Assembly (NCBI GenBank): GCA_947568835.1
Contig: OX387610.1
Coordinates: forward strand, 684,501-748,500
DNA length: 64,000 nt
Origin: Protonemura montana
Lineage: Eukaryota > Arthropoda > Insecta > Plecoptera > Nemouridae
Direction of reading: 5' to 3'
Position 1 is the stretch's first letter. Each line of letters opens with the position of its first letter. Shown piece after piece: positions 1 to 64,000 of this stretch. The notes beneath the pieces are model-generated. The model worked only from the letters and a program-made list of their open reading frames with translations, was not told where the DNA came from and searched no databases. Both the position numbers and the translations under genes were made by a program.

Positions 1-2667
1 CGCAGGTGCTTCCTGCCGGTCCCAAGATGGTCTTTGCAGGACCGCTGCGACTTGTCGAACTCTTCTCCGACTTCAAAGTGAGGTTAGAAGTCTACACGTT
101 GCAATCCAGACGCGAGGTGCTGTCCCACGATGCTAAGTACCACATCGCTGGCAAGAAGGTGAGTTGGCAACAGTGTCACGATCTCAATACCCAGCTGATG
201 TTAGCACGGATCTATCCGTTTGAACTTTTATAGAATATGTTTTAACAAATCTGTTTTACATATGCTCATATATTCAAGTAGAGAATTGAATTAGCTTTCA
301 GATGAGCTCTCCCGGAACTCTGTAGCTGTCCACCAAGTGGTACATATTATAATATATTCAAGTAGAGAATTGAATTAGCTTTCAGATGAGCTCTCCTGGA
401 ACTCTGTAGCTGTCCACCAAGTGGTACATATTATTATATATTCAAGTAGAGAATTGAATTAGCTTTCAGATGAGCTCTCCTGGAACTCTGTAGCTGTCCA
501 CCAAGTGGTATATATTATTATATATTCAAGTAGAGAATTGAATTAGCTTTCAGATGAGCTCTCCTGGAACTCTGTAGCCATCCACCAAGTGGTACATATT
601 ATTATATATTCAAGTAGAGAATAGCAAGTAGAGGCCACCAGTTTGTACCACACCAATCTTCCGAGATTGTGTTCCGATATCGTCTCTCCATGGAAACACA
701 CAGTGTAATCTGTAATCTGATTGGTTGAACAGGATAAGGGCCGACTGACTCCCAAAAAGCGAGCTGAGTCAAGGCTGCTGATGCCCGCGGTGGAAAGTCC
801 TGGAGGACCCAACGCTGTTCGTGGAACTTCATTTACAATGGTCGGCTTTGTTGTCTTCTCATTGGCTGAACTTCGACGCACAAGCTTCACTTTAAACACA
901 GTACGTACACGGCTTAACATTGCCAAGCTTAACATTGCCAGGCTTTACATTGCCAGGCTAACATTGCCATGAAGTAATTTATTTATTGATTTCTAACTTA
1001 GGTACAAGTATACCGGTGGTTAGTGCTAGTAGGCAATCTGGCCTATACTAGTTCCTAGGTCTAAGGTGTATTTTTATTTATTGATTTATTGATTTCTAAC
1101 TTAGGTACAAGTATACCGGTGGTTAGTGCTAGTAGGCAATCTGGCCTATGCTAGTTCCTAGGTCTAAGGTGTATTTTTATTTATTTATTTATTGATTTCT
1201 AACTTAGGTACAAGTATACCGGTGGTTAGTGCTAGTAGGCAATCTGGCCTATACTAGTTCCTAGGTCTAAGGTGTATTTTTATTTATTTATTTATTGATT
1301 TCTAACTTAGGTACAAGTATACGGGTGGTTAGTGCTAGTAGGCAATCTGCCCTATGCTGGTTCCTAGGTCTGAGGTGTATTTTTATTTATTTATTTATTG
1401 ATTTCTAACTTAGGTACAAGTATACGGGTGGTTAGTGCTAGTAGGCAATCTGCCCTATGCTAGTTCCTAGGTCTAAGGTGTATTTTTATTTATTTATTTA
1501 TTGATTTCTAACTTAGGTACAAGTATACCGGTGGTTAGTGCTAGTAGGCAATCTGCCCTATGCTGGTTCCTAGGTCTGAGGTGTATTTTTATTTATTTAT
1601 TTATTTATTTCTAACTTAGGTACAAGTATACGGGTGGTTAGTGCTAGTAGGCAATCTGGCCTATGCTAGTTCCTAGGTCCAAGGTGTATTTATATTTGTT
1701 TTATCAACAGGTGAGTCCTTGTTCTCCGCTAGAAGGTCACATTGGAGTCCGCGTTGAAAGTCAGCTGAGTTCTGCGATCGTCCACCGAGGTTTCCTCACC
1801 GCGTTCCAGGACGTCTCCGGATTCGGAGCCTGGCATCGTCGCTGGTGTCTCCTGCAGGGCACGGCGCTCTCATTCTGGAAGTATCCTGACGATGAAAGAA
1901 CCAAGGTAAGTCTGTGCCATGAGATCTGTCAGTGTATTGTACTTCAGTACCTATCACAACATGGTAATTGTATGGATCGTAATACCATGACGTTGTCTCA
2001 GGTGCCCCTGGATTGCATCGAACTCAACGCTTGTGAGTCAACGTCTGCCGAGCTGGTATCACGTCAAGTCTGCGCTCGACCGAACACAATCTTGCTGGAG
2101 ACGAGTCGAGATGCTTTGCCTGGCGACCAGCCTTCGTTGGTCCTCGTAAACAAGGGCAACCGTACTGTGCTCAGGTAAGTTCTGTGCTGGACACGTTGGG
2201 CTGTCTTTGTTAACTTGGTTCCAGTGACTTCCTGATTATACTCTCGGAGATACAGGGATTGAAACACTGTTGTTTATTTGGAGTTGATAAACTTTAAAAA
2301 TGTCTTTGAGTGAAATATGTCTTTACTAAATTCAACATTAAAGGGAGACCATTTTTACAATAATCATAAAATATTAATTAACAAAAGAAAAAGAGTTCTC
2401 CGACTTTTATCATCAGAAAGATTGATTCGAGGGGAACGCTATCACATTTCTGTGACCGGGAACTTTGATTAATAACCTTGTTCTGAGAATGATACATGTT
2501 GTGCACCAGGTTCACCCTCCACTGCCTGGTAGGCTTGTTGCTGATCTTGTCCTTGTATTTGTAGACATCTACTCTCGGCCGACACGAAGGAGGACCGAGT
2601 TCAGTGGTGCCAACAAATCAATCAGTCGTTGCGTATGCTCCGAGCCTGGACCAACGCAGCAGAATGA
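1..2667 (+). CDS. ANLN: Anillin, C-terminal part (AH and PH domains), 5' end outside window
   Basis: Scaffold protein of the cytokinetic ring that links actin, septins, RhoA and the membrane. Five exons are visible: to 158 (starting at 6 if the CAG at 3-5 is an acceptor), 733-900, 1711-1905, 2002-2174 and 2565-2667, ending in TGA. Phases join in one frame and give about 263 residues. The last exons spell the anillin PH domain: RGFLTAFQDVSGFGAWHRRW, then the PDDER loop, CARPNT, and a terminal helix after LLSADTKED. The upstream exons match the anillin-homology region (SDFKVRLEVYTL, ESPGGPNAVR). The family is much longer, so the N-terminal myosin- and actin-binding half lies left of the window. 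Introns 1 and 2 carry separate minisatellites. AATAAA is at 2828-2833. Confidence 0.93.
265..625. repeat. 83-84 bp minisatellite in anillin intron 1
   Basis: About four to five tandem copies of an 83-84 bp unit, recognised by ATATTCAAGTAGAGAATTGA recurring at 271, 354, 438, 522 and 606. Copies are nearly identical. The array ends about 110 bp before the acceptor at 731-732. Confidence 0.95.
970..1700. repeat. 103 bp minisatellite filling anillin intron 2
   Basis: Seven copies at an exact 103-bp spacing (GGTACAAGTATAC near 1001, 1104, 1207, 1310, 1413 and on). Each unit holds a TTTATT-rich stretch followed by CTAACTTAG then GTACAAGT, so it contains a branchpoint/acceptor-like string next to a donor-like string. 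The array runs from just after the exon ending at 900 almost to the acceptor at 1710. Confidence 0.95.
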
Positions 2668-2827
2668 AGCCTTGCTTTGTCTTTACCCTCGTTTCACAAA
2701 CATAACCTATCTCTAACCTACTGAACATGGATTTATTTCTTATATCTTTATTATGTGTATATATGTGTTGCTTTTGAGAATTATTAGATTGATTAACAAT
2801 TTGCTGCTAGTTTTGGAAATAACTTAA

Positions 2828-2833
2828 AATAAA
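2828..2833 (+). terminator. Poly(A) signal of anillin
   Basis: AATAAA lies 161 bp after the anillin stop codon on the same strand, in AT-rich sequence. Confidence 0.7.
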
Positions 2834-2879
2834 GAAATAATATTTACAATTTTACTAATGTCTGTTTTTCTGGTGAGTT

Positions 2880-4310
2880 ATGATAAAGGCAGAACAAATT
2901 CAAATTCATAGAAGACCCGCGACGGGTGTCAACAGGGGTAGAATTTCAAGGGGAGTTGAATGCAACCCTCTGTTTCAACCTGCGATGGAAACTTACCTCG
3001 TTTTTCTTGATTTTCTTTTCATAATTCCCCGAGTTCTTCGTCTCCCAACGCCTGGGCTATAGACATGACTTAAGCACACACGTGTATGATGGGTGGCCTA
3101 CCCATCAGGATTCACTGCTACATGGGATTAATTTTTTTAGTGGAAACTCAAGTGAAGGATTTTGACCCGCAAGGGGTGTCAACAGGGGTAGATTTTCCAG
3201 GGGAGTTTAATGCAACCACCCGTTTTTGTCTCAGATTAATATTAAGGGAGTTATTCAAGTTTTAATGTTTTAAATCAAGATAGCGGCTAAAGTATGATGT
3301 TTACGCAAAATATAAATAGCCCATCGTGTTCAGGGGTGCAAACTACCCCTAAGGCCTCAGTATGAGTGAATCTTCAAAAATCAAGGAAAAACGTAAGGGG
3401 GTAGTCCAGTGATTTTTCAATAATTTTTTAGTGGAAATTAAAGTGATAGAATTTGACCCGCGAGGGGTGTCAACAGGAGTAGAATTTCAAGAAAAGATGA
3501 AAATCAGCCACCCGTTTTTATCTCAGATTAATATTAAGGGAGTTCTAATAGTTTTAATGTTTAAAATGAAGATAGCAGCTAAAGTATGATGTTCACGCAA
3601 AATCTAAATAGCCCATCGTGTTCAGGGGTGCAAACTACCCCTTAGACCACAGTATGGGCGAATCTTCAAAAATCAAGAAAAAACGTAAGGGGGTAGTCCA
3701 TAGATTTTTTCAATATTTGCATTGCATATTCGAGTGACGGATTTTGGCCCACGAGGGGTGTCAACAGGGGAAGAATTTTAAGGGGAGTTGAATGCATCAA
3801 CCCGTTTTTATCTCAGATTAATATTCAGGGAGTTATTCTAGTTCTAATGTTTAAAATCAAGATAGCAACTTAAGTATGATGTTTACGCGAAATCTAAATA
3901 GCCCATCGTGTTCGGGGGTGCAAACTACCCTTTAGACCACAGTATGAGCGAATCTTCAAAAATCAAGAAAAAACGTAAGATCCATAGATTTTTTCAATAT
4001 TTGCATTGCATATTCGAGTGACGGAATTTGACCCGCGAGGGGTGTCAACAGGGGTAGAATTTCAAGGGGAGTTGAATGCACCCCCCTGTTTGAACCTGCG
4101 ATGGAAACTTACCTCGTTTTTCTTGATTTTCTTTTCATAATTCCCCGAGTTCATCGACTCCCAACGCCTGGGCTATAGACATGACTTAAGCGCACACGTG
4201 TATGATGGGTGGCCTACCCATCAGGATTCACTGCTACATGGGATTAATTTTTTGAGTGGAAATTCAAGTGAAGGATTTTGACCCGCAAGGGGTGTCAACA
4301 GGGACTGCTA
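2880..4310. repeat. Complex tandem block, units of about 250 and 290 bp
   Basis: The string GACCCGCGAGGGGTGTCAAC, or a close variant, recurs at 2914, 3164, 3455, 3746, 4030 and 4280. The spacings are 250, 291, 291, 284 and 250, so two outer units of one type flank three inner units of another. The outer units (2914-3164 and 4030-4280) are near copies of each other. No coding potential is seen. The block sits between the anillin 3' end and the tRNA-like cluster. Confidence 0.9.
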
Positions 4311-4319
4311 CATGGGATT

Positions 4320-5345
4320 GATAAATATCTTGTTTTATTTACTTCCTGCAAAAGATACAAGACAATGGAACGGAGGAGGAACGAGGCCGGGTTCGTATCC
4401 CGCTTGATGCACTATTTTGAACTAAGAAACAATCACCTACCAAGATTGTTAGAGTATTGTCTTGCAACTCTCGCTATTGTTCATAGCGTCCGTTTGGCGG
4501 CGAGTGAAGATCGCTCTCGTGCCCAGCTCCAGGATGCAGAGGGTCGCTGGTTCGAATCAGGTAAGTCACGTGTCTGTATGATACTGCAGAATATGCTTCA
4601 ATCTTTACAGATACAACTTTCACCTCCTCTCCATGATGTACTGAGATCTCCATCAGCTGATATACAAGTACATGTTATTTCCTGCTCACATTACATGGTC
4701 TCGGTGGTAGATTGGTTAGGTCACTTGTATGTGTGGTTCCGTCAGGGAAGTCTGAGTTCGATTCCCGCTCGGTCCACTTTTTGTTCTTCATCAAGTGGTG
4801 ACTGACATTATTATTTTTATTACACTGAAGTCGCTATTCATGTCTCTCTTATTTCGCATAACTTCCCAGCTAGTCACGGTGGCTGATTGAAAAAGTCGCT
4901 TCTCTGCCTGTTATTACTGACGAGACCGGGTTCGAACCCCGTCGATTCCGATTTTTGTTCTTCAAAAAGTAGCAACAGTAATTTGTTCTGAGTGACAGAT
5001 TGCATCATGTGTTTTATAACAAATCGATCGAATGGTATGCGTCTTTATAGCACAGTGGGATGGTTGGGAGATTCAATGCGTGGGGTCCGCAGTTCGCTTC
5101 CCGGCGCCTCCAAGTTTTGTTCATCAGAGTCCTCCACGTGGTACATACTTCAAGTGAAGGGATGGGGAGAGTAGATCCGAATTATAATTTTGAAGTTTTT
5201 TTTACTAAGTCCAAAAACAAAGGCATATATACAACTTCCACCACTCAATTGTTATCAGAGCAGCGTGGCTCAATGGTAACGTGCTAGCTTCGTAGCTGGG
5301 TCAGGAATTATATTCCTTGGTTCGAATCCGGCTAAAATCTACGTT
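4320..5345 (+). other. Cluster of six degenerate tRNA-like sequences
   Basis: Six strings matching or close to the Pol III B box GGTTCGANTCC occur on the + strand at 4390, 4549, 4755, 4929, 5091 and 5319, spaced about 160-230 bp apart. Four have an A-box-like string 36-53 bp upstream (about 4705, 4880, 5055 and 5266), the distance found in tRNAs and tRNA-derived SINEs. Copies 3, 4 and 5 run into the same tail, T(4-5)GTTCTTCA or GTTCATCA. Acceptor stems do not pair well and the heads differ from one another. They are best read as old tRNA-derived SINE units or decayed tRNAs, not working tRNA genes. Copy 6 has a hairpin in the variable-arm position (AGGAAT/ATTCCT). Confidence 0.6.
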
Positions 5346-5363
5346 TTGGAAGCGCCTAGGGAC

Positions 5364-5365
<2 letters not shown>

Positions 5366-5425
<60 letters not shown>
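5366..5425. repeat. Homopolymer of 60 T
   Basis: An uninterrupted run of 60 T directly after the tRNA-like cluster. On the minus strand it could be the poly(A) tail of a retroposed sequence. The exact length may be affected by assembly. Confidence 0.95.
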
Positions 5426-5427
<2 letters not shown>

Positions 5428-5560
5428 GAACAGGAAAAGGGGTCAGTGTTTTTCGGAATACAAAGAACTGATAAAGCAAAAATTTGTTTTTATTGTTAGT
5501 CGTGGAAATACATTTCATTATCACAGGTAGCAACAAAGTCACATTTGCAAAAAACTACTT

Positions 5561-5840
5561 TCAACAGGGTTTTGAATGCTAAGTGAAGAACAACTGAATT
5601 TCCCAACGTTTCGTAACTTGTACCTGTTACTTTATCAAGGGTGACTCTTACGGGCACTCTTATAGCAGTCCTGACATTTCTCTGATAACAAAAAGAACTA
5701 CAAAAATATAAACAATTGCTTTTACTTATTACCCTAATTACCCTAACAATTACTGTAAACGTTGACAAAATTAGTTGTTCTTTGCTGAGCATTAAAAAAC
5801 CAGTTGAAAAGAGTTTTCTCAAAACTGGTACGAAAGTTCT
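5561..5840. mobile_element. Penelope-like element 3'-end fragment, inverted pair
   Basis: This matches the dispersed repeat that forms the 3' end of the Penelope-like element at 18050-21290. A long antisense part is at about 5561-5700, and a short diverged inverted part is at about 5765-5835. The conserved core ACGTTTCGTAACTTGTACC is present. It is an old fragment with no coding capacity. Confidence 0.75.
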
Positions 5841-5885
5841 TATCTGAATCCAAGCAACGATCCAACACAAACAACCATCTCAAGT

Positions 5886-8800
5886 TCAGAACAGAACACA
5901 AAACAGATTCCAGACAGCCCTGGAAACTATTGGGTCGCTACGTCCAATAAACAAAATCAAAATAAGTTTTACATTCCAGTTGACCGGTGCTTTTGATTGG
6001 AGGAAGCTAAAAAACAGCTGACAGTTTCCGGACATCTCGGTCCCAGTGACATTTTGCTTCTTATCCTGCAGTTGTTTAATTCCTAACAACAATTATATTG
6101 TCGCATATAACTCTGCATGTTTTTGCTGATGCCGAGAATCGATCACTGTGAAAAAATAAAAACCTTGCTTTTCTCCCCGAGGGACGGAAAGTGGACAAAG
6201 ATTGCTGGTCTTGCGTTGACGTAGATTGATGTTTCCCGAGTCAAGTTCTCCTTCCGTTGGGTGCAGTGGGTCGACTTCCACGGCCAAGAGGAGAGGGAAC
6301 GCCAACCTGCAAAATAAGTGAAACATTTAGACATGTCAGGATAGCCAACTGTGCCAGACTGGCAAGCTAGCAGGTGGCAATGCTGGTTGTTTCATTATTG
6401 GGATTCAACATAGCTCTTACTTTTACATAGCTCCTTACTCTTGTACGGTATTATAATTTGGGGAGGGCCGGCACGCATGAAACGCCTATTCACCTTGCAA
6501 AAGCGTGCCATTCGGTACATGTCCTATGCCAGTTCGAACCCTTGTGCAACGGTGACACATGCAAGGACACATGCAAGCCTTTATTTAAGAAACTTTTAAT
6601 CATGACATCACCTTGCTTGTATATATATTCCTTTATTTTATTCAAGACTAAGAACAGTAACATGACAAAGATGAATGAAACCGTCCACCAACATAACACA
6701 AGGATAAAGAAAGACATAAGAATTAACGATGGGTATAAGGCTAGGGCACAACGATCACCTCTGGACTGGGGATCGCGATTTTTCAACGTGTTACCTAACG
6801 CAATGAAAGAGAAGGAAGGTATTACTGGTTTTAAAATATGTATAAAAGAGTACCATTAACAGAGCATTGTTTTTACTCAGTAAAAGAATTTTTAATATTT
6901 AAGGTTGCTAGTGCATAAGATGGAAACAACTATATTTTATGCGAATGTAAATGCTACATGTTTATTGAATAATTTATTGTATTTTATTGTATTTATTGAA
7001 TTGTTAATATTTTAAGTGTATTTTCATATGTAACATGACATGTCCATATCAATGTTTGATCAATCGGACAACAATAAATAAATATACAAAATATACTGTT
7101 TTGACAACAATCCATGGGGCACTGGTCTAATGGCGTCGGTGAATGATGATGAACCTAACCTAGCCTAGCCTTGAAGGGAAAATGTAACAAAATTAGCGAT
7201 AAAAAAATGTGTCGCTGGCCTTACATCTGGTTCATTTTTCAAAAATCCACTCGCAAATGTCACAGCATGCTCCTCGTCCGGTTAAAACTGGCTAAAAGCC
7301 TGTAAAACATACCTGGCATGCACTCTTATAGGCAGTGCATTCGACTGGACAGTAAGCCTGTAAAACATACCTGGCATGCACTCTTATAGGCAGTGCATTC
7401 GACTGGACAGTAAGCCTGTAAAACATACCTGGCATGCACTCTTATAGGCAGTGCATTCGACTGGACAGTAAGCCTGTAAAACATACCTGGCATGCACTCT
7501 TATAGGCAGTGCATTCGACTGGACAGTAAGCCTGTAAAACATACCTGGCATGCACTCTTATAGGCAGTGCATTCGACTGGACAGTAAGCCTGTAAAACAT
7601 ACCTGACATGCACTCTTTTAGGCAGTGCATTCGACTGGACAGTAAGCCTGTAAAACATACCTGGCATGCACTCTTATAGGCAGTGCATTAGACTGGACAG
7701 TAAGCCTGTAAAGCATACCTGGCATGCACTCTTATAGGCAGTGCATTAGACTGGACAGTAAGCCTGTAAAACATACCTGACATGCACTCTTATAGGCAGT
7801 GCATTCGACTGGACAGTAAGCCTGTAAAACATACCTGACATGCACTCTTATAGGCAGTGCATTCGACTGGACAGTAAGCCTGTAAAACATACCTGGCATG
7901 CACTCTTATAGGCAGTGCATTCGACTGGACAGTAAGCCTGTAAAACATACCTGGCATGCACTCTAATAGGCAGTGCATTCGACTGGACAGTAAGCCTGTA
8001 AAACATACCTGACATGCACTCTTATAGGCAGTGCATTCGACTGGACAGTAAGCCTGTAAAACATACCTGGCATGCACTCTTATAGGCAGTGCATTCGACT
8101 GGACAGTAAGCCTGTAAAACATACCTGGCATGCACTCTTATAGGCAGTGCATTCAACTGGACAGTAAGCCTGTAAAACATACCTGGCATGCACTCTTATA
8201 GGCAGTGCATTGGACTGGACAGTAAGCCTGTAAAACATACCTGGCATGCACTCTTATAGGCAGTGCATTGGACTGGACAGTAAGCATGTAAAACATACCT
8301 GGCATGCACTCTTATAGGCAGTGCATTCGACTGGACAGTAAGCCTGTAAAACATACCTGGCATGCACTCTTATAGGCAGTGCAATCGACTGGACAGTAAG
8401 CCTGTAAAACATACCTGGCATGCACTCTTATAGGCAGTGCATTCGACTGGACAGTAAGCCTGAAAAACATACCTGGCATGCACTCTTATAGGCAGTGCAT
8501 TCAACTGGACAGTAAGCCTGTAAAACATACCTGGCATGCACTCTTATAGGCAGTGCATTAGACTGGACAGTAAGCCTGTAAAACATACCTGACATGCACT
8601 CTTATAGGCAGTGCATTCGACTGGACAGTAAGCCTGTAAAACATACCTGGCATGCACTCTTATAGGCAGTGCATTCGACTGGACTGTAAGCCTGTAAAAC
8701 ATACCTGGCATGCACTCTTATAGGCAGTGCATTCGACTGGACAGTAAGCCTGTAAAACATACCTGGCATGCACTCTTATAGGCAGTGCATTCGACTGGAC

Positions 8801-11800
8801 AGTAAGCCTGTAAAACATACCTGGCATGCACTCTTATAGGCAGTGCATTCAACTGGACAGTAAGCCTGTAAAACATACCTGGCATGCACTCTTATAGGCA
8901 GTGCATTCGACTGGACAGTAAGCCTGTAAAACATACCTGACATGCACTCTTATAGGCAGTGCATTCGACTGGACAGTAAGCCTGTAAAACATACCTGGCA
9001 TGCACTCTTATAGGCAGTGCATTCAACTGGACAGTAAGCCTGTAAAACATACCTGACATGCACTCTTATAGGCAGTGCATTCGACTGGACAGTAAGCCTG
9101 TAAAACATACCTGGCATGCACTCTTATAGGCAGTGCATTCGACTGGACAGTAAGCCTGTAAAACATACCTGACATGCACTCTTAAAGGCAGTGCATTCGA
9201 CTGGACAGTAAGCCTGTAAAACATACCTGGCATGCACTCTTATAGGCAGTGCATTCGACTGGACAGTAAGCCTGTAAAACATACCTGGCATGCACTCTTA
9301 TAGGCAGTGCATTCGACTGGACAGTAAGCCTGTAAAACATACCTGGCATGCACTCTTATAGGCAGTGCATTCGACTGGACAGTAAGCCTGTAAAACATAC
9401 CTGGCATGCACTCTTATAGGCAGTGCATTCGACTGGACAGTAAGCCTGTAAAACATACCTGGCATGCACTCTTATAGGCAGTGCATTCGACTGGACAGTA
9501 AGCCTGTAAAACATACCTGGCATGCACTCTTATAGGCAGTGCATTCAACTGGACAGTAAGCCTGTAAAACATACCTGGCATGCACTCTTATAGGCAGTGC
9601 ATTCGACTGGACAGTAAGCCTGTAAAACCTACCTGGCATGCACTCTTATAGGCAGTGCATTCAACTGGACAGTAAGCCTGTAAAACATACCTGGCATGCA
9701 CTCTTATAGGCAGTGCATTCGACTGGACAGTAAGCCTGTAAAACATACCTGACATGCACTCTTATAGGCAGTGCATTCAACTGGACAGTAAGCCTGTAAA
9801 ACATACCTGGCATGCACTCTTATAGGCAGTGCATTCGACTGGACAGTAAGCCTGTAAAACATACCTGACATGCACTCTTATAGGCAGTGCATTCGACTGG
9901 ACAGTAAGCCTGTAAAACATACCTGGCATGCACTCTTATAGGCAGTGCATTCGACTGGACAGTAAGCCTGTAAAACATACCTGGCATGCACTCTTATAGG
10001 CAGTGCATTCGACTTGACAGTAAGCCTGTAAAACATACCTGGCATGCACTCTTATAGGCAGTGCATTCGACTGGACAGTAAGCCTGTAAAACATACCTGG
10101 CATGCACTCTTATAGGCAGTGCATTCGACTGGACAGTAAGCCTGTAAAACATACCTGGCATGCACTCTTATAGGCAGTGCATTCGACTGGACAGTAAGCC
10201 TGTAAAACATACCTGGCATGCACTCTTATAGGCAGTGCATTCGACTGGACAGTAAGCCTGTAAAACATACCTGGCATGCACTCTTATAGGCAGTGCATTC
10301 GACTGGACAGTAAGCCTGTAAAACATACCTGGCATGCACTCTTATAGGCAGTGCATTCGACTGGACAGTAAGCCTGTAAAACATACCTGACATGCACTCT
10401 TATAGGCAGTGCATTCAACTGGACAGTAAGCCTGTAAAACATACCTGGCATGCACTCTTATAGGCAGTGCATTCGACTGGACAGTAAGCCTGTAAAACAT
10501 ACCTGGCATGCACTCTTATAGGCAGTGCATTCGACTGGACAGTAAGCCTGTAAAACATACCTGACATGCACTCTTATAGGCAGTGCATTCGACTGGACAG
10601 TAAGCCTGTAAAACATACCTGGCATGCACTCTTATAGGCAGTGCATTCGACTGGACAGTAAGACTGTAAAACATACCTGGCATGCACTCTTATAGGCAGT
10701 GCATTCGACTGGACAGTAAGCCTGTAAAACATACCTGGCATGCACTCTTATAGGCAGTGCATTCGACTGGACAGTAAGCCTGTAAAACATACCTGGCATG
10801 CACTCTTATAGGCAGTGCATTCGACTGGACAGTAAGCCTGTAAAACATACCTGGCATGCACTCTTATAGGCAGTGCATTCGACTGGACAGTAAGCCTGTA
10901 AAACATACCTGGCATGCACTCTTATATGCAGTGCATTCGACTGGACAGTAAGCCTGTAAAACATACCTGACATGCACTCTTATAGGCAGTGCATTCGACT
11001 GGACAGTAAGCCTGTAAAACATACCTGGCATGCACTCTTATAGGCAGTGCATTCGACTGGACAGTAAGCCTGTAAAACATACCTGGCATGCACTCTTATA
11101 GGCAGTGCATTCGACTGGACAGTAAGCCTGTAAAACATACCTGGCATGCACTCTTATAGGCAGTGCATTCGACTGGACAGTAAGCCTGTAAAACATACCT
11201 GGCATGCACTCTTATAGGCAGTGCATTCGACTGGACAGTAAGCCTGTAAAACATACCTGGCATGCACTCTTATAGGCAGTGCATTCGACTGGACAGTAAG
11301 CCTGTAAAACATACCTGGCATGCACTCTTATAGGCCGTGCATTCGACTGGACAGTAAGCCTGTAAAACATACCTGGCATGCACTCTTATAGGCAGTGCAT
11401 TCGACTGGACAGTAAGCCTGTAAAACATACCTGGCATGCACTCTTATAGGCAGTGCATTCGACTGGACAGTAAGCCTGTAAAACATACCTGGCATGCACT
11501 CTTATAGGCAGTGCATTCGACTGGACAGTAAGCCTGTAAAACATACCTGGCATGCACTCTTATAGGCAGTGCATTCGACTGGACAGTAAGCCTGTAAAAC
11601 ATACCTGGCATGCACTCTTATAGGCAGTGCATTCGACTGGACAGTAAGCCTGTAAAACATACCTGACATGCACTCTTATAGGCAGTGCATTCGACTGGAC
11701 AGTAAGCCTGTAAAACATACCTGGCATGCACTCTTATAGGCAGTGCATTCGACTGGACAGTAAGCCTGTAAAACATACCTGGCATGCACTCTTATAGGCA

Positions 11801-13588
11801 GTGCATTCGACTGGACAGTAAGCCTGTAAAACATACCTGGCATGCACTCTTATAGGCAGTGCATTCGACTGGACAGTAAGCCTGTAAAACATACCTGACA
11901 TGCACTCTTATAGGCAGTGCATTCGACTGGACAGTAAGCCTGTAAAACATACCTGGCATGCACTCTTATAGGCAGTGCATTAGACTGGACAGTAAGCCTG
12001 TAAAACATACCTGGCATGCACTCTTATAGGCAGTGCATTCGACTGGACAGTAAGCCTGTAAAACATACCTGGCATGCACTCTTATAGGCAGTGCATTCGA
12101 CTGGACAGTAAGCCTGTAAAACATACCTGGCATGCACTCTTATAGGCAGTGCATTCGACTGGACAGTAAGCCTGTAAACATACCTGGCATGCACTCTTAT
12201 AGGCAGTGCATTCGACTGGACAGTAAGCCTGTAAAACATACCTGACATGCACTCTTATAGGCAGTGCATTCGACTGGACAGTAAGCCTGTAAAACATACC
12301 TGGCATGCACTCTTATAGGCAGTGCATTCGACTGGACAGTAAGCCTGTAAAACATACCTGACATGCACTCTTATAGGCAGTGCATTCGACTGGACAGTAA
12401 GCCTGTAAAACATACCTGGCATGCACTCTTATAGGCAGTGCATTCGACTGGACAGTAAGCCTGTAAAACATACCTGGCATGCACTCTTATAGGCAGTGCA
12501 TTCGACTGGACAGTAAGCCTGTAAAACATACCTGGCATGCACTCTTATAGGCAGTGCATTCGACTGAACAGTAAGCCTGTAAAACATACCTGGCATGCAC
12601 TCTTATAGGCAGTGCATTCGACTGGACAGTAAGCCTGTAAAACATACCTGGCATGCACTCTTATAGGCAGTGCATTCGACTGGACAGTAAGCCTGTAAAA
12701 CATACCTGACATGCACTCTTATAGGCAGTGCATTCGACTGGACAGTAAGCCTGTAAAACATACCTGGCATGCACTCTTATAGGCAGTGCATTCGACTGGA
12801 CAGTAAGCCTGTAAAACATACCTGACATGCACTCTTATAGGCAGTGCATTCGACTGGACAGTAAGCCTGTAAAACATACCTGACATGCACTCTTATAGGC
12901 AGTGCATTCGACTGGACAGTAAGCCTGTAAAACATACCTAACATGCACTCTTATAGGCAGTGCATTCGACTGGACAGTAAGCCTGTAAAACATACCTGAC
13001 ATGCACTCTTATAGGCAGTGCATTCGACTGGACAGTAAGCCTGTAAAACATACCTGGCATGCACTCTTAAAGGCAGTGCATTCGACTGGACAGTAAGCCT
13101 GTAAAACATACCTGGCATGCACTCTTATAGGCAGTATACACAAAGGCACTCTTATAGGTAATACAGAACAATGTGTTTATTTAATTAAGGTCCAACTGTT
13201 AATATTTAAACAGTATTTGTCTACAATTAGTTGTAAAATCTATGCTCTAGAAATCCTCCTTGAATTGAGGTGAAAAATAGTGACATTTGTTAAAATATTA
13301 ATATCAAGCATTGCTCTGAATTGCTCACCTTCAGTTGACATGACAAGCTTTGTTGATGGAAACTTTGTCTCTGTTGTTGGTCTTTTACAAGAGCAGGTCT
13401 CCAGCAGCCGTTGACAGCAATCTAGAAGAAAGAATTCATAACTCAGACATCGACAGCTTCTCATTGGTTTCTCATCAGAGCAATTGTATGAACTTCAACT
13501 AACCTTGTGTAAAGTTGTATTCAAAGTGAGTTGGTGGTTCTTGAATCTCTAATGCATCCAACAATGTGTTGCTGTGGCTAGAAGCCAT
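5886..13588 (-). CDS. Unrecognised protein, four-exon model, about 166 residues
   Basis: Not recognised. A start codon in good context (AGGATGG, ATG at 13588) opens exon 13504-13588. It is followed by 13329-13421, 6164-6306 and 5886-6065, which ends in TGA. All four junctions use consensus GT/AG sites (for example TTCTAG and TTTTGCAG acceptors), and the phases 1, 1 and 0 join into one 501-nt frame. The protein begins MASSHSNTLLDALEIQEPPT, has a Cys-rich stretch (DCCQRLLETCSCKRP), and ends with a hydrophobic segment (VKLILILFIG) that could be a membrane anchor. The third exon also has an open second frame, so its assignment is the weakest part. The middle intron holds the 58-bp array and a LINE fragment. 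AATAAA on the minus strand lies near 5490. Confidence 0.4.
6437..7090 (+). mobile_element. LINE 3' fragment (Jockey/CR1-type reverse transcriptase C-terminus)
   Basis: Truncated non-LTR retrotransposon. The sequence from 6437 reads LLYGIIIWGGPARMKRLFTL, then QKRAIRYMSYA, the usual region after the RT core (compare the LFTLQKRA-type motif). The frame then changes, and 6620-6858 reads HNTRIKKDIRINDG... to a stop. It ends in an AATAAATAAATA tail near 7075-7085. It lies in the long intron of the unrecognised minus-strand gene. Confidence 0.8.
7105..7165. repeat. Short dispersed repeat (also inverted at 30620-30690)
   Basis: GGCACTGGTCTAATGGCGTC followed by GATGAACCTAACCTAGCCTAG matches the reverse complement of 30620-30690. 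A related short match (TTAGACCAGTGCCAC) is at 29740. Its class is unknown. Confidence 0.7.
7298..13135. repeat. 58 bp minisatellite, about 100 copies
   Basis: Tandem unit of 58 bp beginning GCCTGTAAAACATACCTGGC and containing TGCACTCTTATAGGCAGTGCA, whose ends (TGCAC/GTGCA) are inverted. The span of 5.84 kb gives about 100 copies. Variation is limited and recurrent: TGGCATG or TGACATG, and ATTCGACT, ATTCAACT, ATTAGACT or ATTGGACT. One unit near 12176 is a base short. One minus-strand frame of the unit has a stop, so the array does not encode a long repeat protein. It lies in an intron of the unrecognised gene. Confidence 0.98.
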
Positions 13589-15478
13589 CCTTGGGCTGGG
13601 TTTTGCTGCATACAAAGAATCAATTAATACCTAAATATAAACTGCATCGAGGAAATACCAGGCCTTACAATCACACATAAAAGTGGTTGATTTGCCAGGT
13701 TTAGCAGACAGATCTGTAATATTTACAAAATATATAAATATAAACAAATATTGTTTAAATTGGACTTTGCAGCTAGGATTGACAGAGGATGAATAGTTCA
13801 TCCAGATGAAGCTGCAATCTGAAGCTTGTCAGCCAGCAACAATGTCTTCCATTCAAGTTTTAACCATAGATTCAACATCAAGTCTTATAGGACGGCAGTT
13901 AAAAACTTCAGCAGACAGAAATTACAGATAGGATAGTCACGAATAGCATAAAGAGTCACCTGTAGAGGATTGCAGTTCCATAGTATCTGGACTGGTTGCC
14001 AGTTACAAAGATGACTTGCTCCATTACCGAGTTACTCCATTACGAGCAGCAATCATCTGACTTAGCTCACACTCAATCAACATCAGCGGTATCCTAGAAA
14101 CAAAGCAAAACCTCACTTAAAACATGGAAAGCTACGCAAGGGTCAGTGAGGAGAAACTAAGCGTTCAATTGGATGATTCGATTCCTGTGCTCCGATCGTT
14201 CAACGGCATCGCAGCAGAGGTCCCGATTCTTAAAGAGTGCTCTGGACACCCTCGCTTATCAAGGAATTTATTTCTACACGTAAAAAGGCGATATGGGCCG
14301 TAAACTAGCCATAACCCATCAGGCATAACCCTACCTGATTGAATAACGGCAATGTCAGGAGACTTACCCAAACAAGAGCAAAAGTATCAATCTCATAGGC
14401 TGAGAAAACTTGCAGAATCAGTCTGGGAATACTCTCGATGACAAAGTACCGTAATTTAGAAGAATATTGGACTTATTTAAAGTCATGAAACATGCTTGTG
14501 AAGACGACTGGAGTGAAGTAGGCTCTTCACCGGCACAATTCAGGGCTTCCAACTAACAAAAAATAATGTCGTCTCAAATTCACTCGGATAATTTTTGCGG
14601 TAAAGTTCGAAAATATAATAACTGTTTGCGTCAATATGCTTGTGTACATTATTTGTAGCGCAATTCTTCCTGTCAGCGACAAGACTTGAAGATCGTTTCC
14701 CATTGGAATTGAAAAAAATTGTTAAAAAGCATTAATGAATCAAATAAAAATCAAATACAATATCTTATGCTAATAATTTTACAATCTCAGCTTGATCACG
14801 ATTAGGGTTCTTGACGATATTTGTTGGTGGGTTTAGCTTTTCTTGTTTTGTAAGTTAATAGTGGAATCATTGGTTATCGTCGCGGTTTGTTGTCGGCAAA
14901 AAGACTTTGTGTAACTAAAATGAGACTTACCCGAAGAGGATGTAACCATTCAGCATGATTTTAAATCCAACAGATTTAATTTATTTTATTAAAAAACTTG
15001 TAATATTACAGTGAAATATTTTAAGCATGGCTTTCTGTTTGTTAGAAGAAGAATATTATCAATCACTATGTGTTTAATACGGCTGACAATAATAATGTTC
15101 GGTGAAATCTTAGAGTTACTTTCTACAATCAATTATTACGCCGAGGTTCACATCTAACCTGTCAGGTTGGTACTTGTTGCTGCCACCAGGTTCCAAACAT
15201 TGGCACAAAGTTAGCCACTGATTCGCTCGTTTCAGTAAAATATTTTCAGGAATGAAGCATTTGTTTTAATTTAGAGAAATTGAGCTCAATTGTCTTGATT
15301 GAAGAGGTTTTTATCAATCATTTTGTTCAGTTTACACAAAGACAATTGATTGAGATCAACTCACCGAATTGAAACTTGGGTCAAGAGACAGAAACAAAAA
15401 TAAAAGACAGTTGAAAGCAGCCGGGAAGGAATCATGGAGGAATCCGGGAAGCAATGCATCAAAATACAGCATCTTGTG
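13589..15478. other. Intergenic region between the unrecognised gene and DEK
   Basis: No protein-coding exon could be supported. It presumably holds 5' UTR and promoter sequence of the minus-strand gene starting at 13588 (a TATGCAG acceptor-like site lies just upstream of its ATG) and the downstream flank of DEK. It is mostly AT-rich. Confidence 0.5.
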
Positions 15479-15479
15479 T

Positions 15480-15485
15480 TTTATT
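15480..15485 (-). terminator. Poly(A) signal of DEK
   Basis: TTTATT on the + strand, which is AATAAA on the minus strand, lies about 195 bp beyond the DEK stop. The 3' UTR between them has a GC-rich hairpin at about 15583-15618 (CCCGGGGGAATC pairing with GATTTCCCCGGGG). Confidence 0.6.
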
Positions 15486-15678
15486 TTAAAGAAAACGCTA
15501 AACTTGTTAAGTTTTAAAAAAGCGCGCAACTCTACGCGCTGTCTCCGCCGCCGCTCGGGCGTGCGCTGCTGCCAACCGTATCGCCCGGGGGAATCCGGGG
15601 GATTTCCCCGGGGCCCGGTGATATGTCTAACAGCTAGTGATAGTGAATCGGGGAGCTCGTGTTGGTAGCGCTCGTCTC

Positions 15679-18600
15679 TCAGGTTGAGATCAGCTGAAAC
15701 ACAAACATTTTGTTTGTCAAGGTTGGCATGGAAACAATACAAGTCTTACTGAGCTAACAGACGGAATGTTTGAAGATCTTGTTGATGACAACGAAGGAAT
15801 CTGATTGACTGTTACCATGGAGATTAATTGTTGACTGACAGATGTCTTCTTGTCATTGGAATCATTCATAAAAGTTGGGGACGGAAATAAAAATATTTCA
15901 CTTATTTGACAAGCGGAGGTCAAAAGACTTGTTTCAATTCGTCAAAAATGTGTTATAATTTATCAAAATTGGTTTAATTTTAGAGGAAAGGAACAAAATC
16001 TGTCAAAATTATCACGATTGCAATGCATTTGTTGAGATGATTTCAGTGTATTTGATGAGAATGACGGATCTCCAAGGAATAGAACCAAGTGACTGTGAAT
16101 ACTCACAGTCACTCTGATTCTAGTGACGCTATATCACGTCACAACCTGTCAAACTCGAATAACTACAATTTGACGATGAATTAACAATTTAACTTCATAA
16201 CAACTTCATTTAACAATGAAGTTATTATTGTGGTCGTCATGACAACTCACCGACTTGACGGTAGACTTAATGAAGTCCTTCTTATGCGCGAGATCGAACT
16301 CTGGGAACCGAGCGTAGACTTGCTTGCAAACTGTCTTCATTGTGATCTCCTCCAGGTTTGCTCCTTGCAAGATTTCCTTCACAAACACCTTGATCTCAGC
16401 CTCCTGGAACAACAACAAGGCAGAGTCAACAAACAATTTAAATTAAATGTCAGAGTGTCTGGAACAAATGTTGGGAGGTTTTCATTTGCAGGTAAAATAA
16501 ATCCAGAATGGAACAAAATCTTTAAGGAATGCCTGTTAACGGTTGAAGAGTTTAAAATATTGTTGAAATGATTCATTTAATGATGTAAATGTTTGATAAG
16601 ATAACATATTAAATGTTAAGTCTTGTATTAAATGCAGCCAATCTACTCAAGTATACTTCAGTTAAAACCAACTGTTGGTATACACAATGACATTGAACCG
16701 TGATAAATCAAATGTGCAGAAAACAACAAAGAAATAACAAAACACAAAAACATCGCCACGGCGACAAAAGTGAGGTTAGTTTTACCGTCGGCGGTGCCTT
16801 GGCCTTCTTGACGAGCGGCGCGTCATCATCGTCGCTGTCACTCGGCTCCGCAACTTTCTTCTTCTCCGCGGCTTTACGTGTGGGCGTGGCCTTCTTGGCG
16901 GGGGTCGCCGCTTTCTTGGGCGGAGCCTTCTTGGGGGGCGGAGCTTTCTTGGGGGGCGGAGCTTGCTTGGCGCTGCGTTTCCCTCGCGAGGGCGCCTCCT
17001 GGAACGCAACGATGTCATTGGTTGGCGACGGGACGCAGGGGGCGGAGCTTCTACCTTCGTGTATCCAGGTCTAACTTATTGGTCTAAGAATAAAGAAGGC
17101 CAAGAAGAGACGGAAACCGATTTTTGTAACCGTATCCCACGCGGTCACTTGATTTCAATTCACGTCTTTGTAAAATTTGATGAAAAAATAGACAAAATCT
17201 TGTGGTGGCACAACTTTAAAAAGATTATAGGGTAGACCAGCAGCGGTTTGTGATCACTCTCATGTAAATGCAGTCAAAGTAAGCCACCACTATACCAAAC
17301 CAATGAGAATAAATTTAACAAAAATACAGGAACACCAACTTTATAAAATAATTTTGTGCTTCTGGTTTTGCCTCCACTAAAATATTTCCAGGAAGACTGT
17401 GAACCTGAACAACAGGTGGCTTCTACCAGATTAGTTAGCTTGCTTAGCAAGCTAAGCAAGCTAAGCAAGCTAAGCAAGCTAAGAACCAGTGGTAAGTTTA
17501 AATGTTTTTAAATTTATTCTTTTGCTTTATTAACGGTGTTTTTGTTTATTTCTGAAGTAATGATGTTTATTGAAGAAGGGAGAAACATTATACGAAGTTT
17601 GTTCTAAACCTAATGCATCAGATAATAGCAACTTCTTCGTAAATTCAGGAAATGTTGAGTAACTTTTTGACCGATTTCAGTGAAAATCGCAGAGGGCTAA
17701 GATCGAGGAGGCGGCAATGTGCTCTGCGAATTTGGTTCAAATCGGAGCAGATGCAAAAACAAGGTATATTTGTTGCTGTTGAGTAATTGACTCTGGTATT
17801 GAAAGCTTGCCCCACCTCTGAGTCATCTGACGACAGCGCCGGTGTATCTTCTGCCGAGGTCTCCTTGTCGGGGTCCACCGCGTCTTCCGAGCTCGAGTCT
17901 TCCTTCAAGTTGACGCGCTTGCCCTTAGCACGTCGTGACCTTGGAGCTCGGGGGGCGTCGTCCTCATCCTCAGACCTGCCAATCAAAACGCTACGTTAAT
18001 ACCGACACGATACGTTAATACCAACTTCTGAGTTGTTATAATGGTTTTTAGACTCATGTCTATTTCAACTGGGTTTTGAATGCTAAGTGAAGAACAACTA
18101 AATTTCCCAACGTTTCGTAACTTGTACCTGTTACTTTATCAAGGGTAAGAGCAGTCCTGAAAATTTTCCGATAACAAAAGAACCACATAAAATTATAACA
18201 ATTACCAAGTTCAAGCTTCCTAAATGCATATAAATAAAATAATCAGGGTGAATAACTTAAAAACTAACGTATTATGTATTTTCTGAAATAAAATCCGCAA
18301 CAAATTGCTGTTTTTTAACTAACTAATTATGTGTATGGAAAAAACGCCAATTTTTCGAGGTTGTCCTAACGTTATGTAATACAATCAAAATTTCCTTATT
18401 CATTACGTTTAGTTCTTAATCTACTCGTCCAAATATTTTCTTCTGGATTCTTTGTGCTGATTTCTTCTGTCTCCTCACTGATATTCTCTATTCTATTATT
18501 CTGTTGTAAAATTGTTCCCCAAGCTCTATCTAGTTGAAAACTATCATCTTAATTGAAGTTATTTGCTTGTTTTTTAATTTCCATTGCTTCTCTGACTTTT

Positions 18601-21600
18601 CTAGTGAATTTCCTATCATCTCGACATAAAATCCTTACCGTGTCTATTTTAATGTGATGTTGAAACTCATTCCCGTGTTCTGCACAAGCTGATTGATTCA
18701 ACTGGCTTTGTTTTTCCCCAACAATGCAAGATTGTTTTGCTAATCTTATGTGTCTTTCATGTTCCTTGATTCTTGTGCTAATTTTCCTACCTGTTTCTCC
18801 TTTGTAAACTTTTCCACACTCACAACTTGCCTCATAGTCGCCTTTGCATTCTAATGGAACCTGATCTTTCACTGGTCTTACCATTGTACTTATTTTTCTA
18901 TCTGCCCTAAATGCTGTAAAAATCTGCTTTTTCAATAGTACTTTTTTAATTTTCTCTCCTATCTTCGGTACATTTGGTAAAACTGCGATGTATTTGATTT
19001 CATCTAAATTGTTTTCACTAATTCCCTATTCAACTGTCTCAGAGTTTATTTTCCTACTTTCTCTATTTTATAATCGGTTCATTTTTTCAAGTACTCTTCT
19101 TATTTCTTTGGTTTTATAATCATTCTGTTGAAAAATTGTCCTAAATGTTTCTTTTTCTGCCTCGAAGTGTTCCTCATCTGTTAATCTCGCTGATCTTGTC
19201 GCTAATGTTTAGTACCCCGTGTTCTTGCCGAGGATGATGACATGAATCTGCGTGTAAAACCCTGGTTGTGTTTGTTTTATTTTTGTAGACTTTGTGCCCT
19301 AATGAGCCATCTTCTTTTCTAATAACCAAAACATCGAGAAAAGCTAAACATCTATTCTCTTCAACCTTCCATAGTGAATTTTATCCTATCATGCTGTCTA
19401 TTTATGTGTTCTAATAATGTATTCAAATATTCTCTCTCATATTGCCAAACCAACAAAGTGTCATCTACATATCTGAAGAAGCATCTGGACTTGAGTTCTG
19501 CACTATTCAACGCTATTGTCTCTAGATTATCCATGAAGATATTTGCTAATGCTGGAGATAAAGGTGGCCCCATTGCTATTCCTTCTTTCTGCTGATAAAT
19601 ATGACCGTCCCATAAGAAATAATTGCACTTTAAACATTCTTCTATCAAATTGATCAACGTTATTGGTAGCCTAAACTTTCTATTATTTGTCTTCAAAATT
19701 CCTATCGTTTTGTTAAATGTAGGGGTGTGCGAATAGTGGTTTTTGAGTTCGAATCGAATATCGAATCGAATTATTGTCAACAGTTTCAAACCGAATCGAA
19801 TTTCGAATAATTATTTACAAAAACGTCGAATATCGAATCGAATGTCGAAGTATTTCATTTGATCGAAGTATTTTCGAATTGCTACTTTTATCACTTCATT
19901 TCAATTTCAAAACGCAGAATTCTGAATTTTTATTGTCACTTTGGTATTTATTAGCAAGTTTAGCATGTTTTAACTTCCAGTTAAACAGCATTCCGTAAGG
20001 TACATACTTATAGCTCCAGTCTCTTTCCTTTATGTACTACTAAAAAGTTTACCCATAAATCTCATGTTTATCAAATCAGGGTGAGTTGTGACAGATAACC
20101 ATAGCATGATAAACACTTTAAACAGCATGATCATAAAATAACAAAAATGAGCTTTTTGGAGTGGTCCCAAATTACACTCCTCTTATTATCATTGATGTTA
20201 TTGTTATCACCTTGCCTTTCCGTTTCTGCCTCACTCATATCAATATCCATGTTAGAAGCCAGAAGGGGTCATAAGTACGTAAATAGAAGAATAAGCAAGA
20301 ACCAGAGTAAAGGCCATTTTGAATTTCATGTTTGGAATTCAATTTTGTGACGTGTGCTGCTCCCTAGTAGCCATTACATGAACCAACTTCGAAGTTGACC
20401 TCGAAGTATTCGAACAGCGAATAATTTTCTTTCGAACCGAAGTATTTTCGAATGATTTTAAAACAACTAATCGACAATCGAAGTCGAATAATTCGATTCG
20501 ATTCGAGCCGAATTATTCGTCAAGTTCGAAGCTTCGCACACCCCTAGTTAAATGGAATGTTACTAAATAGTCCAAAAACATCTAAACTAACCAGCATATC
20601 TCCTTCTTCCAAATGTACCTGTTTTACCTTTGATAAAAAGTCTTGAGAATTCTTTGCAAATTATTTAGCCTTCACCACTATTTCTCTCAAGATCTTTCCT
20701 ATGGTTCTAGCTATTTCATGTGCTGGTGCACCTATCACACTGATTACTAGTTGCATTGGCACTTGTATCTCTACTCAACTATACTTCTGCTTTTCCCAAT
20801 CTATTTTGTGAATTTTTGGTAACCCATAAGCTTTTGGAACTAATTCTCTTATTAACTTTTCTTCTACTGGCACTTTCTCTAAGCATTCTGTTAATCTCTT
20901 CTCAAATTTTGTTGTGGGGTCTTTATTTAGTTTTACGTAATCCTCTGATGGTATTACTTCATCCATTTGCCTCTTGTAATCTTCTGTATTCATAATAACT
21001 GTTGAATTCCCTTTGTCTGCTTTCAAAATTACTACCTTCTTATTTTTCTTCCCTCGAAGCTTCTGTCTCTTCTGGTTTTGTGTTTTGTTTAAACTCTTTT
21101 GTTTTTCCCTTCCTTCAAATGTATGCTACATCCTGTCTTATAACATCTGCTAATTTGAAAGGTAACCTTTTAACTGCATCTTCTGCCCCTGCTATTATTG
21201 CTTCTACTGGAATACTTTTTGAAGCTATTGCAAAATTGAATCACTTTTCTAAAACTCTATTACCTGAGTGTGCACCTGAGTGAAGATATGTGCCGGTCAC
21301 TTGCTAGGAATTCTTGCTATAGTCAGGTCAGTATAAGAAGGTTCCACGTACAACCAATAAAAGCTCTCTCGTGACTTACTCGGAGTATCCCTTGTCGACT
21401 GCGCGGGCGGCCGCCGACCTCCGCGGTCTCCCCGCACGAGTCAACGCAGTCCCCGCCGACTTGGCTCCCCCTCCCTTGGCTCCGCCCCCAGCTCCGGCAG
21501 CACCCGCCACAGGCTCGAGCAGGAAGGTCATCGTCGTGGCAACCAGTTCGTCTCGACTTCCTGTCGTCGGCAGCGACAGAAGCTCAGCCACCGCCTTCGC

Positions 21601-24471
21601 TCCCACTCTGAAACCACGGTAACAGTTGATAACATCGATAACGTTGAATCTACCATTGAACCTCCTATGCTAGGCCATGATATACCCGTGGTAACATAAG
21701 ATAGCAGAATTGAGAAGCTCTGTCAGGTGATCTCAGCATCTCCATGGCTATCAAACGTTGAATCTACCATTGAACCTCCTATGCTAGGTCATGATATACC
21801 CGTGGTAACATAAGATAGCAGAATTGAGAAGCTCTGTCAGGCGATCTCAGCATCTCCATGGCTACCAAACGTTGAATCTACCATTGAACCTCCTATGCTA
21901 GACCATGATATACCCGTGGTAACATAAGATAGCAGAATTGAGAAGCTCTGTCAGGCGATCTCAGCATCTCCATGGCTACCAAACGTTGAATCTACCATTG
22001 AACCTCCTATGCTAGACCATGATATACCCGTGGTAACATAAGATAGCAGAATTGAGAAGCTCTGTCAGGCGATCTCAGCATCTCCATGGCTACCAAACGT
22101 TGAATCTACCATTGAACCTCCTATGCTAGACCATGATATACCCGTGGTAACATAAGATAGCAGAATTGAGAAGCTCTGTCAGGCGATCTCAGCATCTCCA
22201 TGGCTACCAAACGTTGAATCTACCATTGAACCTCCTATGCTAGGCCATGATATACCCGTGGTAACATAAGATAGCAGAATTGAGAAGCTCTGTCAGGCGA
22301 TTTCAGCATCTCCATGGCTACCAAACGTTGAATCTACCATTGAACCTCCTATGCTAGGCCATGATATACCCGTGGTTACATAAGATAGCGGAATTGGGAA
22401 GCTCTGTCAGGCGATCTCAGCATCTTCATGGCTCCAAACGTTGAATCTACCATTGAACCTCCTATGCTAGGCCATGATATACCCGTGGTAACATAAGATA
22501 GCAGAACTGAGAAGCTCTGTCAGGTGATCTCAGCATCTCCTTGGCTACCAAACGTTGAATCTACCATTGAACCTCCTATGCTAGGCCATGATATACCCGT
22601 GGTAACATAAGATAGCAGAATTGAGAAGCTCTGTCAGGTGATCGCAGCATCTCCATGGCTACCAAACGTTGAATCTACCATTGAACCTCCTATGCTAGGC
22701 CATGATATACCCGTGGTAACATAAGATAGCAGAATTGAGAAGCTCTGTCAGGCGATCTCAGCATCTCCATGGCTACCAAACGTTGAATCTACCATTGAAC
22801 CTCCTATTCTAGACCATGATATACCCGTGGTAACACAAGATAGCAGAATTGAGAAGCTCTGTCAGGCAATCTCATCATCTCCATGGCAACCAAACGTCAC
22901 TCACTTTGTTAGCTCCGCCTTCTTCTCGTCGAACTCCTCGGAGTCGACCGTGAAGTCGAAGCCGTTGAACTTGCGGATGTTCTTCTTGATGAAGTTGGCC
23001 TTCGCGCTGCGGCCGAACAAAAGATGGTGCAGTTTTTTCAGTTCGTCGCTCTTGACTTTCTGCGTACAAAAGAGAAAAAACAAATTTGTATTTTTAGTAA
23101 GAAATGCTTTTAAAATGTGAAAGAATTTTAATTATTTTATATCCACAGCGTGGAAATATGTGATATGCAATTTATAAAACAATTACCTGGGTTCCTATTT
23201 TTCCACAATATGTCACAATATTCCATTTTAAGAGCATCTTCTAGCATGAGAATGTTTAAATCTTATTTAAATTGCAAACGCTTGCAATGCGCAGGGTATT
23301 TTATTATTATCAACACTATAACCGTCTCGAAAGTTGATGCCCAAACGGGAACAAATTGAGCCCCTGTTTGGGCATCAATATTTGAGACGGTTCTAGTGTT
23401 TATAATAATAAAATATGTCATGTGTTAGCCAATAATTGGCTCAAGTTACACATCATCCACATTCCTGGCAATTGTTGAAAGCTGGTCTCAAACATGGTCT
23501 TCAGTAATGAGTAGATACTTTGATTGAAATGTAATGCATTACTGTATTTCCAACTAAAATGCTTGGCACGTTACTGACCTGAAAGGTACTGTTTTCTTAA
23601 AGGACAGACCTCAAATCTCAGGCCCAGTTCAGACTCGGTAGCAACCAAACACAAATCCTGACCACGAGGCGAGGTTTTACTCACGTGGATGTTGTACTCG
23701 ATGACCGAGATGGAGCCCAGCGAGACTCCACGACCGTTGGGTATCTCGACCGGTGCTCCCTCCTTCGGTTCAAACTTCTCAACAGTCTTCCGCTGACGAG
23801 GACCAGACTGCTTCAGTGGCTGATCCAGCAGCGGCACCGGCTTCTCACCGTCACTTTCATCATCATCATCATCCTCGCTCTCAGTCTCTTTATCCTTCTT
23901 CTTTCCCGCAGCTTTCTTGGGAGCCGGCTTCTCAGCTTCCTTCACTTCTTCTGCTGAATCCACTTTATCGTCCTTCTCCTCTTCCTTCTCTTCGTCTTTA
24001 GATACGTCGTTGTCCACCTTTTTCACGCCATCCTTGGTTTCTTTATCCTCGTCCACCTAAAAGGGAAAGATATTTAGTTGCGCGCTAGAAACCAGCCCTG
24101 TGTGGCGGACATAACCTAGCTGATGCCGAAAATCAAGTGCAAGAAAAGTAAGTGAGTCGGGACATGGCATGTCAACACAGAGCAAGGAGGCAAATCATAG
24201 CGCACATTTATTTCTTGGTATGAGCGACCGAATTCAGCAGGAAACCACAAAGTGCTGTTCCCGCTCGCCGTACGTAAACAGTGGCCGCAGAAGACGCCAT
24301 CTTGAAGCGCTCAGCCCAACGCGACGCAAGCCCGAGTTAAATGTATGGACCGACGCTAGGATGTTTAGCGAGCGTCGGGCGTCGCTTCGTGGAACAATCT
24401 CAAGGAAGACGCCACACAAAGATGACACTTACCTTTACGTCCTCCATCTTCTGGTCAGCGTCGGTCGACAT
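15679..24471 (-). CDS. DEK: DEK chromatin protein
   Basis: Nuclear DNA- and histone-binding chromatin architecture factor. Eight coding exons are seen: 24433-24471 (MSTDADQKMEDVK), 23685-24056, 22905-23059, 21380-21607, 17816-17975, 16786-16998, 16251-16403 and 15679-15693 (LIST, stop). They sum to 1335 nt, or 444 residues, in one intact frame; human DEK has 375. Exons 2-4 match the pre-SAP and SAP region: ISVIEYNIHKVKSDELKKLH, then KKNIRKFNGFDF, then a SAP helix LLSLPTTGSRDELV. Exons 5-6 are acidic (SSSEDAVDPD) and Lys/Pro-rich with APPPKK repeats. Exon 7 is the C-terminal DEK domain (ANLEEITMKTVCKQVYARFP). The last exon codes only four residues. Intron 3 is almost wholly minisatellite, and intron 4 holds a Penelope-like element. 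AATAAA on the minus strand is at 15480-15485. Confidence 0.95.
16045..16160. repeat. Dispersed repeat, about 115 bp (second copy 33757-33873)
   Basis: GTGTATTTGATGAGAATGAC through CAACCTGTCAAACTCGAAT is shared at high identity with 33757-33873. It lies in the last DEK intron. The family is unknown; it could be a SINE fragment or a MITE. Confidence 0.85.
18040..21290 (-). mobile_element. Penelope-like retroelement, broken, in DEK intron 4
   Basis: Reverse transcriptase plus GIY-YIG endonuclease retroelement. On the minus strand, in order: the N-terminal RT part at about 21026-20775 (ADKGNSTVIMNTEDY, AYGLPKIHK), the RT core at about 19700-19361 (GIAMGPPLSPALANIF, RYVDDTLLVW), and the GIY-YIG domain at 18935-18549 (VYKGETGRKISTRIKEHERH). 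This gene order defines the Penelope class. The 3' tail at 18350-18040 is the sequence found as solo fragments elsewhere in the window. The copy is broken by several changes and split by a hAT-type element at 19720-20546. It is probably old. Confidence 0.9.
19720..20546. mobile_element. Non-autonomous hAT-type element with 8-bp target duplication
   Basis: 827-bp element with terminal inverted repeats TAGGGGTGTGCGAA and TTCGCACACCCCTA, flanked on both sides by GTTAAATG (19712-19719 and 20547-20554). An 8-bp duplication and this type of terminus indicate the hAT superfamily. Both ends are rich in TCGAA/TTCGA repeats in inverted arrangement (about 19745-19870 and 20395-20535). No transposase is seen. 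It is inserted into the Penelope-like element, so it is younger than that copy. Confidence 0.92.
21641..22895. repeat. 114 bp minisatellite, 11 copies, filling DEK intron 3
   Basis: The unit begins ACGTTGAATCTACCATTGAA, with copies at 21641, 21755, 21869 and so on at 114-bp spacing for 11 copies. The intron is 21608-22904, so the array takes up nearly all of it. The last unit runs straight into the donor region (CCATGGCAACCAAACGTCACTCAC), and each unit holds the related CATCTCCATGGCTACCAAACG. Confidence 0.97.
23255..23413. mobile_element. Foldback (hairpin) element, best copy
   Basis: Near-perfect inverted repeat: TTTTATTATTATCAACACTA...CCGTCTC...TTGATGCCCAAACGGG pairs with the right half, which ends TTTATAATAATAAAA at 23413. 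A left block containing TTGCAAACGCTTGCAATGCG (about 23272-23291) precedes it here and in two other copies (51060 and 60605). It lies in DEK intron 2. It resembles a MITE, but no clear terminal repeat or consistent target duplication is seen. Confidence 0.8.
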
Positions 24472-25670
24472 CGCTGTATGCTATCTGTGCCAAGCTTCAC
24501 GGCGAGCATCGGAATCTAACGCAACCAGCTCAGCCAATCAGAAACTAGCGGCCGTTTGCCGCCGATGTCTCCTATTGGTTCAAATTATTTTTAAATCTGT
24601 TGGCGAACGTTTTATTTATGAAATTTCGCAAATTATTTATATGGTATTTATCGATGAAAAATGCAGTGTAGGTGTATTCAAAGCAGTTAGCCCAAATATT
24701 ATTCAGTGTTATTTAAACTGAAAATCATTTCACGATGTTGTCGTAGCGAAGCTCAACGTACCTCGAGCTTATTTGCAGCAGCTTTACCGAAAACTCTTTG
24801 CACGCTTCATCAGTTTAAATCGTGCAACGCAACTTTTCTTACAGTGAAAATAAAGGCATAAATAAAATAATAAATACAATAACAAATTTGGAGCCCAGCC
24901 CATATTTTAAATAAAATTGCCGTATTTCTGTCGTATCGGGCACATGACCGTACCGGCCGAGCGCCTCCGATCTTGCCCGAGCACTTTACGATACCGATCA
25001 AGTTCCCTTCATAATTGAGAGAAGAATCTTAATTTGTCTGATTTGTTGAATGAGCCCCTTGACAATTGCATCTCTATGGTTGTAGACGGCGTTGCAGGCA
25101 AAATTTTTCAAAACGGATTCATGGATGGAGTTAGAAAATTACTTCAGTAAAAAGTGCCCACTTCTCCTAATCGTTCCAGCAAACCAATAAAACACTGCGT
25201 TGTTTTTTGTTTTTTTAATGCCGATGAGAAGGATTTTAGTCTGAAGTTTCTAGAAATCAAATGTCAACAAATGTCACATAATTGTCAGAGATAAATTTAA
25301 TCAAATAAACAAACAAATATGTAAATGTAGCGCGTTGAACCTTAGGTTGAACTGAAACCAGGGAAGGACAGAGGCCGCTTAAGAGAGCAGGACCACCGCA
25401 ATGGCCGCTATTTAACAAACGCCACATGGAAATCAAAGGCTGTTTCATCACTTTTTTATTAACTTAATTTCGCTGGAACTCATTACTAAAAAGGTGCGCA
25501 AAACCTTGATTCATCAATTAGAAGTCTGACATTAAAGTGACATAATTTTTGGTCCGAAACGGATCGCATTAAATAGAATAAATTGAAGTTAAAACAATTG
25601 CTTCCCATAACCTAACCTTGCCAATCTGTTTGCTCATTTCGCAGATAAAAGTAGACTAAAATAAGTCACC
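24472..25670. promoter_or_regulatory. Divergent intergenic region between DEK and eIF2-alpha
   Basis: A 1.2-kb gap between the DEK ATG (minus) and the eIF2-alpha ATG (plus). It must hold both promoters. CG-containing sequence clusters near 24500-24570 and 24950-24990, with AT-rich DNA between. A possible acceptor (TTTCGCAG) lies 26 bp upstream of the eIF2-alpha ATG, suggesting a 5' UTR intron. No TATA box could be assigned. Confidence 0.5.
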
Positions 25671-28600
25671 ATGCCGCTCTCGTGTCGTTTCTACAAGGAA
25701 AAGTATCCAGAAGTGGAGGACGTAGTCATGGTGAACGTGCGTAGCATCGCCGAGATGGGAGCCTACGTGCACCTACTCGAATACAACAACATCGAGGGCA
25801 TGATCTTGCTCTCCGAGCTTAGTCGTCGACGTATCCGTTCGATCAACAAACTGATCCGCGTGGGTAAGACGGAGCCCGTGGTCGTGATCCGCGTGGACAA
25901 AGAGAAGGGCTACATCGATCTCAGCAAGCGACGAGTGTCCGCGGAAGATGTGGAGAAGTGCACCGAACGGTTTGCCAAGGCCAAGGCGGTCAACTCGATC
26001 CTGCGGCACGTCGCCGAGCTGCTCAACTACGAGACCGATGAACAGCTCGAAGAGTTGTACCAGAAGACTGCGTGGGGCTTCGAGGAGAAGTACAAGAAGA
26101 AGGCCAGCGCCTACGACTTCTTCAAGCAGGCCGTTTTGTGAGTTTTTACATCTTACGGTTCCTTCCTGATTTTCTAAAAGTCACTCTGGTCAAGTCTTAT
26201 CCTAGGCTAGAGTTCACTAACAGGGTTTTCTAGGGCTAGGCCAGGGTTTACTTACAGGGTAGCACTGACAACAGAGTTCAACATTGAAGACCACTGATGT
26301 TGTGATTTTGTACGTGAGAAAATGCGGTCTAAACTAATCAGCAAAGCAGACCAATTATGATTTCTGGAAGGGAACGTGGAGCGCCCTCTTTTAGCCGCTG
26401 CAAGTTTTTGTGTTACTTTGCAATTCCTTCTGTGGTTTTTAAAAGAGAGAGCATTCAATTTAATATCTTGATGTACCTATGTCAATTACAATACTGCGCT
26501 GTGATTCTATCTTCCATCTGTCGACTGTGGTTTTAAAAGAATGTTTGACCCTGCATTTACTTCGACAAACGTTTGGTGCAACTAGCAAACAAAGACATCT
26601 GAATGGTTTCCTTGGTGACAAAAGCTGGTTTAAAAAGCCTCCTGGGTTAAATTTCAGAACATTTTGAATAGAAATAGAGCAACAGACCAGTTGTGTTGTT
26701 TATCTGTTGGCATAGCAACCTAACACGACAGGAATGAATGAGATGAGCTTGTTTCAGAGAAGAATCGGTTAACAGAGCTATAATAAGTAGACTTGACGGT
26801 CTTGCTTTTATTTTTCCTTGCCTTCACATTCAACACTGTTTACTGGTCATTAGAGACCTAACCTAACCTAACCTAACCTAACCGTGGTTGCTAGGGGGAG
26901 ACAACGACGGTCGCTATGCACTGGAAGAGTCGTCTGGTTTTTTGCACTGCGAGCTCGAGCGACTCTTGTCCAAGTTTCGAGCTCTGGGAACAAACAGAAC
27001 GGTTACCGTGGGAACAAACAGATTGCCGTATCTCGGTCACCTGTGGATCGATCTTAAAGTTTCCTGTTCCGTTAGATCGGCAATTCAGTGAGGCACAACA
27101 TTGCCGTCTACAACTTTCTCGATATCTCCTTTAGTTTGGCCAATAATCGTGTTTTTGCTGAAAACCATTTGTAAACAACTTCCCGTTTTGAAGGTTATGT
27201 TAAGGTTTGTTGACGTTGTCTCCGTGGTAACCAGGGACCCGTCGATCCTGGCGGAGTGTGGACTGGACGCTCGCACGCAGGAAGTGTTGCTAGGCAACAT
27301 CAAACGCAAGCTGACGTCGGCGGCGGTGAAGATTCGTGCCGACGTCGAGGTTGCTTGCTACGGCTACGAGGGAATTGACGCGGTGAAGGCTGCGTTGCGC
27401 CAGGGGCTGGCGTGCTCGACGGAAGATCTGCCGATACGTATCAACCTCATTGCACCACCGCTATACGGTAACTAACTTTCAAATACAAACTTTCACACAA
27501 AGACACTCAGAGATACCAATTTTCACCAATTTTTTGACAACTTGGACAATTTTCAGCCATGTTAGGCCCCTATGAAAGTATGCGTTCAAACTTTGGCCCA
27601 ATTTTCACTCATTTTTTAACAATCTTGACAAATTCCAGTGATTTTAGAGTATTTTTTGACAATTTTTACCTATATTAGGTCTCTTTCAAAGCATGTGATT
27701 AAACTTTTGCCCAATTTTCACCAATTTAAGGTGATTTTTGACAATTGTTCAGCCATTTTTCACCCATCTCTGACCAATCAACTTGCTCCGTGCAAGACCA
27801 GCAACTTGGAGCTTGTTTCTGATTGGCCGACTGTTGCAGTAATAACGACGTCGACGCCCGAGAAAGCCGACGGACTGAAAGCGCTTCAAGACGCGATCGA
27901 GAAGATTGACGAGACGATCCGAGCGATGGGCGGAGTCTTCAGCGTACAGATGGCGGTAAGCTACGCCCCTTACAAGCCACGCCCCCTTGGCTCATAATAA
28001 GACTGCATGGCCAAGTAGCTCAGTTGGTTAGAGCAAAAAAAAAAAACACAATGTCTATAATAGTTTTTAGACTCATGTCTACTTGATGTAAACTTAGCAC
28101 TAGTTTTAACAAAAACTATTTCAACTGGGTTTTCAATGCTAAGTGAAGGACAACTAAATTTCCCGACGTTTTGTAACTTGTACCTGTTACTTTATCAAGG
28201 GTAAGAGCAGTCCTGACAATTTTCCAATAACAAAAGAACCACAAAAAATTATAACAATTACCAAATGTTCATAAGCATCTTGTAAACTTGATCGACTAAA
28301 ACATGTGTCAAGAGTTTGACATATGTTTTTTCTGCATCACATTGCTGAGCCATCATTTAAATTACATAGCAACCAAACTGGGCCTGAGATGACTTGGTTT
28401 AGATATCACAACGCAATGTTACCTCATGTAAGCAACATTATTTTGTTGGGATATCACAACACAATGTTACCTCATGTAAGCAACATTATTTTGTTGGGAT
28501 ATCACAACACAATGTTACCTCATGTAAGCAACATTATTTTGTTGGGATATCACAACACAATGTTACCTCATGTAAGCAACATTATTTTGTTGGGATATCA

Positions 28601-30480
28601 CAACACAATGTTACCTCATGTAAGCAACATTATTTTGTTGGGATATCACAACACAATGTTACCTCATGTAAGCAACATTATTTTGTTGGGATATCACAAC
28701 ACAATGTTACCTCATGTAAGCAACATTATTTTGTTGGGATATCACAACACAATGTTACCTCATGTAAGCAACATTATTTTGTTGGGATATCACAACACAA
28801 TGTTACCTCATGTAAGCAACATTATTTTGTTGGGATATCACAACACAATGTTACCTCATGTAAGCAACATTATTTTGTTGGGATATCACAACACAATGTT
28901 ACCTCATGTAAGCAACATTATTTTGTTGGGATATCACAACACAATGTTACCTCATGTAAGCAACATTATTTTGTTGGGATATCACAACACAATGTTACCT
29001 CATGTAAGCAACATTATTTTGTTGGGATATCACAACACAATGTTACCTCATGTAAGCAACATTATTTTGTTGGGATATCACAACACAATGTTACCTCATG
29101 TAAGCAACATTATTTTGTTGAGATATCACAACACAATGTTACCTCATGTAAGCAACATTATTTTGTTGGGATATCACAACACAATGTTACCTCATGTAAG
29201 CAACATTATTTTGTTGGGATATCACAACACAATGTTACCTCATGTAAGCAACATTATTTTGTTGGGATATCACAACACAATGTTACCTCATGTAAGCAAC
29301 ATTATTTTGTTGGGATATCACAACACAATGTTACCTCATGTAAGCAACATTATTTTGTTGGGATATCACAACACAATGTTACCTCATGTAAGCAACATTA
29401 TTTTGTTGGGATATCACAACACAATGTTACCTCATGTAAGCAACATTATTTTGTTGGGATATCACAACACAATGTTACCTCATGTAAGCAACATTATTTT
29501 GTTGGGATATCACAACACAATGTTACCTCATGTAAGCAACATTATTTTGTTGAGATATCACAACACAATGTTACCTCATGTAAGCAACATTATTTTGTTG
29601 GTCGCCTATAAGGGGGGGGGGGGGGGGGGGGGGTCAGGTGCTGACATGGCACAAAACGCGACACTTCTTTTTGGGCAGTTTTGCTGTTTCTCTGTAATTT
29701 CATGCGCTGTGATATTTAACCCCAACTCGCCAGTAGTATTAGACCAGTGCCACAACTTGGCTTAAGTAAAGACCAACATGGGCTTGGTTAAAGCGCTGAA
29801 AAAGCCGGCTATATTTTGACTTTGATAGAATCGATTAATAATTTGCATACGATGTTGAACCTTTTGATCTTTGCCAATTGAGACAGTGGGAGTATGAATT
29901 GATTATTGGGCTGTAACTGCATAATTTCCTAGAATGCACCGCATTCTAGGTTAGAGCAGTCCTGACAATTTTGCGATAATTTTTCCATAAACATAATTGG
30001 TTAGTTCGTAAAAAAACGCCAATTTGTTTGGGATTTTATTTCAGAAAATTAGTTTTTGAGTTATTGACCCTGATTCTTTTATTGAGATGCATTTAGGAAG
30101 CTTGAACTTGGTAATTGTTATAATTTTGTGTGGTTCTTTTGTTATCGGAAAATTGTCAGGACTGCTCTTACCCTTGATAAAGTAACAGGTACAAGTTACG
30201 AAACATTGGGAAATTTAGTTGTTCTTCACTTAGCATTCAAAACCCAGTTGATATAGTTTTTGTTATCACATTGTTTGTTTGTTTGTTTGTTTAGCCCAAG
30301 GTTGTCACGGCAACGGACGAGGCGGAGCTTGCGCGGCAGATGGAGCGCGCGGAGGCAGAGAACGCGGAGATCGGCGGAGACGACGACGAGGAGGACGACG
30401 CCGAGGGTCAGACATACGAGGAAGGGGAGGAGCCACTGGAGGGGGCGGAGCCACTGGAAGGGGCGGAGCCTGAGCTGTAG
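25671..30480 (+). CDS. EIF2S1: Translation initiation factor eIF2 subunit alpha
   Basis: Subunit of the eIF2-GTP-Met-tRNAi complex and target of the stress kinases. Exons 25671-26137, 27235-27467, 27840-27955 and 30295-30480 sum to 1002 nt, or 333 residues, in one frame (human 315). Exon 1 is the S1 domain ([20 protein letters not shown]) with the phosphorylation loop [13 protein letters not shown]; Ser51 is at residue 51. Exon 2 gives [20 protein letters not shown] and exon 3 GVFSVQM. Exon 4 is an acidic tail with [16 protein letters not shown], longer than in vertebrates and encoded by a GGGGCGGAGCC repeat. The start is in good context (CACCATGC). Intron 3 carries a tRNA-half, two Penelope-like fragments and a 48-bp minisatellite. 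Confidence 0.98.
26856..26883. repeat. Interstitial telomere-like (CCTAA)n tract
   Basis: Five full CCTAA units plus partial ends, the complement of TTAGG, the common arthropod telomere unit. It sits in eIF2-alpha intron 1. It is short and could be a chance microsatellite or a repair-inserted telomere seed. Confidence 0.85.
28013..28052 (+). other. tRNA 5'-half sequence followed by an A tract
   Basis: GGCCAAGTAGCTCAGTTGGT continues TAGAGC and then passes directly into a run of about 12 A (28035 on). The first 26 bases match the 5' half of an Ile/Val-like tRNA through the A box and D arm. No anticodon or T arm follows. This fits a retroposed tRNA fragment or the head of a SINE. It lies in eIF2-alpha intron 3. 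Confidence 0.75.
28055..28270. mobile_element. Penelope-like element 3'-end fragment (antisense)
   Basis: Starts TTTTTAGACTCATGTCTACT and includes the conserved core with GTAACTTGTACCTGTTACTTT. Same family and orientation as 18040-18350 and 42575-42930. Confidence 0.85.
28402..29600. repeat. 48 bp minisatellite, 25 copies, in eIF2-alpha intron 3
   Basis: The unit contains ATCACAACACAATGTTACCT and is 48 bp long with almost no variation over 25 copies (only a few GGG/GAG-type changes). Because 48 is a multiple of three, the + strand stays open across the whole array, with a 16-residue period ([16 protein letters not shown]). It lies between eIF2-alpha exons 3 and 4 and has no sign of being an exon. 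Confidence 0.97.
29612..29633 (+). repeat. Run of 22 G
   Basis: An uninterrupted G tract directly after the 48-bp array. It could form a G-quadruplex. Its length may be affected by assembly. Confidence 0.95.
29945..30260. mobile_element. Penelope-like element 3'-end fragment (sense)
   Basis: Sense-orientation copy ending about 35 bp before the eIF2-alpha exon 4 acceptor. The hammerhead-like core is TTGATAA at 30174-30180, a stem GTAAC (30182-30186) with GTTAC (30195-30199), then GAAAC (30200-30204). Confidence 0.88.
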
Positions 30481-30497
30481 CCGGACACTCTTACAAT

Positions 30498-30503
30498 AAT
30501 AAA
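30498..30503 (+). terminator. Poly(A) signal of eIF2-alpha
   Basis: AATAAA 17 bp after the stop codon, giving a very short 3' UTR. Confidence 0.8.
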
Positions 30504-33430
30504 ACATTTGCAAATGTTGATCCGTGTTTTTTTTCTACGTTCCTCGGATGCGATTGGTTGCTAGAGACGGTTTGTCGTGTTGGAAACACTGGACAAGAGT
30601 AGGCTAAGTGCCGGCACCGGGTTTCTCTACTAGGCTAGGTTAGGTTCATCATGTACGGATGCCATTAGACCAGTGCCACATGGAGTGCTGTTAAACTTAA
30701 ACAAATCAATCAGGGTTTGTGACAGAAATGGAGGGGGAGGGGAGGGGGAGGGGGAGGGGGGTGAAAGCAGCACACGATTGGTTAGATAAATACTGTATTT
30801 ATGTTAGTCGTACAAACAAGAAACACAAACTCAACGATCGCCATGACGATCGCAGATCATGACTGGGTTTGTTGCTATGGTGACGACAATCTTATCTCGA
30901 AGTCTTGAAGAGTTCGAAAGAAATCCTGATTGCAACTGCGCTCGCGAATTAGCGTCAAATACGCGCTACACAAATAATGTATTTGAATTTTTGTTTTTAA
31001 AGAAAATTGTCGATATTTTGACAATTTTATTTTTTGGTTTCGTATTAAATCGAAAGCTTTGTACAACGCCGGTCGTTGAAGACCAACTTTAAAGTCGATA
31101 TTAACAGTTATTTACAACCACCTGCGCTCTAATAAACTCGTGCAGGTGACAGGTGACAGGTGAGTGAGGTTATGTCGCAACTCGCAGGTGAAACATTCAT
31201 CAGCTATACACGAGTCTCATTCCATATCAAATCAACCGACCAAAATACCATCACCTCTCAGAAATCAATCAAACTTGTTACCATGATGACCACATCATTT
31301 CTTTTGTTGAGTTATTTTTTTGTTTGCCTCCGAGTCAAATGGTTTGCCCTGTACGGCCTTAAAACTGCGGGACGGCACTGAACTTTGGGTGCACGTCCCT
31401 TTTTTCTTTCTCAAATTGCGTCGGCTGTAGATAAGATAGATAAATGAAAAAAATTTCATATGAAAGGTATTGAAATGTTGTTTCATAAAACATAAATTTC
31501 GTTTAAAAAAAAAAAAGTAAAAAATCCCCCTCTTTGCCCTTTTTATTTTTTCTACCCCTATTATCTTTTTAAATACTATTTTGATTTTCTTGAAAAAATT
31601 CTATTTGATAGCTATAAGTATAAACTCTATTTTCTGAAAGTTTCAGAGTGGGACATCGAGGGAATTTTGAGATAAAAATTAAAAAGTATCGCCGTGTGAA
31701 AAAAATTGCATGTTTTTACATGTGTTTACGTGCATATGGGAAAGTTCATACATAATCAACACATCATTAAACATGACCAACTTTTATATGAAATAAAAGT
31801 ATGCTTACGCATAAAGCAGGCTTATAACAGACTTTCTATATTTTTTTCAAAATTTTGTCCCGCATCGTTCATGCGCAGTAGCAGTCCAAACTTGAGCACT
31901 TTTCATTGATTTGGTTCGCCTTCCAAGACGTTTGGGCTTCTAGCTAACTACCCGTTAATGATAACGAAAAAATAAAAACAATGATAGAAAGATGAGAAAA
32001 TGTAGGAAATTTCTAATTGAAAAAAAACTTAAAAAAATATAAAAACTACCCTTAATGTACAAACATTCTCTAAATTAAAAACAGAAACAATTTACCCTAC
32101 TTTTAACTAAACAAAAATTTAATAAAACCTCACCAAAGAACTAGCCAAGCTGATCAGTTTCTGAGATACAATTTTTTTTGCGATTTAATATGTGTGGCAG
32201 GTAAATTAGCACATCTCGTAAAATTGTGACATTCCGATTTGATTCAGAAACCGTGATAAAAAAATAACTGAAAAACTTTAGCGAGTTCCATCACGAAACT
32301 TTCAGATAAGCTTAACCAGTTCTTTGGTGATGTTTCGTTAAATTTTCCTCAAGTTAAAAGTAGGTTAAATCTTTTTTCAAAAAAACAAAAAAATAAGTCA
32401 ACAAGAGAAATGATGTGGTCACCATGGAAACAAGTTTGGTTGATTTCTAAAAGGTGACTGTCAATTTTCCAAATGAATTGTTTAAATTGCCATGGAATGA
32501 CCAACACGGGGACAGGAAGGAGGAGGAGCTTGCAACAATGTCGTAGTTGCAAGATGCAATCAACAACGCTACACGTTTGGCTAAAACAAGAAACATCTGA
32601 TTTGCTGTTGCCAAGCAAATAAACAACAGAACAAGGTACCGTTAGACTCATGATTACTTGATCTAAACTTAGCACTAGTTTTAACAAAAACTATTTCAAC
32701 TGGGTTTTGAATGCTAAGTGAAGAACAACTGAATTTCCCAACGTTTCGTAACTTGTACCTGTTACTTTATCAAGGGTAAAAGCAGTCCTGACTATTTTCC
32801 AATAACAAAAGAACCACATAAAATTATAACAATTTCCCAACGAAACGTTGGGAAATTCAGTTGTTCTTCACTTAGCATTGAAAACCCAGTTGAAATAGTT
32901 TTTGTTCACAAGCTGCTGTCCTTGCTGTGCTTGGGATGGAAGTTGGAGCCCAACGTTGTAAACCCGAGACATGGTACGAGACGACAGGAAGATGAAGTTA
33001 CCAGGATCCAAATCAATGTCGATGACTTCACGGTGAAGTAAGCCACAACTTCACTTGACTCAACGCGAGAGAAGAAAGTGAAACTTATACGCCAGGCAAC
33101 GTCACAATCGAGACTTCGAGAAACACTCGACGCAGACAAAAATTCTGCCTTCGATATCGAATCTGAACGGCGGAGAAATAACCCGGAAATTTTCACCCAA
33201 ACCTGGTTTCAGTAACCACCGGCAAACGCATTCCTTCAGGAAACCAACCGATCGGTACACCTGGCTTTCATTGGACCACCTTAACAGTTGATTAACAACC
33301 AGTTTACACTAGAACACACCTGCTTACAACACCGGGTAACCAAGGTAACCTTTACACCTGCTTTCCATCTCGTCTGCTATAAAACCTAGCCACCTTAATG
33401 CCCAATTATTCCGTGGTTGCACGCTGTTGG
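30504..33430. other. Tail-to-tail intergenic region eIF2-alpha / RTN4IP1
   Basis: No gene could be supported. It holds the inverted copy of the 7105-7165 repeat (30620-30690), a G-rich polypurine tract at 30731-30762 (GGAGGGGGAGGGG type), AT-rich unassigned sequence, and a Penelope-like inverted pair at 32640-32910. Confidence 0.6.
32640..32910. mobile_element. Penelope-like element 3'-end fragments, palindromic pair
   Basis: An antisense copy (32640-32834) is followed directly by a sense copy (about 32835-32910), meeting at a palindrome around CCCAACGAAACGTTGGG. Inverted terminal copies are a known feature of Penelope-like insertions. Confidence 0.85.
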
Positions 33431-36400
33431 CTACCTGAATCTTATCACCGTCTTCCCGATAGCATCTGCCGAGCCCACGTGTTGAAAAGCAAGCTCAGCA
33501 TCTCTAGGAGAGTAGATCTTGTCCACGACGGGTTGCAGCGATCCATCCTCGACCAGCAGGCAAAGTGCATCCAGAGAAGAAGTGGACATCAGATCATGCC
33601 ATTGACTGGCAGCATCGCTCTGTTAACATAAGAAGACAAAACTATTTTGTTATTATCAACACTAGAACCGTCTCAATAATTGATGCACAAAGGCGGACTC
33701 GAACCCCGATCTCCGATCCTCGTGGTACTTGGACACTGGCTTTTTGAGACGCTTATAGTGTATTTGATGAGAATGACGGATCTCCAAGGAGTAGAACCAT
33801 AAGGGTGTGAAAACTCACAGTCTCTCTGATTCTAGTAACGCTATATCACGTCACAACCTGTCAAACTCGAATCAAGCCCAAGCGCCGGCGTTAACGACAA
33901 AATTTCACGATTTCTATAAAGATTGAGTGAAATGAGACATCACACCCAGACACAAACTATTTGGGGGCCTAAGCAACGGATTAAGGCATTTATATAAAGT
34001 CAAGCTGGTATAGGGGGACTAAGCTGGTATAGGGGGACCAAGCTGGTATAGGGAGACCAAGCTGGTATAGGGGGATCAAGCTGGTATAGGGGGATCAAGC
34101 TGGTATAGGGGGACCAAGCTGGTATAGGGGGACCAAGCTGGTATAGGGGGATCAAGCTGGTATAGGGGGATCAAGCTGGTATAGGGGGACCAAGCTGGTA
34201 TAGGGGGACCAAGCTGGTATAGGGGGATCAAGCTGGTATAGGGGGATCAAGCTGGTATAGGGGGATCAAGCTGGTATAGAGGGACCAAGCTGGTATAGGG
34301 GGACCAAGCTGGTATAGGGAGACCAAGCTGGTATAGGGGGACTAAGCTGGTATAGGTGGGATCAAGCTGGTATAGGGGGTTCAAGCTGGTATAGGGGGAC
34401 TAAGCTGGTATAGGGGGATCAAGCTGGTATAGGGGAATCAAGCTGGTATAGGGGGACCAAGCTGGTATAGGGGGACCAAGCTGGTATAGGGGGACCAAGC
34501 TGGTATAGGGGGACCAAGCTGGTATAGGGGGATCAAGCTGGTATAGGGGGATCAAGCTGGTATAGGGGGACCAAGCTGGTATAGGGGGACCAAGCTGGTA
34601 TAGGGGGACCAAGCTGGTATAGGGGGACCAAGCTGGTAAAGGGGGACCAAGCTGGTATAGGGGGATCAAGCTGGTATAGGGGGACCAAGCTGGTATAGGG
34701 GGACCAAGCTGGTATAGGGGGACTAAGCTGGTATAGGGGGACCAAGCTGGTATAGGGGGACCAAGCTGGTATAGGGGGACCAAGCTGGTATAGGGGGACC
34801 AAGCTGGTATAGGGAGACCAAGCTGGTATAGGGGGACTAAGCTGGTATAGGGGGATCAAGCTGGTATAGGGGGATCAAGCTGGTATAGGGGGACTAAGCT
34901 GGTATAGGGGGATCAAGCTGGTATAGGGGGATCAAGCTGGTATAGGGGGATCAAGCTGGTATAGAGGGATCAAGCTGGTATAGGGGGACCAAGCTGGTAT
35001 AGGGGGACCAAGCTGGTATAGGGGGATCAAGCTGGTATAGGGGGACCAAGCTGGTATAGGGGGACCAAGCTGGTATAGGGGGACCAAGCTGGTATAGGGG
35101 GACCAAGCTGGTATAGGGGGATCAAGCTGGTATAGGGGGATCAAGCTGGTATAGGGGGACCAAGCTGGTATAGGGGGACCAAGCTGGTATAGGGGGATCA
35201 AGCTGGTATAGGGGGATCAAGCTGGTATAGGGGGATCAAGCTGGTATAGGGGGACCAAGCTGGTATAGGGGGACCAAGCTGGTATAGGGGGACCAAGCTG
35301 GTATAGGGGGACCAAGCTGGTATAGGGGGATCAAGCTGGTATAGGGGGATCAAGCTGGTATAGGGGGTTAAGCTGGTATAGGGGGATCAAGCTGGTATAG
35401 GGGGACTAAGCTGGTATAGGGGGACCAAGCTTTTATATGGAGGTCAACATCTCCATGGTTACAGCAAGGGTATAAGACCAAGCTGGTATAGGGGGACCAA
35501 GCTGGTATAGGGGGATCAAGCTGGTATAGGGGGACCGAGCTGGTATAGGGGGACCAAGCTGGTATAGGGGGACCAAGCTGGTATAGGGGGACCAAGCTGG
35601 TATAGGGGGATCAAGCTGGTATAGGGGGACCAAGCTGGTACAGGGGGACCAAGCTGGTATAGGGGGACCAAGCTGGTATAGGGGGATCAAGCTGGTATAG
35701 GGGGACCAAGCTGGTATAGGGGGACCAAGCTGGTATAGGGGGACCAAGCTGGTATAGGGGGACCAAGCTGGTATAGGGGAACCAAGCTGGTATAGGGGGA
35801 CCAAGCTGGTATAGGGGGATCAAGCTGGTATAGGGGGACTAAGCTGGTATAGGGGGACCAAGCTGGTATAGGGGGACCAAGCTGGTATAGGGGGACCAAG
35901 CTGGTATAGGGGGACCAAGCTGGTATAGGGGGACCAAGCTGGTATAGGGGGATCAAGCTGGTATAGGGGGACCAAGCTGGTATAGGGGGACTAAGCTGGT
36001 ATAGGGGGATCAAGCTGGTATAGGGGGACTAAGCTGGTATAGGGGGACCAAGCTTTTATATGGAGGTCAACATCTCCATGGTTACAGCAAGGGTATAAGA
36101 CCAAGCTGGTATAGGGGGACCAAGCTGGTATAGGGGGATCAAGCTGGTATAGGGGGACCAAGCTGGTATAGGGGGACCAAGCTGGTATAGGGGGACCAAG
36201 CTGGTATAGGGGGACTAAGCTGGTATAGGGGGACCAAGCTGGTATAGGGGGACCAAGCTGGTATAGGGGGACCAAGCTGGTATAGGGGGACCAAGCTGGT
36301 ATAGGGGGATCAAGCTGGTATAGGGGGACCAAGCTGGTATAGGGGGACCAAGCTGGTATAGGGGGACCAAGCTGGTATAGGGGGACCAAGCTGGTATAGG

Positions 36401-39400
36401 GGGACTAAGCTGGTATAGGGGGACCAAGCTGGTATAGGGGGACCAAGCTGGTATAGGGGGACCAAGCTGGTATAGGGGGACCAAGCTGGTATAGGGGGAT
36501 CAAGCTGGTATAGGGGGATCAAGCTGGTATAGGGGGACCAAGCTGGTATAGGGGGACCAAGCTGGTATAGGGGGATCAAGCTGGTATAGGGGGATCAAGC
36601 TGGTATAGGGGGACCAAGCTGGTATAGGGGGATCAAGCTGGTATAGGGGTATCAAGCTGGAATAGGGGGACCAAGCTAGTATAGGGGGATCAAGCTGGTA
36701 TAGGGGGATCAAGCTGGTATAGGGGGACCAAGCTGGTATAGGGGGACCAAGCTGGTATATGGAGGTCAACATCTCCATTGTTACAGCAAGGGTATAAGAT
36801 CAAGCTGGTATAGGGGGACCAAGCTGGTATTGGGGGACCAAGCTGGTATAGGGGGATCAAGCTGGTATAGGGGGACCAAGCTGGTATAGGGGGATCAAGC
36901 TGGTATAGGGGGATCAAGCTGGTATAGGGGGATCAAGCTGTTATAGGGGGATCAAGCTGGTATAGAGGGACCAAGCTGGTATAGGGGGATCAAGCTGGTA
37001 TAGGGGGATCAAGCTGGTATATGGAGGTCAACATCTCCATGGTTACAGCAAGGGTATAAGATCAAGCTGGTATAGGGGGACCAAGCTGGTATTGGGGGAC
37101 CAAGCTGGTATAGGGGGACCAAGCTGGTACAGGGAGACCAAGCTGGTATAGGGGGACCAAGCTGGTATAGGGGGACCAAGCTGGTATAGGGGGATCAAGC
37201 TGGTATAGGGGGACTAAGCTGGTACAGGGGGACCAAGCTGGTATAGGGGGATCAAGCTGGTATAGGGGGACCAAGCTGGTATAGGGGGATCAAGCTGGTA
37301 TAGGGGGATCAAGCTGGTATAGGGGGATCAAGCTGGTATAGGGGGATCAAGCTGGTATAGAGGGACCAAGCTGGTATAGGGGGATCAAGCTGGTATAGGA
37401 GGATCAAGCTGGTATAGGGGGATCAAGCTGGTATAGGGGGATCAAGCTGGTATAGGGGGACCAAGCTGGTATAGGGGGATCAAGCTGGTATAGGGGGACC
37501 AAGCTGGTATAGGGGGACCAAGCTGGTATAGGGGGACCAAGCTGGTATAGGGGGACTAAGCTGGTATAGGGGGACCAAGCTGGTATAGGGGGACCAAGCT
37601 GGTATAGGGGGACCAAGCTGGTATAGGGGGACCAAGCTGGTATAGGGGGATCAAGCTGGTATAGGGGGATCAAGCTGGTATAGGGGGACCAAGCTGGTAT
37701 AGGGGGACCAAGCTGGTATAGGGGGATCAAGCTGGTATAGGGGGATCAAGCTGGTATAGGGGGACCAAGCTGGTATAGGGGGATCAAGCTGGTATAGGGG
37801 GATCAAGCTGGTATAGGGGGACCAAGCTAGTATAGGGGGATCAAGCTGGTATAGGGGGATCAAGCTGGTATAGGGGGACCAAGCTGGTATAGGGGGACCA
37901 AGCTGGTATATGGAGGTCAACATCTCCATTGTTACAGCAAGGGTATAAGATCAAGCTGGTATAGGGGGACCAAGCTGGTATTAGGGGACCAAGCTGGTAT
38001 AGGGGGATCAAGCTGGTATAGGGGGACCAAGCTGGTATAGGGGGATCAAGCTGGTATAGGGGGATCAAGCTGGTATAGGGGGATCAAGCTGGTATAGGGG
38101 GATCAAGCTGGTATAGAGGGACCAAGCTGGTATAGGGGGATCAAGCTGGTATAGGGGGATCAAGCTGGTATATGGAGGTCAACATCTCCATGGTTACAGC
38201 AAGGGTATAAGATCAAGCTGGTATAGGGGGACCAAGCTGGTATTGGGGGACCAAGCTGGTATAGGGGGACCAAGCTGGTACAGGGAGACCAAGCTGGTAT
38301 AGGGGGACCAAGCTGGTATAGGGGGATCAAGCTGGTATAGGGGGGCTAAGCTGGTACAGGGGGACCAAGCTGGTATAGGGGGATCAAGCTGGTATAGGGG
38401 GACCAAGCTGGTATAGGGAGACCAAGCTGGTATAGGGGGACCAAGCTGGTATAGGGGGACCAAGCTGGTATAGGGGGATCAAGCTGGTATAGGGGGACCA
38501 AGCTGGTATAGGGGGACCAAGCTGGTATAGGGGGACCAAGCTGGTATAGGGGGATCAAGCTGGTATAGGGGGACCAAGCTGGTATAGGGGGACCAAGCTG
38601 GTATAGGGGGACCAAGCTGGTATAGGGGGACCAAGCTGGTATAGGGGGACTAAGCTGGTATAGGGGGACCAAGCTGGTATAGGGGGACTAAGCTGGTATA
38701 GGTGGACCAAGCTTTTATATGGAGGTCAACATTTCCATGGTTACAGCAAGGGTATAAGATCAAGCTGGTACAGGGGGACCAAGCTGGTATAGGTGGACCA
38801 AGCTGGTATAGGGGGACCAAGCTGGTATAGGGGGACCAAGCTGGTATAGGGGGACTAAGCTGGTATAGGGGGACCAAGCTGGTATAGGGGGACTAAGCTG
38901 GTATAGGTGGACCAAGCTTTTATATGGAGGTCAACATTTCCATGGTTACAGCAAGGGTATAAGATCAAGCTGGTACAGGGGGACCAAGCTGGTATAGGTG
39001 GACCAAGCTGGTATAGGGGGACCAAGCTGGTATAGGGGGACCAAGCTATTAATTGGAGGTCAACATCTCCATGGTTACAGCAAGGGTAATGATTGTCAAG
39101 TTAAACTTACCATGAACAGTGAGCGGATTCTGATAAACATCGAGTACAGGGTGGAGACCGGGAAGGAGAAGTCGTCCGATCGAATCCGTGGGACCGTGGT
39201 ATCGATAACCACGCCCCCCTCGATGCAGAGACTTCGACATTCTTCCATCGGGCACTGGAACAAAACCAAGAACAAGTGTGCATCGTTTTAACAAATAGCC
39301 TCGAGTAGCAAAGTCAAGTTACAGAAACATCGAAATATAAGTCAATAATGTAAGTAATTCTACTAACATCGGGTAATTATTGTAATACCATATTGTATGT

Positions 39401-42400
39401 TAAGCTTGTGCTTATTGCTATGTCAATTGTGTGTAGTCCCATATGATAACCAAGTTTTAAGATCCTTGTGTGCTATGCTTGTGCTTATTGCTATGTCAAT
39501 TGTGTGCAGTCCCATATGATAACCAAGTTTTAAGATCCTTGTGTGCTATGCTTGTGCTTATTGCTATGTCAATTGTGTGCAGTCCCATATGATAACCAAG
39601 TTTTAAGATCCTTGTGTGCTATGCTTGTGCTTATTGCTATGTCAATTATGTGCAGTCCCATATGATAACCAAGTTTTAAGATCCTTGTGTGCTATGCTTG
39701 TGCTTATTGCTATGTCAATTGTGTGCAGTCCCATATGATAACCAAGTTTTAAGATCCTTGTGTGCTATGCTTGTGCTTATTGCTATGTCAATTGTGTGCA
39801 GTCCCATATGATAACCAAGTTTTAAGATCTGTGTGTGCTATGCTTGTGCTTATTGCTATGTCAATTGTGTGCAGTCCCATATGATAACCAAGTTTTAAGA
39901 TCCTTGTGTGCTATGCTTGTGCTTATTGCTATGTCAAGTGTGTGCAGTCCCATATGATAACCAAGTTTTAAGATCCTTGTGTGCTATGCTTGTGCTTATT
40001 GCTATGTCAATTGTGTGCAGTCCCATATGATAATCAAGTTTTAAGATGCTTGTGCTTATTGCTATGTCAATGACAGCCTACTCCTCCACAAACTACACCA
40101 CATAGGCATCCGTGGCACGGCCAACAAATGGGTCGCCTCCTTCCTCTCAAACCGCTCCCAAGTAGTCAAAATCAACCCCCCATCCCCTGACCAGCCCCCC
40201 GTCCTCTCCACCCCGCTCATAACCAAACAAGGAGTCCCCCAAGGCTCGGTCCTTTCCCCTCTGCTCTTCCTCCTATACATAAACGACCTTCCCCAACTTA
40301 TTACACATGGCACACTCTTCCAGTTTGCTGATGACACTAACCACCTAATCACCATCCCCAAATCCCAGACAGTTACAACCCTATCGCAAACTGCCAACTC
40401 CCAAACCTCAATAATCTCAAACTATTGCCTAAACAACCACCTAGCACTACAGCCAACCAAATCCTCCCTCATCAATTTCCAGACTAAAACCAACCCCCCT
40501 GACTCCTCCCCCCTAATCAGAGTAAATGACCACATAATCCCCACGACCCTCTCAACCAAATTCCTTGGCCTTTACATAACACCCACCCTAGACTGGTCCC
40601 TCCACATTCAAAAATCCCTATCCAAAATCAAAAGCACCTGCTACCTACTGCGCCGTCTTAAACGAATTTCCAACCTCAATACCCTTAAACTCGTATATCA
40701 CGCCCACCTCCACTCCCACCTCTCATATGGGATCCTATTCTGGGGAACATCCCCACAGGCCAAAAGAATCTTCATTGCCCAGAAACAGGCAGTTCGCATA
40801 ATAGCCGGCATCTCCCGCCGAAAGACATGCAAACCCCATTTCATCACCCACAAAATCTTAACCCTCACCTGCACCCTCATTCAAATAGCCAGCACCCTAG
40901 TCCGAACTCATCCCCTTCTCTTCCCCCTGAACTCCTCCATACACACTCATGAAACCAGAAGTAGGAAAGAAATCCGCATCGTCCCACACCTCACCTCCCT
41001 CTTCACACATAGTCCCCCCTACTTATGTACAAAAATATACAACCACCTCCCTACTCACATCAAAGAATCCTCCCAGCACAGCGCCTTCGATTCCTCTCTA
41101 CGAAACTTCCTCATCCAGAACCCCTTCTACAACCTCGAGGAATATCTCGCTACACCAATACACCATGTCCCCCTGGCCCCTCTACAATGAAGTCTAACTA
41201 AACCTAGTCTAAACTTACAGCCTAATTTAAAGCCTAATTAAATACTACCATATAAGTATTAATATTATTATTATTATTACTTTTACTATAAGTACCATTA
41301 CCATCGCTACCATCTCTACGAAGAACTATTGTACAGTTCTAGTCTAAATTGATAGTCTAATGTTTAACTATTTCATTAGTATTAATATAATCACCATATT
41401 ATACCATATTACCATATTACTATATTACCATATACCACATAACTATATTATATAGCTCATACAGATACATTGTACCTGTCCGCAGCAAATAAATAAATAA
41501 AAAAAAAATTGTTTGTTTTGTTTTTGTTTTGTACAGAATTGTGGCCTACCGTGCCATGCGTGTGGAACACGACGTGGAATGGCTCCGCCCCCAACAACGC
41601 GTCCTGAGCCTCAGTTGCCACGACGACGTCGGCGCCGAGCGCCTGAGCGACAGGTGTCGCGCGCAGGCGACAGGTGGCGGTCACGTGACCTCCGTGCAGG
41701 CGAGACAATTGAAGCAAGACACAGCCAACTGGAGAGACGGCGTCACGAACCAAGATCCTGCTTCCAGAGAAACAACACCTTTATGTATATATATATAGTA
41801 TATACAGAACGTCATATTTTCTTTTTGTATCTTTTTCCTACAAATTAAACCAATTTTGACAAATTTTGTACCAATTACCAGAGTCAGATGATGCAGTAAT
41901 GAAGGTGTACCAACACTGTGACAATGATAGATGACATTACAGTGTTGCCAACTCACCGTCTCCCGATGCATGAGTTGGTAAGCCTGGCTCGATGGTGGAA
42001 CGCATCCCACGCCGCGGCGCCTGCGAATGGCAACGCTGCGGCTGTTTCAAAACCAACAGCACGTGGCTTGCGATAGACCTGGCGTTGTCATGACAACATA
42101 ACAATAACAAACATTACGTTATCATGGTTTATAATTCAAATATTCAAAATATTCAAATATTTGGCATTCAAATATATAACCTATTTTTACTGATTTTCTG
42201 ATATGTATAGAAATCCTAAATTGTAGATGAATGAATAAAAATAAATAAAAAAGGAATTTAATTAAATATTTTAAAAACTGATTAAGAAAATGTTTTTCCC
42301 TACAACAAAAAAAATTAATAAACAAAAAAAATTGTAATCATATTTCTCCCTTTGAGCCAAGTCGACCCACCTGTTGCTCCCTCACAACGATGAGTTCCGC

Positions 42401-44496
42401 CAGCGTGCCGGTTGCCCAGGGCGACCGGGCGACCCAGACCTCGTCGCCCGGCAACACACGTGTTACCCGGACACCGGTCTCCATGACGATCCCGGCGCAG
42501 TCCCGGCCCAGCAAGACCGGGAACAAACCCAGCACATTCTGCCCGGACAAAAGACAATTGCATCACTTACGAGATTTAATGTTTTTAGACTCATGATTAC
42601 TTGATGTAAACTTAGCACTAGTTTTAACAAAAACTATTTCAACTGGGTTTTCAATGCTAAGTGTAGAACAACAAAATTTCCCAACGTTTCGTAACTTGTA
42701 CCTGTTACTTTATCAAGGGTAAGAGCAGTCCTGACAATTTTCCAATAACAAAAGAACCACACAAAATTATAACAATTACCAAGTTCAAGCTTCCTAAATG
42801 CATCTAAATAAAATAATCAGGGTCAATAACTTAAAAACTAATGTATTATGTATTTTCTGAAATAAAATCCCGAACAAATTGGCATTTTTTTAGTAACTAA
42901 CCAATTATGTGTATGGAAAAATTGCCAGTTCAACCAGTAGGTACGTACATAAACCCAAGTTCAAATAGTTTGTGTTAAAGTCGATAAATATTTCTAAAAA
43001 GTGCCCAAACATTTGAAATCAGTGCTGACTTGACGCACCTTGTTTCTTTTGTTGAGTTGGTATCTTAGCAACCGTCCGTATCCGGAGCAGATTCGAATGT
43101 CGATCGGGTCAACAGAAGCCGCCTTCACTCTGATCAAAACCTCGTCAGGTCGAGTTATAGAAGGCGCTGGAAAATCCTCAACCAGGCACAGAGCCTAGCA
43201 ACCAAAACAATCAACCTCGTTGCTTAGCAACCAAGAACAACAAATAACTCTGACAGGAGATGATTTCAACAAAATGGAGATTCGATTTGATTTAAACTTA
43301 CGTCCACGCCGTCGTACGAGGTGCAGACGACGGCCTTGACTCGCGCCGGAGATATTGGAGCTCGGCGCCAGCTCAGTCCGACCGAAATCCCGACAGAGAT
43401 CCCGACTGCCAGCCCAACACATCCACAAACAACACCCGCCCTAGCACCTGCAATAATCATATAGGGGTAAAACTTGCACAGATATTCCATCCTTATGAGG
43501 CAAAGACTAGCACAGATAAAGCTTGCACAGATATTCCATCCTTATGAGGCAAAGACTAGCACAGATAAAGCTTGCACAGATATTCCATCCTTATGAGGCA
43601 AAGACTAGCACAGATAAAGCTTGCACAGTATTCCATCCTTATGAGGCAAAGACTACTACAGATAAAGCTTGTACAGATATTATATCCTTATGAGGCAAAG
43701 ACTACCACAGATAAAGCTTGCACAGATATTCCATCCTTATGAGACAAAGACTAGCACAGATAAAGCTTGCACAGATATTCCATCCTTAATGAGGCAAAGA
43801 CTACCACAGATAAAGCTTGCACAGATATTCCATCCTTATGAGGCAAAGACTAGCACAGATAAAGCTTGCACAGATATTCCATCCTTATGAGGCAAAGACT
43901 AACACAGATAAAGCTTGCACAGATATTCCATCCTTATGAGGCAAAGACTAGCACAGATAAAGCTTGCACAGATATTCCATCCTTATGAGGCAAAGACTAG
44001 CACAGATAAAGCTTGCACAGATATTTCATCCTTATGAGGCAAAGACTAGCACAGATAAAGCTTGCACAGATATTTCATCCTTATGAGGCAAAGACTAGCA
44101 CAGATAAAGATTGCACAGATATTCCATCCTTATGAGGCAAAGACTAGCACAGATAAAGCTTGCACAGATATTCCATCCTTATGAGGCAAAGACTAGCACA
44201 GATTTCTGTCACTCACTGTCATGAGCAAGATGTGCCAACACTTGTGCGTAAAGTTGTTGTGAAGCTTCAGCGACGGTGTTGCGAACTTGAGTGGTTGCTA
44301 ACGCAGCACGTTCAGCCGCTTGTGCCACAGCGTCTAAGAAAGCGGCTGCGTGGGGGGAGGCGGCCAGAGCGAGACCCAGCGCTTGCACTCGCTCTGCAAG
44401 CTCGGACAGGGCGGCACGTCCACGCTGTCCACCCAGCGAGACTTGCACTTGCAGAGTCTCCAACTTCTCGGATACATGGAACAGAACCTCGTCCAT
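33431..44496 (-). CDS. RTN4IP1: Reticulon-4-interacting protein 1 homologue (mitochondrial NAD(P)H oxidoreductase)
   Basis: MDR-superfamily quinone oxidoreductase acting in mitochondria. Coding exons: 44217-44496, 43302-43447, 43039-43194, 42371-42538, 41957-42078, 41550-41757, 39111-39254 and 33431-33619. They sum to 1413 nt, or 470 residues, with all phases joining. The start is MDEVLFHVSEKLETLQVQ, a helical N-terminal extension, then a Gly/Val membrane-like segment (GCVGLAVGISVGISVGL). The MDR core follows: KAASVDPIDIRICSGYG, PVLLGRDCAGIVMETGV, PGDEVWVARSPWATGTLAEL, FETAAALPFAGAAAWDAF. The C-terminus is LQPVVDKIYSPRDAELAFQH then IGKTVIRFR. The nucleotide-binding glycine loop is weak (LVRDAVSPVG where the human protein has GASGGVG). 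An upstream in-frame extension from an acceptor near 44559 is possible. Introns 1, 6 and 7 carry minisatellites; intron 6 also holds a LINE. Confidence 0.93.
33640..33762. mobile_element. Foldback element copy with tRNA-like core
   Basis: Arms TTATTATCAACACTAGAACC and GAGACGCTTATAGTG are inverted copies as in 23299-23413. The loop contains GGACTCGAACCCCGATCTCC, the complement of a tRNA B box (GGTTCGAGTCC). It sits directly upstream of the 115-bp repeat at 33757-33873. Confidence 0.7.
33757..33873. repeat. Dispersed repeat, about 115 bp (copy of 16045-16160)
   Basis: Shares GTGTATTTGATGAGAATGAC through CACAACCTGTCAAACTCGAA with the copy in the last DEK intron. Confidence 0.85.
34001..39050. 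repeat. 19 bp G-rich minisatellite, about 265 copies, in RTN4IP1 intron 7
   Basis: The unit is AAGCTGGTATAGGGGGACC, alternating with a GGGGGATC form and rarer GGGGGACT. It is broken about nine times by a longer spacer containing GGAGGTCAACATCTCCATGG and TTACAGCAAGGGTATAAGA (near 35440, 36060, 36765, 37025, 37915, 38175, 38720, 38935 and 39050). The spacers at 36765 and 37025 recur at 37915 and 38175, an offset of about 1150 bp, so a large segment has been duplicated. G runs lie on the + strand, the template strand of the gene. Confidence 0.98.
39404..40068. repeat. 73 bp minisatellite, about 9 copies, in RTN4IP1 intron 6
   Basis: GCTTGTGCTTATTGCTATGT recurs at 39404, 39477, 39550 and so on at 73-bp spacing. 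The array stops in mid-unit where the LINE begins, so the LINE was inserted in or beside it. Confidence 0.96.
40069..41508 (+). mobile_element. 5'-truncated LINE (Jockey/CR1-type reverse transcriptase)
   Basis: The coding part runs open from about 40070 to the stop at 41188. It shows QGSVLSPLLFLLYINDLPQL, FQFADDTNHLI, LGLYITPTLDWSLHI and the C-terminal KQAVRIIAG region. The tail ends in AATAAATAAATA and a run of A at about 41488-41508. The strand is strikingly poor in G and rich in C. It lies in RTN4IP1 intron 6, only about 40 bp from exon 41550-41757. The 5' end, including the endonuclease, is missing. Confidence 0.93.
42575..42930. mobile_element. Penelope-like element 3'-end fragment (antisense)
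   Basis: One of the longest solo copies, extending from TTTTTAGACTCATGATTACT through the core to the CCAATTATGTGTATGGAAAA end, as in 18040-18350. It is inside an RTN4IP1 intron (42539-43038), with the exon edge only about 37 bp away. Confidence 0.9.
43468..44205. repeat. 49 bp minisatellite, about 15 copies, filling RTN4IP1 intron 1
   Basis: The unit contains AGGCAAAGACTAGCACAGAT then AAAGCTTGCACAGATATTCC, 49 bp. The intron is 43448-44216, so the array spans nearly all of it. Minor variation includes CTACCACAG and a one-base insertion near 43788. Confidence 0.97.
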
Positions 44497-45065
44497 CTCC
44501 GCAGTCTCGCGCCCGCGCACTTCACAACCTAGTTTTCCGTAGCATTTCTGCTCGACCCTGTTGAAGCAAAGTCACTTAATGGAGATTAAATTCAGAGTGC
44601 ATATGTCAACGGTCATAGTTAAAAATAAGTTATTGACTTGAACCTAAAAAAAATATTGATGGCCCAATAATATTTTTGTCTGCTGTTACAGATAGAATTT
44701 GTGTGTGTAACTGTAATTCTTTGCGAAATATGTGATGCGTTTCAGAAATCATAATTGGCAGTTGTTTATTACTCAGTTTGTAAATATACGGTTGAAAAGT
44801 AAAAAGTGCAAAATAACCTCCGGGATCTGTGCTTCTTGGATCACAGCTGATCGAAGTGAACAAATATTTGGTTGGTAAATTAGCTACCAGGTAGCGTTAG
44901 CGTTCAGGAATCGGGCGGTTTACAACAGCGCTCGTTTCAACATTTTGCCGTCCTTCTTTCGAACTAAACGGGCATCATCTTGAAGAGGGATATCCGGTTC
45001 AGCGCTGATCAATTTATCTGATCTGTGAATTGATTATCTCGACCAGGGGAAACCAGAATCGAAAC
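44497..45065. promoter_or_regulatory. Divergent region between RTN4IP1 and RPS20
   Basis: About 570 bp between the two start codons. It must contain the RPS20 promoter and 5' UTR and part or all of the RTN4IP1 promoter. A pyrimidine run (GTCCTTCTTTCG at 44951-44962) could be the RPS20 transcription start with a TOP-like tract; this is inference only. Confidence 0.45.
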
Positions 45066-46257
45066 ATGGTAAAATAAAACTTCCTTTAAAAGCATTAGAC
45101 AATTTTTGCCTCTCTACGTAGCGCCGTTTCGTTTACTGGAGGTTAAATTGTGTCCCTCGCATTGTTGGCCATCTTGGCCACATGGTCACTGTAAGACCGA
45201 CTAGTCATGAAACTCAAGTTTTTACCGATTCGGGAATTAGTTTCGTTGTCGGGAAATATTTGAGTAGACTTCACGCTGTATTTTATAATGGAGGATTCGT
45301 TTATTAGAGTATGTGTTCTCCAATACCTCATGGGGGATAGTAGGCCACGTTTGAGTGGTAGCCCACATGGTCACAACTGAATTGCAGGCCATTGTGAGGA
45401 AGGAGGTTAAACATATCATTTACCAGTTTCCTCCCCCGCTTCACAGTCGTTCAACAAAGCCGACAATCCGGAGAAGCCGAGCGCAGAGGCGGCGTTGATT
45501 CATCGCATCCGAATCACCCTCACTTCTCGCAACGTTCGCAGCTTGGAGAAAGGTAATTGAATAACATTGAAAAACTGAACTTGTTACCTTTGCAGAATAT
45601 TTTAGTTAGTTTTTCTAATCAAATTGATTCAAATAATTACCTATAAGACGTTCAAATCTTCAATTAGAAGTTGTTTAGCGTGAGTTGAACGATGGCATAT
45701 GTTTTCCAGTCTGCTCTGACCTGATCAACGGGGCCAAGAAGCAGAATCTGCGTGTGAAGGGGCCGGTTCGTATGCCGACCAAGATTTTGCGAATCACCAC
45801 GAGGAAGACTCCTTGCGGTGAGGGCTCGAAGACCTGGGATCGCTTCCAGATGCGGATACACAAACGTGTCATCGACCTTCACAGCCCCTCGGAGATCGTC
45901 AAGCAGATTGTATCCTTGCCATACTACGGGATGTGTTTTATTGTAGGGCTAGCAGCAGAGTTTGGGTGACATCAGTTGGCATTAAAATAGTGTGAAAATC
46001 TTTGCAATATGTGAGGTATTTTATATTAAGAATAATCTCTCATAAATTGATGCCCAAATGTGGACTGGAACTTCGAGCTCCACCTGTTGCTGGTACACAT
46101 AATGATGGGTGTTCAGTGATCCTCTAATAATATGATTATGAAATTGTGTAAATGTATGTTTGAATCCTGCTTGTTATTGTGTTTCCTTGACGACCTGCAG
46201 ACATCAATCAGCATTGAGCCCGGCGTAGAGGTGGAGGTTACCATCGCCGATGCATAG
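45066..46257 (+). CDS. RPS20: Small ribosomal subunit protein uS10 (RPS20)
   Basis: Component of the 40S head. Exons 45066-45068 (ATG only), 45447-45552, 45710-45909 and 46201-46257 sum to 366 nt, or 121 residues (human 119). Sequence: [60 protein letters not shown], ending [19 protein letters not shown]. The first coding exon holding only the start codon fits GAAACATG then GTAAAA, and the next exon opens in phase 0 after TTCACAG. AATAAA is at 46296-46301. Intron 3 contains a stretch like the tRNA-like foldback element (about 46030-46090). Confidence 0.97.
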
Positions 46258-46295
46258 AAATCTCGACGAGTGATTTGCCGAGCTGTTGCTCCGGA

Positions 46296-46301
46296 AATAA
46301 A
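46296..46301 (+). terminator. Poly(A) signal of RPS20
   Basis: AATAAA 39 bp after the RPS20 stop codon. Confidence 0.85.
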
Positions 46302-47755
46302 AGCTGGTGTGAAACTTGATCGTGTCTTGTTTATTTCTCCCCGGACTCCTTTTCATTTCTCAGCCGTCGTCTGTTCTTCTTTCTACGATAGAATTATAAA
46401 GTGGTTAGTTTTTGACACATTGCCTTGTTGCTTATAAAGTGAAGTCTTTTCTTCTGGTATCCACATGGCCGTGCTGTGTGCAGGAACACATGAGAGAGAG
46501 CTTGACTTATTGAAGAAGGAAACTGCAGTTGTTAGGTGAGTTATTAATGGGCAGAAATAATGACTTGTCAGCTTGAGAGATGAGATGCTTTTTGTGGCAG
46601 ATGGTTTTTAGAATTACTCTGAATTACATTTTTATGTTTAAGCCTGATTTGCTGATATAATAACTGACATGGTCTTTGGTCTGCACTTTGGAATGTACTT
46701 GGGACCAAACAAATATAATACAATAAGCAAACAGGTTGTTCAGCCAACAAAAACAAGCCTAAGTTTTGATGGCAGAAGCCAGTGCTAGCTTGTACCTGCC
46801 ATGCTAGCTCTGATGCTAGCTTTGTACAGAGATCTTGGTGAGAGATTCATGAAGACCTTGTGTTACCTCGTGTTACCTCATGCAAATATCCAGCTCTAAA
46901 CTAGTTCAGCACTAATGTAATAGAGCTTTGTGATTGGCTAAATGCCAACCAACTTTCTCTAAACACTTACCACTATAATAACACAGTGTAAATCCAACAC
47001 CAGATAATCCTACAATTACTTTCCACTAATTACAGCTGGTGATGATTTACTTGAGTTATCAGATCAAGTTAAATTAATGGTCTCGAGCTGGACTCCAATC
47101 TAGACTGGAAGCAAACTTCAAGGGAAGCTAACTAAACAATGTTATGCCATCATGGTACTGAAGAAGATTAAATCAAATAATACAATAATAATAATCGATC
47201 AGGGAAAGTTTGAGTTTGTTATGAGCTGTGGATTCATGTTTTAGGGCGACTGCTCCACCTCCTAATAAATATTCTCACTCCATGAAAGAACTGTCGTATC
47301 AATTTAAATCTAAAACCAAACAAAAACTTGTCGCAATCAATTCATCGGATCAAACATTGTGACTTGGCGTAGCTTGTACTTGTATAAAACATTACAACAT
47401 TCATACAAATCAATTCTAGCCAATATCCAACACATAATCACAATCACAGCTCAAGCCGTAAGAAACATTTTGTACTCCAAACTGACTCATTGGCGCGGTC
47501 AAATAACAAATCAAATGAAAGCTTTAATTAACTTGCTATCAGATGCACTGAACAACTCTGTAAGATCAAACTAAACAACGTACTATTGCAGCCAAGTCTT
47601 GCTCTTGTAAGGAATTTAAAGTTTTACTTGCTATAACTTGTATTTTATATTTAATATCTTAGTAATGTTAATACTTTTACTATTATCACTTTAACATTGT
47701 CTCAGAGTTTACACACAAGAATTGTTAATGTTTCTTACAGATATTATCTTCATTC
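46302..47755. other. Intergenic sequence, nothing assigned
   Basis: AT-rich sequence between the RPS20 poly(A) signal and the LINE. Short open frames such as the one at 47359-47574 have no recognisable motif and no splice context. Confidence 0.5.
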
Positions 47756-47759
47756 TTGG

Positions 47760-49097
47760 TCCAAATAACAAGAGCTTGATGAAATATAGAACAGATTTTT
47801 ATGCCACCAAACAGAAATTAAATTATGGGCTTGATAAAATGGGGCAAGTGGACGCTATTCTGCTGGATTTCTCAAAGGCTTTCGATGTGGTTCCCCACAA
47901 GCTACTCATTGAAAAGTTTGCAGCCATGGGATTGGACTCGCGGGTGGTAAATTGGATACAAGCTTTTCTCACTGGGCGAACACAGGTAGTAGAAGTAGGA
48001 AATTCGAAGTCCACACCCGCCCATGTCACATCAGGCGTAGTACAGGGAACGGTATTGGGACCAACACTGTTCATAGGATTCATAAACAGCATAGCTCAAA
48101 ATACTGCTTCACGAGTCCGCCTCTTTGCAGACGACTGCATCCTTTACTCAGCAATTAAATGTAAGGCAGACTCAGAAAAACTTCAAATTGACCTAACCCA
48201 AATCAACAAATGGGTACAAGAAAATGGCATGAAACTGAACAACGCAAAAACAAACATTATAAGTTTTACAAGAAAAAAAAAGAGTATCGACACATCGTAT
48301 GTACTGGATGGAGCGCACATACCAAAAAGTGACTCTGTCAAATACTTAGGTGTCACTCTCACCCAGGATCTCAGTTGGAATAACCATATCACCAAAATGG
48401 TATCAAGAGCAAAGCGGAACACAAACTTCATCGAGCGAAACTTAAAAGGTAGCGCCCTGAAAACCAAGGAGCACGCTTACAAATGTCTCATCCGACCTAC
48501 AATAGAGTATTGCTCAGGAGTGTGGGACCCTCACTCAGATGCACAAACACATTTAGTAGAAATGGTTCAGAGAAGAGCAGCGAGATTTGTGACCAACAAG
48601 ATGAAACGCTGGTCCAAGGCAAAGAAGAAACCTTGGACTAGTGTAACAAAAATCTTGGCGATGCTCCAATGGCCATCACTGGTTGACAGAAGACGCTCAG
48701 TCCGACTACGGTACCTCTTCAAAGCCCTCTCTGGAGAACCGGCATGGAAAGAACTCGCAGAGCGTGTCAAGACAAGAACATTCGCTGGGAGAGGAGACCA
48801 CGACAGAAAACTGTTTCTGCCCAGGTACAAGACGGACCTGGGTCGTTTCTCATTGATTGGCAGAACAATAAGAGATTGGAACAATATCCCCAGAAAGAAA
48901 ATGAGTAAAATCAAATCTGCAAAAGACTTTTAGTTACCTACCACGAGTATTACAAAACTACTTAATCTAGTTTTCTAGTTAATCTAGTTTTTAAATCTAC
49001 AATTTATTGCAACCAACAGGAAGAAAAATGTGTTCATTCCATTTAATGTTTTCCAAAGTTGTAAATAAACTCCTATTCTATTCTATTCTATTCTAAC
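47760..49097 (+). mobile_element. 5'-truncated LINE (CR1/Jockey group) with (TTCTA)n tail
   Basis: The coding sequence is open to the stop at 48931-48933, so this copy is fairly young. Motifs: DAILLDFSKAFDVVPHKLL, TSGVVQGTVLGPTLFIGFIN, VRLFADDCILYSA, VKYLGVTLTQDLSWNNHI, then a C-terminal PTIEYCSGVWDPH...QRRAARFV region. The first about 15 codons of the open frame come from flanking DNA; element homology starts near 47810. It ends after AATAAA in four TTCTA units at about 49073-49096. The endonuclease and ORF1 are missing. Confidence 0.94.
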
Positions 49098-49099
49098 AA

Positions 49100-50302
49100 A
49101 TGTATCTATTTTTTCAAAAGTACCCGTTTATGCTGCTAGTTTATTTTCTAATACACTTTACTTGGCAGTTAAATCATAAAGAATGTAATGAGTTGAAACA
49201 TTGCTTTTATAGCATGGCCACATGTTTGTACTCTCAACTGACTTTCCTGTCTAGCATTTCATGTTCTTGTAGAATAAAATAAAATAATTGCACAATTATT
49301 ACCGTATTTTATTTGTTGGTGACGATGAAGTTATTCTCCCCAATGTTTTGAGTGGATGTTGAAGTTGAAGCTTTGTCTTGGCAACAACTCAAGATGTCAA
49401 TGTCAAGCAAACAAGTTTAGTTGTCACTAATTTCTTATAATTTAGAGTTAGATTTTGTTAGAAAAGAGCGGTCCAGTTTGAAGGTGGTTCAATCAAGATA
49501 TCATTGTATGAAGAAAGCCATGAAACTGGGAGTTTAAACTTCTTCATTATCTTGAGAACACAAGGCTTGCAAGCATCGTAACCTGCAACAAACTATTTCA
49601 ATATTCACATCTGAAATAAAAACTAAGTGAAAAACAGGAGTAACTAACTAAACTTTCAGTACCTTCATTGAATTGACATATTGACCAATTGTAATTATGT
49701 AATACAATTAGAATATATATATTGTTTACAAATATAATTGTATCTGTGTTATTATCATTATTTTGTAAGTGAGTACATTTCATGTGAAAATGTATTTCAA
49801 AATAGCATCTGCAAAAATAGAACATTCCAAACATAAGGTTTTACTTTGATCAGTTATAAGATGTTGTTTTGCTTGCCTGGTTTTCTTGAATGGACTTCAG
49901 ATAATCTTTGAAAACCTTGACGTGAATTGAAATCAGGAGGGAAGACAATCGAAGTCTGGCAAGAAATATCAGGTGGACATCGATTGCATGACATTTAACT
50001 TCAAATCAAGAATCATACTTCGCAAGGCGGTCAAGATTAAAACACAAAACAATTGTCTACAATTGAAAGACAAATGATAATCTTTAATATCTGGTTTAAA
50101 AGTTACGATTGTTATTTTACACATTGTTACAATCGGTAAGAAGTCATCTCGGTCGTTACGTTCGGCTCGAGATTCCCACAAAGTAGCGACTCATGGAAAC
50201 TGCAGCGGAGCGTTGACGTTGAAACAGCGTAGCGATCCTCAGCACTGAGAGTCAACTTCACAACGAAGGTGAACGTTTTCAAAACTCAACTCCAAGCGAC
50301 GG
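49100..50302. other. Intergenic region at the DRG2 3' side
   Basis: No gene is recognised. It should contain the DRG2 3' UTR; a possible ATTAAA (minus strand) lies near 50084. It is AT-rich with short low-complexity stretches. Confidence 0.45.
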
Positions 50303-53300
50303 CTACTTTTTAATAACCTGCAGCAGACAAAACAATATTATTAATATATATTTATTCTCATACTTAGGCTTGGTACATGTTCTTATGCAAGTTCTTAGAG
50401 TAATAGGAAAGTACATTTCTGTTAAATCATGATCGCCGGTTGTATGGTGTCCACGTTAGTGTTACATTAAATTAAATGTAGTAATACAGTGAAGTTATAC
50501 AATGAAATTAGCCAAGTTATTTCAAGTTAGCTACGTTATTTACAGGACTAGTCTTTTGGATTGTTCCGTCTTTGGATTTCTTGTAACCGGCGTCTAAATT
50601 CCTTTGCGTTCTTGGGGAAGTGGGACGTGACCGGGGCATATTAAATATTTAAATGTTAACAGAAATATTGTCAGAGCCATCTGAAAGTCAGGGCTTATAT
50701 TTCATTGGTCTGCACATCATTGTGCCACCTGAATCCGCGTGAGTCAAGCTGGCTTCTTTTTAATAAACAAATAAATAAAAATGCCGTCTCTGTGAAATAT
50801 CTGTGAGTGTATCAACGCTATCGTTCGATGCCGAGCGTGGCAATGTTTTCAGGACGGACAAGAAAGTTGAGTCGAGGGACTCAATGATATCGAGACAGCG
50901 AGAGTTGGGACAGAGTACAACGTGGTGAGAAAGTTGAGTAAGATTCTCCAGGGATTTAATTCAGAACAATGAAAGTTGTGCAAATATTGCCCGTCGTAAA
51001 GATCTAAAGTGTCAGGTCTTCTCATTGCAGGCGAGTCCACCGAACTCTTTAAGATGAAATCTGTATTTAAATTGCAAACGCTTGCAATGCGCAGGGTATT
51101 TTATTATTATCAACACCAGCAACGTCTCAAAAATTGATCCCCGTTTGGACATCAATTTTTGAGACGATTATAGTGTTCATAATAATAAAAGTCCACCAAA
51201 CTCTGGTCTGAACTAGTGAATTTAAATACCTGACAAAATCTGAACATATCAAGATCAAGTTAGGCCTGAATATTTAGGTGATAGCATAGAATCTACTACA
51301 ATTTATTGTGTATAATTCTAAGTTGCTAATAAAACTATTATTATTATTATTATTAACTTCAACATGGTTGTTAGCTGCATAAAGATCAGTAAGAGACAAA
51401 ATGAAGTGACCGTCTGTCAGCATGTGAAGCAAAGTTTGTCCCACCCAACGTTTGAGATGAAGATTCACCTGCAGTGACGAGGGCAAACCTTCCTGTACCT
51501 ATGTACCTATGTACCCATGTACCTATGCACCTATGTACCTATGTACCTATGTACCTATGTACCTATGTACCTATGTACCTATGTACCCATGTACCCATGT
51601 ACCTATGTACCTATGTACCTATGTACCTATGTACCTATGTACCTATGTACCTATGTACCTATGTACCTATGTACCTATGTACCTATGTACCCATGTACCT
51701 ATGTACCTATGTACCTATGTACCTATGCACCTATGTACCTATGTACCTGACCACAGTGCAGCAAATGCACATTTGTAAGAGAAAAATAAATACAAATACC
51801 AACCTAACCTAACAAACGAAGCCAACAAACCTGTAGCACGTCTTCGTCGTGCATCTCGTGGTGGAGTCCCACGCGTTGTGGTGAGTATTTGGTGCTCGTG
51901 CCCCAGACCAGTGCACACTTGAACTCATCGGCCAGCGTACGGTGGATCGCGTGGCAGACGTGTTGCACCGAGACCCCACGTCGCAGAATCAACCCATCCT
52001 GGGGACAAAGTTCATGATGGGACCTCATGTAGTGCTATGCTAATACCGTTGAGTGTAGGTTCTCGGTAGAGAAACAACGTCAATGTTACAGTCTCTGCGT
52101 GAAAGATGGCCGCCAAATGACTACCTTACCGACAAAAATGCAGAGTACCGGAACATCACGTTAAGTGGAGCCACTGTCGTATAAAATTTAATTTCGATAT
52201 TTCTCGTAGGTTAACTCGCTTTTGAATATCGTCATGTGTATATCAATCGTTGAGGTAAACATTGACATTGGAGCATGAAAAGTGTTTGTATGTCTCACCT
52301 GAAAGTCCGGTCCTGCTCCAGGTTTCTTGGTGTAAACCCGGATGAGTGACAGGTATTCCCAGAGCTGCTCCAATAGGAAGTCAAGGTTCAGTCGCATGTT
52401 GCACGAAACAACAAGGCTGTGAGGTTGACGAGCAATCCTGTCAACCTCCTCTAGTGAAACCTGCAACATACAAATATTATTATTAATATTACATTGCTTA
52501 TTGTACAATCTTCTATCCTAATTAAAAAAAAAAAACACATACACATATCAGATGCATCAGATGCATATCTATAGATATAATTACAAATATTATTATTATC
52601 CCTTAAAGGTAAATAGAAGTAGAAAGGGTAGAAGTAGTGGGGCAAATTGTTTGCTGTAGGAAACCATTGCCATTGGTTGGCTGAATCTTCCCCTCCTTGC
52701 CATGTGAGCACCAGCATCACATGCATTCAGTCAATATAGAGATTAGCTGGGATTTCAAATTTCAATGGGGTGTAATAAATCTTTGACTTTTGAGGATCAA
52801 ACAAAGCAACTCTTTGTGAGTGATGGATATATTTTGATGTGTGGAATCTGGAACACCAGACTTGTCTGGGAATGAAAAGACAATCTTGCAAAGTATGTTG
52901 TTAGTACCAGGCAGTGGGTCTAATTCAAATTCTAATGGACATAAACCAGGGACCCGAACCGAAATGATTAAAGGTTCTGGTTCCGGTTCCGGTTCCTAAT
53001 TTTTTCAAATTAGGGTTCTGGTTCTGGTTCCGGTTTTACGTTTTTAAAGGTTCCGGTTTCGGTTCCGGTTCCATATTGTGAAGAGGGGTTCCGGTTCCGG
53101 TTCCGGTTCCTAATTTTCTCAAATAAGGGTTCTGATTCCGGCTTTAAGTATAAAAAGGTTCCGGTTTCACTTGATAAATAAAGCGTTATTTTTTTTTAAT
53201 TTTGCTGTTGTACAGGTTCAAGTTTTAGCGGTTTTTAGTGACACTTAGTTTTGTTTTTCCATCTGCCAGGGACAGGTCTTTTTCCTCACATTGGGTTTCG

Positions 53301-56300
53301 AAGCACACGAAGCCAGTTGCATAAAAGATAGGGGTGTAACGAAGTCGTAATAATTTTTTTGATTCAATTTCTCTGCAGAGTTACAGAGTACTACTATGTA
53401 CGCAGTAAAATAGGCAGGCTAGTCCATCTCTATAAGACAAAGCATGCACGACAAGGGGTTAGTTTGTTTGAGGCTTTCAAGTAAAAAATGTAAAGAAATG
53501 GATTTACGGTTACACTCTGATGGGGACAGGCAAAGGGTTATTTAACACTAGACATAAAATTAACTATAAACTGGATAAACCAGCTTTTCAAAATTATAAA
53601 AGGGGGCCCACCTATGCGGGTGAGCTTTATAGGGCATTGCCGGCGGATCTTCAAATCAAAAAGGACAAGAAATTAAAAATTGTGCTCAAGAATTTTCTAC
53701 TTGAAAAATGTTTTTATACTGTAAAAGATGTTTTATTGTAAAAGGTAGAGACAATGAAAAATTGTAGTGTAAATGTAAATATTATAGTACCTAAAAATGT
53801 TGCTATGGATACATAAGACGTATATGTTGTTTAATTGTTGGTCACCTAAATGTAATACTTTGAACTTGGCACGATGGCACGATGTGTTTAAACGGAATTA
53901 AAAACATTATTATTATTATTATTGTAACCACGATTTCGCCAACACTGAGCTAAAGTCTCAACGAGTATGATTTGCATCCCTCCTTTATGAGGTCTCTTAT
54001 GAGTTAAGACACATCTTACGGACATTATGAAACAGGACAAATTCCAGAAATAGCGAAAACTCGACCAAACTGGCTGGTCGCTCGGATCTGTTCGTTATAC
54101 AATTTAACATACGCTAGCATATTATGAAACAAGCTATTACCCGCGCTGGCCCACGAGTGAGTCGAGTCGGCAGGATACGAGGATTATAGCTTATCAGATA
54201 TAAAACAAAGTAGCTGGCTGCTAGGGCACCACCAAAGAACGCTTCTCAGAGCGGTGTGATCATTTATAAAGAAATACTCTCGAAAATGCCTCGTGTTTTC
54301 CCCAAACAAAATTGTGGATACAAGATGAGTCAATGGATGTTTTCGGAACAAACCAGTGAAACATTTTTTTTTCGTGTGGAAAAATTAAAAACAAAAAAGT
54401 TGTAAACAAAATATGCAAATAATTTTAATCTGAATTTCTGAAATCTCAATATAACTTCGGAACCTTTATGGAACCTTTAAGGAACCGAAAAGAACCCATG
54501 ATTTAATAAGGGTTCCGGTTCCGGTTCCGGTTCTTAGAAATTAATAATAACGGTTCTGGTTCCGGTTTCGGTTCCAAGAAAATACGGGTTTTTTCGGGTT
54601 TCGGTTCCGGTTTCGGTTCCGGTTCGGGTCCCTGACATAAACATCTCAAACCCCTCATTTGCAGTTCTGACTTAGCAAACTATTTCAGCCCCAGTGAACA
54701 GTGTTGATGCAGAGAGGTTTTTTAGTCAATACAACCTTGTGCTGACTGACAAAGGAACAAGAATGAAGGAAGCTATCATTGAAACTTGTTCAATGTTAAG
54801 TTTTAACAAGTAGTAGGTGTCGCTCATACTGCCAGACAATGTATTTCATGGTGGCATTTATGTAAAATATTGATTTGTGCTATTAATTTTGTTCCAAGTC
54901 CCTAACAAATACCGATGTTGAGGACCTACACTAAATATTTGCTTTATTGTAATTATTATTGATCACTTCTTTATTAGAGATCCCAGTGCTTACCCTAAAT
55001 CTTCATTCCTTTCGAATGTAGATCGCAAAAGCTCTTTTTTTCTATTTAGCTATAAACGCTAAAATTCAAATAATTAGCACTAAAATTTCGATAAAACTAA
55101 TGCTAAAAACACGTATCTCTATCCATCAGTAACTTACTTCATTTCTGCCTTGTAGATTAAAAATGTCACTTTCCTTTACAAACTTACTGCGTTTATCTGG
55201 ATTCCAATTTTAATTACAAACGTTTGCAATGCGCAACATATTTTTTTTCAGTTGAAGGGTGAGCGTTGAAGAGGTTGAAAAATGAGTAAAAACACTTAAA
55301 TATGCAAGCCTTTCAAATCAAGTGAATGACTCTAGCAAGACATACCTCAATGCAACCAACATTTCTACAAGATTACATTGAGTTTAGTTTGTTGTTATCA
55401 AGTTTGCTCACCTGATCGATCTTGTTGTAAGCGTAGACGCAAGGAAGGTAAACTCTGTTAGCTGAGATGACATCGATCAGCTCATCAGCGCTGCAATCTC
55501 CTCGAAATAAAACCTGCACGGAACAAAACTCATGTCAACTCGAAAATATGAAAATATGCAATCCAAAATATGTGGTTCTTTTGTTATTGGAAAATTGTCA
55601 GGACTGCTCTAACCCTTGATAAAGTAACAGGTACAAGTTACGAAACGTTGTGAAATTTAGTTGTTCTTTACTTAGCATTCAAAACCCAGTTGAAATAGTT
55701 TTTGTTAAAACTTGTGCTAAGTTTACATCAACTAGACATGAGTCTGGAAACAATCATAAGCTCTTGAATTATTGACATCGTTGTCAAGGCAATCTAAATG
55801 CAGCTAAATACAACAAAACTGGAGCTATTAATTTAAAAAACTTACGTGTTTAGCATTTTACATACAAAATTACCATGAAAAGTTGCAGTTTTTGACTAAT
55901 TCGACAAATTTGAGTGTAAAAAATGCCAAGGTTACGCTCAATCAATCATCAAAATTACAATTACAGGTCTACTTGATGTAAACTTAGAGAGATCTTAAGG
56001 AGTGTGAAAGTTAAAGAAACAAAGAAGCAATCAGTGAACTACGCTTACCTCGCAGTTGAAAATCTTGTACTCGTGCAAGATCAGCTGGACCAACTTCTCA
56101 TCAACCTTGGTCAACGGACACATAGCGTTGAAGCTGACTCCTCCCCCTTTCTTCAGCTTGAAGTAGATGTTCGGCTTGGGCTTGTTGAGTCTGATTCCCA
56201 CCGACTCAAGCTCCTTCTCCAGAAGTCCTCGTTGTACATCTTGCTTCGTGGCATCGAGCATCATTAACACCACATCAGCTGTCCTTGCAACCGCTATCAC

Positions 56301-57365
56301 CTGGATTGAAATAACATTCTCTTAGATATTGATGTATCAACCATTCATTACAAATCATAACCAATCAATGTGAAGAAGAATACTACACAACACTACTCAA
56401 TAGGGGAATTCTTCAATGAGACCAAATTAGGTTCCTAGGTTCCTATAACCTAGGTTCCTATAACCTAGGTTCCTATAACCTAGGTTCCTATAACCTAGGT
56501 TCCTATTACCTTGGTTCCTATAATAGGAACCTTATGTACTATCCTCACGATCCCTAACAAGATGCATGGCTTGTAAATGTTTTTTTTTTTATTTCAGCTA
56601 ATAAAAGAAGTCAATCAAATCAATCAATTTAAATCAAGATGCAGAGAAGTGATCCTGCTTAAATGACAAGACTTGCCTGCCTGCCGCGACCCTTTCCCTG
56701 CGCAGCTCCCTCGATGATTCCTGGAAGATCCAGCAGCTGAATGTTGGCGCCCTTGTATTGGATGACGCCGGGGATGCAGGTCAACGTGGTGAACTCGTAA
56801 CTGGCCGCTTCCGACTGCGTGGAAGTCAGGATGTTGAGCAGCGTTGACTTGCCGACGGATGGAAACCCGATGAGGGCGACCCTCGCATCTCCTGACTTCA
56901 GCACATCGAAGCCGTCGCCTTTCTCCCCTTTCTTGGGCGGCTCTAGAAGCTGGGACCGGTACTTGGCAAGCTTCGCCTTCAGCAATCCCAAGTGATACTC
57001 GGTAGCTGGAACAAGCCGAGAAGTCCGTCACACTCGAGTGGGAAGGAAGGACTTGACATGATGAAGGCAACAACAAGTTCACGGTTGGATACTTCGGTTT
57101 TCTAGCCACATCAATTGACAGATCGGTCTTTCATAGCTAAACGACAGACCACAGTAAACACATGCCTCTTAGTCTTGGAAGAATATTGTAATTGTATTTG
57201 GAAATATTCCAAAGTCAATGCCTGTGTGGTCGTACCGATACCTAACCTCAAAGATCTAGCCGCAAGTAATTCAAACGATAGTCACACAAACCTATAAATA
57301 CCTTTGTTTTTCTGAGTCTTTGAGATTTCCTTCTCAATGTCCGCGATCTTATCTAAGATACCCAT
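50303..57365 (-). CDS. DRG2: Developmentally regulated GTP-binding protein 2 (DRG2)
   Basis: Obg-related translation-associated GTPase of the DRG2 subfamily. Exons 57302-57365, 56677-57005, 56049-56300, 55412-55513, 52299-52460, 51831-51998 and 50303-50317 sum to 1092 nt, or 363 residues (human 364). The start is [21 protein letters not shown] motifs: GFPSVGKS (residues 68-75), DLPG (114-117) and NKID (245-248). The C-terminal TGS domain follows ([36 protein letters not shown]). [20 protein letters not shown] and [17 protein letters not shown] fit DRG2 better than DRG1. Intron 2 has a GC donor (CAG then GCAAGT at 56676-56671). The last exon codes only VIKK and stop. Intron 4 holds transposons and intron 6 an 8-bp microsatellite. 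Confidence 0.98.
51060..51190. mobile_element. Foldback element copy
   Basis: Left block ATTGCAAACGCTTGCAATGC followed by inverted arms around ACGTCTCAAAAATTGATC and GACATCAATTTTTGAGACG, ending CATAATAATAAAA. It lies in DRG2 intron 6. Confidence 0.8.
51495..51750. repeat. (ACCTATGT)n microsatellite in DRG2 intron 6
   Basis: About 32 tandem copies of an 8-bp unit with a few ACCCATGT and ACCTATGC variants. It ends about 80 bp from the exon at 51831-51998. The + strand reading frames stay open only because the repeat has no stop; there is no sign of coding. Confidence 0.97.
52947..54634. mobile_element. Non-autonomous hAT-type element with GGTTCC-rich ends and 8-bp target duplication
   Basis: 1688-bp element with terminal inverted repeats CAGGGACCCGAACCG and CGGTTCGGGTCCCTG, flanked by ACATAAAC on both sides (52939-52946 and 54635-54642). 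Both ends are packed with GGTTCCGGTTCC-type hexamers (about 52975-53170 and 54450-54625). An 8-bp duplication indicates hAT. No transposase is seen inside; the middle carries a LINE 3' fragment. It lies in DRG2 intron 4. Confidence 0.93.
53480..53935 (+). mobile_element. LINE 3' fragment inside the GGTTCC hAT-type element
   Basis: The frame at 53520-53741 reads [20 protein letters not shown], then [18 protein letters not shown], the kind of C-terminal tail seen after LINE reverse transcriptase (compare the NTR... tail of the fragment at 6437). The 3' end is an ATT microsatellite at about 53908-53932, the usual tail of such elements. It was inserted into the hAT-type element or carried with it. 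Confidence 0.6.
54685..54813 (+). pseudogene. hAT transposase C-terminal fragment
   Basis: Open stretch [20 protein letters not shown] then [20 protein letters not shown], ending in TAG. It matches the hAT dimerisation region (pattern S-x-x-x-ER-x-FS, then a leucine-rich helix). It begins just right of the GGTTCC element; no upstream transposase domain is seen here. It is a decayed DNA-transposon relic in DRG2 intron 4. Confidence 0.7.
55565..55760. mobile_element. Penelope-like element 3'-end fragment (sense)
   Basis: Core CTTGATAAAGTAACAGGTAC, then AAGTTACGAAACGTTG, with the tail ending TAGACATGAGTCT. It lies in DRG2 intron 3 (55514-56048), close to the exon edge. Confidence 0.88.
56428..56530. 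repeat. Short tandem repeat of TAGGTTCCTATAACC
   Basis: Five to six copies of a 15-17 bp unit containing AGGTTCCTATAACC, in DRG2 intron 2. The right end turns into an inverted partial copy (CCTATAATAGGAACC). Confidence 0.9.
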
Positions 57366-59315
57366 CGCTCAATATCTTCTGTTTCTCACAAATACGAGCT
57401 TGCCCAGAGGCACAGTGCTGTGTTCAGCTATCTCTAGGAAAGTAAGCAGCATTGAATGTTACCTCGAAAACACATCGCGATAAAAACGATACATTTAAAA
57501 CATATAGATATTATAATATTGCGTTGGCGTTGGTCCCTTTTTTACTGTTAACATTTAAATCATACTATTTCATCAATCTTATTATTAATTAAATCTAATT
57601 GTTTCATCTGTTTTACTAAAACATACTAGATTTAAAAAAAGTCGGTCATTCGTAAAAAAAAATTAAAATTTCTTAAAACAGATTTTTTTTTTTAATTTGA
57701 AAAGATGTTCTATCTTCGTATTTTTTTCTCTAAAACTTTAAGTTTTGTTATTTCTGTTATTTATATTTTTTGCAAATTGATACATTTTTACTGTTAGATT
57801 GTACATTGTACGCTTTTGTAAAATTAGTTGACAACTAATTTGTATTATTGTTATTTTTTTTTTTAATCGGGACTGGGCTAGAAAACAAAGTTGTAACAGT
57901 TCGATAGCTGGAAATTTCCTCTGTTTTCCCAACACACATTTCCAGAGGTTGACTTTCCCCCATCTTTTACATTTTGGTGTGATTATTTTTTAACATAAGT
58001 TTGGTGAATGTTGCAGAATAGTTTGTAGGCTTTATTTATCATGCAGTATATTGACTGGAAGATGGATCTCGCGTTTAGATACTTCGTGCTGATTATCTAC
58101 TAGTGACGGCTAATCAAATGACTGCAACCTCCTAACCCTAACCTCCTACCCAAAGACTCCTACCATTTGAAAACACATAGAAATAAAAAGTAGATATAAA
58201 AGCAAAAATAAATATAAAAATTAAAATTTTGCTAGTTTTTTAAGATAATAAACAAAAAAAAACAAATGTGCTATTGTGACTCGTACAGTCTTTATAGGCG
58301 GCCATTTCGCAAATATACGAAAAACAATTTGTACGGACTCTCGGAAAACGGTAAGACTTTTACAGAATATATTGAGTTAAAAGACATGTTAGGGAAATTT
58401 TAAGCTGTACAGGCCTTGTTTATTCCTTACAGCACAATAATTTAATGTTTTATTCATGTACGAAGTTAATTTTCTATAATCTAGTGATAAATGGTCTGTG
58501 ACTAGCCAAGGGCTAGGCCTAGAACTGGGCTGGCAATGATACACCATATGAATATAATTAACGGTAATTTTATAAAAATATCATTTTCAATAATATCTTG
58601 CTAATAACCCTTAATTGAGCCAACCAGCTGGTAGAATAGTTTACATATTACACAGATTTAAGTAACTAAATTTAACAAATACCATTAAGCATGGTCTAAA
58701 TCAAGTTGCAAATGTAGAGCAAACTACTGGATCAAATAACACAATATACCTTAAATATAGGAAATGTATGAATGTACAAAGCCAGTGAAAATAAAAAGAG
58801 CATTGAGGGTTATTTTATTATAATTGTGCAACTTTATTAATTTGTAAGTATTTTAAAATTAATCCAAACTAAGATTGCTGGTATCAGCTAGCTATAGAAA
58901 CAGAAGAATAACCATCGGTGGCTGGACTGATCTCTCCAACCAAATAAACAAATTCTGGAACCCTGAATATTTTACAATCATTCTTAGGACTCAAATTCAT
59001 GTAAAATGTATGTCCAATCTGGAAATGTACCTAGCTTAGGATTTTTTGCTGCCGTTGAAATCAGCTACCTCTCATCTTTTACTTAAAACAATTTGTACCC
59101 AAACAGATAGGGCCAATGAAATAATAAAGTTTCCTCAGGTAAATTCAGGTTCCAATCACTATTGTAACAGATTAAATTGTAAAAGTAAAACTTTCTGATA
59201 TTTTATTAATCCTGCTAAAAATGTAATGCACATTATTAAATGTTTTTCTAGAAATCAAAAACCCTATGATTTAATTCCTATAAAACGCATACCAATGCAA
59301 TGTTTCTTTTGCCAG
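57366..59315. promoter_or_regulatory. Divergent region between DRG2 and the KRAB-like gene
   Basis: Mostly AT-rich. A candidate 5' UTR exon of the + strand gene ends at 58350 (GGAAAACG then GTAAGAC), preceded by a short sequence with GGCGGCCATTTCG near 58298. Otherwise nothing is seen in 57480-58260 or 58400-59315. Confidence 0.4.
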
Positions 59316-59332
59316 TAATTTAAGACTGAAAT

Positions 59333-59450
59333 ATGGAAAAACCGAAAGCTTCGTCTTATTTCACGGCTGAAGAGTGGGAAAACTTTCCTAATTACGAGAA
59401 GGTTAGGCTGAACACCAAGCTATCGAACTTTAATGAAATGACTAAGATGG
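59333..59450 (+). CDS. First coding exon of a KRAB-like domain protein (PRDM9/SSX-type), rest not found
   Basis: The exon runs from acceptor TTTTGCCAG (exon start 59316), with ATG at 59333, to a donor at 59451 (AAGATGG then GTGAGT), phase 1. It reads MEKPKASSYFTAEEWENFPN, YEKVRLNTKLSNFNEMTKM. The pattern F-x-x-EEW-x-x-x-P-x-YEK-x-R-x-x-x-x-x-N-x-x-x-x-x-x-x-MG resembles the KRAB-like domain at the N-terminus of PRDM7/9 and SSX proteins. Downstream exons (PR/SET or zinc fingers) were not found before the window ends, so the full product is unknown. An SSX-like KRAB in another zinc-finger protein is equally possible. Confidence 0.65.
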
Positions 59451-60185
59451 GTGAGTTTTGTTGGAATAATAATAATAATCAGTTTTATTTAGCAAAGATA
59501 GCCATTTCATATCATAGCCATTAGTTATAAATACAGCCAGTCATATTACAGCCATATTTTTGTATATCGATTCTTTACACGCAGTTGAAATCTTATTATT
59601 CTATCACATGTTAGTACACAAGTTCACAAGTTTATTCAAATATTATTTATTGAGGGGAGAACAGGGCCTATTGTAACACCTTTCATTCTACAACTTTTAT
59701 CTCATTAAATATTTTTTTTAAATTCTTAGAAAATTCAGGGAGGTTGCCTTAACCTTTTACCCACTTTACTTTTTATTGCACATTTGAGAAAATTAGGAAA
59801 ATCCATGTCAGACACAACTGTTACAGCCGTTCCCTTACCAGGGTCAATTAATAAATTACTAGTACATTACTAGTACTGCAATTGACTACGATACTAAATT
59901 GTAAATAACAACAAAGGTGTGGAAAAAGCAAGAATAATCATAATAATAATTTAATTGCAGTATACTGTGTTATATGATAAACTTGGTCAACTTAAAATAA
60001 ATAAAATCAACTATTAATATAATGTACCTTCATAACGCCACCAATCTAATATATTTGGTTATAGTCAGTCCAAAGGTAAAGTTCATTTTCTATTAAAAAC
60101 AATTTAACATACCTTGTAAATAATTTGAGGCTGTCAACACCCAAAGCCAAAATTTGCCTTTGGGTTTTAAACATTAAACATTGGC
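59451..60185. other. AT-rich sequence downstream of the KRAB-like exon, nothing assigned
   Basis: Presumed intron of the KRAB-like gene. No exon with both splice sites and a recognisable motif was found. Confidence 0.45.
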
Positions 60186-60187
60186 AC

Positions 60188-60460
60188 GATAGCGCAACCA
60201 ACTGCATTTATGGCAGAGCAAACGGTTACCATTGTACACATTCGCAGCAACCTGTTTCATGACTTTCCCAGCAACAACTTTTGTTGGTGCTTGAACAGGT
60301 CTGGTCCCAGTTTCGTCAACATTGTATATATTTTGTGGTTAGAATTTAAACCTATCACGGCAGCTTCCACGGCAGCTTCCACGGCAGCTTCCACGGCAGC
60401 TTCCATTGCCTCCGCCGTAAAGCACCGTGCAGAACTGCGTTTCCTGTTCCTCGGCATATT
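60188..60460 (-). pseudogene. Pogo/Tigger-type transposase relic
   Basis: On the minus strand: MPRNRKRSSARCFTAEAMEA followed by a (AVEAAVEAAVEA) run resembles the N-terminal HTH of pogo/Tigger transposases. After a large internal loss, LTKLGPDLFKHQQKLLLG and MCTMVTVCSAINAVGCAIVP follow; the second resembles the DDE-domain stretch TVCxAVNAxGxxxPPMF. The EAAV run comes from a four-fold 12-bp repeat (60361-60408). It is a decayed DNA transposon in the presumed intron of the KRAB-like gene. Confidence 0.7.
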
Positions 60461-60594
60461 GACGATGTAATCTGCAAGAATTATACAACAGTTTTAATAC
60501 AATGTAGTTTGACATCTCCATAGCAACTGCTAAACTACTAAAAATATAAGATAAACTGGTATTAAAAAAAAAAGGTTAGAGTTCATTTATATGA

Positions 60595-60731
60595 AATCTT
60601 ATTTAATTGCTAACGCTTGCAATGCGCGGGGTATTTTATCATTATGAACAGTATTCATGTCTCAAAAATTGATGCCCAAACGGGCGATTGAACCAATTTT
60701 TGAGACGGTTTTAGTGTTCATAATAATAAAA
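60595..60731. mobile_element. Foldback element copy
   Basis: Left block GCTAACGCTTGCAATGCGCG and inverted arms around TCTCAAAAATTGATGCCC and CCAATTTTTGAGACGG, ending CATAATAATAAAA. The loop retains GGGCGATTGAACC, part of the tRNA-like core. Confidence 0.8.
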
Positions 60732-61039
60732 AAGATTAGAGTTTGGCTATCAACATCCAAGACCAAGCCAAATCCTTTTTCTTCGAGTTACAATCTTCCC
60801 GGGGCAGGATTGTTGCTTCATATTATTGTGGGGTTTTACGGCACTTCAGCAACTGGGCTATTTGTGCCGAATAAATGATAAGGAGTTAAGATGTTTTAAG
60901 ATAGACATGAAGTCTTTCTAAGTCAATGTGTTAAAATAAAACTCGTTCTTAACGCATTCTTTACAAATACTTGCGAAAAGAATCAAATGATACACTATAA
61001 AAAGTGCTTAGTATTTAAAAAGACCATTTGCTAGTGACT

Positions 61040-62300
61040 CTTAAAGTTGGAGTTAAAATTAAATCCTATTATAAAAACCAGTCTCTTTTAAAAACTGGAG
61101 CACTAGATCGACAGAGCAGGCATCGTCTCTCAATGCCTCTTGCATGCTTCCAGGAAGCTTCAGAATTGTTCCCAACTGGTGGTGATCGGCACACTCGATA
61201 AGGAGGTGTTTGAGTGAAAGAGGCTGATCACATGAGGTGCACATCGGTGGTTCTTCCCGTTTGAGGATGAAGATATGGGACAGAAAGCTGTGACCAATGC
61301 GCATCCGGGTTGTTACAACCTCTTCCCGTCGAGAAGGACGGGCCGACGACTTCCAGGCTGCGACGGACCTCTTGACGGTCCCGAGTTTATTGGATAGGAC
61401 AGTGTCCCAGGACGTCTGCCATCTCTCTGCGATTTTTGTATTAAAAACACCTCTGACATCCAAATATGGCACCAGTGGGAAGTCCACCTCGGCTCTACCT
61501 GTGGCCTCCTTAGCAGCCCTATCGGCCAGCTCGTTACCGGCAATGCCGGCATGACCAGGGAGCCAACAGAACAGAACCTCTATCCCTGACAGGCTAAGCT
61601 CTCCCAAGGTGTTCTGAATGGTTTGAACGAGATTGTCAGTGGGGAATGCATGGCACAAAGCTTGCAGTGAGCTCAGCGAGTCAGAACAGACAAGAAACTG
61701 TTTGCGACGAGCACGTTTGATGTGTTCGAGGCTTTTGAGGATGGCAAACAATTCCGCTGTAAAAATGCTGCAGACCGGGTTGAGCCTGAAGCTCACGCTT
61801 GTGCTGCCAACTGCAAACGCACACCCGACATAAGCATTGGTCTTAGAGCCGTCTGTATAGATTATAGTGTGGTGTTTGTATGTGTTGCATAAACTGCCAA
61901 AGAGTTGTCGGAACATTGCTGGACTGGTCTGGGCCTTGGTGTGCTGTGCAAGTTGCATCAGGCACACTGGCTGAGGAAAAGACCAGGGAGTCACCCGGCT
62001 CGTTCCGACTGGCAGGACAGGAGGCAACTCTATTTCTAGAGTCTCGAGGAGTTCTTTGGCTCGAATGCCGACAGGTATGGGGCTCCCTGCCCCATAGGGC
62101 GGATAGTTCATGATGAAATAGATGGATAGTGGTACAGTTCCTCGTGGTGCATACCTCGTGGTGGTTTTTACTGTCTGCGACAGCGGTGGCGGTGGTTTTG
62201 TATTCCGAGACGGCGTTGGCGGTGGGGCCATCGGGCTTGCCAAATTATTGCTCGATACTTGAAAGAAAACAAAACAAGAATGTAAAATCAAAAATATTGT
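61040..62300 (-). mobile_element. LINE fragment with RNase H domain (I/Jockey-type)
   Basis: Minus-strand frame 62291-61059 stays open for about 410 codons. It contains the RNase H core IIYTDGSKTNAYVGCAFAVG, then FTAELFAILKSLEHI, LVCSDSLSSLQAL, LPGHAGIAGNELADRAAKEA, and a C-terminal zinc-knuckle-like segment MCTSCDQPLSLKHLLIECAD. This is the end of the pol ORF of a non-LTR element of the I/Jockey group that kept RNase H. The RT and endonuclease are missing (5' truncation near 62300). It is intact over its length, so fairly recent. It abuts the hAT relic to the right. Confidence 0.92.
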
Positions 62301-62309
62301 TAATTATTT

Positions 62310-63390
62310 AAGTTTGGTTGCCTCCCTGCTCTGGTTCGCCACTGGTCCGCACTTTTACACTAGTCCTACTTTAAGAAGCAGAATATTTTCAAAATGTTTG
62401 TCAGTAAGTCTGCCTCTTTTTTTTGGTGAAAATGTCACCCCCAATACTAAACATCCGTTCTACAGCCGCGCTGGACCGGATAGGGGTATTATATTTAATA
62501 AACAAAGTCTTCACGAGTGGAAATCTCCCAAGGTCCTCGAGAGAGCTTGCAGGTTTAGCCAGGTTAGCTTCTAAATCTGAAATTTGAAGAGCTGGTGCTG
62601 TTTGCTGCAATTTCCTTATGCATCGGCATCCATAATAAACACTTTACTTTGAAAACTACCTTGGAATCAATAACATTTCCCTCGTGGAGAAAAAAGAATT
62701 TCTTCAGATTTCCCCACGGCAGAGCATTGGTCTCCGTGGCCGCGAAATCGTGATTGACCACTTCGTCTCCGTCACCCGAATCAATCGACCTCATTTAATG
62801 AAAAAAAAAATATTAAACACGGCTTGCTTTCGACTAAGCGGGAGCAACGAGTGGGTGGAAATTCTCAGTGGTACAACCGTGCAAGCTCATAATGCACACA
62901 CAGCTCATTCCGAATTAGTCAATCGCCATTATCCAGCTTAAGCTCGATTCGAAAATGCAAACACATCTCTTACTGCTAATTGCTAATACCCGTGTTAGTA
63001 CCTTTTCGAAATGAGCAACTGTTAGACTCAATATTTTCGATCGTCGCCTACGATTTACATGGAACGGATGAGAGAGTTGAGGCTAATGGGTTTCCAGCGT
63101 AAATTTTTGTCCAACAACCCAGCAAGAAATTATGATGGAAATGAAACGATTGTGCATCTTAATGTCAGCTGCTGGGTTTCAAATTTAAATTGTCAAGTGT
63201 TGTTCAACAATAAACATAAAAAAGGAACGACTTTGCAAACAATCTTGATCTTTTAAAATGATCTTTTGAAAGATCGTAAAAAAATCCGAACGCGATCGAA
63301 TTTAAAGATCGTGATACACAAAAAAGATAGCGACCAGTTCGAAGATCACTTAAAAAGATCTTTTTAAAAGATCCTTCCCCAACTATGGTG
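62310..63390 (-). mobile_element. Internally deleted hAT transposon relic
   Basis: Minus strand: an N-terminal BED-finger-like part at 62794-62590 (PWGNLKKFFFLHEGNVIDSK, VVFKVKCLL) is joined, with a frame change, to the C-terminal dimerisation part at about 62600-62401 (LVKTLFIKYNTPIRSSAAVE, RMFSIGGDIFTKKK). The catalytic middle is missing. The 5' flank at 63240-63390 is full of AAGATC/GATCTT hexamers and ends TAGTTGGGGAAGGATC on the minus strand, a hAT-like terminus. The other terminus was not found; the neighbouring LINE adjoins the left side. Confidence 0.7.
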
Positions 63391-63504
63391 CTTATCATCG
63401 CAGAATGAGCTGGTCGTACGGACAACGGACGCCACTCAACACATGTGGCGGGTCTCATATTTAACTCAACTAATCACAGCATTTAGATGAAAATTCTAAT
63501 CTAA

Positions 63505-64000
63505 TCGTGAGTCCCCCCTCGAGGACTATCACCTTACCGTGGTGAGGGGGTTTGCGTGATCCGATGACCCGGGAGGCTCTGCCGGTGGGGAGGTTTCGCT
63601 CCCCGTAAGGTCTCCTATACTGGACAGGCTCCCGGCGAGGATCCAGACCAAGAATAGTCCGGCCCCGTCGCTGTTGCGGGACGCGGACTTTGGTCTAGGG
63701 AGTTTCTGGCCTCTTTTCTTTCTCACCTCTTTCTTTTCATAACCTTCTCTTACCTACTTCCTTCCTTCATTTCTTGCCAACTCCCGACACCCCCGTCTGT
63801 CTTCTGCAACAGCGGCGAGGTTTCCTCCCCTGTTTTTTGACGACTTGGCTGCTCATTGGATTTTCTTTCGGATCGCGATTTGTCTCAGTCAGTGGTAGAG
63901 GGTGACTGGGGTGTGCCTAGGAAGCTCTCGTGTCGTTCTTGTCTCTTTCTCTCTGTCCTATGGTTCTTTGACTTACCTTTCTGGCCGGCTTTCTGGGTAG
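63505..64000 (+). mobile_element. Probable LINE 5' UTR running off the window
   Basis: The block CCTCGAGGACTATCACCTTA, CCGTGGTGAGGGGGTTTGCG, TGATCCGATGACCCGGGAGG resembles the conserved 5' leader (CACCTTACCGTGGTGGAGGGGTTTG type) found at the start of many non-LTR retrotransposons. No ORF is seen before the window ends. Identification is from pattern memory only. Confidence 0.55.

Follow-up and report, generated by a model that had tools for sequence, protein, structure and literature searches.

Why do neighbouring genes of Protonemura montana carry long tandem arrays in their introns, and does each intron expand its own DNA or receive units from elsewhere? The question is raised by a stretch of 64,000 nucleotides (the window) on an 18-Mb chromosome, at a distance of 0.68-0.75 Mb from its end. 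One genome here joins three questions: where satellite units originate, how arrays are transported and what share of an intron is replaceable.

Arrays in the window and their host genes

Tandem arrays were called with TRF at a score threshold of 50. All nine arrays described in an earlier note on this DNA were recovered, the first with a period of 84 bp where 83 had been given, together with a tenth array of 292-bp units that was absent from its list (Table 1). Scores ranged from 468 to 11309 across the ten. The window gave no Rfam match to a structured RNA at the gathering threshold.

Intronic arrays were assigned to five host genes: anillin (84 and 103 bp), DEK (114), eIF2-alpha (48), RTN4IP1 (49, 73 and 19) and DRG2 (8). 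Pfam searches found PH in the anillin gene (Anillin itself scoring below the cut-off), DEK_C in DEK, S1 and EIF_2_alpha in eIF2-alpha, ADH_N in RTN4IP1 (ADH_zinc_N below the cut-off), and MMR_HSR1, MMR_HSR1_Xtn and TGS in DRG2; RTN4IP1 was identified from PDB 2vn8. The tails of RTN4IP1 and DRG2 were located by tblastn using human sequences as queries. The 19-bp and 73-bp arrays lie between RTN4IP1 exons at about 41577 and 33604, perhaps with a further exon in that interval. The last DRG2 intron, with its donor at 51830 and the last exon near 50318, houses the 8-bp array.

Six hosts had been proposed previously, the 58-bp array being assigned to an intron of an "unrecognised gene" (ORF 4272-4802). 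This gene was rejected: it has no Pfam match and its sequence is dispersed, the repeat that contains most of it matching at about 67-95% identity on 9 of the 11 large contigs. The number of host genes is therefore five, and the 58-bp array sits outside all of them. The further claim that arrays make up nearly the whole of one DEK and one RTN4IP1 intron was confirmed, with splice sites 7-32 nt from the repeats. The end of the 103-bp array is separated from the anillin exon by 9 nt. The 73-bp array abuts a reverse-transcriptase ORF.

Table 1. Tandem arrays, introns and dispersed repeat of the window (positions within the window)
Feature	Position	Strand	Description
Anillin intron	159-1710	+	Splice signals GTGAGT (donor, at 159) and CAACAG (acceptor, ending at 1710); next exon has PH domain; holds 84-bp and 103-bp arrays
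84-bp array	257-622	+	4.4 units (TRF)
103-bp array	977-1701	+	7.0 units (TRF); family near chromosome ends
292-bp array	3151-4091	+	3.3 units (TRF); dispersed family; adjoins dispersed repeat
Dispersed repeat	4304-6417	+	Contains most of supposed "unrecognised gene"
58-bp array	7296-13135	+	100.7 units (TRF); left flank is a dispersed element
DEK intron	21608-22904	-	1297 nt, 97% 114-bp array; leftovers 7 nt and 32 nt
114-bp array	21640-22897	-	11 units (TRF); dispersed family
eIF2-alpha intron	27956-30294		Array 446 nt and 693 nt from splice sites
48-bp array	28402-29601	+	25 units; inside dispersed element, eIF2-alpha intron
19-bp array	34001-39047	+	267 units (TRF); seemingly private; between RTN4IP1 exons
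73-bp array	39393-40054	+	9.1 units (TRF); dispersed family; between RTN4IP1 exons
RTN4IP1 intron	43448-44216	-	769 nt, 96% 49-bp array; leftovers 13 nt and 20 nt
49-bp array	43468-44203 (TRF)		In RTN4IP1 intron 43448-44216
8-bp array	51494-51748	-	31.9 units (TRF); last DRG2 intron

Dispersed families crowd the chromosome ends

No two arrays of the window share a unit, as had been noted, but this does not extend to the genome, where 7 of the 10 units (103, 73, 114, 49, 58, 84 and 292 bp) recur at many separate sites. Family searches scored the best 40 candidates only, which for the 114-bp family meant 40 of 1276 first-look candidates; the 58-bp and 52-bp families have further matches beyond those listed. 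Listed sites outside the window were compiled for six families (103, 73, 114, 49, 58 and 84 bp; the 52-bp family was left out), with coordinates merged by eye and with further pieces of one array and flank-only matches excluded. Of these 182 sites, 151 fall in the outermost 3 Mb of a chromosome, where 27% would be expected, and contig C16 holds one. Spot sampling of the 258-Mb genome, small at 20 points of 850 bases, gave tandem-repeat contents of 57% in ten samples about 1 Mb from the ends versus 10% in ten interior samples; an array was touched at 7/10 terminal and 1/10 interior points (Fisher p 0.02). Most of the window's arrays belong to families scattered over many places near chromosome ends, so the introns are caught up in a process of those ends that has other targets too.

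We regard as probable, with some reserve, that units of mobile or Pol III sequence seed the end zones, small circles being the likeliest carrier, and that the seeds then grow in place. The zone holding the window is heavily loaded with tandem repeats. Master units would arise from short stretches of mobile elements or of Pol III sequence, and unit seeds would enter new sites, chiefly in the last 3 Mb or so of a chromosome, without clear target-site duplications and in variable phase. The carrier would most likely be a small DNA circle. Dispersal of Drosophila satellites by circles is reportedly the subject of a 2020 paper by Sproul and others. Each seed would grow where it landed, probably by unequal exchange or slippage. 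Introns near the ends may be hit or may tolerate entry, and an array could come to fill an intron because splicing, presumed normal here, would need no more than some 10 nt on the donor side and 20-30 nt on the acceptor side. Chromosome-end genes may have highly variable introns.

Intron preference

In the window, host introns hold 8 of the 10 arrays and host gene spans cover about half of the sequence; by bases, array density is about 31% inside these spans versus 22% outside. Introns are not clearly favoured by array count. Splice-like sites near arrays outside the window were intron-oriented in 19 cases and reversed in 6, a threshold-dependent count for which thresholds were picked after a first look at the data. 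Over six settings, p for this orientation ranged from 0.004 to 0.04 for all 60 arrays, from 0.007 to 0.10 for the 52 arrays outside the window, and from 0.017 to 0.18 for the 35 outside arrays of the 73-, 114- and 103-bp families. Compared with random positions, the surroundings of arrays showed an excess of donors but hardly one of acceptors. A weaker form of the earlier intron idea survives in this threshold-dependent form: intron-like splice orientation is found near arrays outside the window too.

A stronger, genome-wide version would have mobile-element and Pol III gene fragments circulating as small circles, planted preferentially beside the splice sites of short introns, mostly near chromosome ends, and then growing, with C16, perhaps a sex chromosome, shielded. 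We consider this version rather unlikely.

Origins of the units

Unit origins were found for the 84-, 52- and 91-bp families and, in part, for the 58-bp family; they are mobile or Pol III sequence. A 92-bp piece of the 84-bp array recurs as the terminal inverted repeats of an element of about 2 kb, and 11 inverted pairs of single copies of this piece, measuring 1.9-2.6 kb between their outer ends, were counted by eye. The inverted pairs that are related to the 84-bp unit show no confinement to chromosome ends, with 4 of 13 places within 3 Mb of one. The 52-bp unit shows 98% identity over 53 bp to tRNA-like sequence, and a match to 5S rRNA that overlaps an array of 91-bp units includes the start of that unit. 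These matches and one to mir-969 came from 10 loci picked for holding 52-, 70- or 91-bp arrays. The mir-969 match, which is below the gathering score and runs across inverted copies of the 52-bp array, was taken as an artefact. For the 58-bp array, 15 copies of its left-flank dispersed element are listed elsewhere in the genome, and 13 of them break off after 27-44 bp of the unit (by eye).

A rival reading takes the arrays for internal or terminal segments of transposons, carried about by ordinary transposition of elements of the foldback or Rehavkus-like type, whose termini are tandem repeats. In its favour, the 84-bp unit corresponds to a terminal inverted repeat; counted by eye, 8 of the 15 further sites with 84-bp arrays have their end at the tip of the transposon, although the window's own array does not. 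At 10 of the 19 listed places with a 58-bp array, window included, a 292-bp array is found about 2-4 kb away, and some 292-bp arrays form inverted pairs; arrays at both ends of an element were seen for the 292-bp family only (all by eye). Nevertheless, arrays of the 73- and 114-bp families have flanks and end phases that vary from site to site, with no common flank and no fixed end, and for these two families transposition is already unlikely. Direct repeats of at least 6 bp, as expected of target-site duplications, were found at the edges of 0 of 45 arrays, and 103-bp arrays share just 21-86 bp of downstream flank, in 4 of 7 cases. We judge transposition unlikely overall. Given the shared 103-bp flanks and the 84-bp arrays at the transposon tip, part of the spread of these two families took place together with an element or set out from the end of an array, which tells against the seeding account.

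Local growth and private variants

Purely local amplification, in which each intron multiplies sequence of its own and introns are what is targeted, was suggested in the earlier note. It is the best reading for the 48-bp array and perhaps for the 19-bp array. The 48-bp array expanded locally inside a dispersed element, a paralogous copy of which, at C13:15.232 Mb, has only 48+5 bp and represents the single-copy precursor. The 19-bp unit was met elsewhere in one array only, at 69-77% identity, in a search that skipped simple repeats. For neither unit were arrays found at many separate sites, and both look private. Multi-copy unit variants, too, are mostly private to their locus. For the 103-, 73-, 114-, 49-, 58-, 84- and 292-bp units, purely local amplification is refuted by their presence at many other places, with differing flanks where these were read, and arrays crowd the spot samples near chromosome ends; as a general account it is distinctly improbable. 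From the idea of a genome-wide process that amplifies intron DNA locally, the local amplification stands, in the 48-bp precursor and the private 73-bp variants, whereas dispersed families that crowd the chromosome ends, where spot samples are already full of tandem repeats, speak against its intron specificity.

In the 73-bp family one master unit was present at 18/18 loci, and 32 of the 53 other multi-copy types were private, versus 2.0 in shuffles. With the master everywhere and variants mostly locus-private, the pattern is therefore one of common seeding and then growth at each locus. The 114-bp master was found at 13/16 loci, with 14 of 21 multi-copy types private (0.8 in shuffles). Among 103-bp multi-copy types 6/9 were private (0.6 in shuffles), and the commonest type occurred at 1 of 7 loci only, a single common master not being seen. 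Variant-unit order showed no sharing between loci beyond shuffles in the 73- and 114-bp families, so that the transfer of long blocks of an array from one locus to another is unsupported; the seed-and-grow account does not need it. Identical stretches between 73-bp loci reach 508 bp because one unit type is very common. Complete arrays lay within 0.2 of a whole copy number in 32 of 42 cases (Rayleigh p 7e-5, from TRF values rounded to 0.1), a bias absent from the 114-bp family taken alone (7/15). In-place duplication without circles could be an alternative source of this bias. Recognisable parents, a shared master and locus-private variants together make satellite birth by seeding and growth directly testable.

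That introner-like insertions made the introns and supplied their splice sites is highly improbable and was rejected: two introns are indeed 96-97% array with 33-39 nt left over, and splice-like sites outside the window favour the intron orientation (19 v 6), but the arrays have neither splice sites of their own, these lying outside at varying distance, nor fixed ends, the edge unit phase being variable, nor target-site duplications, and many have no strong splice-like pair nearby.

Relation to known satellites

Euchromatic TCAST repeats of Tribolium castaneum are described as scattered in gene regions, preferentially as single repeats, over-represented in introns with all families pooled and rare in exons, and extrachromosomal circles were proposed as their carriers (PMC5844308). 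Both systems have satellite-family repeats scattered in gene regions, introns included; unlike TCAST as described there, the arrays reported here run from several to over 100 units, lie near chromosome ends and in some cases fill whole introns. They are an extreme, chromosome-end variant of the dispersed intronic satellites known in Tribolium.

Satellites from transposon termini are described for Tetris/TIR-220 of Drosophila virilis (PMC4079207), and TCsat23 lies in Rehavkus-1_TC (PMC10218199). The 84-bp unit resembles them in being an element's terminal inverted repeat with arrays ending at the tip, and differs from those descriptions in that confinement towards chromosome ends is seen for its arrays but not for its inverted-repeat pairs. 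Crassostrea gigas, with scattered, unclustered, Helitron-linked satellites (PMC10048060; PMC8268682), likewise has many families in short arrays along the arms tied to mobile elements, whereas the arrays here cluster near chromosome ends. CeRep25B of C. elegans also forms intronic minisatellites in chromosomal clusters, but is a single family with a 24-bp unit, 75% in introns, for which a splicing effect was proposed (PMC4039745). At two of the three contig ends read, telomere-like AAACC/TTTGG was found, the motif also reported for Sitophilus oryzae (PMC12134996).

Arrays and genes in the window

Tandem Repeats Finder placed ten main arrays in the 64,000 bases of the window, of which 17,422 (27%) are tandem repeat at period ≥7 and score ≥100. 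All nine arrays described in the earlier note were recovered, and a tenth, with a 292-bp unit, lies at 3151–4091. Matches in Pfam and the PDB, together with splice-site reading, back five host genes (anillin, DEK, eIF2-alpha, RTN4IP1 and DRG2), whose introns contain eight of the ten arrays. One intron of DEK and one of RTN4IP1 consist almost wholly of array, and an anillin exon begins 9 nt past the end of the 103-bp array. The supposed sixth gene is actually dispersed repeat: 4304–6417 has matches of ~67–95% identity spread over nine of the 11 large contigs. A ~200-bp dispersed element is present in at least six copies, in both orientations, alongside three reverse-transcriptase or RNase H ORFs. 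We take the ORF pair at 18552–19810 to resemble Penelope-like elements; its first ORF had no Pfam match.

Features located in the window and at other loci
Feature	Coordinates	Remark
DEK intron	22904–21608	array is 97% of length
RTN4IP1 intron	44216–43448	array is 96% of length
~200-bp dispersed element copies	18060–18267, 28056–28243, 30048–30265, 32644–32837, 42625–42842, 55571–55758	
Two reverse-transcriptase ORFs and one RNase H ORF	40045–41187, 47695–48930, 61062–62303	
41-bp unit arrays	L012 (another genome locus read) 4–548	also 114-bp search matches at C1:32477752–32478167

Recurrence and chromosomal position of the units

The genome searched comprised 258 Mb in 34 contigs, with 247.6 Mb in 11 contigs of 13–33 Mb. 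Nine of the ten window units, all but the 8-bp one, were searched, and seven of them (103, 73, 114, 49, 58, 84 and 292 bp) recur at many other places. The earlier statement that no arrays share a unit applies only within the window. The 114-bp unit gave 1276 first-look candidates, the best 40 of which were scored. Elsewhere the 48-bp unit was found only as one single copy, inside a related element, and the 19-bp unit as one array only (69–77% identity, in a search skipping simple repeats). A 41-bp tandem unit is a shortened 114-bp unit (96% over 48 bp), the two being one sequence amplified at different periods.

Merging the listed matches of six families (103, 73, 114, 49, 58 and 84 bp) outside the window gave 182 sites. 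The outermost 3 Mb at contig ends hold 151 of these listed sites, against an expected share of 27%, and contig C16 (29.6 Mb) carries one site, where ~22 were expected by length. C16 is perhaps a sex chromosome. Despite its single array site, it holds many copies of the element surrounding the 58-bp array, and also one listed array of the 52-bp family, at 0.135 Mb. The listed sites of that family, met outside the window, are likewise mostly close to contig ends.

Spot samples were taken at 20 points of 850 bases, with coordinates fixed before looking. Seven of the 10 points ~1 Mb from a contig end touched an array, versus one of the 10 interior points (Fisher p 0.02), with tandem repeat occupying 57% and 10% of bases, respectively. 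Two terminal points landed in the window's own 49-bp and 73-bp families. The sole interior array sample (C16:14000001-14000850, L103) consists over all 850 bases of 85 copies of TAACCGAACC. The window begins 684 kb away from a contig end made of telomere-like repeat, so an array load like its own is to be expected at that place. The start of contig C3 (L106) is not telomeric.

Spread and local growth

In the 73-bp and 114-bp families, both the flanks and the unit phase at array ends vary from site to site, and no direct repeat of ≥6 bp was found at the edges of any of 45 arrays. Among complete arrays of the 103-, 73-, 114- and 52-bp families, 32 of 42 contain near-whole numbers of units (within 0.2; Rayleigh p 7e-5); the 114-bp family alone showed no such tendency (7/15). 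Whole numbers fit the opening of small circles, or a permuted unit duplicated in place. Circles would not account for all spread, since four of seven 103-bp arrays have 21–86 bp of common 3' flank.

Unit divergence in the 73-bp family is 1.75% within loci versus 1.82% between loci. Its master unit accounts for 225 of the 477 units and was seen at every one of the 18 loci; of the 53 other multi-copy types, 32 occur at a single locus only (shuffles give 2.0). The commonest 114-bp type occurs in 13 of 16 loci, with 14 of 21 other types private; for the 103-bp family, six of nine types are private and the commonest was found at only one of seven loci. Variant order is not shared between loci in the 73-bp and 114-bp families. 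Shared units may seed sites first, with local growth following, as this sequence of events would leave shared master units, locus-private variants and unshared order. A paralogous element at C13:15.232 Mb has 48+5 bp where the window has 25 units of the 48-bp array, and displays the state of that array before growth.

Origins of the units

Part of the 84-bp array, 92 bp long, is found elsewhere, on contigs C1, C2, C3 and C4, as 11 inverted pairs (1.9–2.6 kb between outer ends) and two single copies. The pairs form the terminal inverted repeats of what is presumably a DNA transposon. At eight of 15 sites other than the window, the 84-bp array stops exactly at the element end, taken as query position 224 (392 minus two units); the window's own array does not end at the element tip. 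The 58-bp array is likewise bordered on its left by a dispersed element. Of the 15 listed copies of this flank outside the window, 13 stop 27–44 bp into the unit and two have the array. At 10 of the 19 places with 58-bp arrays (window included, counted by eye), a 292-bp array lies ~2–4 kb away, so the two are probably parts of one larger element.

Over 53 bp, the 52-bp unit matches a tRNA-like sequence at locus L019 with 98% identity; that sequence has a tRNA score of 38.4 bits. Of five tRNA matches in the loci read, four overlap a 52-bp array at one of its ends. At L053, a 91-bp array is overlapped by a 5S rRNA match (46.4 bits). Arrays of these two kinds, the 52-bp ones built from a tRNA fragment, were met at L019, L025, L035, L053, L059, L060 and other loci.

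Comparison with known systems

Tribolium has intron-enriched dispersed satellite families with circles proposed as carriers (PMC5844308), satellites derive from transposon termini in Drosophila virilis (PMC4079207) and Tribolium (PMC10218199), and scattered satellites are described in oyster (PMC10048060, PMC8268682) and an intronic minisatellite family in C. elegans (PMC4039745). This genome adds crowding near chromosome ends, whole-intron arrays and one nearly empty chromosome. No published description of such an array-rich chromosome-end zone was found in the open-licence papers searched, which is weak evidence.

Arrays and introns

Host genes span about half of the window, while eight of ten arrays sit in their introns; by arithmetic estimate, repeat density is ~31% of bases inside host gene spans versus ~22% outside. 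These figures give no clear preference. Donor-like sites within 60 nt upstream of arrays were in excess (19 of 122 versus 7.7% at random positions; 7 bits) and acceptor-like sites downstream hardly so (9 of 122 versus 5.9%; 8 bits).

Orientation is a cleaner test than comparison with random positions. Counting donors ≤40 nt upstream and acceptors ≤40 nt downstream against the reverse, 52 complete arrays outside the window gave 19 intron-like and 6 reversed cases (one-sided p 0.007). Six settings gave p values between 0.007 and 0.10, with the laxest threshold yielding the weakest result; restricted to the 73-, 114- and 103-bp families (35 arrays), p ranged from 0.017 to 0.18. This modestly supports arrays lying just inside introns more often than expected, through tolerance or targeting. 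On reading, several stretches upstream of arrays look like coding exons.
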